Shown here piece by piece: positions 1-64,000 of a stretch of 64,000 nt of DNA. Made by a program: the position numbers and the translations under genes. Under the pieces are notes generated by a model, which made no database searches, was not told where the DNA came from, and worked only from the letters and a program-made list of their open reading frames with translations. Every line of letters starts with the position of its first letter. Within the stretch, counting starts at the first letter, position 1. This DNA comes from Ephemerocybe angulata (lineage: Eukaryota > Basidiomycota > Agaricomycetes > Agaricales > Psathyrellaceae), in NCBI GenBank assembly GCA_013368325.1, contig JAACJK010000073.1, forward strand, positions 79,432 through 143,431, given 5' to 3'.

Positions 1-332
1 AATACACGCCTGAGGATAGCCATATTGTAGGCGGTAATATTTCTCTGTGTGTGGATGTACAGGGAGCCCTGCCTCTGAATCGTGTACCCACTCATATCAC
101 TCGTTTGTGGGTGGCTGTTACTATGCGGTATGAGACGCACCCATTGTGGGTCGGCACATAGCTTCAAGCGACACACTCATGAAATCTCCTAACATACGAT
201 TCGGGCTGGCTTCTCAGACTCATCTTGAGCGCCCAGATGCCTCAAGGTGGACACGTCTTTGATTGCCCACAACCCAAAGAAAGATAAATACCCTTAAATT
301 CTGCATGGCGCTTCTCGCCATAACCATACCCC
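1..332 (+). promoter_or_regulatory. Upstream region of the membrane-protein gene, duplicated at 2.9 kb
   Basis: This stretch has no gene of its own. Its beginning (GAGGATAGCCATA, then TTTCTCTGTGTGTGGAT) and its end (GATAAATAC followed by TTAAATTCTGC) recur in the same order at 2876-3075, so it is one arm of a local duplication. The AT-rich GATAAATA at about 284-291, roughly 45 bp before the start codon at 333, is the best candidate for a core promoter element. That role is inferred from position only. Confidence 0.5.
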
Positions 333-2489
333 ATGGCCTCCCAGAATCCCAGTGACTACCCTAATCTCGCATTCAGCTTCCTTACGAACAAGAAGGCGTA
401 CGAAAAGGCGTTTTGCGTGGAGCCGCGCGATGATATCTGTCCGTTTAACATGCCGTGCCCCAACCCCGACGTGACGGGTATTGGCCAGCAGATCTCTAGT
501 GAGTGTGCATTCGAACGCACCTGAGCCTGAGATACAATGCTGAACCTATGATAGTCTATATTACCACCATCATTTACGGTGAGTTCTTCCTCTCTAGAAT
601 GTAGAGACTACTGTGATGGCATTTAAGACTCTTTCGAACTTAGCCATCGTTCTCGCGTACATCCCCTGGCTCCAGCGCCCCATGCTCTACGCCCACCTCT
701 CGGTCCTCTACTCTCTCCTCATCGCCGCCCTCGTCTCGGCTCTCAAAGGCGACCTAAGCCGGGGCGACGGCATCTTCGTCCTCGTCACCGTCGCCTCGCC
801 CGCGTCTCTCTACCTGTGGTACTACACCATCAAGTCCTTCTGGAACGCACAGCACTTCCCCATCCAGCACGAAAACAAAGATAAACCCGCAAACCAGTCG
901 TGGGAGGTCAAGATCGCCAGGCTGTTCTCGCTCGGAAGCTTCGTTTTTGAGATTGCGATGGTCTGCGTGCTCTTTATACCGAACGTCAAGGGCGTCAAGT
1001 TCCCGCAGGCGAAGTGCGACAAGGTGTTTGGTACGACCGCACTCTGGTTCAACGTCGTATGGGAGCTCCCTGTAGTGATTCAAACTGTTGGGATGGTTAT
1101 CATCTACTTCCTCGTGTATGGTATTGTATTGCTTTGGACGAAACGACGGTCGTACGAGGTTCCTTCCCCGTAAGTTCTGCGTGATATATATTATCCTCAC
1201 ATTTCTTCTAACGCATCTTCGTGTTACAGATCACTGGAGCCCTACTTCAAGGACTTGGACTCTGAGAAAAGCAGCACTACGCGGCGGGAGAACATCGACA
1301 TCGTCAGTTGGACTGAGCGCGTTCTTTTCGATAAGTACCCGAACTTCATGAACCGCTCGCTCTTCATCTGCCTCGTCACCATTGTGCAGGTCTCCGCACT
1401 TCCAGATCTGAGTTACATCGTGTCTAGCAAAGACAGCGTCGCGTTCCTCCTGATTGCGTTCGGCCTTTTCAGAGAGATGCCACGGAAGGAGAGCAATAGG
1501 TTCCTGGTCTTTGTGGTTCGGATTTTGTAAGTCTCTCAAGGCGATATATCTCTTATCCGTAGGCGCTTATTCACGATTGCATCTCATGTTTCTTTCCAGC
1601 ATTCTGCTGTTCTTCGCGGGAGTATGGCTCCTCCGGATGTTATTCGGGTTATTCCTCGTTCCTAACAGCGCGGACTGGGTCATTCTGTTCATCGCCTGCA
1701 GCGCCGCATGGTGGAGCTGGTCCCATTTTTCCTCGTCGAACATGAAGGTTTTCTTGCCCATTCTCACGTACGTTTATGCCCACAATAGTAACCACTGGTA
1801 TGCTGACAATTGTCTTGTATTTTGGGGCCAGCGTCTTCCTCGCCCTCGGCATCACGGAAGCGAACGTTTGGGTGGCTTTTATCGGCGATCCAAAGACCTT
1901 TGACTTTGGCACGCGAAACGCGACGAAGGAGGACGCGGACGGCTCCTACTTTACCATGCAGATCGTCACCATTGTTACATGGATCATATGCTGGCTCTCT
2001 GCGTCTGCGTGGCCGTGGCAGCGTACACTTACCTTGGACAAGTTCTAGTACGTCTATTAATCAATCGCCTCGCGCAAGTTTAAACCGCACGTGGACTCAC
2101 TAATTCATCAATGCAACAGTAAAGGCCTATTCAAACGCGCACATCTCCTGAAGGTGTTCTGGATTGTCCTCGGTCCGCATATACTCTGGATCCAGGCTTC
2201 AGACGCCTCGAACCTCTCGCATCCTACGGATATGAACTTCGGCCAGGTACGTCGAATCTAATCTAAACTAGCGACGTCTCTCTCGCGGATGCTTGCTCAT
2301 TCAGGACTCTTGTTCTTCAAGATCTTCGCGCTAATTGTGTCCATCGTCACTGTTGTCACTCTGCTTGATGAAGCGAAAGACGTGAAGAAGGATATATGGT
2401 TGGCGATTCTCAAGTCCGACGTCATGTGCTATGAGGAGGTCGAGCAGCCCAAGCATTACGCCCCGCGTCCTGGCCTTGGGTTGAGTTAG
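333..2489 (+). CDS. Multi-pass membrane protein of unknown function
   Basis: I do not recognise the family. Eight exons can be read: 333-498, 555-578, 605-1169, 1230-1526, 1600-1767, 1832-2047, 2120-2250 and 2305-2489. They join in frame if intron 7 uses the weak GTCGAA donor at 2251. The product is about 580 residues with a short hydrophilic N-terminus containing several cysteines. Many hydrophobic stretches follow (for example around IAIVLAY-like, LLIAALVSAL, VCVLFIPNV, FLVYGIVLLW, FILLFFAGVW, VSIVTVVTLL), suggesting seven or more membrane spans. The C-terminus is short and cytosolic-looking (DEAKDVKKDIW, then a Pro-rich tail). A broken relative of the same gene lies directly downstream. 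No catalytic motif is visible, so a transporter or receptor-like role would be a guess. Confidence 0.75.
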
Positions 2490-2875
2490 ATAGACGCTTC
2501 AAAATTCTCCATATATCTTCTTTCGCGTGGCTGAACTTTTCTTACTAGCTACCATCCATAGTTACATCCTGTCTTTCCTGTGCATAGCTACTCCATCTAT
2601 CATCCGAATTCATGCCACGCTAGCCTGCCCTTCACTACTAGTCATTATTGCATCGTCTGAATCTGACTGCTTGTGTGTCATGCATCGCTCCCGTTCGTCA
2701 CGGTGTGGGGTTTCCCAATTCGATGGATTCAGAAAGTGTGTTGTGTACCGGGGACTGGGCATACACTCTACCCATTTCAGGAGATGCGGCTTTCTACCTT
2801 ATTTGGCTCGAATCGAACGTATAAGAACCTTTCGGCCACACAACGATCTATTGACTATTTGGCTTTACAATGCAT

Positions 2876-3200
2876 GATCAATGCACACCTGAGGATAGCC
2901 ATACTTGTGGGCGGTAACGTTTCTCTGTGTGTGGATTATATCACTCGTTTTCTGAAGTACGATTTGGTCGGGCCTCTCATATTCACCTTGAGCGCCCCTC
3001 AAAGTGTTACTGTCAACGCTGCCCACAGCGCCCTAAGGAAGATAAATACACATAAATTCTGCGTTGCGCTTCTTGATCATTTCCCTCGTAACCATCGTGG
3101 TGCTCATCGACGAAGCCAAAGATGTGAAGGAAGATATCTGGCTCGCGGGAAGAGATCGTGCAGCCCAAGCATTATGCACCTCGACCTGGATTGGGGATGA
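2876..3200 (+). pseudogene. Collapsed tandem copy of the upstream membrane-protein gene
   Basis: Positions 2876-3075 resemble the promoter region at 1-310. At about 3075 the sequence jumps directly to the last exon of the membrane-protein gene: the reading around 3076-3150 gives IISLVTIVVLIDEAKDVKED, close to the intact gene's VSIVTVVTLLDEAKDVKKD. Another frame at 3150-3200 gives QPKHYAPRPGLGMS, close to its C-terminus. Everything between promoter and last exon is missing and there is a frame change near 3147, so no functional protein is expected. The layout fits tandem duplication followed by an internal deletion of roughly 2 kb. Confidence 0.75.
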
Positions 3201-4017
3201 GCTAATTATTGATCCGATAACGTTCGCGATGTGTACCTAGATATGGAGGTTGCTACACTCGGGCTCCCTTCCAGCCCTGCAAGCCCCACTTCTCTTACCG
3301 CCATCCAAGCACAGCTGCCATACGGGCATGACGGTCGGCCCCACTCAAGAGAGGCAACACCTCACTCATTTCTATCCCTCTTTGAAGGCACTATATATCA
3401 CGACATAGCGGGATACTTCCGCAGCCGCACCATAAGCCGCAGCGCCTTACAAAGAAGTGTTCCGATGGCGCAATCCCTCCGATGCGCCCGTGGCGTCTGG
3501 ATACCCCAATCGAGTATGGGACTGATAGACGCGCAGTCTAGCATATCTTCTGGATGGAGAACATGAATGATATACCCGTTATCTTACATTGAAGTGTTTT
3601 TTTGAACTGAAAAAATTTTGCGTTAACAGTATTGACTGAGTCCAAGGCAGTTCCGGGGCCGTGCACCAGCGAAAGAGCCTTGAATACTCTTTCCCGAGCA
3701 CGCAAGTCTAATGAACATTAGTCGGCATTCAAGGTTTATAGACGATCTCCATTGAGTTGACGATCAGTACGTTAGTTATGTACGCAGGTCGACAAAGAGA
3801 CGAACCACCGAACATTGCAGATTTCATGTTATGAATATCTGTAAGCTTCGTTCGACAATCTGTAATCCAGCACTGCGGGGCGTGACCCAGTAGTCTGGCA
3901 TACCGCAAGAGATGATACCCAAATAAGCGCAAATGAGGATAACGAATGAGTATAAGAGTTGACTTCACCTCGTCGTAACACCATAAACCCAGAAACCTTC
4001 AACCAACTCATCGAACC
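3201..4017. other. Intergenic, no gene seen
   Basis: Only short unconvincing reading frames are present on either strand. No repeat shared with the rest of the window was noticed. The last 100 bases should contain the promoter of the DJ-1/PfpI gene, but no clear TATA box is visible. Confidence 0.5.
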
Positions 4018-4701
4018 ATGAAAGCTATTCAAATCGGGGTCCTCCTCCTCCACTCATACCAATGGCTCGACCTCGTCGGTCCAGTTGATTACATTCAAAC
4101 CCACTCCCAGAAATTCCTCGGCGACGTCGCGCCACCCGCTCTCGTCGCAAAGGCCCCCAACATTACCTGGCACTACGTCTCCGAGTCCAACGACTTCTCC
4201 CCAATCGTCGCTACCTCTGGCCCACCCCAAATCGCCACAGCCACCTTCGAGAAAGTCCCCAAACTCGACTACTTGATAATTCCAGGCGCCGACGTGTACC
4301 ACAAGTTCCCTCCCCAGGCTACGAAGTTCATCCAAACCCGCTTCCCAGAGCTCAAAGCCCTCCTCACCGTCTGCGTCGGCAGCCTCCACCTCGTTCAAAC
4401 CGGACTCTTGGACGGCAAGCGCGCGGCAACGAACAAGTATGCCCTCAGGCTCACAGTGGAGCAGGGCAAGTACCAGCAGTTCAGGAACGTCAGTTGGGTG
4501 AAGGACGCTCGGTTCGTCGTTGACGGCAAGATCTGGACTGCGGCGGGCGTCACGGCGGGGTTGGACTTGGCAGCTGAGTTTGCGAGGGTTACCTTTGACC
4601 CGGAGGTTAACAAGTTGGCGTCGGAGTTATTCGAGTATCAGGCGAATCCGGCGAGGCCTGACCCGTTCAAGTACCTTTTGGATGGGGTCAAGTTAGATTA
4701 G
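4018..4701 (+). CDS. DJ-1/PfpI family protein (glutamine-amidotransferase-like fold)
   Basis: A single uninterrupted frame of 227 residues, the usual length for this superfamily. The N-terminus IQIGVLLL...WLDLVGPVDY has the first strand and the conserved acidic residue (Asp18) that normally contacts the reactive cysteine. YLIIPGADVY (about 85-94) is the central strand. LLTVCVGSLHL places the nucleophile-elbow cysteine at residue 119, followed by TGLLDGKRAATNK, a hallmark of the ThiJ/PfpI and isonitrile-hydratase-like branch. AAGVTAGLDLAAEF near residue 185 is the usual C-terminal motif. Fungal members are cytosolic and have been linked to small-aldehyde or isonitrile chemistry, but the substrate cannot be read from sequence. 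The gene lies alone, without introns, between the membrane-protein fragment and the kinase. Confidence 0.9.
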   Translation: MKAIQIGVLLLHSYQWLDLVGPVDYIQTHSQKFLGDVAPPALVAKAPNITWHYVSESNDFSPIVATSGPPQIATATFEKVPKLDYLIIPGADVYHKFPPQATKFIQTRFPELKALLTVCVGSLHLVQTGLLDGKRAATNKYALRLTVEQGKYQQFRNVSWVKDARFVVDGKIWTAAGVTAGLDLAAEFARVTFDPEVNKLASELFEYQANPARPDPFKYLLDGVKLD

Positions 4702-5555
4702 GACATTGTGCGACCGTTGGTGGATAGTCAGTACATTATTGCGTAGTGCGTCGTGGATCGACAGACTGGCACACTCGATGCCGAAATCAGTACTAGTAGA
4801 CGTATCTGTGATATATTCTATTATTGGTATCTAGGACATGCAAATCTAGTTCATATTGTAACTTGTAAATGGTGCTATTACTGCGCTTCTAGTACTTACA
4901 CGAACGGGGATCAAACCAGATGCTACCATACAGTAAGGTCATTGGTCGATGGGGATGATCTAACCCAAATGTTGCGCAGGAGCCAGGTAATCCCTGTCTG
5001 TGTTCACGTAGCACCGAGTAGTTGCCACTCAGGTTGAGTAACCTTTAGATTAAAGCACTGAATGTACGTATGATCCTTGGTTGATATCATGAATGGCGAT
5101 CTATGTCGCCTTGGCGTCTATTTAAGCGCGTTGCGTTGCAGGGCGTGAGCTCTCAAGATAGTCAGCATTACCGTGGAACACACTAGGAACACTTTCACAT
5201 ACTCTTTCGTGATATCTTCCTAGCCAATACGTGTCATTTAATCAGAAACTTAGCAAAATTGTAAGGGTGGCATGAGGTTCGTTTTTTGGAGTCACGGGAC
5301 AGTAACTTGCTTGCTCTCCATATTGGGCGACATGCACTTGTTTGATCTGTTTGGGTGTGATCCCGTGTTCATGTTGACCGCGTTGCCACTCTCGTTTCTT
5401 TCCTTCTTTCCACTCTCTTCCACCATCATCCTGATATCCTTCCACTCTAACCATCCGCTCTCTACATTGCGGTCTGTATATACGACCTTACAGTGAGTAG
5501 TAACCTTTCGTTTGACTCATGAGCCACACTCACTTGCAGAGCAGTCCTCGCAGAG
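4702..5555. other. Intergenic, probable promoter of the kinase gene
   Basis: No supported gene. A TATTTAA element at about 5118-5124 followed by a GC-rich start-like region is a plausible core promoter for the FunK1 gene, which would imply a long 5' leader or an upstream non-coding exon. A splice-acceptor-like TTGCAG directly precedes the kinase start and supports a leader intron. An upstream coding exon cannot be ruled out. Confidence 0.4.
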
Positions 5556-7581
5556 ATGATCGATGACAAAACAGCGAAACTAGCTTCGTTTGAAGATATC
5601 CAGCGCGAAACGAAGGGTCGCATCGTGGGCGCCAAGGAGCGCTGGGCCACGACGATGTACAGCGAGAGTGTGCCTGAAGAGCTGATGAAGAAGATCAAAG
5701 CGAACCTCGACATCACCAATGGCCGATTCAACAACGTCCCCAAAGACCCGGACATGAAGAGTGACCTCTACGACCCACTCGTCAACATCATCCAGTCCAT
5801 CATCACGGCTTCAGGAAACGCCAAATACAAGAACAGCACCCGCGAAGCCATGCACACCCGGGGAAAGTGTCTTCTCAAACAGGTCGTCAATAGTGAAATC
5901 TCACCCGACATCGTTATCAAGGCCACCGGTAACTCGTTCGAGTTACCTCGCACCAATGGTGTCGACTCGGGCGTGGATGCATCCCTGGGATACACCAATG
6001 TGACTTGTGTGATGGAGGTGAAGCTGGATCACACCACCAACGACGATGAGGACCTTCGCGTCGCAAGGAGGGAGGTTCAGAGAATGGCTGTTCACGCCAA
6101 GTAAGTGGCTCACTTCTCCATTCCGTTGAGGGCGTACTAACTCTAATATAGGGAGATATTCGCTCAGCAACCGAACCGTCTTTTCTTTCGCGGCCTGGTG
6201 ATCACGGAGTCGCGTGTCCGGCTCATCCAGTTCGACCGCGCGGGGGTGGTGCATAGCCCGCTCATCAACTACCATGACGATCCTGACACACTCATCCGCC
6301 TCGTCGTCGGCCTGAGCTCCATCCCCGAGGTCGATCTCGGACTCGACGACACCGTCCGCTGGAATGCCCCAGAGGGAAGGAAGACCCATGGAGCTGTTAT
6401 GATGTTTGACGAGAAGACTGAGAAGTACACCAAGTACAGGATGCGGAACCTCGACCCCTTCTTCAAACGCGACGAACTCTTTGGCCGGGCTACGAGGATG
6501 TGGGACGTCGCTGACGCAGATGGCCAGAAGCTTCTCGTCAAGGACGCTTGGATTGGAACGCGCACTACTCCGGAGCACGTTTCTCTCAAGAAAGCGGTCG
6601 ATTTACTCGGAGTCCAGCAGCTTGTGGACCACGAAGACAGGACTGGCACGGAGTTTGGAGAGATAGATTATCTCCGTCCCATGCCCGAGAAGGGAGACTT
6701 CTATGACTTCGAGAATAGAATCTTCCAGCGCATCATCACCATTCGATACGGCGGATCCATAGACTCCTTTACGACGGAGGCGGAAGTGTTGGCTGCTCTC
6801 CGCGACGCCATTGCGGGTGAGTTCCCTTTTTGTTATGATATACTACATAGATCATTAACCATGATCCAGCACATGAGCGATTAGTAAATGCCGGAATCCT
6901 TCACTGTGATATATCCCAAGGAAATATCCTCTTCGGGGGATCCAACGCACCTGAGGGCATTCGTGGCATCCTCATTGATCTCGACGTGGCCATGGAGATT
7001 ATGTATGACAAGAATCCCATTGACCCTCGCACTGTTGTAGGTCACCATGTCTTTTCCAAAATCACACATTCATGCTAAACATGCTAACGTGCTCCATTAT
7101 CTAGGGAACTCGATCCAGTCAGTCTCAGCTTCTACTCAGAGGCCAAGGGTTGTCGTACAGGCCGGCGCACGACTACCTCGACGACCTTGAATCATTCTTC
7201 TGGGTCCTCATCCATATCATCTTCGACCACGTCGAACACAGCCAGAAATGGGCCAATGGCTTTATCGCGCTCTGCAGCAGCACCGATAACTTGGACTCAG
7301 GAGGCGTAAAGCGAGCCTTCCTCGACGGCGACCTCCTGGATTCGCAGATCCCGGACTGTTGGACTCAGGAGTGCAAGGACATGGTGATCGCCTTTCACGG
7401 GTTTATGGGTTCAATTGCTATCCAGAAGGAGCGTATCATTGGGACCATGATGGAAGAGTGGGACCCTGCTCCGATGCATGAGCTCCATGCTCAAATGGCG
7501 GATCATTATGGAGAAATCCTTGAGATGATTGACGAAGCTCTCGGTGCTCCAGGCTCAAACCGTGCGCTTCCTCTGGTCTAG
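5556..7581 (+). CDS. FunK1-family protein kinase
   Basis: Four exons (5556-6100, 6152-6816, 6870-7036, 7105-7581) join in frame to 617 residues. The first half is the basidiomycete-specific N-terminal region. The kinase lobe includes LLVKDAW (candidate ATP-binding lysine), the catalytic loop HCDISQGNILFGG and the metal-binding segment GILIDLDVA in place of DFG. After the last intron come GTRSSQSQLLLRG and LDDLESFFWVL, the lobe motif that defines FunK1 proteins. The usual HRD arginine is a cysteine (HCD) and DFG is DLD. Deviations there are common in this family, so activity is plausible but unproven. FunK1 kinases are expanded in multicellular mushrooms; targets are largely unknown. The start at 5556 is the first Met of the open frame; an upstream exon is possible. 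Confidence 0.9.
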
Positions 7582-9340
7582 ATACTGTACGAGTTCTGTG
7601 AAGATTCGAGCTTTCTCATTTTCCACTATCTATATCTATTTCATTCCCGAATGTAATTTTATCTAGTATATACGAAGGTTAGACCTCCACGCGGCCTTCA
7701 AATTGCATGCCAGTTTTCTACCATCAGAGACGATGACAGCAAGGTGTATACATACCTATGATACATGGCCAGACTGGGCTCGGCGACAAGTCTAATAAAC
7801 CTCAGCATAACTTCAGGAGAGCGGGCGGGTACAACGCACCTCGCCGTCGAGTCGATAGATTGAAGGTGAAGCAATGATACATGCGATAATCTGATTAGCA
7901 CACCAAGACGCCCTTCGTGTGTCTCGAGCTTTTAGATACTTGCACGTTCCACACGCGAAGTAGGAAGAAAGTGCAGAAAACACACCTTCGAATAGTCGTT
8001 CCAGACGAGATGCCAGGTAGCAGTAACATCTCGGTAGAAGCACTGCTTATGCTCCTTTGAACAATGGACACGCAGTGACGCAGCTGAAAGCAAACACACA
8101 GGGGGACCGATATTTTGGCGCCACTCCAGCGAGCGCATAGGACACGAGTCTATATCATAGACACAGTCCACAGCTATATCGCATGGAATCGGGGGCAGAT
8201 GCACGGTCTCGCCGTCTATCAGGTTCAAGCATTCGAGCCTGGGGCTCGTCGACCAAAATGGTCGGTCTCCCGCGAGTCTGGTGCCACAAAAGAAAAGAAA
8301 AGGGCTGAATAAAGGAAGAAATAACTGAAGCTCAAGCCCAACTCCGCATGAATCATGACGTACACAAGGAGTGGAGGGAAGCCACAAAATTGAACGGCGC
8401 ACAGGCATGGGGAGTGGCCATCAGCCTGGAGCAAGCGATATCCCCTGTCGCACAGAACCGGGAATGAGCCCGACGCATTGCACAAGGAAGATCTTCGCGC
8501 CCAATACATGTCCACTCGCGACACTGTCGGCTACGTTCGAAGTATGGAAGCGGAGTTCGGGGAAGATGAGAAGTGCAAGAAAAGTGCAAAGGGGGGGCGG
8601 AAGATAGGGCGAGGCAGGAGACGCAGTGATGTATCGTGAGGTATGCAAGCCCTGGAACATCATTTTCACCTTGAACGAGAGCAAACAGGCCCCGCTCTCG
8701 AGCGATCTGAGTTCCTTAGTCAAACATGCCTCGATCCATTGGTCAGTCAACCGCCATGCCGTCGCCTAGGGGAGGATCAATCGCGGAGGCACGGGAAGGG
8801 CAACGAGAATGAGGGCGGGAAGGAGGCCGGATTGTGTTCCCCGAGTGACTATAGAATGGCTCAATGCTGGAAGCAGGTGAAAGGTGGGGGAAAACGCACC
8901 CTCGCTTCGTCACTAGCACTGACTTTCCCCATCGCAGCCCTGCGAACCCATCCTCGATAGCCCGATCGCAAGGATCGCAAACAACCCAAGATACGAAGAG
9001 TATGCACAGATGTCGCCGCCGACACCCACGTTACATTCAGCGCGATATTCAATGCATCGGAGGAGCGGATGGTTTCTCGACATGATGGTAGGAAAGAACG
9101 AGGGAAAACCCAATGGCAGAACATGGTCCGCTAATATACACCCTCGGCCATCACGCCCACCATCCGTCCGGCCGTCCGGGCAGGTCCAGACCCCAGTTCA
9201 TCCCCGCAATTATTCGACCCATTAACGAAGATGTCGTGCGGAGAAACAGTCTCGAAAGAGAGGAGAACTCCACAGATAGCTAATTGATTGGACGTATTTC
9301 TTAAATTTGGAATGCACATTCCGTCACCATCCCCGCTTTC

Positions 9341-9383
9341 AGGGAGCGTAAGGTGGTGAACCTTTCACCACCTTACGCTCCCT
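9341..9383. repeat. Perfect 20-bp inverted repeat with 3-nt loop
   Basis: AGGGAGCGTAAGGTGGTGAA at 9341-9360 is exactly complementary to 9364-9383 with only CCT between. A perfect arm in an otherwise decayed repeat region suggests a recent origin or a constraint. It may be a relic of a miniature transposon, or a hairpin formed at a break. No reading frame crosses it meaningfully. Confidence 0.85.
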
Positions 9384-11407
9384 AAACGCATAGGATCTAA
9401 ACGAAGGCGGGTGCTCATGCGCCCTCATGCACACCAGTGCAGCGCTTACCACGGATACAGGCACAGCAGGGGGACGGGAAGGTTAATGGAAGAGCTTATC
9501 TTGGAGGTCATCTTACGTCTACCAACTACATGAAATATACATATCAACTATGGAATGATTTAGTATTGGGTTCGGGTCGACGGTCAGAAGATACGAAGAA
9601 AACCACCGTATAGCTACATCGTCGAGTCAACACGCGAGTCGATACCAAACGGACAATCCCAGCACCGAAAGCAATACCGTACCAAAAGAGGTGTCACGGA
9701 CGTTCGCGCTAAGATCAACGCACCGAGGCGCCGCTTACCACCCTTTGGGTCCAGGCTCGATGATACACGCCGATCCTTCCCAGAAAACCAGATCAAAAGC
9801 ACCAAGAAGAGGGTTCGGCCAGTCATTCCAGGGTAAAACACGATGATATACCATCTGAGCGTGAAAAGATCAAAGGGACATTCGTTGGCACTTTCGAAGC
9901 GAGCGCATAGGAGATAAGCCTATATCATAGACCCACCCCACAACTGCATCGCATGTGCCGGGGCCCAACGAGCGTCCCGTCGTCCATCAGGTCAAGCATG
10001 TCGTATCAGCATACAACAGGGTAATCGCATTCGATTTGGAGTAGGTATGAGGGATGCGGGAGGTGGGATACGAGCAGAGCAGAGCGAGGGGAGGAGCGTA
10101 GAGTGGAGGAAGAAGCGATGCAACCAACACAGTCGCCCCAGCCACCATTCCGGCTATGCGACATAGCCGACTAAGTTCATTACACCTCGTCAGCTGGGAC
10201 GGTCGGTCGCGAGTTCCATACAGCGAGAGAAAAGGAAAAGAAAAAATAGATAGAAAGAAGTGAATGCCCGGCTCCATTCAGCGTTATTCGTGAAACATGA
10301 AGCGCGAAACGCGGCAGGAGTGCCTGAATCCAACGACGGTACACAAGCAGGCGGAGTATTGACAAAATGCCCACCGACATATCACCTGCAGCACCGAACC
10401 GACGACTTGTACCGGCTCCGCACTATACAGACGTTGTCAGTCGAGCATCGAGCCTACTCGGCAAGCGCTATATCCAGTTCGACGTTTTAGCAAGAAGTAG
10501 ACGCGCGCGCGTGCGAGCGAAAGGGATAGGTAGAAAAGCTCAGGCGACGCCGAAGGCACGCAGTATCATAACCAGATAGCTAGTGAGTTCAAAGAGGCGA
10601 GCTCCTATCCCAGAATCTGAGAGCCCCTGTCACCCCGAACGGGAGCCAAGAGGCCCTAATCATGGGCGGGGGATCTGGATCTGTCTCAGGAATCGAGCCC
10701 GCCACGGATCGCTCAGCCAGGCTGTTGGACTCTCCTCAGCCTTGACGCTCGAAGGGGCATGCAGAAGGGTGGGCGCAGGAGACGGCAATACGAGAGATAG
10801 AGAAAGGGCGAAGACATGGGTCGAGTGCGAAGCACGAAGGACAACATGGAGGCGGAGCGAATGGCGTACATGCACGCGGAGTAGCAACCACTCAGGCCTC
10901 CTATCAACTGCTGCACAGCAGAACCGACAGCGTTCCCGCTCTGTACGGCAAGAGATTGGACCTGAATCGATCTCTACTCGGTAGCGCTATCACCTGCGTT
11001 CAAAGCCCTGGCCATCGACAAGGTGAACGAAGGAGGGTGGAAGTGGGTGCACAGAGAGACGGGGGGAAATAAGGGTCAACAGCGGAGGTGAGGAGGGTTT
11101 CGAAGGTACGACCAGGGCACGAACCGAAAATAGGGAGCGGAAACGGACGCAGTATCACCCCGAATACGAGCCACTCACGAGTGGTGTTCTGAGTCCGCAC
11201 CCCAAATCCCGCCTCGAATCATTCGGCCGTTCGATCATGCCTTGACGAGAGCCTGCTCAGATCGACAGGGCGATCCTCCTCCTCCACCGTCGTGCAGCGA
11301 GACTGATACCCCTTCCTGACGTCCATCGCGCCGAAGATCCAGATCCTTCAAGCGTCGCCTCATGAGCCGCAGGCGTCTCGTTCATAGATATAGAGACGAG
11401 CGGGAGG

Positions 11408-11460
11408 ATTGTCGTGGTGGTGGTGGTGGTGGTGGGAAGGAAGGAAGGAAGGAAGGAACA
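11408..11460 (+). repeat. GTG and GGAA microsatellite
   Basis: A run of GTG triplets passes directly into GGAA tetramers. The same pair of tracts marks the equivalent position in the other modules (15235-15257 joined to 16395-16410 across the LTR element, 22345, 24700, 29656, 57660), so it is a landmark of the repeat family. Confidence 0.85.
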
Positions 11461-12172
11461 AGAGCAACATCGATGATCAAGCGCCCCGGTGCGGATCTTG
11501 CCGGCGCTCGCATCTTGCCGGACGACAGGCAGCCTTGGGATCAAACACGCAGTCTCCCCGGCCCACCTCCGTACGTATCCACCCCTTTCCTTTCTTGTCC
11601 TCGCTTCTCTTCTCTGCACCCATCGATTCCCATCTCCTCCACCAGACTTGAGTGAGTAACAAGGGCTGTTGCGCTGTTGGATATCTCGATCCAGTTCAGA
11701 TAGACGTGCGCCGGCGCTCGTCCCCGGCGCTTACTGAGCCTCGTGGGGTGCTTTCAGCCGTATCTTCTTATTGACACGCGCACAAGGAGATCAAGTGTGT
11801 TCAAAACGACAACGAGATGTGGAGATAGTAGATTTGCGTCTATAGGAAAAACATCCCTTTAGTTTGAATCGAGAACCCTGGGCGTCCAGTGGTACGCCAC
11901 GTTCATGAGCCAACATAGCCAAAGCGAGCGGCCATAGAGGTGTCTGTGCCTATGCGAACCCTGTTGGATCTCCGGAACTTCACCAGAAAGCACTTGGAGG
12001 CACCTTTTTGACACAGCACACGCAGCGCATCCTCTTTGAGCCTCTTCACTTTGTGTGTAAAGTATCACTCAAAGCTCGCCAAATGCTCTCCCAACCCAAA
12101 ATACAGACTCAGCCTACTTCCATCTCAATCTCCAACTCGCATCCTCCATACTTATACTTTCCTTCCCCCACC

Positions 12173-12847
12173 ATGCACGTTCAAGCCTACCTCTTCTTCT
12201 GCATCTTCACCTTCATTTCCCAAAGTCAGAAATTCCCACATAACCTCAGCCCCCAACTCACACTCTACGTTCTCTTCCCCAGTCCACGCATCCATCCTCC
12301 CCATCGAAGGCCCCAGCACACTTATAGGCCGTCAAACCGGATCTGCCTACTGCGTAGCAGCATGCGCAGACTGGAACACTCTAACGAACGAACGTGCCCA
12401 CAGAGCCGCGCCCACACCATCCACCAACCTCATAAACCGTTCTCCCTTGAATTGCTACGCTTCATCTACCTATGTACTTACTAATAATAATACAGCTTGC
12501 GTGCGATGCAACTGGGACGTCCACATGCGTCTGCACAGGCAACCCCGCTCCCTATTACGAGCAATGCGCGGCATGCGCACTCGCAACCACGCCGAACATC
12601 AACACTGTCCCCGGGGCCGTCAAAGCGGGCACACAGCTCCTCGTCGATATATATGGCGGTAAGTCGCGTCCTCCACATGCCGCATGCATGCCACCGTTCT
12701 TTCCAAGCTCGATGCATGAAGGAACGATTGATGACTCAGGATATTTACATGCATGCTTGCTTACTACTGTGTGTTATTGTAGCGTATGCGTCGTGGTGCA
12801 AGAGTTTGTATGGCGTGACTATTCCGCCGCTTAGGCTCACTGCGTGA
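12173..12847 (+). CDS. Small secreted cysteine-rich protein
   Basis: I do not recognise a named family. Exon 1 (12173-12224) encodes a signal-peptide-like start (MHVQAYLFFCIFTFISQ). Exon 2 begins at 12283 (HASILPIEGPSTLIGRQTG, then SAYCVAACADW). Exon 3 (12496-12658) reads ACDATGTSTCVCTG...YYEQCAACALATTP...GAVKAGTQLLVDIYG. Exon 4 (12783-12847) reads AYASWCKSLYGVTIPPLRLTA and stop. The cysteine spacing resembles small secreted proteins common in wood and litter agaricomycetes. The end of exon 2 is uncertain. A GC donor after codon NER (about 12397) keeps ACADWNTLTN and the exon 3 frame; the GT donor at 12354 also keeps frame but drops cysteines. The length is about 115-130 residues. Role unknown; extracellular. 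Confidence 0.6.
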
Positions 12848-13370
12848 TGTCGGTGCTGCATTCCAGGCGCCATGGACTCGGTTCCCTTTAACTCAATTGT
12901 ATATCTCCTTACCCTTTCTACGTTTCACGGTTTCCTCGTTTATTTATTTCGTACTGTTTTCGAAGAACAACTGCCCCCAAGACAAATTAGTCGACATTCG
13001 TCATGATCCCTTGCACAGTGCACTCCACAAACAAGAATTGGGTTGGATCACGGCGCTAACATACTCGCACTGGCCTCCATTACCCCTCTTGTTTGATGTC
13101 GAATGCTCGAGCAAAGGTGTCTCTGAGAAGCGAGAAAACTGGATGAATCTCACGCAGTACACGCCTGGGATAAATGAACGCACCATCCATGGAGAGAAAG
13201 CACGGGCGGAAAGGATTTAGAACTAGGAGCAGTAAAATCGAGATCATGGGACGGGTGTGGGACTTTCGTCATTTCGCCTCCATGATTGGAGCCTTAACCG
13301 AGCCGCCATGCACCAGGTGTGGAATGCTTTCGAGATTGGATTCGCGTCGGCGTTCAGGAGATATAGAAAC
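12848..13370. other. Intergenic between the secreted protein and repeat module 2
   Basis: No gene seen. The first 150 bases should hold the 3' untranslated region of the secreted-protein gene. The rest is low in coding signal and merges into repeat module 2. Confidence 0.4.
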
Positions 13371-15257
13371 ATATGTATACAGTCTAGCTACATTGTTGGG
13401 TCAACACACGAGTCAATACCACATGCAAAATCCTTCAGCGCCCGAAACGACGTGACACGGACGATCAACACACCGAGGTGCCATTCACCATCCGTTGCGC
13501 CCAGTCTCGACGATACACACAGGTCCTTCCCAGGAAAAGATCAAGTGTACCAAGAAAAGCATTGGACGACGATATGCGAACCAAGCGTGCTAAGATCAAG
13601 GGAGCCCGATGGGAAGGTTCTCGCAGCGAGCGCATAGGAAAGGAGTCTATCATAGACCCCCTCCATAACTGTGTCGCATGTGCCAGAGTCCCCTGCGGGT
13701 CCCGCTGTCTATCAGGTTCAAACCCGCGCCGAGCATCGTGTCGATATGCAAGAGTTGGGATACGAGCAGGGTGAAATAGACCAGAGTAAAGGAAGAAGGA
13801 ATGCGTAGAATAGCCCCAGACACCACTCGCGCTATGCGAGTCATCTGATTAAGATCATCACACCTCGTCAACGGGGATGGTCGATTGCGATTCCCATAAG
13901 AAAGGAGAATGAATGAATAAAGAAAGAAATAACAGGGTGCCGAGCTTCCCTCAGCATGACGCATGAAGCGCGAAACACCGCAGGGAATCCTGAGTTGAAC
14001 GACGGTACACCAGCAAGCGGAGTAGTCAAGGAATTTCTCTCCGACATATCACCTGCAGCACCGAACCGGCAACGTGTGCCGACTCGGAACTCCGCCCGAT
14101 ACAGACGTTGTCAGAGGAGCACCGAGCTCTACTCGGCAAGAGCTATCCCCAGTTCGACGTTTTAGCAAGGAGTAGACGCGCGCGTACGAGAGAAAGAGCG
14201 AGGTAGGACCACATGAGTGAGTTCAAGGAGGCTGCTCTCGAAAACCTCACAGAAAGCCACTGTCCCCCCGAACGGGAGCAAAGAGGCCCTGATCGTGGGC
14301 GGGAGATCTGGTTCTCCCTCAGGAATCGAGCCCGCCTCGGATCGCTCATTCAGCGTGTTGCTTTGACTCCTTTACAGTCAAGGTTGGCAGAAGGGTGAAC
14401 GGAGAAGGACACGGCGATCAAGAGATGAAGAAAGAACAACGACGATCTTGGAGAATGAATCACCAACGACACAGTGGAGGGGGAGGAGCCTGAATCAAAA
14501 GCGAATGACAGTGTACACGCACGGGGAGTAGAAAGCAGAGTTCGCATTGCGAACGCCTACAGAACCGACAGCGTTCCCGCTCTGTGCGGCAAGAGATTGC
14601 ACCGAGTTGATTTCTACTCGGCAGCGCGGTGACCTGCGGTCGAAGTTCTGGCCAAGGAGCACGCAAGAGTGGGAAAGTGGGTGCGCAGAGGGGCGGGGGA
14701 GATTGAAGGTTGGTATATAGTGGACGCGAGTAGAGGATCGAGGGTACGATCAATGCCCAGAGCTCAGAGAGGCACATGATCAAGGGCGCCCTACTTATCA
14801 CACCGAACATGAGCCAAGGGCTATGCTCGCAAGCGATCTGAATGCGCACTGAGAAGCATGCCCCGAATCGCTCGGTCTGTCGACCATGCCTCGATAAGTG
14901 AAGGTAGCGGGGGACGGGGGCGGGGAAGAAGAAAAGAAGAATTCGACCGATCGACGGGTTCACCACCCAGCACAGCTGAAGCAAACGCACTGAACGACCG
15001 GGAATACCGCTTCCTCTAACCCTCCCTCCCATAAATAAACCCAGCGCCCCTCCAGTACCAGCCTGCTCACATCGACACGAGCGATCCTCCTCCTCCAGCA
15101 TCGTGCAGCGAGACCCCTTCCCGACGTCGATTGCGCCCAAGAGCGAGATTCTTCAAGTGTCGCCTGAGCCCCTGGGCGGCTCGTTCAGCCATTACGAGAT
15201 ATAGAGACAAGAGGAGGGATGTTCCACTCAGCGTCGTGGTGGTAGTGGTGGTTGTGG
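13371..15257 (+). repeat. Complex repeat module 2, part left of the LTR insertion
   Basis: Follows the same order as 9580-11420: a CAGGTCCTTCCCAGGAAAAGA-type block, GAGCGCATAGGAAAGGAGTC (13629), a stem-loop block (14046), CCCCGAACGGGAGCAAAGAG (14266), a second stem-loop block (14553) and finally the GTGGTGG tract at 15235-15257. The LTR element interrupts that tract and the module resumes at 16395, so the module was in place before the insertion. No gene is supported. Confidence 0.75.
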
Positions 15258-15518
15258 TGTAAGCGCATGAAGACGCTTGAGTGCGAAGGGGGTATCGTAA
15301 CCTCTTGTCGGATAGCTCGTCGTCGTCGCAGAGAAATAAACTGGTATTGAGGGGAAGGAAGGTGGGTGAGGATAACCTGCTGAACACGATGTAGCCTACA
15401 GTAGATATATACCAGACCGGTCCGATCTCGGGAAACTTCTAGACTATTCGTTCAGGGTCCTACTGGTCACATGAAGGTACGCGCATGGCTGCTACGCAGC
15501 CATCGCGCGTTCCTTACA
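15258..15518 (-). repeat. LTR (left copy; 3' LTR in element orientation)
   Basis: 261 bp, TG...CA termini, identical by eye to the copy at 16134-16394. It contains a TATATA stretch near 15410. Confidence 0.88.
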
Positions 15519-16133
15519 TCTCCCAGGAACTTCTCATACTGACTCTAGGTCAGTGTGACACCAGCGAGCGATGCGGCTACGATAAAGTCGAAGGTCGGTT
15601 GGCTGATTTCGATGGGCGCTTAATGTGACTGCAGACTGCTTGAAGGAATAGTGATGGTGAACCGTGATAAAGGGGAAGGGTGAAGGCCATCGAATGGAAG
15701 CTGAGGACGTCTCTTCTAGCGTGACAACGCGGCGGGGTACTTCTTCAACATGTCGATTGTCGATCTTGATGCACTCTGCCCTGCGCAGACTGGTGACTGA
15801 CTGTGTGGCACTCGTGGCCCGTAAACTTCGTAAACTTGCTTCGATACTTCTGACTTGCTTCTGACTTGATAACTTGGCCTGCAGGTGTGGGCTATTGGCG
15901 ATTCAAGATGGATGCGACTTGGTCGATGGCATACGTGAGCCGTGGTGATGACGCGGGAGTGACGGGCTGGGGAACAGCGTCCGGGGTGAGCGGTTGATGG
16001 CCGGTGACTGAGGGAACGTCGAAGGAAGATGAAACGAAGGAGTGAACGGGCGAATTGGTGTTGGTAAGGAAGCGTGGCGAACGACGAGAGCGTCTCCAAG
16101 AAAGGTTAGAACCCCCTCGCGGTGGGCTCCAGT

Positions 16134-16394
16134 TGTAAGCGCATGAAGACGCTTGAGTGCGAAGGGGGTATCGTAACCTCTTGTCGGATAGCTCGTCGTC
16201 GTCGCAGAGAAATAAACTGGTATTGAGGGGAAGGAAGGTGGGTGAGGATAACCTGCTGAACACGATGTAGCCTACAGTAGATATATACCAGACCGGTCCG
16301 ATCTCGGGAAACTTCTAGACTATTCGTTCAGGGTCCTACTGGTCACATGAAGGTACGCGCATGGCTGCTACGCAGCCATCGCGCGTTCCTTACA
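16134..16394 (-). repeat. LTR (right copy; 5' LTR in element orientation)
   Basis: 261 bp, same sequence as 15258-15518. Adjacent on its inner side is the putative tRNA primer-binding site on the minus strand. Confidence 0.88.
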
Positions 16395-17017
16395 GTGGGA
16401 AGGAAGGAAGGAACACGCAAAATCGATGATCGATGCAAGCGCCACAGTCACGCCGAGCTCGCCGGCCGACCGGCGGCACTTGGGCAGGATTGGGGCAGGA
16501 TCACAAGTCTCAACGCATCCCAGCATCGGCTCTTCTCCTCTCTACACCTAGTCATCCCTTCTCTTCCGTGACCCAATTTGAAGCGCTGCTGCTGCCCTGA
16601 TTGGATATCTCGATCCAGGTCAAATGGACGTAAGGACGCCGGCGCTTACTGAGCCTAGAGGGGTGCAGCCGTATTTCGAGGCCGACGGCATCGAAGGTGT
16701 TGACAGGGTAAGGTTATTAATCTTTGGGCATACTGGATGTCCTTGCGGGCGCGCAGCTCGCATGCGCTTGTTCCTTCCCAGCATCAACCATTTCACGCAC
16801 GTAAAGGTGTCGTCTCCGAGCACATTACTAACTTTCAAATCTCTTCTCTTACTCATCCCTTCCCTGCACATATTCTTTCTATCTATTCACTTCGATAAGA
16901 ATGAGTAAATAGTTGCACTGATTTATTGATAGAAAGGGCGTCGCCCAGACAATTTCGATATTATATAAAGCAGTCTCATTCGACCGAGGACCTCTACAAA
17001 ACTCTACAGCAAACAAC
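16395..17017 (+). promoter_or_regulatory. End of module 2 and promoter of the intact ALDH gene
   Basis: The module resumes with GTGGGAAGGAAGGAA and CGATGATCGATGCAAGCGCC. TATATAAA at 16962-16969 lies 49 bp upstream of the ATG at 17018. The TATA box is conserved in the three defective copies (24971, 29922, 57891), which argues that it is the real core promoter. Confidence 0.75.
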
Positions 17018-19465
17018 ATGACGACCCCACTCTCCGAAATCACCGAGGTGCGCTTCATCCACCCCTCCCTTCCCCCACTAACGCAACGTGCCCTCGCAGA
17101 TCCACGCCTCCCTCTCGTCCACATTCCTGACTTCCCTCTCCTCATCCACCAAACCCAACACCACCCCCTCTTCCAAAGCCGGACAATACCCCGTGCTTTC
17201 CCTCCCCTACCGCCAACACCAACTCCTCCAACTCGCCCGGCTAGTCCAAGAAAACGCCGACGCCCTCTGCCACTCCCTCTGGGTCGACGAGGGAAAGCCG
17301 CGCCAGGAAGTACTCATGGCGGAGATCGGCGCCGTCATCGACCGCGCGTTGAAGAGTGCGCGGGAGCTTGAGGCGTGGGTCGGTGGGGGCGCGGATATGG
17401 GGGAGGACGTCAAGTTAGCTGGGTGGCAGGTGGGGTGGAAAGCCAGGGTTGAGAAGAAAGCGAAGGGCGTCGTCCTTATTATCTCGTACGTCCCATTTTC
17501 TTTTTTATGATTTTGTTCTATGTAATGAAACGTACATCGGTTTGCAGCCCGTGGAACTACCCTATAACCCTGACCCTCCAACCCGTCTGCGGTGCCATCG
17601 CAGCCGGCTGCCCCGCCCTCATAAAGCCCTCCGAAGTCGTACCTACATTTTCGAAGCTCCTCGCCGAGCTCGTCCCGAAGTACCTCGACCCCGCCACATA
17701 TCGCGTCGCACTGGGCGGCGTACCCGAGATCACAAGGATCCTCGAACTTAAATGTACGTCTCCCTCCCTCCCATCCCCCATCTTACTTTAGAGATAAAGG
17801 GAGAAACTTGAAGCTAACCGCCAGCCTGCGCAGGGGCCCACATATTCTACACAGGCAACGCCCGCGTCGCGCGCATCATAGCCGCGGCGGCGGCGAAACA
17901 TCTGACACCTATGACCCTCGAGTTGGGCGGGAAGAGCCCCGTTATTATCGATGGTGCGAGTCTGGGGGAGGCGGAGCTGCGGGTCGCTGCGCGCAGGATT
18001 GTTTGGGGGAAGGTTAATAATGCTGGGCAGGTACGTTTAATTCTCGCACTTATCTTCTACTTTACACTCGCCTACCCAAACAGATTATAGATCCCATACT
18101 AACATCCTTCTGGCCACATGTAGATCTGCGTCGCCCCAGACTACGTCCTCATCGAGCCCGCCTACATTCCTCAATTCATCTCCGCCTGCCGCGCCGCCCT
18201 CGACTCGTTCTTCCCTAATGGCGCGTTGAACTCGCATGACTACGGGAGGATTGTGTCGGAGGCGCATTTCTCTAGGGTGAAGGGGCTGTTGCGGGATACG
18301 AAGGGGAGGGTTGTTATTGGAGGTGGGGTTTTGGATGGGAGCGGGGGCCCGCATGAGGGGGCGTGGGCGAGGGGGGTGGAGCCGACTGTTGTTTTGCTCG
18401 GTGCGTTCGCGTTTCGTTCTTCTTGCATTCGTTCGTTCCCTTGTCTTTGCTGTTCTGTGGTTGGTCGAGCCTTCTGTGTTTCTTCGTTCTCTGTTCTCTT
18501 CTCTGTTCTTAGTTCTCCCTGGTCTTCTGTTCTTCGTTTTGGTGTGACTACCGAATACATGGACTCGATGCTGACGCGTAATTCCATTTCTGCTATGCTA
18601 CGTAGACGAAGCGACCGCCGCCGACGACGTCCTCCTCCAAGACGAGCTCTTCGCACCCATCCTGCCCATCCTGCCTGTCGCATCCGTGGCTGCTGCGCTG
18701 GAGTATGTGAGGGCGCACGCGCACCCGCTTGTGATTTATGCGTTTACGGAGAGTGATGAGGTTAAGAGGGAGGTGAAGGCGGGGACGATGAGTGGGAATG
18801 TGGTGTTTAATGATACATTTAATCAGCTTTCTGGTGCGTACCTCTCGTTTGTACGATTTTCGTTTCGTCGTGCGTCCATACGTACGTTGAATGGGGGCTT
18901 CGTTTGGGCGCAGCGTGTTCATGCGCGCGCTTGTTTGTTCGTTCGGGCGCTCGTTCGGTCGTTCTTTCTTGGATTCGTGCAGTCGTGCGGTCGTGCGGTC
19001 ATTTGGGATTGGGTGAAAGAGTATTGGTACTGATTATGATTGTGTTTAGTGGATGAGATACCGTTCGGAGGTGTTGGGGAGAGTGGGTATGGGAGGCAGC
19101 CTTTGAAGTGGACGTTCGAGGAGTTTGTATATTTGAGGAGTGTTCTGGACGTACCGTTTAGGTGAGTCTCTTTCTTCCTTCTTTCGTTCGCTCTTTCGTC
19201 TGGGCTTCTCGTTCTGGTGTTCGACTTTCCGTGTTCCACTTCCAAGCTCGGGCGGGTGTACACTCGTTATGAGCTGGTTTGGGAAACCTGAGTCAAGTCT
19301 TCGCTTGTGTACATGACGTGTGTTTGAACGCATGCTGACGTTCAATATAGCGAGGAGCCGAAGTTTGGAGGACGCTACCCGCCGAGCTCGAAGGAGAGTT
19401 TGGACTTTTTCGAGAGATGTCTGAAGGTTCCAATTGCGAGTGTTGAGGAGCTTGGGGGAAGGTGA
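17018..19465 (+). CDS. Aldehyde dehydrogenase, class-3-like (ALDH3 type)
   Basis: Eight exons (17018-17047, 17100-17485, 17548-17753, 17834-18030, 18124-18400, 18606-18833, 19050-19161, 19351-19465) add up to exactly 517 codons including stop. Motifs in order: SPWNYP...[12 protein letters not shown] (NAD-binding loop), [18 protein letters not shown] with the general-base Glu at about 237, NNAGQICVAPDY with the catalytic Cys at about 275, [11 protein letters not shown], and [11 protein letters not shown]. This is the signature of class 3 and fatty-aldehyde dehydrogenases, which oxidise medium- to long-chain or aromatic aldehydes with NAD(P)+. No membrane anchor is visible at the C-terminus. 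Compared with copy C, the frame ends about 20 residues early at a TGA. Introns 5-7 are unusually long (about 190-220 bp) and rich in TTCG-type repeats. It is the only intact member of a four-copy family in this window. Confidence 0.92.
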
Positions 19466-22400
19466 ATGGTGCTAACGGTGTTAGTGGCGCTTCTATGCTC
19501 TAAGGCACGGTCAGGAATTGGGCTTGCAATATGGGTTGGGCGAGGAAAGGAACGCAGAAGTGAATATAAATATCGTTGTGTGTGCGTTTATGTATTCATT
19601 GAATCGGATCGCATGTGTGTATGCATGGCCGATTCGACATAGGTTCCCAGGTTCAAGGTAGCCATTCGACAGTCGGGGATGATATGCGCGGATGCATTGA
19701 GCATCTCATCTATATACTCCCAATGGCTGATTCCTGGGACTTATCGTTATAGATCGTCCGACAGTACGACACCGTCGACCATCCGAAAAGGCGGCCCCTC
19801 GAGTACCCCGCCCACGCTCGAAGGTTCGACACCGAAGAAGATTTGAAGGGTGCTGGGGCGCACCAGCACACACGAGCTTCACCTTAACCTGCATCTATCT
19901 CGATAATCCATGCGCCCTTCCCGTGTTTCGCAGTCCCGCATTTGCTTGAAGCTTTCATGATAGTTACATGTCGCACCCAGAAGGAGAAAGAAATGGCAGC
20001 AGAATCAAGACACACCTTCAACTTCGAAGAATAATGTAGATTCCAGACGGGATATGGCCGTCCATCTGACATCAGATTCAAATTTGGTACATTACTATAC
20101 TGCGCTGGGTACTGTCGAAACTCGTCGACATGGATGGCCTCAAAGATTTAAGAAAATGCATGAATAAATAAAGGAATAGAGCAAAAAATAGCTGAATCCC
20201 GAGTTTCCCTCAGCATGAAGCATAGTAGAAGAACCCAAATCAAACAACAGTAAATATCTACGCGGAGTAAAGTCCGATGTCCCTCCAGAATCACTTGCAG
20301 TGCAGAATGGGGAGTCTGGACCCGCTCTGCACAATACAAGGGTATTCCTATACCGACTGAAGGGCTCACGCTGAAAAGAAATAACCGGAATTTTCTCCCC
20401 TAGCAGATGCCCAAATCGACGGGAATAATCCTCCTCCAGCATCGTGCAGTGTGACGCTTTTGCCGCCAATCAGGCGGAGAATCCTTCAACCTCGCATGAG
20501 CCCCTGAGCGAGCCGCCCAGGGATTACGAGTTACAGAGACAAGACGGAGGGCGTCGCTCATGCGTATGCGTGGTGGTGGTGTGAGAAGGTATGGCGGGCC
20601 GTTTGTCTAAATATTCAGCGCGCAAATATTTGACCTCGCGCGCATAAATTTGGTCTCCGCGCGCAAATTTGAAGTGAAAAAGATGTAAAAGCTCACCGAA
20701 CATCTAGCGCGCAAATTTCGAGTCAGCGCGCAACTTTTTAGTGAGGCAGCGCAAAAATCGAGGCGCGCGCAACTAATCCAGCGCGCAAATTCACATCAAG
20801 CGCGCAAACACAGATAGGGGCTATTCCGACTTCAATCCCCCCAGGCAGACGCATGTGGAACCCAAGCTGCGCTGCCCGACGATTTAGCTGTGAAGGACAT
20901 CCCTCTGAGTCATCCAGCACAGTTGCGACTAGAGATAAGAAAAGGAAGGAAGACTAAGCTCGAGTAGGAAACAGAGAATAGTGGAGGAGAACTAGAAGCG
21001 AATGACGGTACATATTCCCGCGGAGTAGAGTCCAGACGGTGCTAACACATATCATCTGCAGCACACATTGGGGGGCGTTGATCCCCCTCTGCACGATACA
21101 AGAGACATTCTGAAGCAAGAATGGAGCTCCACTCGGCAGCACCATCTCCCGCGTTCGAGGGTTTGTAATATGACGGGACTCAATCAAACCACCCGCTATA
21201 CGTCCGACCACACCACATACAGAGTGACATCAAAGGGGCACTGCCAAGGCAAACATCACCCTGAACGACAACGAGAGCCGAAGGCCCCCCATCGTGGCCC
21301 GGGGAGTGATATGTGTCTTGCGCAGTCCGCCTCGCCTCGATCATCTAGCCCGGTGGTTCTTCCTTCAATTGTGAAGGTAACGGTGAAGCGTGCGGTATGA
21401 TATGAAGAGTGGAAGACAATGGGAGAGGAGAGGCGGGCGAAGAAAATCAACCAATAAATAGCACGCCCCACGAGGTATACAGAACACCGTTCGCACAACG
21501 CGGTGTCAGATATGACCGAAGAGTTCGTCCCTCTCGAAGATTGAGTTTCGGCGAATCACGAAGCACAAAACAGGAACGACGGTACCTAGGCTCGCGGAGC
21601 GGATGACGATTTCAGGTATATCACTTTACGCACGGAACCGGGAGCGTGAATCCCGCTCTGTACGCAAGAGATTGTCCCCTCAATCAGTCTCCGCTCGGCG
21701 GCACATTCACCCGCCGTCGAAGTTCTGTGCGAGAACACAGGTACGGAAGCGGGAAAGGAAGAGAGAGAAAGGAAGGTCACACAATAGTGACGGGCGGAAA
21801 CCGACGGGAGGGAAACGAAGCCCAACACTGGAAGACGCGTTTGAGGTCTCTAGGGTACGACGAGAATCGCGCCCTCAGCTAATCCATCATTACCATTACC
21901 ACTTCGAACTAGAGCCAAGAGGTCCCGCTCACGAGCGATATCTGAGTACGTAGCGCTCGGTCCACCTCAAATCACTTGGCTTCTTCGAAGTCGGAGTTAA
22001 GGTAGGGTGAGGATTGACTGCATGACGCAGAGCGGGAGGGCGAGGACGCCGGTGGCGGGGTAACCAAAGGGAGGACGCAGCCGATCGAAGAGCTCACCGC
22101 CTAGAACAGGTGATGCGTACGCACTGAATGACCGGTAATGTCCGCTCCCATAATCCCCCCGCCGTAAGCCCATCGCCCATTCACCACCAGACTCCAATCG
22201 ACAGGAGCGACTTCCTCCAGAAGCGTCGTTCGGTGAGCCCTCTTCAGACGTCGATCCAGACCCTTCGAGCATCGCATGAACTCCAGGGCAGCTCGTCCAG
22301 CGATTAGAGGATACAGAGACAGGAGGAGGGGCGTTTTGCTCATGCCTGATGGTGGTGGGAAGGAAGGAGAACAAACGACATCGACAATCGATTATCGATG

Positions 22401-22600
22401 CAAAGCGCCCGCAGCGCCGAGCTCCGAGTCGCCGGCCGACCGCGGAACCAAACATGGGCTTCGATTCCATGTCGCCTGACCTCCGCCTGCTGTATCCTCC
22501 CTCTCTTCCCATCCTCTATTCCCTTCTCTACATCTAACCATTCTCTGTGAGCGAGTAAGTTGAACGTGCGCATCCGTTTCGCAGAGGGTGTCTGATAAGC
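19466..22600 (+). repeat. Complex repeat module 3 (no ALDH gene attached)
   Basis: Contains the stem-loop blocks at about 20285, 21055 and 21620, the CCTGAACGACAACGAGAGCC block (21260), and the terminal GGTGGTGGGAAGGAAGGAG, CAATCGATTATCGATGCAAAGC and CCGGCCGACCG landmarks (22345-22445). No ALDH exon follows. The first 400 bases hold the 3' end of the intact ALDH gene. The internal GCGCGC array is listed separately. No gene supported. Confidence 0.7.
20618..20810 (+). repeat. Phased array of GCGCGCAAAT motifs
   Basis: Nine imperfect copies of GCGCGCAAAT(TT) start at about 20618, 20638, 20659, 20707, 20726, 20747, 20765, 20781 and 20800. Spacing is mostly 16-21 bp with one 48-bp gap. The sequence between copies is not conserved, so this is an array of short motifs, not a simple tandem repeat. 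I did not notice the array in the other modules. Possible roles are a protein-binding array or a relic of a different element. Confidence 0.8.
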
Positions 22601-24970
22601 TTGAGCGTTGGACGTTGATCTTGGTTTCATCTGTGTACGGCCGATTCTGCGGTTCTCATTGCCCACTCAGCGGCAACAATCTGGCTGTACGACATCAATG
22701 GCCGATTCTTCTGGGGATGTAGTGTAGAAGAATAAAATTGAAGTGTGAAAGCGAGACAGTGCAATTGTAGAAAGTGATCAATACACCATGCCTACCCGCA
22801 TTGTAAGCTTTGCTATACTTACCAGACAGACCCCGGAAGGGTGCTTCCAGACAAGACAATATATGAGGTACAATAACACCTCAGCAGAACCACCGCTTAC
22901 TCCGACTTTGAACAATACACACACAGCTAAACACAAAATAAACGGGCGGGGTCGTTTGACCCAGTCAGCGAGCGCATAGGACCCGAGTCTATATCCTAGA
23001 CACAGTCCGCAGCCGTGTCACATAGTACTGGGACAAATACACGTCTCGCCGTCCCTGAGATTCAAAGATGGTGCATTACCATACCACTCTGAGGACCCTA
23101 TCGAGCTTGGAGCTCGCCGAAATGGATGCTCGTTCGAACGACTAAACAAAAGAAGATGAAATAAATGAATAGATAAAGAGATAGCGTAGAAAATAGTTGA
23201 ATACCGAGCAAGAAGCGTGACGAAAGCCACAAGAACCATAAGCGAACGATGGTAGATATCTACGTGGAGTGGAACCTTCTCCGTGATGGATCTCACTTGC
23301 TACACAGAACCGGGAGCTTGAACCCCCTCTGCACGGTACAAGAGACATTCCAGGGCAAAGAAGCGCCCCACTCGACAAGCGCTATCGCCGTGTTCGATGT
23401 TCCAACCTAGATGCCATGGTATACAGATATCGATGAAAGGGCGTGAAACGAGTTAACAAAAGAATGGTATCCCGCAGCACGCATGATGAGCTCAAAGAGG
23501 CGAGCATCGCGGGGTGGGAGCTCTCATCACCCTGAACGATAACGAGAGCGACGAGGCCCCGTCGTGGTCTATGGGCGAGCGATTTGAGTCTCTATCACGC
23601 AGCACGCTCCACCTCATATCCGTCACTTGGCCTGTTGGTCGTTTACCACCTTTTGGATGCAGCATTCGTGCGTCTATCATCCGCGTCGGGTGTTCCCCCG
23701 AAAAGGGATCAAGAATGAGAACAAAAGTGTTCAAAGAGACAATCCACGGTGAGATACGACAGGGCGTCGCCTGAACATGAAAAGACCAAGGAGGGTTTTG
23801 AAGACGCAGCAGACCATAGCGAGCGCATAGGAAACGAGTCTATTATGATAGACCCGGTCCACAGTTCTCTCGTGGGCCGATTTCCGCAAGACCCCCGTTG
23901 CTTGACATATTCAGACACGCTATACACGATACCTCGCTGGGTATGTGGGAGAAGCAGCGACACACCGAACGAAGTGTCGCTCCCAGACCTGAGGAAGTTC
24001 GTCACGGCAACGCGTTCAGCCGCGACTCCGGTACACGAAAGGGGAAAAGGTATGAAGGAAAAAATAAATGACTAAAAATCGTTTCGAATCGAACCGTCGG
24101 GGGGTACGCAGACATGCGGAGGAGACCCCCGCCAACCTGCATCACTTGCCCAAACGAAAGGGGAATGAACCGGCTTCGCATGGTACAAGCATTGCAGAAT
24201 CGGCCTTGACCTGCGCTCGGTTGCGCTGTCCCCCGCGTTTTTGAAATCCTAGGTGAGAACGAAGATGGACGGGAGAGAAAGGAGGAGAATGGGAGAGAGC
24301 GTGGGAGAGAGAGAATGGGGTGCAAACAAGACAAGCGTAAATTGACGGGAGGGATGCAAAAAGCGAAGCTGGAGAGCTGAAGGGCGTGAATGAAGGTAGA
24401 ATGGCGGGCTGCCGAGAACATGTCTAATTTATCGAGAGGACCCGGCCAACAGGACAATTTAGCAAGAAGGAGGGGAGGAAAAGAGGGAGATAGATTGCAG
24501 GTAGTGTCGAAGTTAACGACCTCGCACCAGATCTACCCCCCAACGCCGCCTGAATCGAGGGACGACGACCGCCACATTCCTCTTCGCATCGTGCCCGACC
24601 CGGGTCCGCCGACGTGACCTGCACTACTACTCCTCCCAGACGCTCATTTGGATAAACGAAGACAGATGGGGAGTGGAGGGCGTTCAGCTCATGTGTGGTT
24701 GTGGTGGGAAGGAACAAGCACGTCGAATCGATCATCGATCCAAGCGCCCGCGCCGAGTCGGCCGACCGGGGGCATTAACACACACGGCCAAACATGACGA
24801 GCGCTTCTCACCGCATGCGCTCATTCCTTCCCAGCATCGACGATGTCGCCTTCCATATCTCGTTCTTTCTTCTCTCCCATCTCTTCCCTTTCTCAGCTCT
24901 CCCCCTGCCTCTATCCTTTCGAGTCTATCCTCTTCGATAAGGCTGAGTGAATACGGACGATTTTGGGGGG
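22601..24970 (+). repeat. Complex repeat module 4, leading into ALDH copy B
   Basis: Landmarks: CAGTCAGCGAGCGCATAGGA (22964), stem-loop block (23297), CCCTGAACGATAACGAGAGC (23530), second GAGCGCATAGGAAACGAGTC (23820), second stem-loop block (24140), ATCGAGAGGACC (24431), and GGTTGTGGTGGGAAGGAACA with GATCATCGATCCAAGCGCCC (24697-24750). It ends at the promoter of the ALDH pseudogene. Frames here are short and mostly antisense; none supported. Confidence 0.75.
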
Positions 24971-24976
24971 TATAAA
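24971..24976 (+). promoter_or_regulatory. TATA box of ALDH copy B
   Basis: TATAAA 49 bp before the position of the lost start codon, matching the intact gene's arrangement. Confidence 0.65.
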
Positions 24977-25024
24977 GCCGCCCAGTTCGATCGAGTACCC
25001 ACCCCTACGACGCTCTACACCAAC

Positions 25025-25995
25025 ATAACGACCCCACTCTCCGAAATCGCCGAGGTACGCACCTCTCTTTCTCCCTTGCTCCTCACTAACACACCCTCCG
25101 TAGATCCACGCCCCCTCAAATACCCATTCCTCTCCTACCTCTCCACCCCGATCAAGCCCTCTCCCACCACCTCTACCGGATGCCCCCTCCTCTCCCTCCC
25201 CTACGCCAGCATCAACCTTTCCAACTCGCGTGCCTCGTCCAAGAAAACGCCGACGCCCTCTGCCACTCTCTATGGCTCGACGAGAGCAAGTCGTCTTGGG
25301 GGAGATCGGGGCTATTGGTCGAGGGGTGCTCGGGAGCTCGAGTCGGTGGAGGGGGAGGGGAAAAGATTGGGGAGGACGTGCAGTTGGAAGGTCAGCAGGA
25401 GGCGTCGAAGGCGAGAGTTGAGACGAAGGCTAAGGGAGTTGTGTTGATAATCTCGTACGTCGCGCTTCCTTCTTTCAATTTTCGTATCCCCATATACTCT
25501 TCTCTTTACTGACGAACGAACGCACATTTGTAGGCCGTGGAACTACCTAATTATTCTAACATTCCAATCTCTCTCTGGCGCCATCGCAGCCGGCTGCCCC
25601 GCTCTAATCAAACCCTCCAAAGTCGTACCCTCGTTATAATTTCTCGAAGCTGCTCTCCGAGCTCGTACGGCAGTTCCCCACTGCGTATCGCGTTGCGTTG
25701 GGCGGGGTGCCGGAGATCACGAAGATCCTCGAGCTCAAATGTATGTATCCCTCCTCTTACTTGAGAGAGAGAAAGAACTAATCGCCGTGCGCAGGGGCCC
25801 ACATATATTCTACACAGGCAACGCCTGCGTCGCGAGACTCGCCTGCATCATCTCCGCCGCCGCAGCGAAGCAACTGACTCCGATGACCCTCGAGCTGGGC
25901 GGAAGAGCCCCGTCATCATCGATGCTGCCAATCTCGGGGAGAAAGAGTTGCGGGTGGCGGCGCGGAGGGTTATGTGGGGGAAAGGATAATGCTGG
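25025..25995 (+). pseudogene. ALDH copy B, truncated
   Basis: Similar to exons 1-4 of the intact ALDH gene, including splice sites. The start codon is ATA instead of ATG. Exon 2 has deletions and frame changes, although [14 protein letters not shown] and [10 protein letters not shown] survive in different frames. Exon 3 (about 25535-25740) keeps [14 protein letters not shown] but is then frame-shifted. Exon 4 (about 25795-25995) keeps FYTGNACVAR, MTLELGGR and NAGQ, with insertions. Exons 5-8, including the catalytic cysteine exon, are absent; unrelated repeats follow at once. Confidence 0.88.
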
Positions 25996-27930
25996 GCAGG
26001 TACGTGTCGGTTCATTCGTTTGGATGGGTTTTATCCCTCCTTGTGTTTCGGTGTTCTCTTCTTTGGTTTTCGTCGTGCGTTCATTTTTACTGGGTCGTAC
26101 CCGAGACGTGGAATGGGAATGCTCGGCAAGGAAGAAAGGAAGGAAGGGGCAGTTGGGCTGGGATCTTGGTTTGACCGCGGACCGTTCGATGTGAATGGGT
26201 CTGGTCGGTCGGCTTAGTCGCTGCTATCTCTGTGTTCTTCCTTCATCTTTTCACTAAGTTTCCCATTGTCATGGCTCGGTGCGGAATTCCACTTTCGAAG
26301 TGGAGTTCCGTTTTCGGCGACGTGGAGTTCGGAATTGCGTGGTGTTCGTCTCATTCGCGCTCGTGTTCGAGGCTGGTTTTCGAGGTTGGTATTGGCGTTG
26401 AGGATTTGGGATGTAGATGCGGTTGTCGATGTGGATGTGCGACGACGCACGACTGGATGGCGCCCGAGATCGCAGATCTCGGGCGTATACAGTCTACGCT
26501 CGGAGCGGGCGCTTAGCCATGGTCTAGTATCGCGCGCATCTAGCCTTTCAGTAGGATTTGTTTTCGTTTGCCTTCACTTTGCGGTTGGAAGTGGGTTGCG
26601 TTGAGGCGGACGGTGAAGATGTACGCACTGCACTTAGACGACGAGGCAGGTTGGGGTCGGGTAATCTCTACGTCTGCTGTCGTCGGACTGTTTTGGTTGC
26701 GTTCGGCGCCAGGATGAGTTCAGGCCGTTGACGGCGTCGTCTTCGGTTGCGTGAGTTCTTGTCTAGATACGCATCCTCCGCGCTCCGCTTCGTCGATCTT
26801 GAGGCAGTGTTAAGGCTTGCTTCACTTGACTATTTGATACTCGATGTTCGTGTGTTTTGCTAATTTCCTTCATACGATGCTTCGCCTGGGTTTCATGCTC
26901 CCTTTGGAGCTGGTGTAGGGATGTTCGCTGCGCTGAACAACGAGGCCGTTGCGGATGGTGTAATCCGGGTGCACTGCAGATTCTCGGCTGAATTTTTTGG
27001 TCGCGTCCGTTCAGGCGCCGGCGCCTGGTTGCATTCATCGCAGACAACTTTGTCCATCTCGGGGATGTGTTTGAGCAAACTTCACCTCTCTTTCCTCACA
27101 AACAACGTCGAGTCTGGGACGATGAGGCTTACCCTGGAGTGCAAGATTCAGAGCTGCATGAGCCGAGTCGAAGGACTTTTCGGCTCTGTTCGGTCGCTTG
27201 GGTCTTATGCGCTCATCCGTGAGCTTCTTGGATCTTTAGTGCGACGATGTACCCTGGGGAGGTTGTTTGTTTGCATTGGTTAATCTGGGTTTGCGGTTTC
27301 TCTTTCTCTTCTCGACTGCTCATCCTCGATCTTACTTTACGTGGTCTATGCATGGGAACACTGTAATTAGCCCAAATACGGAAGTACGGCATAGAAGAGG
27401 CGTTCTGATGCACATGGGCTAGCTCTCCGTTTACTGCGCACCATGGCGTCCACGATGGAAACTAACTTAATCTACGAATAATCTCCCGAAAGCTCATACC
27501 GATCCATGTTTACTTCCTCCCAGCGCTGTGCTGCGGGCTTCAACAATTATGACACAGAACCCGCAATCCATGAGGGTTTGTAGGCCTACGGACGCGGACA
27601 GTTATTGCAGACACACTGATGACACGAATCTGATGAAGAGGCGAGACGAACAGGAATCGCAATTGCTACACAGGACTGAGTGCTCGACATTACATAGAAG
27701 GAATCCAAGGAAAGGAGAGATGAGAAGAGATGAGAAGAAAGGCTTAGGGATCAAACGATAAACAGTTCTCGGGGCGTATACTCTCTGCGACTGCAGTTGG
27801 GGAATCAAGTAGTGCTCCTGCGTGCGGTATCAGTCGCCAATCTCACTCTGGATTCTACACACACAGCTTTCGACTCGCTAAACTCACAGGTGACAGAAGT
27901 TGTGAATCGATATATTTAGGATAAAATTGA
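25996..27930. other. Repetitive spacer after ALDH copy B
   Basis: No gene supported. Begins with a block also found after copies C and D (GATCTTGGTTTGACC then GGCTTAGTCG, 26160-26220). It contains two palindromic segments: around 26288-26308 (GGAATTCCACTTTCGAAG region) and a perfect 11-bp stem with 3-nt loop at 26461-26485. Reading frames of up to about 150 codons are present but show no domain and overlap repeats. Confidence 0.5.
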
Positions 27931-29921
27931 AGTCGTGTTCACGCCCCATTAAAGGTCATGTGCACATTACTGAGGGACACATGCACGCAATACTCTCGCC
28001 CTCCATCAGGTTCAAAGATAGTGCACTACTATAATGAGCTGGGATGGGTTACCTGTCAATTGGGATACTTCGACACGGATGTTCGTTCATGAGTCTGGGA
28101 CGATGAAACAAAATAAAATGAATGAATAAACAAAGGGATAGAGAAGAAAATAGTGAATATTGCGCTTCCCACAGCATGAAAGATGAAAAATGGCCAGAAG
28201 AACCAGAATCGAGGGATGGGAATTGTCTACGCGAAGTGGAGCTTCTCTATAGGCTCTGATATCACCTGCAGCGCAGAACCGGGAGCCTGAACCCGCTCTG
28301 CACGATACAAGCGACATTCCAGAGGCAGAAAGGAACTCCACTCGGCAAGCGTATTCGCCCATGTTTCGAGGTTCCGACCTAGGTATTCCACCATACGGGC
28401 GTAAAAATAGTAAACAATAGCAGACGTCATGTGTCCACATACATAGTGAAATCAAGGAGGCGAGCCACCACTCTCCGAACCTGATCACCCCGAGCCCCAA
28501 CAAGAGCCAAAGGGCCCCATCGCAGCCCGCGGGCGAGTGAGCTCGCAGGTCGTGTAGCCCGCCTCGGATCAATCACCTAGCATGCACTTCTTTACAGTTT
28601 GTAGGACGAGCGCGAAAGGGACAGGAGAGTGGAGTAATTCGATAACCAGCACGCCGAACGAGGTGTTGGTCGCGCCAAATCAAGGTAGTTTACCACCTGT
28701 GCGTGCGGCGCAGCGCTTCGGGCATCTATTATACATACGCGCCTGTCGTGCCTGCAAAACAGATCAAGGGTGTGATCGTTCTTAGAGTTATTCCAGGGTA
28801 AAATATGAGACGACGTGCCACATGAGCGTGAAAGGATCAAGGAGACTTCCAGTGAACCTCGCAAACGAGAGTATTGGAAGCGAGTCTATATCGTAGACCC
28901 AGTCCGCGACTGCCTCGCGTCGCTATGGTTCCAAGCGGACGTCTCGTCGTTTCGCACATTCAAGCACGTCATATCGCTACAGCGCACAGGGTATCGTGTT
29001 TCGAGACAGTTGAAATGCACGAAAGGTCGGAGCGGGGAACGACGACGAAACAAAGAAAAAGTAAAACTAAGCTCGAGTGGGAAACGTAAACAGAGGAGAA
29101 GAATTAGAATCGAATGGGTACATAGGCACGCGGAGTGGGTTGTGCGTTCCCATTGCATCACTTGCCCCAGGAGCCGGAGATGATCCTGCTCTACGGGGTA
29201 CAAGAGACATCGCAGGGACCGTCGACGGCCACTCGGCAGCGGTGGCGCCCGCAAATTCGAAGTTCTGCGCAGTAGCAGGCACATGGATAGAGATAAAGGG
29301 AGACTCGGAGAAAGGGAGAGTGACGAACGGTCAGCGGGGCGCCGAAGACGATCGAGGAGCGGGCTGCAGAGAACAGGTCAAACGCATCGAGAGGACCTAG
29401 GCCATTCCTGTAACTTGAGAAGAAAGGGGGGAGAAAGAGGGAGATGGATGACACATGGTGTCAATGTTAAATGACCTCGAACCTGTTGATCTCCCCCAAC
29501 GTCGCCCCAATCGAGCCGGACGACGACCGCAACAATTACTCTTCCCATTCTGGCCCACCCAGGTCCACCGGTGCGACTCGCGCTACTACTCCTCGCAGAA
29601 GCTCTTGAAATTTACGAAGACTAGAGAGAGAGAGGAGGGAGGCCACGCTATGCATGGTGGTGGTGGGAAGGAACAAGTACGTCGAATCGATGATCGATCC
29701 AAGCGCCCTGCGGCGCCGAGTCGGCCGACCGACCGGGGGCACGCAGGACCAAACATGACGGGCGCTTTTTAACGCATTCGCTTGATCCTTCCCAGCATCA
29801 ACCACGTCGCCTTCCAAGTTCCATATCGTTCTCTTTCTTCTCTCCCATCTCTTCTCTTTCTCAGAACTTCTCTTCTCTATCTACCCCTCCATCTATCCCT
29901 TCACTGAGCCGCGCTGCGGGA
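27931..29921 (+). repeat. Complex repeat module 5, leading into ALDH copy C
   Basis: Same order as module 4: stem-loop block (28258), CCCGAGCCCCAACAAGAGCC (28489), GAGTATTGGAAGCGAGTCTA (28869), second stem-loop block (29157), ATCGAGAGGACC (29387), and GGTGGTGGTGGGAAGGAACA with GATGATCGATCCAAGCGCCC (29654-29708). No gene supported. Confidence 0.75.
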
Positions 29922-29927
29922 TATAAA
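29922..29927 (+). promoter_or_regulatory. TATA box of ALDH copy C
   Basis: TATAAA in the conserved position upstream of the degenerate first exon. Confidence 0.6.
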
Positions 29928-29949
29928 GGCGCCCAGGTCAATCGACGCA

Positions 29950-32617
29950 ACTTTCTGATCCCACTTTCCGAAATCGACGGCGTACGCACCCCATCTCCCT
30001 CCCTTATCACCTTCCCCTCCCACTAACGCCCACCCCGCAGATTCACGCCTCCCTCACATCCACGTTCCTCCCCTCCTCCACCAAACCCTCTCCCACCACA
30101 CCATACCCGCTCCTCTCCCTCCCCTACCGCCAACACCAACTACTACTACTACTACCCTCTGCCACGCCCTATGGCTCGACGAGCGCAGGCCGCGCCAGAA
30201 AGTCGTGATGGCGGAGATCGGGGCTAGCTGTCATTGGGCGCTTGCTCAAGGGTGCAAAAGAGCTCGAGAGCTAGGTCGGAGGACGAAACGGGGGAGATAT
30301 TGGGGAGGATGTGCAGTTGTTGATTATCTCGTACGTCCCCCTTGCTTCGCTCATCCCTTCCTTAGGACTCCGGTCGCTGACGATGCGCATGTAGCCCATG
30401 GAACTACCCAATAATTCAAACCTTCCAACCTCTCTGGGACGCTATCGCAGCTGCCTGCCCAGCGCTCATCAAGCCCTGTGAACTCGTATCTACCTTCTTG
30501 AATCTCCTCTTCGAGCTCGTCCCGAAGTACCTTCATCCTGCCGCGGCGTCGCACTGGGCGGGGTGCCGGAGATTATGAGGATTCTTGAGCTCCTACTCCT
30601 TCCATCCGTCCATCTCTCGCCCATCTCTCGTCCATCTCTCGTCCATTATTCCTTCTCCCGCTCTCCCATCCTTTCCGGATATCCTCCTCGACGTTGACGT
30701 TGACCTCCTCCTCCTCGATTCTACTCTACCAAAAGCTGAAGCTAACGCCTCTCAAATAGGGGCCCACATGTTCTACGCAGGCAACGCCCCCATCGCCCGT
30801 ATCATCGCCGCCCCCGCAGCGAAGCATCTCATGCCGATGACCCTCGAGCCGGGCGGGAAGATCCCCGTTATCATCGCGGCGGCGTCAAACGGGGTGAGGA
30901 GGAGCTGTGTGTGGCAGCGAGGACGGTTGTGTGGGGAAAGGTTAATAATGATAACGGTGGGCAGGTGTGTGTGTGCGTGATTTCGCTTTCGTTTTGTTAT
31001 ATGCTCTTTTTGGGCGGCTGTTTGCGTGTTCCTTTTGTTTTTCTCGTGATGGGGTGCATGGATGGGAGGCGGGATATAGGATGCGATCTTGGTTGACCAT
31101 GGGCCGTTTAATGTGAACGCGACTGGTTGGCTTAGTCGCATTTCAGTAATTTCGCGCCTCCCTCCATTGTCTCCATTCCATTCGTCCCTCCCTCGTTCCC
31201 ATTTCCGTCTTCCCCCTTACTTCATTCGACGGGGCGATGCCCGAGATAACTGGCCCTCGGACAGTCGCTCGTCCCAGATGTATTGAGACTGCGCTCGGAG
31301 TGCTCGTTGCGGACGCCAGATCGCGAGCGTGTGTGGTGCTGTGGCTTGATATGATAGGCGCCGAGCTGGGATGCTTGTGTCTGTGTCTCCCGTTGTGCTC
31401 CATTGTGCTCCGTTTCTTGTTGGGTTTATGTGATTTCTGTGCATCGAAGCGTTTTGTTTGGTCCTCTACTCTACTCTCTTTCAATGTGAGTGTAAGGAAG
31501 AAGATCGATTGTGCAGGAGGAGCGGGGTGGGGACGTTCGCGCTGCACCGGACGACGAGGCTGCGTCGATGGTGGTGTCATCTCTGGGTACACGGTTGGCG
31601 GACCTTTCTGGTTGCGTTCGTACGGGCACCTGGAGTGGCCATGCAACAATGTCCTCGTCTATCTTTGGGCGGTGCTAAGACTTCCTCCCCTTCGCTGTTC
31701 AGTGTTTGGGTGCTTGCCTCTCATTTCATGAGATTGGTTCAAGGGTGTGTGGAGGCGTGGGCTGCGCTGTGCTGGTGGACGAGGTGGGGGGGGGCCATAT
31801 GTAATCTCTGGGTGCACGATCGACAGACTGTTTTGGTTCTGTGCATTTGTATCTGGATGGTCATGTGGTCTCTTCTCTTTCGTCGACCTTGGCGCGGTGT
31901 TGACTTCACTTCCTCTTTCGATGTTTTAATCCTCAGTTCGTTGTTTCCTTCTTTTCCTTCGTTCGTTATCTTTCGTGCGTTTGGTCATTTTTTTATTCGT
32001 GCGTTCGTGCGTGCGTGTGTTCGTCTCATCGTGCATGCATTCGTGCGTTTATTCCTTCGTTCGTGCGGTCGTGCGGTCTTTCCTTGTTTTGGGTGGGACT
32101 CGAGAGTATTGGTGCTGATTACGACTGTGTTTATTCGATGAGATACCATTTGGAGGTGTTGGGGAGAGTGGGTATGGGAAGCAGCCATTGAAGTACACTT
32201 TTGAGGAGTTTGTGTCTTTGAGGAGTGTTCTGGAGGTACCGTTTAGGTGAGTTCCTTTCTTTGTTCTTTTTTTTTGCTCAGTTTTCGTCTGGGCTTCTCG
32301 TTCCGGTATTCGACTTCCGGTGTTCCACTTCCGAGCTCGGGCGGGTGTATGTTCCTCACGATCTGCCCGCTTCGGTGATTTGGGACGCCCCACTTGAGAC
32401 TTCGCTTCTGTGTGCTTGAACGCATGCTGACATTCAATTTAGCAAAGAGCCGAATTTTGGCGGACGCTACCCGCCGAGCTCGAAGGAGACTTTGGACTTT
32501 TTCGAGTGGTGTTTGAAGGCTCGGATTCCGAGTGTTGAGGAGCTGGGTGGGAAGGTTAATGTGACGAACGTTAATGAGGCTTCGAAGCTCCAAGGCACGT
32601 TCATGAGTTGGGATTGA
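29950..32617 (+). pseudogene. ALDH copy C, interior replaced
   Basis: Exon 1 has no ATG. Exon 2 (about 30040-30330) carries internal deletions. Exon 3 (about 30395-30595) starts PWNYPI-like but loses codons near ASHWAG. Exon 4 (about 30760-30965) reads GAHMFYAGNAPIARIIAAPA and MTLEPGGKIPVII, where LELGG has become LEPGG. Exons 5 and 6, with the catalytic cysteine, are gone; about 1.1 kb of repeat and TTCGTTCG-rich sequence stands in their place. Exons 7 and 8 (about 32134-32245 and 32443-32617) are well preserved and extend about 20 residues beyond the stop of the intact copy, ending MSWD. Not translatable as an enzyme. Confidence 0.88.
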
Positions 32618-33760
32618 AATATGGGATGGGGAAGGGAAGGAACGCAAAAGTGAATATGAATATCGTTATGTGTAAGTTTAAATGTATTTATCGTGTGATT
32701 CGAATGGCTCGTGTATGTACGGCTGATTCAACGTAGATCCCAAGGTAGGTACTCAACCGGCGGGGACGAGGATTTACGGCCAACCGGGACGGAGCACGGA
32801 GGATGGGCGGTGTGATGACCGAGTGAGGTATATAGAGCTCCGATTACAGCTTCGATTGGGGTTTTGCTCCTTCCTTCCTACCCCCATCCCCTCCTAGTGC
32901 CATCTCCTTTCTAGATATGTCCTCCGCTGCGCTCGAGGTGAGATCATTGCGTTCGGGGTCGCATGTTATTGGACATGCCTTAGATCGTCTTCGATGGGCG
33001 GGATCGGTCTGCTATGTTCATCGTCGATGTGCCGGCACATAAGCTGCGCTGGTGGGGCAGCATTGATTTTCTTTCTTCCATTGCTCCGCTTTAAATCCAT
33101 CAAATGAGCGAAATACATGCGATTACACCGAGCTTAAGTGGTAGTTGATGCGGATGTCTACTATGGCTCGTAATTTGGGTACAGTTACCCACATTTTTGC
33201 CTGCCCAGGTAGGATTCATCCTATCAGACCGCCATAGAAGTTCCGTGACCCATCCAATGTTTCCTCGCTTTTGACCCTGACTCTCATATTTGAACCCGGT
33301 CTTGCTGCATTCAAGGCTCGTGTGATATTCGCTGTATTTTTTCGTCTAGTCGCACCTCTATGATGGCGACCAGGTCCATGGCATTCACTATAGGACTACT
33401 GGAATTTGCAAGGATATCATTATGGGCGGGGTCTGATTGACTTTGCCCTGTACCTTGCCTGTACCTTCATGAATTCTTCGTCGGAATGTCGGAAGAGTGT
33501 GGGCTTCTCTAGTCTGGACGGTCATGTTGCGTCAGGCGGTCATACGGGCCGCTGTCCCCTCTATTACTTTCTTCGTTTGGTTGATTCTTTCTGTTGTGGA
33601 TTATTAGGCAAGTAGATACAGGGAAAGATCTACATATGGCATTGACTCGGCTGGAAATAGGCCTTGTCTTGTATGTTGATAATTTACTACGTGTCGTGGC
33701 CCAGTCAGCGATCACTCCTGCGCATAGGAGGATAGCGACGTATGAGGCTCAAAAATACAC
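32618..33760. other. Spacer between ALDH copy C and the giant element
   Basis: No gene seen. A stretch around 33420-33480 (GGGCGGGGTCTGATTGACTT, then ATGAATTCTTCGT) resembles 60565-60605 downstream of ALDH copy D, so the duplicated unit extends past the gene. The segment CCCAGTCAGCGA...GCGCATAGGA near 33702-33730 resembles the module landmark at 22964, which hints that the giant element may have landed in or next to a repeat module. Confidence 0.45.
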
Positions 33761-33779
33761 ATAATATTACGCCTATCAC

Positions 33780-35060
33780 GCAAGAGCTACACTTTTGGGA
33801 ATTAGATGGACTACACGACACACACGCGAAAGCTTCAGGGCGATTTATTGACACTCACTGGCAGAGACGCGAAAGCTGACAGAATACGGGTTCTTGACAG
33901 ACTCGCGAGAGCTAGAGACGATGGTGGGATAGTCGCGAGAGCTAGAGGAGATGGGGTGCACGGGAGGGCTACCATGGAGGAGAGACAGAGTACTCTGCGG
34001 GAAACACGCGAGAGTTTGCAGATGGACACCTTGCCTACGCAGACGCAAGAGCTGAAGAGGCTGGACGGACGCGAGAGCTGAGTCGGAGATTGAGTGCGAG
34101 AGCTGAGGAGACTGGGCACCTTGCCTATCCAGACACGAGAGCTGATGAGGTTGGGAGACGCAGGGTGAAGGAGACTCGAGAGCTGACACGGAGCTGGGGG
34201 AAGATTAGGGAGACTCGAGAGCTGACGCGGAGCCGGGGAGCAACGGAGGGGGCTCTCGACACAATCGCGAGAGCTAGAGACGATGGTGGGACAGTCGCGA
34301 GAGCTAGAGGAGATGGGGTACACGGGAGGGCTACCATGGAGGAGAGACAGAGTACTCTGCGCGGGATATGCAAAGCTAGCGAAGTGCGGAGGGTCGAAGA
34401 CTCGGAGGACGGTTATAACCTGAGCTTACCGCGGGAGCTAACGTGGAGACGGAGAGGACAGAGGGTGGAGGACGAAGTGACGGAGGGAGGAGGGGGTGGG
34501 AGGGAGGAGGGAGTGACGGAGGGAGGAGGGAGTGACGGAGGGAGGGCGGAGTGACGGAGGGAGGAGGGAGTGACGGAGGGAGGGCGGAGTGACGGAGGGA
34601 GGACGGAGAGACGGAGAGGACGGAGGACGGAGGACGGAGTGACGGAGGGAGGAGGGAGGTGGGAGAGACGCGAGAGTTGACGCGGAGGAGGAAGGACGGA
34701 GGGAGGAGGGAGGTGGGAGAGACGCGAGAGTTGACGCGGAGGAGGAAGGACGGAGGGAGGAGGGAGGAGTGACGGAGGGAGTTGACGCGGAGGAGGAAGG
34801 ACGGAGAGATGGAGGGAGGAGGGAGGTGGGAGAGACGCGAGAGTTGACGCGGAGGAGGAAGGACGGAGAGACGGAGAGGATGGAGGGCGGAGGACGGAGT
34901 GACGGAGGGAGGACGGAGTGACGGAGGGACGGAGGGCAGAGGACGGAGTGACGGAGTGACTGAGGGAGGACGGAGGGGTTGTGAAGGATGGAGCAGAGAC
35001 ATGAGAGTTGTTGCGGAGGGAGATGGAGACAATTGATCTGATTTGATTCATGAGGTGTAA
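33780..35060 (+). repeat. Left subterminal repeat array of the giant element
   Basis: Irregular tandem sequence built on GCGAGAGCT(A/G), ACGCGGAGG and GACGGAGGGAGGA. One unit of about 98 bp (33903-33999) recurs with few changes at 34265-34362. A shorter unit (GAGACGCGAGAGTTGACGCG...GGAAGGACGGAG) recurs about 34675, 34720 and 34835. Frames of up to 260 codons run through it because the repeat lacks stops, but they are Ser/Pro or Gly/Glu repeats without coding character. Confidence 0.85.
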
Positions 35061-35068
35061 AGGAAAGC

Positions 35069-35817
35069 CTATTTAGATACATATGTAGGAACATGGAAAC
35101 CATTCGGACCGTATATTGCCTCGTCGCCGGGTGTTCTCCCAATGATCTGGAGAGTGTGCAGGGCATCGTCCCACAGTTCCAAAGCCTGCCATAAATCCTC
35201 CGTCTCGATGCACCGCTTCTTGTAATAATCCAAGCCACCTTGGAGATGCTTCACCCACTCACTAAAAATGTGTAAGTCATAAATAGGAGACACCAGTCAA
35301 AACAATCGGCTGTAGCTTACCCGTCGGAGTAGATCCCTGGAACACGGCCTTTGGTGACCACATAGAAAATGGAGCTGGTGGGAATAAACGGTGGTACAAT
35401 CGCCGGGCTCGTGCCTTCAAGCAGCTTGAACTCCCCCGACCGCCGCCAGCCCACGGGGAGCATGCCGTACAGTTCTCGTGGCCTATGGATCCTCCGCCGC
35501 TCAGCTATCTCCTCCCTGATATCCTCCATGTGTCCTTCTACACCCAGTTCATCATCGTTGACACGATTGCTGACCCGCTCGATGTCCAATCGGGTTTCAA
35601 ACATCTGATCCAGAAGGTTTTCGTTTTGGCTACGGAGCACGATGGCATGATTGTGGACCTGGTTGACCATGGTGCCGAGGTACTGAATCTTGTTGTTGAG
35701 GCGGGCTATGGTAGTGTTGACGGCGGCTAGCGAAACATCGGGTACTGGACTGCCAGACATGGAGTCGTCAGAGATAGCGGGGATTGCGGTGGGAGGAGGT
35801 TGAATGAGGTGAGACAT
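35069..35817 (-). CDS. RNase-H1-N/viroplasmin-like domain protein, copy 1
   Basis: Two exons on the minus strand (35817-35321 and 35261-35069) join to 229 residues. Residues about 30-110 look helical and coiled-coil-like (NNKIQYLGTMVNQVHNH...). The C-terminal half has SSIFYVVTKGRVPGIYSDGE, then WVKHLQGGLDYYKKRCIETE. This matches the pattern of the RNase H1 N-terminal hybrid-binding fold (xFYVVxxGRxPGIYxxW...G...F). In RNase H1 that fold binds RNA/DNA hybrids; no RNase H catalytic domain is present here. A paralogue is encoded divergently at 36571. Its role in the element is unknown; nucleic-acid binding is inference. Confidence 0.72.
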
Positions 35818-36570
35818 GTGAAGAGAACGGAGTGGAGAAAGGCTGATGGATGTTCTACTTAAATTAATTTGGCACAGAGACGCTGAGTGAGTGGGCTCTC
35901 GTGAGCCATATCATATACGGCATTTGATGATAGATGTAATCTCCGGCGCGTCATCAGGGAGGTGTCATTGATGGTGTTGACAGAGCGGAGTGATGGATGG
36001 AGGACGGAGGGAGGATGGAGGGAGGACGGAGGAAGAAGTGACGGAGGAAGGATGGAGGGGTTGTACGGGAGACACACAAGAGTTGACACAGAGGGACGGG
36101 TCACGGATGGGGGACGGAGGTCAGAGTGACGGATGGAGGTTGGAAGTCGGAGTGACGGATGGAGGTCGGAGGTCGGAGTGATGGATGGAGGATGGAGGGG
36201 TTGTGCGGGAGACATGCAAGAGTTGATGCGGAGGGAAGATGGAGGACGGAGGGAGGAGTGACGCAGGATGGAGTCAGGAGACACTCGAGAGTTGAGGCGG
36301 GAGGACAGAGAGACGGAGAATGGAGAGACAGAAGGCGGGCGGAGGACAGGGTCGTGTAGGTGGGTGTCTACATGGTACACACGAGAGCTGAAGAGGATGG
36401 ACGGATCGACTGAGTGTAGAAAAATGTAGGGCGGACGGAGGACGTCGGTCCCTGGCTTAACTGTCACACTGTATTAAATATACAATAAATATCTCTTCCC
36501 GAGAGTATTGGACTATTTAAAGAGAACCAATAGCTCGCTCTATATGTGAACGACCCTCCCTGGACATACT
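35818..36570. repeat. Shared intergenic region with GGAGG-type repeats
   Basis: Lies between two divergent paralogues. Positions 35975-36380 are a looser version of the left array (GGAGGACGGAGGGAGGATGG, GACACACAAGAGTTGACAC, GACACTCGAGAGTTGAGGCG). The rest probably contains both promoters: AAATATACAATAAATA near 36475 for the plus-strand gene, TTAAATTAATTT near 35858 for the minus-strand gene. Confidence 0.65.
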
Positions 36571-37315
36571 ATGAACACCCCTGGTAGCAACACCTCTAAT
36601 CCTGTCATCTCTCCTGGCCCTCCAATCTCTGCGATGCCTGGACCAGCTCAAGGTTAGTCTTCTGAAAGTATAGTGCAGGCCATCCTTCTAATACAACCTC
36701 AAGGGCTCCTGCAGATAACTTGTACCAAGCACGGAGGTTTGCAGGACCCTGGACCCCCAGAGGAGGACGCCGAGGAGGACGCCGAGGCAAAGAGGTTTGC
36801 CGAGCTCAAGGCTGATGTCCTGAGAATGTCCAAGAAGGTCGAGGACCTTGCCCAGCTCGCCGATGAAGCTTGTATTGCCTCTGCGAAGATCACCGATACC
36901 GACAGGAATATGGTTGGATTCGCCCAGAAGGTCATCGATACACTGGAGAACCTGCGCAAGGACCTCGCTTTGCCGTTCGTCGAGGCTGAAGTCCCCCGAT
37001 TTGATGAATCAAGCAGTGTCTTCTATGTCCTCACAAAGGGGAGGGCTCCGGGAATATATTCCGACGAGTTGAGTCCTTTAAATCTTTTCTCTCAGTCAGG
37101 CGGATTTTAACGACACAAAACTTAGGGCGTGGGTTCAGCTTCTCGTCGAAGGCCTCGACGATAGCCAGAGGAAGGTCACCACCGTTGAGACACTCGCCGG
37201 GGCGTTGTCCATTTGGGCCGGAGAAGTCAAGGATCTCGCGTTCACTGGTCGGGTTCCTGGAGATGAAGCTACCTATGGTCCCATCGCTTTCCATATCCCC
37301 CCCAGTGCTCTTTAG
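36571..37315 (+). CDS. RNase-H1-N/viroplasmin-like domain protein, copy 2
   Basis: Likely exons: 36571-36652 (MNTPGSNTSNPVISPGPP... start), a second from about 36748 (DPGPPEEDAEEDAEAKRFAE...), and a last one from about 37127 to the stop at 37313-37315. The middle is a charged helical segment (LKADVLRMSKKVEDLAQLAD). It is followed by SSSVFYVLTKGRAPGIYSDE, an intron, and WVQLLVEGLDDSQRKVTTVE, then RVPGDEATYGPIAFHIPP. The same ending (GDEAIYGPNGFHVP) is found in copy 1, and the intron sits at the same place, so these are true paralogues. About 200 residues. Only the putative hybrid-binding domain is recognisable. Confidence 0.68.
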
Positions 37316-37500
37316 TTTCCCTTGTAATATTATCAGTGACCACTTTGTATGTCAATCGAAAGATCTGATTGGTATGATGGCCATGCGGAGCAGAAAGACA
37401 TGCCTTGGATGGGATTACAGACCCGGCGATCTGGCCAATGGAACCACAAAAAGCTTCCGTGTTTAAATGAGACGGGACCTTGAGTCAGAGAGCACACAAC

Positions 37501-38846
37501 ATGGCCACTCTGGAATCAGAACCATCCGTCGGGCTTCAACTCTGTGCCACTGTGGGCAGATTCATGCAAGACATCTTTCGCTACAAGCTCGACGCTCGCA
37601 ACCACTACGATTTACCTATCCCTGCTTTGCTTGACCGGGAGTTGGTGGAGGATTGCTACCTCGCCGTCGACACCGTGTTTGAGGCCGCTAAAGGTCGTAA
37701 CGAATGTGAGTCAAAGTAACCATCAGAAATGACGAAATATTACTTACCACTTCTTCCCAGATTCGACAAGTTGGACTCTGGCTGAATACACAGCAGGAGC
37801 GAAAAAGCCTAACGACGGGACGGGCGATGGAGAGTTCCCCAAAGCAACATTGAACCGATGTCAGGAGCGGCCTACCCTGACGGACACTCCTTGCCACGTT
37901 AGCGACTCGGACGGAAGGGTTCTTGCCTGGTATTTTCCGGGGGCGATATCAAGCCGGCGTCAGGTAAGTTAGAAAGTTGTAATTTAAAAGATAAACTAAC
38001 AATGAATGTGAAAAGGCGCAGGTGGAGAAGGCCATTGTGGACCTTGCTCATGCGATGGAGAAGCCACTCCCGATGGGTCAAGATGGGAAAACATCCTGGA
38101 GGACAAATTCTTTTTTTTTTCGGAATCCGGAGGAGTGTGCAGTGCGGCCTGGGTGCGTATGCTTCAGCCCCTGCTGGTACAGTCAGGCACATCCGGTATG
38201 TGTACGATGCCCAATTGTTTATTTCAGTAGGACTGACGCACCTAAGCCCCCGAACCACGAACCTGGACCCTCCCAGACGCTTGCCGTCGATAAAGACAAT
38301 GAGCAGTTTATCCGCTCGTTACAAGAGTATAATGCTCTTGTTGGCGGAATGCTCGCCGTCATCCATCCCGACCTCTATGACGTCGCCCTTGCTACTTGGA
38401 AGACCATACACCACTGCCCGGCAGGATCCACGAGACCGGATCGCGTCCAGGAGCTCCTTGGTATATGGGCATCTCCCTTCACCGCCATTTCCTTAATTGT
38501 CAACCGCGAGACGCCCATTCATAAGGATCGCCTGGGAGGCCAGAACTATCTCGATGCCGTTGCGACGTTTGGGAATTATGTGAATGGGAGGTTCGAAATT
38601 CCTGCCCTTGGGATGAGGTTCCGGTACAACCCAGGGTGTGTTATCTTCCTCAACTCGTATAACTTCGCGCATGGTGCCTCCCGCGTTGAGGGTGAGCGGT
38701 ATTGCATCGCCTCCTTCTTCCGCCCAGATATGGTCAAGAACGGCTCGTTATACCACCAAGGGGCGGAATCACTGCCGGCCATCCAAGATTATCGTAGGTT
38801 CTACGTTGAAGAGTACAGGGGCAGGGAGTCGACGGGAAAGATGTAG
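37501..38846 (+). CDS. Tet/JBP-like 2-oxoglutarate/Fe(II) dioxygenase
   Basis: Three exons: 37501 to about 37705, about 37760-37960, and 38017-38846, giving roughly 410 residues. The C-terminal third shows the double-stranded beta-helix signature: NRETPIHKDRLGGQNY with the iron-binding His-x-Asp, GRFEIPALGMRFRYNPG, VIFLNSYNFAHGAS with the distal His, and GERYCIASFFRPD with an Arg suited to bind 2-oxoglutarate. Upstream, PGCVCFSPCWYSQAHP fits the conserved strand of fungal Tet/JBP proteins. Such enzymes oxidise 5-methylcytosine or thymine in DNA and frequently accompany KDZ transposases in basidiomycetes. All active-site residues look present. A run of ten T at 38111-38120 is in frame (Phe-Phe-Phe) but could slip. 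Its 3' end faces that of the minus-strand gene at 38903. Confidence 0.82.
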
Positions 38847-38902
38847 ACAGACGGAATGGTGTATTTAGCCTGACGAATCAATTAGCGGAGCATACCAAGT
38901 GT

Positions 38903-39719
38903 TTACATTAATGGAGAAAAATACGTCCGCATGAGACTGTCCTGGAGCGTTTTAGCCTCCTCCAGGACATCTCTATGTCGGTCAAATGCACCGATGCTAA
39001 CCTCCATTGCCTCCATGTGCCTCCCAAGTAAAACTTCACCAAGTGCGACGACATTAGCCTTCCTCCTAACCCGTTCCGACGCTGCTCCAGTTATCCTGAC
39101 CCGATAGGCCTCCTGCCAGAGCCCAATAACAAGTTGGGGAACAATAGCTTTGGCGGTTCCAAGGGACCTCCGCGTATCGCCAGACCACAACCACCAGCAA
39201 TATTTCTTCGATATTTCGTGATCCCAGGGAGGGAGGGCTTCGGAGGCTGGATTGTTGTCGGCTTCGAGTTTCTTGTAGTCGCTTGGCGCCATGAAAACCC
39301 ACCTGGCATCTGGCTGGAGCTCCAGGCCGGCCCGGAGCCAGGGGTTGGGGTCAATCTTTCCATCGGTATAGAGAACGGACAGGGCATGAATGGAAGTTGC
39401 TACATGCTGGTTATCGGGGTCAGTTCTCCGATCTCAAAGATAAAAGTGTTCTGTTACATACCAGCTCCGCATTGAACCAGTCAAGCATGTGTGATGAGTC
39501 TTCTGAGTGCACAACCACTGCTCTCACCCCTGACATGGCACCCCGAAGCCTCGCAGCCATCATCGTGTTGAGCAAGCTCCAGTCTCCGGAGGATTGGCAT
39601 GCCCAATCTGCATCGAGTAAAGACCTGGTTGCTCCGTTGAAATCGTTCAGAGACATTGGGGCGGTACAGGTACGATACATGGAATAACAATTAAATACGG
39701 TGTGTGTGCCTGATGTCAA
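38903..39719 (-). CDS. Unrecognised protein encoded in the KDZ element (gene P2)
   Basis: Two exons on the minus strand join in frame (start at 39719 or at Met 39656; splice from ...DWFNAEL to HVATSIHAL near 39410-39465; stop at 38903). About 250 residues, mixed alpha/beta composition, Trp-rich middle (WWLWSGDTRR...GLWQEAYRVRI) and helical C-terminus. No motif recognised. It is in line with gene P1 and the transposase, all on the minus strand and closely spaced (51 and 24 bp), so the three may be expressed in a coordinated way. Confidence 0.6.
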
Positions 39720-39770
39720 ATGGGGCCAATGACATATAAAGCCAAATAGAGGTTTCGAATTCTAACTAAA

Positions 39771-40636
39771 CTAAGAATCGCTGGTAATCCTAAACGTTGC
39801 AACTGCCGGCGCGTCAAGATTGAGGACTGGTGGTACAAGATCCTCGTTGTTGAGTGATCCGACAAGGCTCTCGCACTGCTGAATTCCGGTCCACACAACC
39901 GAAAGTGCATTGAGTGTGGTCTTCTGCTCCTCGTCAAGGTAAGCCTCCGTGGAGCGAAAATTTGCAGAGAAGTCGCGGAGCTCGTTGAGTGACATCAGCT
40001 CAATATTTGCAGTCGTGGTTTTTAACGCGGAATGGGGTGAGGGGTGATGGCGGGGGAACATCTTTTTCTTACTCTCCAAGTTATCGCCCACGTTCCGAAA
40101 GTCAATGTCCAACACCTCCTCCAACGCTCGCTTGTCATTCCACCAGTCTTCTGCGTATTTTCCGATCCGAGGGTCATGGAGGGAGCTGGTAGCTACGACT
40201 GTGGCCACTGAGTCCTTCTGCAAGCCGCGGAGTGTATGAGGTTCGCTGAGGGCGAGCAGAGTAAGGAGCCTGTAGAGCTCCGGAATGGAGATCTGACTGG
40301 GGTAGCGGAGGGTGACGACTCCGATAACGGCGTGTGCGTACATCTAGAAATGAATGTTAGCCCCGCCTCTGCATCTCACAATCCTGAACCCACAATTTCC
40401 TGCCACATATTCTTTCTGAAGAACATGCGTTCCAGCCCCGATGTACTATCGTAGATTGCTATGAGGCGATCACACATAGTGCGGAGCCTGCTTGATGTGT
40501 AATTGGCGGAAAGCTGGGAGTCATCGAGGTTTAAGCCATACAGGAAAGACAAGCTGGCTTGGGAGACAGAATGGGAAGGCATCTGCAGAGAAGTGGGTGG
40601 CGAAGGTAAGATAATCTCTGTAACGGCTTGAGACAT
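39771..40636 (-). CDS. Unrecognised protein encoded in the KDZ element (gene P1)
   Basis: Two exons: 40636 to about 40395 (MSQAVTEIILPSPPTSLQMP..., ending MWQEI) and 40343-39771 (MYAHAVIGVVTLRYPSQISI...). They join in frame after a GTGGGT donor. About 270 residues, mostly helical, no cysteine cluster and no known catalytic motif. It starts 24 bp after the transposase stop on the same strand. Function unknown; co-inheritance with the transposase suggests a mobility or regulatory role, which is inference. Confidence 0.62.
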
Positions 40637-40660
40637 CTATATATAGCTTACATGACTAGA

Positions 40661-43600
40661 TCATCCCGTGTCCGAACTCTCGTTGACACCGATGGCCGAC
40701 TCCTCGTACCCCGTGGAATCACTGTCACTACCGGTATCAAAAGAAGACTCTAAATATATCTCCAGTGACCTTCTTGCTTCGTTAAATTTGGCGAGAGCAT
40801 GTCGCCGAAGCCGACTCCACATTGCGGAACGGCGTGAGGACCAAGCTTTCTGGGCCGCAGTCTGATTGGGGAGCTCCGCCCACTCGGACGATTGCTCCGC
40901 TTGGTACGAGAAGTAGTTTAGCACCCACTGCATTTCCTCCGCAATCAATGTATGCTCCTCAACCCACCGCGCGTGCCGTGCGCGTGCCTTGAACCAATTA
41001 ACTCGATGAACTAAGTTTCAGTGAGTAAATGATTGCCTGAGTGAGTGAATTAATCTTGGGGGGGGACTCACGTTCATTCAAGTACGCGTCGTTGCTCAGA
41101 TCACTGGAAAGTCTTTGTGACCAGATCCAAGAAGGTGGGCTGTTCCGATGGCCCCGCTCACGGTGATCGTATATGTGGGCTATAGGTTTAATGTCGGCTG
41201 GGAGTATTGGCTTGAAATCCTGGAGGATTTGCTTGGATGCCCCAAGTCTGGTCAAAGCCCAAAGTGTTTGTCGATAAAGCGAGCGGAGGTAGTTTATAGT
41301 TCGGTTGGAGGCTGCGACACCGGAGTACCCACGGAGACGATCCTTCTTCCCGGAAGCCAGATTGATGTTGGCACGGAAAAGGAATGTCTTATTACCCACT
41401 TCTAGGTGGATGCGTTCGAGGCAGTCGGAGGCCTGTGCGATGCGGAGCTTTACTTCCTTCTTCACTGCCCTTTGCCACACAGGAGGAAGATCTAGACATG
41501 CTGAAGGTAACGCAATTTGGATGAACTCTGGGAGTCCGTCCATGTCCAGGAGAGGATTGGAGGTGTCGCAGGTATGGTCACAGTCCTCCGCATCACAAAT
41601 GCAGTGAGGCACAGGCGGAGGAGCAAGCTCAAGCTCAGAAACATCCAGGAGTGGAAAAAGAGATTCAGCACCCTTATAAAACTCCTGGATGCGCATCGCT
41701 AGCCGATCTCGTTTTGTGGCTATATCAATTCTTTGGGTGTCAGACGGAGCCTTTCCGCTCCGCCGAACCGTTAGAATCGTCTGGAGTCTGTGCTGCAATT
41801 TAAAACAGGGAAATGTTGATCCGACGGAGATACTCACTGCTGTTCCTGAATGTCTAAGCCCAAGGATAGCCATTTAGTTACACCCAGAGCCACATCATCC
41901 GCTGTGTCTTCATTTTCCATGAGATCCGCCTGGACCCGTTTTCGTGTCGGTTCTTCAAGAACAGAGGATATAAGTGCACAAGGTTAGGAAGATAACTGGA
42001 TGGCGTACGTTTGAGCTTCTCCGTGACATTGAAGACATCCATCGCCGCCACATTTTTCTTTCGGTTATCTAGTGCATTGTCCATGGACAACGTCCAAGTG
42101 GAGATCTGGGAAGGAGACGCAGTGGAGGAGAGCGCCTTGTAGTCTCCGTACGCCTTGTCCAGCTCTTTCCGCGAGGAGAGCAGATTCTTGCTCAGTGCTG
42201 GGACTGGGGGTGGAAACGAGTGTCAGCGTTTGAAGTCCGTAACGGGCAAGAGGGGAGAATAGTTGACACACTTAAGCCTAGCATTTTCTTCCAGTTGCTA
42301 TCGAGCATATGGGCGTCAAGCACTTCCATGCGGTGTGGAAGCGTCATTACACTAGATGTCCTCCCGACATCATTCAGCGTTGACCAGAGAGACTCCAGGA
42401 TCTCTCCGCTCGTCATTCCCGCCCCGGGAATGAATGAAGGGGAGTATCGAGCCATGCACCTCTCCTTATGGCCATGTACGTGCCATGTTCCAATTCCCCA
42501 AATAACATTGTCCAGGTCTTCGGCATCTAGCAAGCGATCATTTGCACTCATCCTCCGTTTGGCATTCGTGCTATATTGGCATCCGATGTCATAGAGCAAA
42601 AGGATAGCCGGAGCGTCAAGGGTAGGGCCATAGCGGAGCCCCTGTGTAACTCCATAGTCAATATTGAGCTGCCTGTTCATGGATTATTAGGTTAATAATG
42701 ATTAATGAGTGAATTGTTATGGCTCCGCACCTCTCGCCCTTTTGAAAGTCTACCACTGACGTTGGCACAAATGCTCCGTGTCTACTGCAAGCCAGAGCGC
42801 CAATTCCACTGACATCACACCCCTTATGTGGCTTTGAACGATCCGCGATCGCTCGATGGTCGTAGCATTTGGATCTCTAAAAGCAGAGTGAGATGTATTA
42901 GCTTGGTATTAGCAGCAGCTGTATGTAAGGAAACGTGTCTCCTTACCTCCTTTTCCTCCGTCGTTTCAAGGACATGTTCAGAATATGGAATAGGAGCGGT
43001 GACGTAGCCCTCCCCCGCCTTCAAGCCTATATCCTTTGTCCCGCCTTTTTGCATACGATGAATGCACTTAAAATTTCCGTCGATAACAAACCCCCGCATG
43101 TACAACCACCTCCGCAGGTCATCAATCCAGGTCCGGGGAAGGTTGATACCAGGCTGGGGGCATGCCGCACAAAAGAATGCAAGTTCTCCGGGACCAGGAA
43201 AGTCACTCCGGTTTGCGTATCCGAAGGCTGCCAGTTCCTTAAGATGTCGCCATTGGCGGCCCACACGGAGTAACTCTCGATATCGATCCTGAAAAGCAAT
43301 AGTTCAATTTGAATGGAGTCACGGAGGAGCAAATAATAGAAACATACAGGAACGGAACTAGGGAACGTCTCGTTGGTGAGACGTCGCAACTTCCCGAAGA
43401 AATTATATGTTGAGGTATGGCATTCCAGAGTCTCCGTCAGATAATAGTCAAGGAGTTGGCATGTGAATACAGATCGAGGCTCGTCCTCCGTCGATGGATA
43501 AAGCCCCGACCCGAGTAGCTGGAATGGAAACGGAGCTGCTCCCTCGCAGTTACACTTGGCCACTGGGAGGTGGTGGATGCCGTTTGTGTGAACGACAAGG

Positions 43601-44309
43601 AGTACGGGACACCCATGAATTTTGCGACCTGGAGGGCTGGCTCCGTATGTGACATCGTCGTCGGAGGGCTTGGTCGGGCCCGTATCACCCTTTCTGTAGC
43701 TCGATTTGGGACAGGGTTCACCATAATGGCCCAGGTGGACGACAACTCCTACACTCCACAGCCAAGCTGGCTCATAGTGCTCCCCCGTCCAGCGTTGGAT
43801 CCTATGCAGCTGGTGCTCCGCATGTTCTGATTTGCAGCACTGCGCACAGAAGAAGGTGCGCCCTATGCAGTCGTCGCACCGGTATATCCCTTCCCGTCTT
43901 CCACAGATTAAGCAATCCCCGTTCTTTGGTGGGGCCTCTCGCTCGAGCATGACCATGAGGTACTCCCGATAATTGAGCATCCATCTCCGCATGTAGTCCG
44001 GTTGGGTCTGGTATGCTTGTTATTAGTCGGGGACATGATGTACGCTGAACCACGCACCTTGGTAACCCCCATGTTTGATATATCGATGGTGAGAGACTCC
44101 AAAGGTCCGTCATCATCGCCCTCCTCAGACGACGAGGGATCAGGGGAGGTGTGACGGGACACCCTCGAACGTTTGTACGCAGGGGTAAAGGATCGCTTTC
44201 TTCGCTGAGAGGGCTGAATGGAAAGCTTCCGTCCCCGGGAGCTATGATTCACAGTGAAGGTAGACCCTCCTGTGAGTGGGCTCTGAATCTTCCGCTTTCG
44301 GGGTCGCAT
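40661..44309 (-). CDS. KDZ-family transposase with CxC-type zinc-cluster N-terminus
   Basis: Nine exons; the first four are 44309-44058, 44007-43348, 43288-42947 and 42876-42731, exon 5 starts at 42672 and the stop is at 40661. All checked junctions keep frame, giving roughly 1,050 residues. After a basic N-terminus comes a Cys/His cluster (GDCLICGRREGIYRCDDCIG, then FFCAQCCKSEHAEH), typical of KDZ-associated CxC domains. Then follows the core: GIGALACSRHG...VVDFQKGER, APAILLLYDIGCQY (first Asp), IWGIGTWHVHGHKERC, and MTSGEILESLWSTLN (Glu). ENEDTADDVALGVTKWL and the Trp/Glu-rich C-terminal helices are also family features. No stop or frameshift is visible, so the gene may be active. It would act in the nucleus on the element's own ends. 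Confidence 0.9.
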
Positions 44310-44536
44310 ATTATCGGAGATGCGTTGAGGATGGAAAAGGACCAGAGACTATATATTATTTGGACAGATGGATACACCCGATCCGGGTGGATCCAATTAA
44401 ATCTGAGATCTACTGTTGCTCAATATCTGTATTTAAGCTGGCTGATTTTGGAGATTACAAGCCGCACCCATACCTTTATTGCACACACTCCTCCGTTGAT
44501 CCATCGCACCATAATCCTCTCCATATTCCACCATCC
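44310..44536. promoter_or_regulatory. Divergent promoter between transposase and Lys/Ser-repeat gene
   Basis: Only 227 bp separate two start codons facing away from each other. ACTATATATTAT near 44346 and GCTCAATATCTGTATTTAAG near 44414 are AT-rich candidates for the two core promoters. Shared control of transposase and cargo is plausible but inferred. Confidence 0.55.
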
Positions 44537-47500
44537 AATGACCAAGACATCCAACACGGACGTTAGTACAAGCGAGGAGGAGCTAGTCTCTCGCTCCGGT
44601 GGCAGCGTATCCAGCGGTGAGAACAATGACAATAGCGAAGCCAGTAGCGAGGGTGAGGGGAGTGGCGATGCTGAAAGCGGGGAAGGGGCCAATGATACTG
44701 ATCAGAGCGTGGAGGAGGAGGAGGAGGGAGAGGGAGAGGAGCACCGGGTTGAGCATGAGGAGGAGGACGGAGACGTCCAAGCTGAGAATGGGGAGTTCAT
44801 GACCCTCTCTCCGGAGGATCAAACGATCCTCCATGAACACCTAGCTATCTATCGGGTGTCCGCTAAGGCGAAGCGACCCTCCGTGGCACAGAATTGCGCC
44901 AAGCTGATTACCTCCCGACGGAGAGAAGCGAACCAGGCTCTCAGTAAGAGGGAGAGCAAAGCCTTACCTCATGTATGTACTTGTTGTACGCGGTTGTGAG
45001 TCAGACAATACTGATCTTGATTACAAACCTAGGTACTCAAAGATTGGTTTGACGCCCAGACTCCACGGACAACAGTGAAGGGTGCAGTTGGGAAGGTGTG
45101 GAATGTGAGAGGAGTCTTGCAAGTTGAGCTTGCGGAGGAGATCAAGGAGGTGCGGGATAAGATGACGAAGAAGTGGGAGCGATCGGCGGAAGGCAGGAAA
45201 GCGACGAAAAGCGAGAGAGCTAATAAGCAGATTGGGTTCTATGGTAATGCAACGACCGAGATACTCGAAGCGCTACCAGAGGAGGAGCGCCGGCGATATG
45301 AGAAGATGGCACGGGAGTGGACTCTGGAGGGGCCCTCGATGGAGGAGCAACAGAGGTGAGCGCGTTCTGCATCAAAAATACTACATACTGACGATGCAAA
45401 CTCGGAGATCGTCGAAAAACTTTATGAAGGATGCCGATGCGTTTGCCATTCGCTGTTATAGCCGAATGAATGTTCGGTTATTCATGTTCGCATCCTACTT
45501 GGACGAAAGAGGTACGTCACTACCGTCTACAAAGTCAGCGAAATGGGAAATCTGAGTTCTCGCTATCTGGATCCAGGTGACCTCGTTAGCATGCCAATGG
45601 ATTTCACACAGGTAGTGGGGGAAACGTCCTTCACTGCAAGATACAAAGAATTGATCGAGACATCCGAATTGACCGCTGCGTGGGATAAATGGAGCAAAAA
45701 GGAACTTACCTCTTCCCATCACCAAACGACTCGTGCTACGGGGGAGCATATCCGCCCAGCATCTAAAGCTCTCCTTGTCTTACAAAAGAATCTCTATTCA
45801 GAGCCTATTCTACCTGATCCACGTGAAGTCCCACTGGGGATCAGGCCCAAGGACCATCTCACACGCCTCTTCCGAACGTTCATGGTTATGTCCTATGGTG
45901 CGTAAAGTTATGGTTTAGTGTCTTAATCTACTCTTAACCTTTCCACCCATCTTCCAGCGGTTGCAATGGGGACGGCAGATGACGGCACACGTGCAGTCGT
46001 TCCATGGTCGAAGCTCACTGCGGACCCAAAGAGCTTCATAGCGGAGGAGCACCTCCCATCGAAGTACCACGAACACATGAAACTCGATCCATCGACATGG
46101 CGGTTGACAACTCTCCGTTCGCTCTTGACATTCTGGTGGGACCGTCAAGCTGACTTCAGTCGACGGAGGGTTGTTGATAAACCCGCATTCGAGTTCCATT
46201 CCTATTGGGATCCGACTTTGAAGAAGTGTGTCCCAAGAGTTCCCCGGGTGCAGTACATTGATCCCGAGCCATCCGGGGAGGAAGGAGGGCAGGAGTCGCC
46301 TCGACCACGCAAGCAACAGCCGACGAAGAGTAAAATCCCTCCAAGAGGCAACAGGCCTCGCACACGATCAACCTCGAGAAGACCCGCGTCCCAAGACTCT
46401 TCCATTGCGTCCAGAACACGATCCAGCTCAAGAGCATCCGAAACATTGAACACCAGGTCACCATCGAACGGGAAAGGTTCAAGTTCAAAGTCAAAAGGGC
46501 CGGAGGCGGGGGGAGCAGCAGGAGGTAAGTCGTCCAAGTCCAACGCGGGAAAGGCAAATGGGTCGAAGGCAGGAGGGTCCAAGGCGGAGGGCTCCAAGTC
46601 CAAGGCGGCGAAGGCGGATGGGTCGAAGGCAGGAGGGTCGAAGGCGGAGGGCTCCAAGTCCAAGGAAGTGAAGGCAGGAGGGTCGAAGGCGCAAGGCTCC
46701 AAGTCCAAGGCGGAGGGCTCCAAGTCAAAGGCGGGGAAGGAGGGAGGGTCGAAGGCGGAGGGCTCCAAGTCAAAGGTGGGGAAGGAGGGAGGGTCGAAGG
46801 CGGAGGGCTCCAAGTCTAAGGCGGGGAAGGCGGATGGGTCGAAGGCAGGAGGGTCGAAGGCGGAGGGCTCCAAGTCCAAGACGGCAAAGGCGGATGGGTC
46901 CAAATCAAAGCTGGGGAAGGGGGGGTTGAAGGCGGAAGGCTCGAAGGTGAAAGTGGGAAAGGCGAAGGCACCTAAGGAGGAGGAGTCGAAGTCGAAATCA
47001 TCACGCACAAAGGGAGGTAAACCTGAAGCGTCTGGGGATAGAGGAAGATCCCGCGCACAGGACCGTTCTCCGTCGAGATCTTGCTCACCCCAGCGAGGAA
47101 GATCACGCTCAATTCTTCGAGGTCCGAACACAGACAGACCGCGGAGGAGGGCCCAGTCTGTCACTTGGGCACCCTCAGACTCGCATGAATCCGGCTCCAG
47201 AGGACGGGGACGATCACCATCAAGGCGGGGACGGTCACCATCAGGCTCAAGAGGATCGCGTCAGCCGTCATCCGCTCCCAGTGACGAAGACGATGGTAAT
47301 AGGAGTGGGGATGGGAGTCGGGATTCAAGCGTGAAGGGGAAGCAAAGGGCTACTGCAGAAGACGAAGCTAGATGGGCAGAGGAGGAAGAGTTGGAAGCGT
47401 TGAGAATGCAGGACGCCGATACCGACCTGGACCATGACATGGAGGAGGAGACGCAAGTCGCAATCCCCACCCCAACACACAATATCTCCCTCCGTCTGCC

Positions 47501-47696
47501 ACCGCTGAGTCCTTCCCGTCGCTATCAACCGGCCCCTCCCCACGTTCCTACCAGAAATAGTCCATCCAAGCCCCGGAATCCCGCACCATCCATCTCATCC
47601 CAGAGAAGCCCCAACAAGCCTGTTTCAAGTGTGTTCCCGCCACACCCGGGCCTTGAGAGGGGGAGGCAGTCAAAGTCCCCCCGGAAGCGCCGTTGA
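44537..47696 (+). CDS. Large acidic-to-basic protein with Lys/Ser/Gly repeats
   Basis: Five exons join in frame: 44537-44972, 45033-45355, from 45408, from about 45535, and about 45959-47696; roughly 1,000 residues. The N-terminus is very acidic (Ser/Glu runs). The middle (residues about 110-400) is a folded, helical region with WFDAQTPRTTVKGAVGKVWN, KKWERSAEGRKATKSERANK and LDPGDLVSMPMDF, seen in other agaricomycete proteins of unknown role. The last 450 residues are low-complexity: first a GGSKAEGSKSKA repeat (46550-46960), then RGRSPSRRGRSPSGSRG-like SR repeats. Such basic tails commonly bind nucleic acid. No enzyme motif seen. Transcribed divergently from the transposase. A chromatin or scaffold role is only a guess. 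Confidence 0.75.
46545..46960 (+). repeat. Coding minisatellite (GGSKAEGSKSKA repeats)
   Basis: About ten imperfect units of the type GGGTCGAAGGCGGAGGGCTC followed by CAAGTCCAAGGCG keep the reading frame. Length probably varies between alleles. Confidence 0.85.
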
Positions 47697-48142
47697 GTCC
47701 TGTTCTGACTGCTTGAGCACTTGAGGGCCATTAGTACATTTTATAGAAACCATGTAATTTCAAACCGCTATGCATGATCTTTGATTCAGAAGGTTAAAGA
47801 GATGGAGAACGCTAAAGACGGGAGGAAGAGGGAGCACGGACGTTCTTCGTTGATTCGAGAGACCATTGCCATGTGAACAAACAAACCTGGCCGAACTTTG
47901 GTTAGCAGCATTCCGGAAATATCGGATGCCGTGATTGACGGAGCGCACGCTGCAGCTGCATAGAGGAGCTCCCATTTATGAAGCAAAGGCAAATAGTCGA
48001 ATTGAGAATGGACAGCGGGGCAATGATATGTTACAGGAGGTAGCGTTAGACGTAGTAGAGAGAATACAGAGGATCCTAACACGATGTAGTAGATACAAAC
48101 CAGCAATGTACGAAAAAGAAGTTCGTGAAAGGAGTAGAGGTA
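47697..48142. other. Convergent intergenic region
   Basis: Separates the 3' ends of two large cargo genes. No gene or repeat noticed; it should hold both transcript ends. Confidence 0.5.
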
Positions 48143-51100
48143 TTAAGAGGAGTCACTGGACGAGGCGGTGGAAGAAGAATGGACGCTGGTGTCTCCGAGC
48201 ATCGTCCGATCTCCGGAAATGGGGTGCTGCTGGATGTGACGTCCCGATCCTGAAGATGTGCTGGGGTAACCACCACTGTACGAGCCACCCCCGTAAGTCG
48301 ATCCCACACCGCCCGCCGAAGCAGAGGAAGGATTGATATAGTCACTCCCGTATTGGTTAAAGCCACCCGTCGGCATGAGAGAAGTCGAGGAGACGTCGGC
48401 GTTCATGGCATTCCTGGATGTGAGGTTCGTCGACGGAGACATCTGGTCTGGAATTGGGTTCATGGAACCAGGGGGAATGTGGAAGAGGTCGATGTCGTTG
48501 AGGGGATGATTACCGGGAGACCCAGGATACTGAGGATTCATGGTAGGGTTCTGCAAGATCCCACAGGTCATGAACGCTTCCGATAGCGACTGGGTTTGGT
48601 TCTGAATATGACCCAGAGAATTCGTCACAAAGTTATTGAGAACCGACGAGATGGCCGAAAGGCGCTGGTTGATGGTGATGCGGAATTCGAGCTGGGCAGT
48701 GGAGACGTCTTCGATCTGTGATAGGAGCTTGTCCATACGGGACGAGGTACTCTTTACACCCTCCGCAATGTCCTCGATAATCGCGAGGCGAGCGTCCATC
48801 TTGTCGATGGAGGTTATGATGAAACCGGTTGTGTCGCCGTGGGATCTCTCGTCGCGGTCATCGCGAAGGGCCTGCAAGTCTCGTTGGATTGGAGGGAGTG
48901 CCTGGAGTAGGCCTTCAGAATAGTCCTGCCGGAGGGCGAGACCGGCCTGGATTGGTACAAGCTGGCGAGCGATTTCTGCCGAAACTTGTTCACCGTTTAC
49001 CGCCTCATCCCGCAGGGCGTCGATATTCCTCCCTAAATCAAGAATATGGCCAACGATGACCTGTTGGGCTTCTGGTGTTCGGTGAGCTGGTGCTTGGTGG
49101 ATAAGGGCGTGGATTTTGCTGTTCGTCTCCCGCAACCCAGAATCGAGGTGAGCCGTCTTATTCGCGAGTTGAGCCACTGCGGTATATGGCTGCTCGTGAG
49201 TAAGCTCAAACTCCTTTCCACGCGATACGAGTATGGCGGGTTCCTTCCCTATCAAGACCTCTGACCCAACCTGGGGGAACTTCTTCGTCATGTCAGGCGT
49301 GTAGATGGCGGACATAGTTGATGGAAGATGGAAGATACGTACATCATCGAGGGAAGGATCAGCATCGTCGTTACCCTCTAGTACCCTCCGCCGCTTCGAC
49401 CGAGTGCGAGGCCCAGCATGTTGGCTCTCTTCTGGCATGCGTCCGCCTGTCCCTCCCATTGTAGTATCCATACTGTCCACGAGCATCATATTGTCTCTCT
49501 CCCCCTCCCGAACCATATCCATCGCCCCTGTACCAGTTTTCTTTGTGTCCATCTGCGAATGGCCTTTTGCATCCCCCTTCACATGAACTGAACCGCTCTG
49601 AGACGACTCCTCTGCTCCGCCCTCCGCTCCGCCCTGACCGCCATCTTCCTCGCCTGATACCTCCGCTCCCCCCTCCGCTCTGCCCACGTCTCCATCTTCC
49701 TCGCCTGATACCTCCGCCCCTCCGCTCTGCCCACCACGTCTCCATCTTCCTCGCCTGATACCTCCGCTCCGCCCTCGGATCCCTCCACCACTCCACCCTC
49801 GAAGTCAGGATCAGCGGGATGTCGACAGCCTTTGCGCCTCATCCGACAAAACTCACAGGCCCAGGCGGAGATGGCGGAGTCCACCGGTGGAGAGAGACAC
49901 AGAGGGTTCGCCAGTTTTTGGCAGGTGATGCAGCGGTGCTTTCCAATCAGAAGATAGTTCTTTCCTTTGAGTTCGCCCAACGCATTCCTTGCATTGAGCT
50001 TGGCCGCGCGCAGGCCTCCCGACTCCGAGGTCGAAGGTGCAGTGGGGCGCGGAGGAGGAGGAGGTGGGCGTGTGGGGTCTTGGGATATCGACCGACGCCG
50101 CGAGGAGGCGCGTGTCCGTGCATTGAGCTTGGGTGCCCGATTGCCCCGTGGCTCTGATGTCGAAGGTACAGTGGGGCGCGGAGGAGGAGGCGCGTGTGAG
50201 GAGTCTTGGGATATCGACCGACGCCGCGAGGAGGCGCGCGTCCGTGCATTGAGCTTGGGCGCCCGATCGCCCCCCGGCGCTGAGGTAGAAGGTCCAGTGG
50301 GGCGCGGAGGAGGAGGCGCGTGTGAGGAGTCCCGGGACATCGACCGACGCCGCGAGGAGGCGCGTGTTGCTGGGCGAGAAGATGCTCGCCTTGCGACATC
50401 GGGTCTCCCTCGGGGGCGTGTTTGGGGGAGGGGAGGCTCATCTTCGTCAACGTCCATCGCGGTGGGAGATTCTGGAGATGGTTCCGTCGGGGGCTTCTTT
50501 CGGTATACAGGCTTCGATTGGGCAGTGGTGGACGTCCCCGGCTTCCGAGTTGCTCTTGGGGTAGGCTCGTCGATAATCTCCACGTCAGAGTCTGTGATTG
50601 TCTCAGCACTCTTCGGTTTCATCTTCTGTTTTGCTACACCCTTCCCTTTCGCCTTGGTACCCCCCTTCTTTGCTCCGGAGTTCGCGGTTCCCATCACTAA
50701 CACCATCGCCGCACCTTTCACCGCCGCCGGCTTCGTGCCCATATCACTTTGGACCTTCAAATGCCCGTGTTCTGACCTTTCGAGATTCACGGAGGTTCCA
50801 GTGGAGGACGGAGCATTGGACGGAGGGGGTCCGGTCGCCAGAGACTGATGACTAGTTGTGGTGATGGGAGTATCGGATCGAGAATGGGAGTGGGGTGTTA
50901 TCTCAAGCTGCTGCCTCCCCACCTTCCGTTTCTTGCTTTGTTGTAACAGAGGATTGGCTATCTCCTTCCGGGGTAGGGTCACCTTGTTCGAGCCTGAGTC
51001 GTTGTCGGTGTCTGCAGCTTTGCGTTTGCTCGTAGTAGACTGACTGTCAGCTCGTTTCGCCGCGATGGGTGGGCCACTCTTGGTCTATATGGAAGTATCA

Positions 51101-51522
51101 GGCCTGGACTCCCTGCTCTGGCGAAGCCAGTGGTGATAACGCACGATTGGCACAGTATCCCTTGCAGTCTTCACCCTGTAGTCGCAGAATGGACTGTCCG
51201 TCTTGACATCTATGAAAAACACCCTTTGGCTTCCAGATTGAGCGTGACTCCTGAGCGCCTTGCCTGCGGCGGTGATCAAAGGTCCAAGTTCACGAGAAAC
51301 GCCAACTTTGTGTTCGGCTGCATACTCGAATATGGTGGTCTATGTTGAGCTGTGAGATATCGACCTCCGCAGATTATAACTCGCAATACGCACTAAGATC
51401 CCAACCACGTAGATCTGCTCTTCAACGGACTTCCTGTAACTAGCCTTGTAGATCTCCTCCAAGAAGATACCAGCGAGACCTTGGAGCTCGATCATGCTGG
51501 TAACGTAGTACTGCTTGACCAT
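48143..51522 (-). CDS. Long Pro/Arg-rich protein with Cys cluster and coiled coil
   Basis: Model on the minus strand. Exon 1 starts at 51522 (MVKQYYVTSMIELQGLAGIF...). An intron with GTGCGT...CATAG leads to TTIFEYAAEHKVGVSREL. Then a 91-bp intron from CDYR to TKSGPPIAAKRADS keeps phase. A Ser/Arg/Pro region has three repeats of APKLNARTRASSRRRSIS. Next is a Cys cluster, HRCITCQKLANPLC...WACEFCRMRRKGC, resembling fungal zinc-cluster domains. From about 49830 to 49600 lies a minisatellite (GGAGCGGAGGTATCAGGCGA) in which the reading frame changes. The remaining 500 residues (from 49687) include long helices and a Gly/Ser-rich tail ending at 48143. The frame change may be an unseen intron between repeat units or a true frameshift. 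Likely a nuclear DNA-binding protein, by inference. Confidence 0.62.
49600..49835 (-). repeat. Minisatellite causing frame change in the Cys-cluster gene
   Basis: On the minus strand, units of about 35-60 bp contain GGCGGAGCGGAGGTATCAGG then CGAGGAAGATGG. Units differ in length by numbers not divisible by three, so upstream and downstream coding parts are in different frames. Confidence 0.75.
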
Positions 51523-51803
51523 TTTGCAGAAAGCTATAAGGCTGGAAGACGTTTATTGGCGAGGAGGAAGTGAAGGGAATCACTGGAAGAGATCATCGGA
51601 ACGTTTTACTGGTTTATGACTGGTGCTGGTAATGCGTCCGGGAAGAAGGTCTGCTGAGATGGTGAAAACGGACTTGGCGGTCCGAGTCCGGCCCCCCTTG
51701 ATCCACTGTTGGAAGCTGTTGAGATAACAACCGAACGCTCATCTCTCCCTTTCCTCCCTCTTTCGTTCTCTCTTTCCATCAGTTATTTCCTCCTGAAGAG
51801 ATA
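51523..51803. promoter_or_regulatory. Divergent promoter region of two cargo genes
   Basis: 281 bp between outward-facing start codons at 51522 and 51804. A pyrimidine-rich stretch (CTCCCTTTCCTCCCTCTTTC, 51743-51762) precedes the plus-strand start, as is common in basidiomycete promoters. No TATA box was identified. Confidence 0.5.
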
Positions 51804-53526
51804 ATGGATGCCAAAATGTGGGACTCAGTCAATCTATCCTCCGGTTCAGGTACTGCATTACAGTATACATGCCATTCGTTTGACGCACCGACTAATCACC
51901 TTTGCAGAAGATGACATGCCCATGGAGGACTCCGACAACGAGTCGCTTTCTGTGAACGAGTCCCTTTCTGTGAACGAGTCGCTTCCTGTGCCCGTCAACA
52001 TATACCCCTCTGCGCCCAAGAGCACCGAGACCAGTATGGCTGAGGTAAACTCTCGGCTCAAGATGGTGGCAGACTCAGGAGCATTCGATATTGTGTCGGA
52101 CGACGGGTCCGACACCCTCCCGACCTGCACGAGCAAGAACAATACGGAGAGTACAAAGGCGCAGGCGCATGGCGATGGGTGGAATGACGACGCTGGTATG
52201 TGTCCATCTGTCAATACTATTTACCTCCATTCATCACCATCTCTGGCCTGCTTGTGGCGCAGAGCTCGACTTTACTGTGCCTCAGCTTGGGAAGGTCCGC
52301 CCCTCAAAGGAGACACTCCATAGTAGCCTCGGCCTCCCCCCTACTGTTCCCCAGTCGTGGATAGATGCTTTTCATCCCGACTCCGCCTCTGCGATGGTGA
52401 CAACGGCACCTCAGTCACCCGGACCGGGGACCTCCTTAGGTACCCAAGACCAGACAGTCCACCCACCTAAGAAGGGGGTCCCTGGTGGTTCTGTCCAAGG
52501 CTGGATTTTTTCTACTGGGCTGGTTTTGGTCCATTGGTGTGTCCGTTTGTCCAATTGATATGACCATTTGTCCAGGTGTCTGGGGTCTTTGTTAATGGAT
52601 TTTTTTCCAGGGTTGGAATTTTGTCCAATCAGCTGGACTTTTTCCATTTGATCTAGTATGGACTTGACCAGCATTGGACTTTTCCAATCATGATTGTGGA
52701 CCAGTCCACCAACCTGTTTTGCATAGATTGGACAAGTCCATTATAGTCTGGACTAGTCCACTGCTGTCATTTGATGAATTGGACTAGTCCATTATTGTAT
52801 GGTCTAGTCCACCGCTGTTATTTGATAAATTGGTCTAGTCCACTGCTGATGGCATCAGTCTAATGACATTGATGGTACCTGTACCTATGATGTCATGATC
52901 TACATTGATGGACCCTGTGCCTGTGTCATTATGACGTCATTGATGGTACCTGTGCCTGATTTGCATGACAGCATTGATGGTACCTGTACCTGTGATGTCT
53001 TGTCCAATCTATGCAAAAGAGGTTAGTGGACTAGTCCACAATCATGATTGGAAAAGTCCAATGCTGGTCAAGTCCATACTAGATCAAATGGAAAAAGTCC
53101 AGCTGATTGGACAAAATTCCAACCCTGGAAAAAAATCCATTAACAAAGACCCCAGACACCTGGACAAACAGTCATATCAATTGGACAAACGGACACACCA
53201 ATGGACCAAAACCAGCCCAGTGGAAAAAATCCAGCCTTGGACAGAACCACCAGGGACCCCCTTCTTAGGTGGGTGGACTGTCTGGTCTTGGGTACCTAAG
53301 GAGGTCCCCGGTCCGGGTGACTGAGGTGACAACGGAGATCCTCAATCTCCACATTCGGCATCTCCGGTGGACGTATCGATGCCTTCTGGCTCATTACGCG
53401 CACTGTGACAAGGTCCGAACTATGCTCCACACCCAAGCGGCCTGCCTTAGTCGTGCGATTGCCACCAAAATGTCCGCAGAAAATCTCGCTTCTTCTCTTC
53501 CGTCCTCATCTGCGGGCCCTATGTAA
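51804..53526 (+). pseudogene. Acidic Ser-rich protein gene split by a foldback element
   Basis: Exon 1 starts at 51804 (MDAKMWDSVNLSSGS). Exon 2 from about 51908 (DDMPMEDSDNESLSVNESLS...) ends with GDGWNDDA. Exon 3 from about 52262 reads ELDFTVPQLGKVRPSKETLH... up to SAMVTT at 52406. There the 922-bp foldback element begins. Past its far end the frame continues as EILNLHIRHLRWTYRCLLAH... to a stop at 53526. The two halves meet in the same phase if the element and one target copy are ignored, so the gene was intact before insertion. As it stands the frame runs into the element and stops at 52556. No domain recognised; the acidic Ser/Glu repeats suggest a disordered N-terminus. Confidence 0.72.
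52407..53328. mobile_element. Foldback/MITE element with 330-bp terminal inverted repeats
   Basis: Left arm 52407-52736 and right arm 52999-53328 are reverse complements with only a handful of mismatches. Ends read CACCTCAGTCACCCGG and its complement. ACAACGG flanks both sides (52400-52406 and 53329-53335), a 7-bp target duplication; the identity extends to 11 bp if GGTG is counted. The 262-bp centre holds short repeats of GGACTAGTCCA and ATTGATGGTACCTGT. No transposase is encoded, so it must have been mobilised in trans. It is nested inside the giant KDZ element. Confidence 0.93.
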
Positions 53527-53639
53527 CTTTCTTCCTTCTTTCCCGCTTATTTCGTCTCGATCATCCCCAACTTCAACCTCCCACATGTATTCGTCATTTG
53601 TGTTACATCGTTACACTGTACAGTGCTTGCCATGGTTCC

Positions 53640-55570
53640 CTCTTATAAATTTGTATTTTGCATCCTCCGACCCTCCGAAACATTCTCCGACCCTCCGCAT
53701 TTTGCCAGCTCCCGCGCTAAACAACCTCATGTCCTCCGACCCTCTGCATTTTGTTAAGTCCTGCGGGCGGCCACAACCTCATACGTCCTCTGACGAGCCC
53801 TCTGACCCTCCGCATTTCATTAGGTCCCGCGCTAAATACAAGTCCAACAATCCTCTCATCCTCCAATTCATGAGCTCTCACACGCGTACCACCCTCCCGC
53901 TCCCTTCGTTAGCTCCCGCTTCGGATCAACAGGAAGGCTGCTCCGATGCTGGATCCACAGCTCCATCAGGCTCCGTCCCTCCACTTTTATTGGGTCCCCC
54001 TGCTAGACTAATTAATATACTAATAAGAGTCATCCGTCCCTTCCCTTTGATAGCTCTCGCGTCCACCCAATGCCCATCCAATCCATCCTCCGCCCCCCCG
54101 CCTTCGGTAGCTCTCACGCTTTTGCCTGAACCTCCCCATCTGAACCTCCGCATCTCAGTCTATTGTCCTCCGAACCTCCGCCCCTCGTTAGCTCCCGTGT
54201 GGTAAGTACAGGTTAAATGATCTCCATCTTCCGTTCCATCCTATGTTATTCCTCCCTCCATCCTCCACCCTCTCCATCCATCCTCCGATTCCCCGTCCTC
54301 CGGTTTACTTCCTCCGTCCATCCTCCGTCCTCTGCCTCATCCGTCCTCCGCGATGTGTTAGCTCCCGCGCTAGACACGTCTCGCATAACCCCTCCGTCCC
54401 TCCATGATGTGTTAGCTCTCGCGCTAGACGCCCACCCGCGCTAGACACGTCTCGCATAACCCCTCCGTCCCTCCATGATGTGTTAGCTCCCGCGCTAGAC
54501 ACGCCCAAACTGCCACCGTTTCACATCCTCCGTCCCTCCGCCTCCGTTAGCTCTCGCACTATGGACGCATAGCTTCCTCACAGCTTCCTCCGTTCCCTTT
54601 GCCAGCTCTCATCCTCCGTCCCTCCGCCTCCATTAGCTCTCGCACTAGGGACGCATAGCTTCCTCACAGCTTCCTCCGTTCCCTTGCCAGCTCTCATCCT
54701 CCGTCCCTCCGCCTCCTTAGCTCTCGGCCACTCATCCTCTCCGCCTCCATTAGCTCTCGCACTAGGGACGCATAGCTTCCTCACAGCTTCCTCCGTTCCC
54801 TTTGCCAGCTCTCATCCTCCGTCCCTCCGCCTCCATTAGCTCTCGCACTAGGGACGCATAGCTTCCTCACAGCTTCCTCCGTCCCTTTGCCAGCTCTCAT
54901 CCTCCGTCCCTCCGCCTCCATTAGCTCTCGCACTAGGGACGCATAGCTTCCTCACAGCTTTCCTCCGATCCTCCGCCTCCATTAGCTCTCGCGCTAGAGA
55001 CGTCCTCCGTCCCTCCGCCTTAGTTACCTCTCCTCTGTCCTCCGCTATGTGCTACATAGCTCTCGCGTTAGACACGCACAAATGCCTCCATCTCTCTGCT
55101 ACCTCTCGTGTCCAATCCATCTTCCGTCCCTCCGCCTTCGTTAGCTCTTGCGCTACAGACGCATAGCTTCCTTCGTTAGCTCTTGCGCTACAGACGCATA
55201 GCTTCCTTCGTTAGCTCTCGTTGCTAGAGACGCACAGGTTGCTTTTGCCAGCTCTCGTCCTCCGTCCCTCTACCTTCGTTAGCTCTCGCCCTTTTGTTGT
55301 GTTAGCGCCCACTACCCCACATAACTTCCGCTGTCCCCACCTCATGTCCACGCACAGTCCAGGCCCAGAACTGGCCTTTTCGAACCCTACGCTTGAAAAG
55401 GCAGTTCTGGGCCTGGACTGTGCGCGATCAGATCGGCAACTCCCGCGCTAAACATGCATGTCCTCCGAGATTCCGCATTTCGTTAGCTCCCGCGTAAGCA
55501 CAGGGCGTCTTACACGCGTTCACCAGCAATAGCTTTCCAAGCCCACTCATGAGAATCAATAGCTCTCGCG
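53640..55570 (-). repeat. Right subterminal repeat array of the giant element
   Basis: Built on CCTCCGTCCCTCCG and TTAGCTC(T/C)CGC, the reverse complement of the left array's motifs. From 54520 to 54990 units of 85-115 bp containing GGGACGCATAGCTTCCTCAC recur about five times (54565, 54653, 54767, 54853, 54939). Long stop-poor frames run through it but show only low-complexity sequence. Confidence 0.85.
55351..55424. repeat. Strong 30-bp hairpin near the right end of the giant element
   Basis: CGCACAGTCCAGGCCCAGAA... at 55351-55381 pairs with 55395-55424, with a single extra G in the left arm and a loop of about 13 nt. The rest of the array has no such structure. Confidence 0.85.
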
Positions 55571-55660
55571 TTTTGAGAACCAAGTCATCCCCTTTTTCTG
55601 AGAAAGGCGCGTTTGATAACACTTCCCCGTGTCTCCCCATCCCACCCTCCGCTCCATAGC

Positions 55661-57890
55661 TTCCATGTCTAATCCGGTGATTATTCCCTATTTTTCTTCC
55701 TTGTTTAACACAGACATCTACTGAACGGCCTGCAGCGATGGAAGCGAGCTCTAAAGCTCAGACCGATTCATGTCTACCAACAGCGCACTCGCTTCTCTCA
55801 GTGGCCTTGAGATATACGGGAAGATAACATCACGCTGAGAGGCAGGTATTATTTTGTGCAGAAAACAGTCGCGTAGTATCTCAGACTACGAGCTTAGAGA
55901 ATTCATTTCAAAAATATAAGCAAAGCGTCGAAAGATGCAATAGCCAGAAAATAGCGAAAATAGCTCAATACCAAGCTTCCCACAGCATGGAGCATGGCAA
56001 ACCAGAATCGACCAATGGTAGATATCCACGCGGAGCAGGCTCTACCTCCGGATTCATGGATATCGCCTGCTGCACAGAACCGGGGGTGTGGGCCCCCACC
56101 CGCACACTACAAGAGACATTCCAAGCCCAGAGTAGAGCTCCACTCGGCAAGCGATATCGCCTGTGTTCGATTTTCCAACCTACATGTAACAAAAAGATGG
56201 TGTGTCACTGACTCAGAGAACGCATAGTGAGCTCAAAGAGGCGAATGACATGGACTGGATTATCACCCCGAACGATAACGAGAGCCAAGAGGCCCCCATC
56301 GTGGCCCGTGGGAGAGCGATCTGGTCTGGTGGACCCGCCTCGGATCGATCGCGCATCCTGGTGGAGAGAGGAAGAGAGGAGAGGAGAGGAGAGGAGAGAT
56401 AAATGGCACTCCGGAAGAGGTGTACCAAACACCGTTCGCGGTGCGCGGTACCAAATACGACTGAAGAGTTCGGCCCATTTACTTCCAAAGTGGAAGATCA
56501 AGCTCGAGTACGATGCATGAAGCACAAAACAGGAATGACAGTACGTAGGCACGCGGAGCGGACCTCAAACACTACAGAGAGCTATCACTTGCCGCATGGA
56601 CCCGGGAGCGTGAATCCCGTTCTGTACGCAAGAGAGTGTCTCTCCCCAGACTCGGTGTCCGCTCGGCGGCACATTCACCCGCCGTGAAGGTCTGTGAGAG
56701 AATCAGAGTCAAAGGAACGAGAAAGCGAGAGAGACAGGAGGGTCAAAGAAACGAGAAACGGAGGAGAGAAAGGAGGAGGACGCAAGGAACAGGTGGAAGA
56801 CGAGGAAGAGGGAGGTAGAAAGTGAATCCCAACGCCGGACGACGCGTTTGGAGGAATCAAGTCCCCCAGCTGAAATAGGCTGACTGCAATTCGCGAATCC
56901 AACATCATAACCACCTCGAACGAGAGCCAAGGGGCCCTGCTCGCGAGCGATCTGATTCCGCAGCGCACAGCCTGCCTCGAATCGGGCCCGTTGGTCATAC
57001 CCAGACGAGTGAAGGTAGAGGGAGGATTGCCTGGACGAAGCAGAGCGGGAGAGCGAGGAAGCCGGTGGCGGAGACCCCGGTGATTCAGTGAACAGGGGGA
57101 CCCAAGCAATCGAATGGCTCACCACCACCAAGCACAGGTGAAGCGGACGCACTGAATCCCGACCCCGTAACCCTCTCCGCCGTAAACCTCGCCCCATCAG
57201 CACCAAACTGCTCAGATGGAAACGAGCTATCGTCCTCCTCCAGCGTCTGCAGCGAGCCCCTCCTGGCATCGAGCATAACCAAGATTCAAATACTTCGAGC
57301 ACAGGTTAGAGGATGGCTGGCATCCCATTTGAGAACCGGTCAGCGTGAATGAAGATCGAATGGCGGGCTGCAGAGAACAAGTCTAACTTATCGAGAGGAC
57401 CTGGGCCATGCAAACGAACCCAGGGAAGAAGGTGGGGAGGGAATGGGGGAGATGGATTAAAGGTTGTGTCGAAGTGAAACGACCTCGGACCTGTTGAGCC
57501 CCCAACGTCGTCGCAACCGAGCGGGACGACGACCGCAACATTCCCCTTCCAATCCTGCATAGCCAGGTCCGCCGATGTAAACTGAACTATACTCCCCAGA
57601 GGAGCTGAAGTAGGGTTAAACAAGAAAAGAGAGAGGGGAGGGAGGCCGCGCTCATGCGCAGTGGTGGTGGTGGTGAGGAACAAACAGCAGAATCGATGAT
57701 CGATGCAAGCACCGGGGCGCCGAGCTCACCGGCCGACCGGGGGGCAAGCAGAACCAAACATGACGAGCGCTTCTTGACGCATTACGCATTCGCTTGTTCC
57801 TTCCCAACATCAACATCTTCCAGCTCTGCTTCTCATCTCACAATGCATTCTATTCGAGTGACTAGATCTGAGCGAATAGCGCTGCGGCCA
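55661..57890 (+). repeat. Complex repeat module 6, leading into ALDH copy D
   Basis: After about 200 bp of unassigned sequence the module follows the usual order: stem-loop block (56063), CCCCGAACGATAACGAGAGC (56263), second stem-loop block (56583), ATCGAGAGGACC (57389), and GTGGTGGTGGTGAGGAACAA with GATGATCGATGCAAGC (57660-57710). A short AGAGGAGAGG microsatellite is at 56372-56398. It lies on the far side of the giant element from modules 1-5, in the same orientation. Confidence 0.75.
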
Positions 57891-57896
57891 TATAAA
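57891..57896 (+). promoter_or_regulatory. TATA box of ALDH copy D
   Basis: TATAAA 43 bp before the altered start codon, in the conserved position. Confidence 0.65.
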
Positions 57897-57938
57897 GTCG
57901 CCTAACCGAGGACCCATCCGCACGAATTCTACAGCAAC

Positions 57939-58800
57939 GTGACGAAGCCTCTCCCCGAAATCGACAAGGTACGCACCTCTCTCACTCCCTTCCTCCGTCC
58001 CCACTAACACACCCGCAGACCCCACGCCTCCTTCACCACAACATTCCTATTCTCCCTCTCCCACACCTCCTCCCCACCAAGTCCAAGACCGACGCCCTCT
58101 GCCACGCGTTATGGCTCGACGAGTGCAAGCCGCGCCAGGAGGTCGTCACGGCCGAGATCGGGGTCATTGGGGCGCGCGCTGAGAGGTGCTGAGGAACTCG
58201 AGAGCTGGGTTGGCGAGGGCCGGAGATTGGGAGGACGTCAAGTCGGATGGATGGCAGGAAGCGTGGAAGGCGAGGGTTGAGAAGAAAGCGAAGGGGGTGG
58301 TGTTGATTATTTCGTACGTCCCATTCTCTTTCTTATTGTTGTTTTTCGCTGTCTAGACTAACGAACGTTCATGCTTGTGTAGGCCGTGGAGCTACCCCAT
58401 CATCCTCACCTTCCAAGCCCTCTGCGGCGCCATCGCAGCCGGCTGCTGCGCTCATAAAACCCTCCGAAGTCTTACCGACATTCTCCAAGCTTCTCGCCGA
58501 ACTCATACCGAACGAAATACCTCAATCCTGCTGCGGATCGCGTCGCACTGGGCGGTGTTCCGGAGATCACGGAGATCCTCGAGCTCAAATGTACGTCGTT
58601 CGTCTCCCCTACCTCTCTGTCCCTCTCATCCCTTCCTCGTCGTCGAGTCTACTCTACTAAAGCTAGATCTAATGCCGATCACACAGGGCCCACACGCTCC
58701 GCCGCTGCTGCGAAGCACCTTACGCCGATGACCCTCGAGCTGGGCGGGAATATCCCCGTCATTATTGATGGGCGCGATCTTGGGGGTGTGATTGTTTATG
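57939..58800 (+). pseudogene. ALDH copy D, truncated
   Basis: The start codon is GTG where the intact gene has ATG. Exon 2 (about 58020-58312) lost a central block, though TDALCHALWLDEC and [12 protein letters not shown] remain. Exon 3 (about 58382-58590) is frame-shifted after AIAAGC. Exon 4 (about 58686-58790) is shortened, with [20 protein letters not shown] still readable. The catalytic-cysteine exon and everything after it are missing. Confidence 0.87.
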
Positions 58801-60996
58801 GGTTGGTCTCGGTTTCGAGCTGGGATGGCTATTGTGAGGGTTCTTTAGACACGTAAAGACGATGATGGAGCCATTCTAGTCGGGAAGGAGGCGGTAGGGT
58901 GTTGCGGGATCTTGGCTTGACCGGGACAGCTCGTTATGATATAACGTGACTGGCTTAGTCCCGACCCTTCGTACCACCTCCTTCCCTGGGGGGTGCGTAC
59001 CTTCCTTCTTTTGATCATTTGATTGTCTTTCGTCCTGCTTTCCTTTCTCCCTTCTATCCCTTTTGTTCATTCGTTCATTCACCGTTCCGTTCATTCGTTC
59101 ACTCGCCGTGCGTTCATTCGTTCATTCGCTCGTTCATTCGTGTTGGTGTTCACTGCTGACGCTGGCTTTTGTTCGGTTGGTTTGAATGGGCTGTAATGTG
59201 TTCCCTATCTTTTGTGTTCCCTATCTTTTCGTTGTGTGTTCGCGTTGTTTTTCGCTGAGCGCGACTCGTGCTCGGTGTACTCGAGACGACGTGATGGCGA
59301 TGCTCGGGGAGGATTCGGAAGGAAGGGGGAGTTAGCGGGGGATCTCGATTCGACCGTGGACTTTTTGCGTCAATAGCTCTGGTCCGATGTTGGCTTAGTC
59401 CAACAGCTGTCCAATACCCTTCCTTGCTTCGTCTTTTCGCGAAGCTGTCGCATTTGTCTTGGCTCGATGTGGGGTATCTGCGTTTCATGGTAGAGGTTGG
59501 GTCGGTGTGCAGTTTGTGTTGTGTTCGAGCTTGGCGTTGGCGGTGTGGATGTGCATGAGGGGCGAGGTACGAGGGACGGCATTCGCATCTCGGTGTACAG
59601 AGTCCGCGCCTCGGAGCAGACACCTAGTACATCGCGAGTGCCTAGGTCTCCGTGTTGCGCGTCTATTGTTTCATTCGGAAGCGCTTGGCACATATGTCAT
59701 AATGTGCGTGCACGGTGACTGTTCTTTTCGGTTGATGAGGTGCGGTCGTGCATCGATCGATTTGGAAGTGAGTGCGTCTGAGCGAGTGGGAGACGGTGTA
59801 ATCTCTACGTACGCTGTCGGCGGACCTTTTTGGTTCATGCGTTCGGTCAGGTGCCTGGATAATACATCCCTCTTACTCTCTCGTCTATTCTAGGGCGTTG
59901 TTGAGACTTACTCTCTCTCTTTCGGTTGGTCGATGTTTCGGTCCTCAACTCTCATTCGTTGTTTTCATTTGGTTCTCTCATGGTCGTTATACCGGAAGTG
60001 GGCGTGGGATGTGTGCGCTGCGCGGGGATGACGAGGTGGCTAAGCAGATTCTAACTTCCGGGTGCACTGGGGACCGTCGACCTTTTCGGTTGCTTTCAGC
60101 CTTGCGCTTGGTGTATAATCTGGAGGCTGCCTCTTCGATCTTGGGGGGGCGTTGATACTCCTTCGCCTTTCTTCGTAGCAAACGATGTTGGGTCTAGGCT
60201 GACGAAGCGGGTTCTGGGGGTGCGGCATTCGGCAGGGCGGGTATAGGCTACGCTAGCTCCTCTCGATGCTATTGAGTTTCGTAGCTGCTTCTTGGGCCTT
60301 AGCGCGATGATGGGGGATTCAGTTGAGCCTTGGATTTGTGCATCGGGTTTCACTTCCCTCAAATACATTTTCACGTTTATCTTCTACTTTACATATGTAA
60401 CTATCTCATCCCTGAAGACGTAGCATACCTAGCCGTTTTTCAAGTCGTATCTGTGTAGGTACCGCTGTGCCCACTTTTCGTTCTGGGTGCATTCTTACTG
60501 TCGTGGGGATGATCGCGACGGCCAGACTATAGCATCAGTACAATTTGATTTGCTTTCACGGACGGGGGCGGATTGACTTCGCTTGTAAGCTGATGAATTG
60601 TGCCGAGTTCCAGATGAGGGTTGCCCCGTTTCTTTTCTTGGTCAAGTCGTGTCTACGTACGAGGTCGTTGGAGATGTTGAGTCTCTCTTCCCGTTTCGCT
60701 TAATTCCTCTCTGTTCTTGGCCCCGCGGCGCGATAGGTCAATGGCTGGTAGGATCAAGAGAACGGATATCATGCCCATTGTTCATTGATGTATTTCAGGA
60801 TATACCAGTATCTCGATTCTCGCCTCCCATCTGTGCTTCAATATTTATAATAGTTTCGTCTCTGGAATCTTATAATCTACGCGACAATACAATGGAGACC
60901 AGTCATGCGCCGCGAAGCAGGCATTATTTCGTTACATTTAAAGTCGGGGTCAAGACACATATTCGGTCTACTTGACCCACGCAGGATGGGAACAGA
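58801..60996. other. Repetitive spacer after ALDH copy D
   Basis: No gene supported. The block GGGATCTTGGCTTGACC...GGCTTAGTCC (58908-58960) and a second version (59338-59402) match sequences after copies B and C. TTCATTCG-type microsatellite repeats run from about 59063 to 59140. The 60565-60605 segment matches 33420-33480. The AT-rich 3' part should contain the end of the desaturase transcript. Confidence 0.5.
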
Positions 60997-62517
60997 TCAG
61001 GTGGACCCATCATGGAAGGCCGGTCGCATGACAGCGACACCCTCCTCATTCTTGAAGAAAACGACGTCGCCCTCATCCTCGACAAACTTACACTCCTTCA
61101 GCACGCGGTAAAACTCACACCACCCTATGGGACGCCCTTCATGTGGTAGTCCATATCCTGCTATCTTTTCCTTCAAGGCAACGGATGCCTCCCACCTAAA
61201 AATTATATATACATAGTAGATCAGCCACCCAATATTGCGCCAGTAATTCGAGACGTACGCATGATAATGAGGAATCTTGCTGCAGACATGATGGAGGACG
61301 TGCGTCTCAGCGAGTCCGTGGGTAGCGTGTGCGCCAAGCCAAGCCATAATACTTCCACAATCGCCCATCAGACTGCGATCGAGAGTAGAGAGCGCCCCGC
61401 GAGAGAAGTTAAAAGCGGCGGCCCGGTAATGGGGAAGAATTGGGTCTGTGTGCTGCAGGAATGTAATGAGGACAAGCCAGTGGTGAATCCACAGGTAGGG
61501 GATGAGATATATAACTGCCACAGTCGCAAGGCCGTTGTGGTATATCGCTGTCGCAATACTGGATGCCCATGCGGCTATCCAATGGTCGAAATAACGACTT
61601 GGTTGTAGTCGCGCGGTGCGTACATGGGCGAACTTGGGTTAAAGTGGCTCGTGCCCATTGGGTAGCGCTTCTGGCCGGATGTGTTGAATAGGAGATACGC
61701 AGGCCATCCCGCAAGGAGGTAGAATATGGTGGTGGTAATCGCACCAAGGGGGGAGTCACCGAGGGCGTCGTATAGCTCCCGGCGGACGACATCGCTCACC
61801 CGCGAACCCAAAAGGTCTTCCTGGCCTTGCTTCAAGGGCGGAAGGTTGAGCTCGGAGCGAGTGTGTGGTACGTAGGCCTGCTCTTGCGTCATGTGGCTCG
61901 TCGAGGCGTGGTGCTTCGCATGGCTGATTCGCCACGAGTGGTACGGCACGCCCACGCTGAATACCGTGAAGCTAAGAACAGAGAATATATAAATAGCACG
62001 AGGGAGGACTCACGAGGTGTGGAGGATGAAGCCGACAATGTTATTCACTGTCTTGGAGTTTGAAAAAGCTTGGTGTCCGCACTCGTGACCGAGCACCCAG
62101 ATCCCCATTCCAAATAGACCTGTGCCGAAGGTGTACAAGGCCACAAAGCGAAGCGGAGCGCAGAATAGACAAGAGGATGAGAAGGTAAATATATCTAGGG
62201 TCGATGAGCGGGTCGAGGGCGGATGCGCCCTTGTAGATGCATCCAATGACGAAAAAGTCCCAAAAGCTACTCCAGGTCAGCTCATGTGGTGGAGTTAAAT
62301 GTGACATGCTAACGCACATGTAAGTCGAGCTTCTCAGGAGTGACCTCTCGAAGCAATGAGACCTGCGGACACGTATGGCTGGCTCGTTAGGACAGAATAT
62401 GTAGGGCAAGTACTTTAACTAGACTGACGGGATAGCACCGAACGCCTTGATTGGGATATCGGGAACTGGGTAAACACCCTGCTCGACTGTGGTAACGCTC
62501 GTAACCTTCTGGACCAT
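60997..62517 (-). pseudogene. Delta-12 fatty-acid desaturase (FAD2 type), two frame breaks
   Basis: Minus strand. Starts at 62517 (MVQKVTSVTTVEQGVYPVPD), splices to SHCFERSLLRSSTY. The three histidine boxes are all present: HECGHQ (about 62075), HAKHH (about 61915) and HVLHH (about 61285). Other family segments are YLWIHHWLVLITFLQHTDP and KIPHYHA joined by a clean intron to WEASVALKEK. These enzymes are multi-pass endoplasmic-reticulum proteins that turn oleic into linoleic acid. Two problems: near 62150 the frame carrying FVIGCIYKGASALDP differs from the one carrying LYTFGTGLFGMGIWVLGHEC with no obvious intron, and at about 61571 an in-frame TAG interrupts STIG before IAAWASSIATAIYH one frame over. 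Either a recent pseudogene or sequence errors; everything else looks well conserved. Confidence 0.75.
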
Positions 62518-63840
62518 GACAGCGGTAAAGGTGGTCCCTCACTATACAGAAAGGAAGGGACTAGATCGATGTATTTACCTCTACCTGAAGCGACGCGAAG
62601 GTATATATACATGAAGCTGAACGGGCAAATACCAGGTATGAATCGAACTTGAATCGAACAAGAAATGAACGTTTCATAGCGCGATTTGGAATGGAAAGCT
62701 AGAAGCCGTGGGTAGGACAGCTTTAGCGGTACTTGATCATTACGCTCGAATCAAGGGGCCTCATTCCCAATTCTACCCATAGCCAAGCCCAACCCGCACC
62801 CAACTGGGTATCCGAAAGATACGCAAAACGGGGACCAGTAGTTCTGAGAGCTAAGGCTGAGAGGCAATCATTCGCGATCAATTAATAACAAACTTTGCAA
62901 GTATGTAGATGTCTTGTAGATAAGTAAAACGATAGGCAATAGATTTACCTGAGCAATCAAAACACATGTTGGGGCGGGCGTTTATTTCCCAGAAGCCAGC
63001 GCTCGACCGGCTCCACCTAGTCAATCAGAAATAAGCATTGTTGTCTCTCTTCGTCCCAAGGAGGCTTGAGCTCCTACCTACTCGCCCTCTCCGGGTAGCC
63101 CGGTGACGGCACTTATCGCTCTCGTCCAAGGACACATGGGATGGGTCCTCCTGCCGTCGGTTGTTCCCCCTCGCGGATCATACCAACCAGACCGCATGGC
63201 GTCAGGTCCAGGACTGGCACACAGAGGGTTAGTTGGAGTAAATCTAAATACGGGACATCAATACTCAGACTCGCAAGGCTCTGGGCCGTGAGCTGAAATT
63301 GCGCTCCGAGATCCCCTCGCAGGTGGAGCGAGAATCATTGATCTCGATGTAGCCCTGGCGGCCCATGAGCCAGAGCACTTCGTATAGGCAAGGACATGCG
63401 CTTAGGCGTATTTAACTCATATCGTACACATGGCTATTCATCGCAGCCACGCGTATGAAGTCCGCCTCAAACGTAACTGTGTATCCCACGGAATCGGTCG
63501 CGTCCCCGTATCTTGTCACACGGTTTCATGCCAGTGAACGTTCTCCGCTATAGGTTGAGGTGAGTACCTTGTTCAGATTGCATTCTGTAACCCGACAGGT
63601 TTCATGTAGGACTAAACGGATTTCCTATATATTGGGCATGGCGCGCTCTTGGACTCTGTATGTCTGCAAAAACCATTGTCACCAGCGCGAGCCATACGGT
63701 GTAATCCAAAGCGACCCTGTGGCGACCATAGATTATTATATGAGTCTGCCGGGCTTTACCCTCCCCCGGGGTCCCATAGACGCTTAGGTGGAGGATAGGG
63801 GTGACCCCTAACATGGGACGATATTCCCACCAGCGCTCGC
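62518..63840. other. Intergenic, no gene seen
   Basis: Upstream of the desaturase. Frames here are under 85 codons and show no recognisable motif. No repeat from the other modules was noticed until 63950. Confidence 0.45.
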
Positions 63841-63845
63841 GCAAT

Positions 63846-63931
63846 CAAAAACCAAAAACCAAAAACAGGCCTGGCCACTATCGTACACCGTAGAGCCAGC
63901 GGCATGCCGGGATCGAGCCGGCCGGGAGATG
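63846..63931 (-). repeat. Possible SINE fragment with Pol III B-box-like motif
   Basis: On the minus strand GGCTCGATCCC resembles a Pol III B box (GGTTCGANNCC), inside a 5-bp stem with a 7-nt loop (GCCGG/CCGGC). About 50 bases further downstream comes a tail of TTTTTGG repeats (63846-63865). This is the layout of a tRNA-derived SINE, but no A box or full cloverleaf was found. Confidence 0.3.
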
Positions 63932-63954
63932 GGGAGGCGTGTGAACGGTCGGAT

Positions 63955-64000
63955 CAACGTCGTTGATTTTCGTTCCCTGCTTGTTCCTTCCCACCACGAC
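63955..64000 (-). repeat. Start of an inverted repeat module at the window edge
   Basis: The last bases, CTTGTTCCTTCCCACCACGAC, are the reverse complement of the GTGGTGGGAAGGAACAAG landmark of modules 4-6. A further module therefore probably lies beyond the right edge in the opposite orientation. Confidence 0.55.

Follow-up and report, generated by a model that had tools for sequence, protein, structure and literature searches.

The 64-kb stretch of Ephemerocybe angulata DNA analyzed here (the window) raises the question of whether the genes surrounding a KDZ transposase and a TET/JBP dioxygenase move as one element and, if so, whether they are cargo or the element's own equipment. The KDZ group itself is said to have been introduced by Iyer et al. 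in 2014. A sequence-only reading of the window had proposed a KDZ transposon of roughly 22 kb at 33770 to 55660. We could refine these ends to 33713 and 55732, yielding an element of 22,020 bp that starts with CA, ends with TG, and is flanked on both sides by an exact 7-bp repeat, CAGCGAT (33706 to 33712 and 55733 to 55739). When the left end was fixed and the right region was shuffled, a combination of duplication and matching termini arose in 6 of 5000 cases; with both ends free, one such match was observed, whereas shuffling gave 0.034 on average. On a different contig, C189, a further copy begins at the same terminal base and contains the same left end, followed by G1, G2, TET, U1, and U2 (see below), in a different flank. 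Together, the duplication, the termini, and the C189 copy support the proposal that the block is a single mobile unit of about 22 kb.

The inverted repeat arrays that had been described as bounding the genes were also recovered. A G-rich subterminal array on the left (33790 to 36430, plus strand), within which G1 is located, contains four copies of GCGAGAGCTA, while a C-rich array on the right (53660 to 55580, minus strand) contains 11 copies of the reverse complement, TAGCTCTCGC, and is thus inverted relative to the left array; both sequences are absent from the rest of the 64 kb. Terminal inverted repeats, on the other hand, were not found at the two ends of the element among the 25 of 39 pairs listed. 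TET+ Kyakuja elements of Agaricomycetes, a kind already described, are reported to have a 7-bp target-site duplication, CA..TG termini, and no terminal inverted repeats (Kojima 2025, PMC12730594), and the window element, with a TET/JBP gene inside a KDZ transposon, shows that duplication and those termini. Zisupton elements are characterized in the same account by an 8-bp duplication and terminal inverted repeats (PMC12730594), whereas the duplication here is 7 bp long and the pairs listed include no terminal repeats. The assembly contains no empty allele of the insertion site, nor did we find a paralogous empty site: pieces of the flank match elsewhere in the window but never across the joint. 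Two contigs, C75 and C98, were considered as independent insertions and rejected, since both overlap the window's own locus, inside as well as outside the right end of the element.

Both core genes were found where the sequence-only reading had placed them. The TET/JBP dioxygenase gene (37501 to 38846, plus strand, several exons, domain at 38022 to 38846; dN/dS of 0.14) matches PF12851 with an E value of 3.4e-23, and its best solved relative is CcTet (E value of about 4e-33), in an alignment that covers the active site and in which the motifs are common to both. The KDZ transposase gene (40661 to 44249, minus strand, several exons with approximate boundaries) matches PF18758 (E value of 2.5e-27) and carries a CxC2 cysteine cluster (Pfam E value of 3.3e-22). 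The latter finding divides an earlier claim, that of a Cys-cluster/coiled-coil protein: the coiled-coil protein is in place, but the Cys cluster that Pfam recognizes belongs to the transposase gene, of which it forms the N-terminal part. The co-occurrence of KDZ and Tet/JBP genes in basidiomycetes, also part of that reading, had already been published (PMC12730594).

Between these two genes lie U1 (38903 to 39656, minus strand, 232 amino acids [aa], exons 39462 to 39656 and 38903 to 39406), which corresponds to an annotated protein of the same length (P0006), and U2 (39771 to 40636, minus strand, 271 aa, exons 40394 to 40636 and 39771 to 40343). Sibling profiles support both, with an E value of 1.7e-16 for U2 and a distant likeness for the window U1 (1.9e-4, with 0.02 for the C189 copy and 0.043 for the C117 copy); dN/dS is 0.31 for U1 and, on part of the gene, 0.14 for U2. 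Family and profile searches returned no function for either family, and the U1 profile produced only weak matches to solved structures (best E value, 0.14), in many cases to helical or designed proteins. A database search, which depends on shared words, yielded one relative when the U1 alignment was the query, from E. angulata (7997 candidates scored), no relatives of U2, and five proteins for G1, all labeled E. angulata; given that dependence, it does not follow that U1, U2, or G1 is absent from other species.

To the left of TET, G1 (35069 to 35817, minus strand, 229 aa with a coiled-coil-like N-terminal part, exons 35321 to 35817 and 35069 to 35261; dN/dS of 0.18) and G2 (36571 to 37315, plus strand, core exons 36784 to 37067 and 37126 to 37315, 5' exon uncertain; dN/dS of 0.12) had been read as RNase-H1-N-like paralogues. 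Their paralogy stands, at 36% identity, but the domain assignment was less fortunate: with 19.4 bits for G1 and 14.5 bits for G2, both score below the Pfam cutoff of 21 for the RNase H1 N-terminal (Cauli_VI) domain, and a profile search matched no solved structure. All five database relatives do show a weak match to the domain (best E value, 0.0043). A structural model of protein P0001, built in an attempt at the RNase H1-N fold, had a pLDDT of 42, too poor to use.

To the right of the transposase gene, G6 (44538 to 47696, plus strand, approximate exon joins, homologues at C117 and C125) combines an acidic N-terminal part with a Lys/Ser-repeat C-terminal part, confirming the Lys/Ser-repeat protein previously placed there. 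It is followed by G7 (48143 to 51522, minus strand), whose product is large and of low complexity, with a Cys-rich stretch and a coiled-coil-like C-terminal part. In the window this gene is divided over two overlapping open reading frames, but on C75, the contig that overlaps the locus, it forms a single frame of 1035 aa. Finally, G8 (51804 to 53523, plus strand) is interrupted by a nested 922-bp inverted-repeat insertion (52407 to 53328) with a 7-bp duplication of its own (ACAACGG, 52400 to 52406 and 53329 to 53335); the G8 pieces on either side match neighboring parts of protein P0002, the first 175 residues of which had no match in the genome, a null result that is not informative by itself. 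Given the break in G8 and the divided frame of G7, the window copy may not be fully functional.

Are these genes, then, cargo? In the same genome, 25 TET matches are spread over many contigs, and for 18 of them a KDZ gene in convergent orientation lies no more than 6 kb away. U1 lies just downstream of TET in every one of these 18 pairs, in 21 of the 25 TET matches overall, and at none of 13 control loci, while four of the seven TET matches outside such pairs are without it. The recurrent order and orientation are TET> <U1 <U2 <KDZ, to which some copies add G6>, <G7, and the RNase-H1-N-like genes, each in a fixed place; the C117 copy, for example, is collinear in order and strand from TET through U1, U2, and KDZ to G6 and G7. 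It belongs to a family of nearly identical siblings on C22, C117, C125, and C232. The expectation that the same genes would recur as a block was thus borne out by several of them in diverged copies. The result that was to refute that reading, further genes apart from a transposase, was obtained in part: U1 accompanies each of the 18 pairs, but at C209 TET and U1 stand with no listed KDZ gene within 6 kb, and C11 is an RNase-H1-N-like locus without a TET match, whose nearest listed KDZ gene is about 57 kb away. Moreover, G1, G2, TET, U1, and U2 are under purifying selection (dN/dS of 0.12 to 0.31).

These observations bear on the view that this is an ordinary two-gene TET+ Kyakuja with trapped passengers, the further genes playing no role in the life of the element. 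Such a view would fit the restriction of the RNase-H1-N-like genes, G6, and G7 to some copies, as well as the synonymous divergence: dS is 0.05 and 0.16 in the left arm (G1 and G2) versus 0.56 to 0.82 in the middle, from which it appears that the left arm was exchanged more recently. However, the invariable presence of U1 in TET-KDZ pairs, the collinearity of C117, and the selection on five genes argue against passengers, and we regard that view as unlikely. On the same grounds, together with recurrence in fixed places, much of the presumed cargo seems to belong to the gene set of the element itself. The name is ill suited to U1 and U2, since both resemble regular parts of the element.

In our view, the element is probably a TET+ Kyakuja with a multigene body, in which TET, helped by U1 and U2, would counter silencing. 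The DDE transposase would recognize the inverted subterminal arrays, either directly or via an element-encoded protein such as G7, and then move the element. TET would oxidize 5-methylcytosine on the element and might act on 6mA as well, an activity reported for CcTET, and the element's genes and ends would thereby escape silencing. U1 and U2 are proposed to assist in this work because U1 accompanies all TET-KDZ pairs seen and is absent beside four lone TETs; with one small gene adjoining TET in most copies, sequence comparison suggests a putative anti-silencing kit of the element's own. More tentatively, U1 and U2 might be regular partners that guide or regulate TET on the CpG-bearing arrays, with the RNase-H1-N-like genes, G6, and G7 as exchangeable parts and, as the uneven dS suggests, modules swapped between copies. 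If true, the element would be a mobile epigenetic-autonomy kit. For the questions of how transposon-borne TETs reach their targets and why dozens of these genes are retained in some mushrooms, U1 provides a concrete, testable candidate for a TET partner; it could also be used to recognize TET+ elements in further genomes.

The base composition adds a caution. The nested insertion is strongly depleted in CpG (observed/expected ratio of about 0.18, with TpG+CpA at 1.47) compared to the element (0.83), which had raised the idea of TET-specific CpG protection. That idea was dropped: comparing 25 TET loci with 8 KDZ-only loci, each including 1.5 kb per side, the median ratio was slightly lower at TET loci (0.92 versus 1.02; P = 0.0007), so that KDZ-only loci are not the poorer ones and CpG content does not show protection by TET. 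The lack of any sign of methylation relief in the CpG content would suit an alternative in which a modified base, produced or read by TET together with its companions, acts as a signal (e.g., for marking ends or regulating transposition), silencing not being relieved. It would also suit the reported activity of CcTET on 6mA and the finding that oxidized cytosines in Laccaria and Coprinopsis occur mostly at silent genes and elements (PMC12730594, section 4.2; PMC8889193). Nevertheless, Pfam scans of the element's genes did not recognize any modifying enzyme, a glycosyltransferase for example, and we consider this alternative quite improbable. That the block is a cluster of host genes fixed in place next to a transposase and never transposed is highly improbable: while no empty allele was found in the assembly, the enclosing duplication and CA..TG ends contradict it, and the differently flanked C189 copy and the scatter of TET matches over many contigs also speak against it.

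Among known systems, En/Spm and VANC-type plant elements encode their own anti-silencing activity and have subterminal repeats. The proposed TET+ Kyakuja may work like these, by element-encoded relief of silencing and subterminal repeats, an analogy for which no homology is claimed. VANDAL regulators are named in the Kyakuja account as well (PMC12730594). With CcTET of Coprinopsis cinerea (7vpn, 8jkk), the window enzyme shares active-site motifs, its own activity being predicted. KDZ1 to KDZ3 of Cryptococcus neoformans likewise encode a KDZ transposase whose N-terminal part carries a Cys cluster, but these elements are about 9 to 11 kb long, with terminal inverted repeats of 139 to 241 bp and duplications of 4 to 8 bp, and the description consulted does not mention TET for them (PMC12810828). 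The closest likeness in these features is to the described TET+ Kyakuja (PMC12730594), with its KDZ transposase, AG-type-like TET, 7-bp duplication, and CA..TG termini, and with no terminal repeats among the pairs listed here. We came across no account of a recurrent further gene set in that paper, and compared to the elements described there, the window element stands out by its 22 kb, its at least six further genes, and its inverted subterminal arrays.

The element is a single unit of 22,020 bp (window positions 33713 to 55732) with CA..TG termini. Its left end was placed with the help of another copy, on contig C189 of the same assembly, that starts at the identical base but in a different flank, and its right end by the 7-bp repeat CAGCGAT adjoining the TG terminus; when the right region was shuffled with the left end held fixed, such a match arose in 6 of 5,000 shuffles. 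No terminal inverted repeats with arms at both element ends were present among the best 25 of 39 inverted-repeat pairs. Inside both ends lie subterminal arrays of GCGAGAGCTA, with 4 copies at the left and 11 at the right in opposite orientations; the rest of the 64-kb window lacks the sequence. These ends, the duplication and the arrays bear out the sequence-only reading, which had proposed a KDZ element of about 22 kb between inverted arrays, and we conclude that the element is real and well bounded, belongs to a known kind and carries a gene set that is rich and in part conserved. The right flank (55900 to 58500) resembles several places within positions 14800 to 30600 at 67 to 79%, so that the insertion sits among tandemly arrayed, related host sequences. 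Independent insertions were ruled out for contig C75 and for the beginning of contig C98, since their long matches are 96.9 to 99.9% identical to the window locus; judged by sequence, they are overlapping or allelic copies of it.

From left to right, the element carries G1 (minus strand) and G2 (plus), RNase-H1-N-like paralogues that are 36% identical, followed by TET (plus), U1 and U2 (both minus), a KDZ gene with the cysteine cluster CxC2 (minus), G6 (plus), G7 (minus) and G8 (plus). The TET product aligns to CcTet of Coprinopsis cinerea (7vpn, 8jkk; E of about 4e-33) and retains HxD, His and Arg; the acidic residues of the KDZ product lie in plausible settings, the catalytic ones being assigned by eye. 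Annotated E. angulata proteins match G1 (98% across 92% of its length) and the second exon of U1 (98%), which assigns the window to this species or a near relative (Psathyrellaceae, Agaricales), and the spliced U1 model, at 232 aa, has the length of the annotated U1 protein. G7 consists of two overlapping frames in the window versus a single 1,035-aa frame on C75. A nested inverted-repeat insertion of 922 bp (52407 to 53328), with its own 7-bp duplication, ACAACGG, interrupts G8; residues 159 to 175 of the annotated protein P0002 match the right piece of the gene (E = 1e-7), and residues 132 to 160 weakly match the left (E = 0.065). This nested insertion has 330-nt arms and CACCTC..GAGGTG ends, shares CA..TG ends and a 7-bp duplication with Kyakuja, and has a longer counterpart on C75. 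In P0002 and another annotated protein, P0004, a G8-like N-terminal part is joined to a G1-like C-terminal part; these joins are either gene models merging neighbors or shortened element derivatives.

Searching the genome gave 30 TET matches, 25 of them exceeding the Pfam cutoff, and at least 170 KDZ matches (from the best 150 of 175 candidates). A loose HxD/His/Arg pattern lies within one open frame at 22 of the 25 TET loci. Distances were analyzed with 40 of the KDZ matches listed, mainly on contigs also bearing TET; among the matches listed, 18 of the 25 TET genes have an opposite-strand KDZ at most 6 kb downstream, the spacing being 3.9 to 4.6 kb in 17 of these convergent pairs and 1.3 kb in one. 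The status of the seven unpaired TET genes rests on the same matches, and a KDZ beyond them could alter it for some. On C189, the contig stops there; on C179 (locus L053), 10.2 kb separate TET from KDZ, and a frame resembling, by eye, a retroelement integrase lies downstream of TET and may explain the wider distance. The TET on C209 has no KDZ within 6 kb, and four lone TET genes (C117:995377, C98:185320, C112:485538 and C18:735567) have no convergent KDZ within 6 kb, in both cases among the matches listed.

U1 recurs beside TET. U1-like frames were chosen by position at 19 loci (18 distinct sequences), and profiles built without the tested locus and its >60% identical relatives (near relatives being kept in the training set for L047, L051 and L053) were searched against all six frames of the 25 TET loci and of 13 controls (8 KDZ-only, 5 weak TET-like). 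At 21 of the 25 TET loci, the best match was the opposite-strand frame directly downstream of TET (E = 7e-46 to 0.043 for 10,000 sequences; window, 1.9e-4; C189 and C117, weak at 0.02 and 0.043); the controls gave none. U1 is present at all 18 TET-KDZ pairs and at three unpaired TET genes (C189, C209 and C179). The profile found no match at the four lone TET genes, save one at chance level (E = 7.2); these are possibly lone or domesticated genes, or TET genes of other elements. Since the U1 members were first chosen by position, the test shows sequence likeness, not blind discovery. In a separate leave-out test, the window U1 beat 1,000 of 1,000 shuffles (E = 1.6e-5 for 1,000 sequences; best shuffle, 0.011), and as a direct query it matched at C189 and C117 only. 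U2 was examined in C189, C117 and six loci chosen by eye, mostly partial; against a profile of seven siblings, the window U2 scored far ahead of 1,000 shuffles (E = 1.7e-16 for 1,000 sequences), and U2 as a direct query matched at C189 and C117 and, weakly, at another site on C47. A weak hhalign match (probability, 58.6%; E = 9.5e-5) points to possible distant paralogy between U1 and U2.

The G1 query gave 21 matches on 10 contigs, nine besides the window's. Six of these nine (C189, C120, C215, C219, C47 and C125) have the match less than 20 kb from a TET, a chance of about 2e-9 assuming independent loci, an assumption that does not hold for copies of one family. The match on C179 lies 27 kb from TET; that on C197 is 6 kb from a KDZ, on a contig without a TET match; and that on C11, also without TET, is about 57 kb from the nearest KDZ among the matches listed. 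RNase-H1-N-like genes lie 1.2 to 3.1 kb upstream of TET in the window, C189 and C120 and 10.4 to 11.6 kb downstream in C215, C219, C47 and C125. G6 has homologues at the matching place on C117 (49%) and C125 (38%, E = 8e-4); for G7, C117 holds a weak homologue (33%, E = 7e-6). The C117 copy thus keeps the order and strand of TET-U1-U2-KDZ-G6-G7, with U1 just 23% identical. Comparing the window with C189 gives a dN/dS of 0.18 for G1, 0.12 for the G2 core, 0.14 for the TET domain frame, 0.31 for U1 and 0.14 for U2 (191 aa only), and the C189 stretches compared contain no stops. The dS values of 0.05 (G1) and 0.16 (G2) versus 0.56 to 0.82 (U1, U2 and TET) show a later exchange of the left arm than of the middle.

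The observed/expected CpG ratio is 0.83 for the element, 0.95 and 1.04 for the arrays, 1.0 for the flanks and 0.18 for the nested insertion. Since CpG is not depleted in KDZ-only loci (1.02) relative to TET loci (0.92), these figures do not show protection by TET; the TET enzyme itself and published analogy make an anti-silencing mechanism likely.

TET+ Kyakuja elements with 7-bp duplications and CA..TG ends have already been described (PMC12730594), and the portions of that article covered here make no mention of genes resembling U1, U2 or G1. The gene set can thus be called novel only provisionally. According to the portions available of the respective articles, transposable elements and TET genes are enriched in oxidized 5mC in Laccaria and Coprinopsis (PMC8889193), KDZ elements of Cryptococcus measure 9 to 11 kb (PMC12810828), and in Pleurotus a CxC2 region precedes intact KDZ genes (PMC7641404), an arrangement found likewise in the window element.
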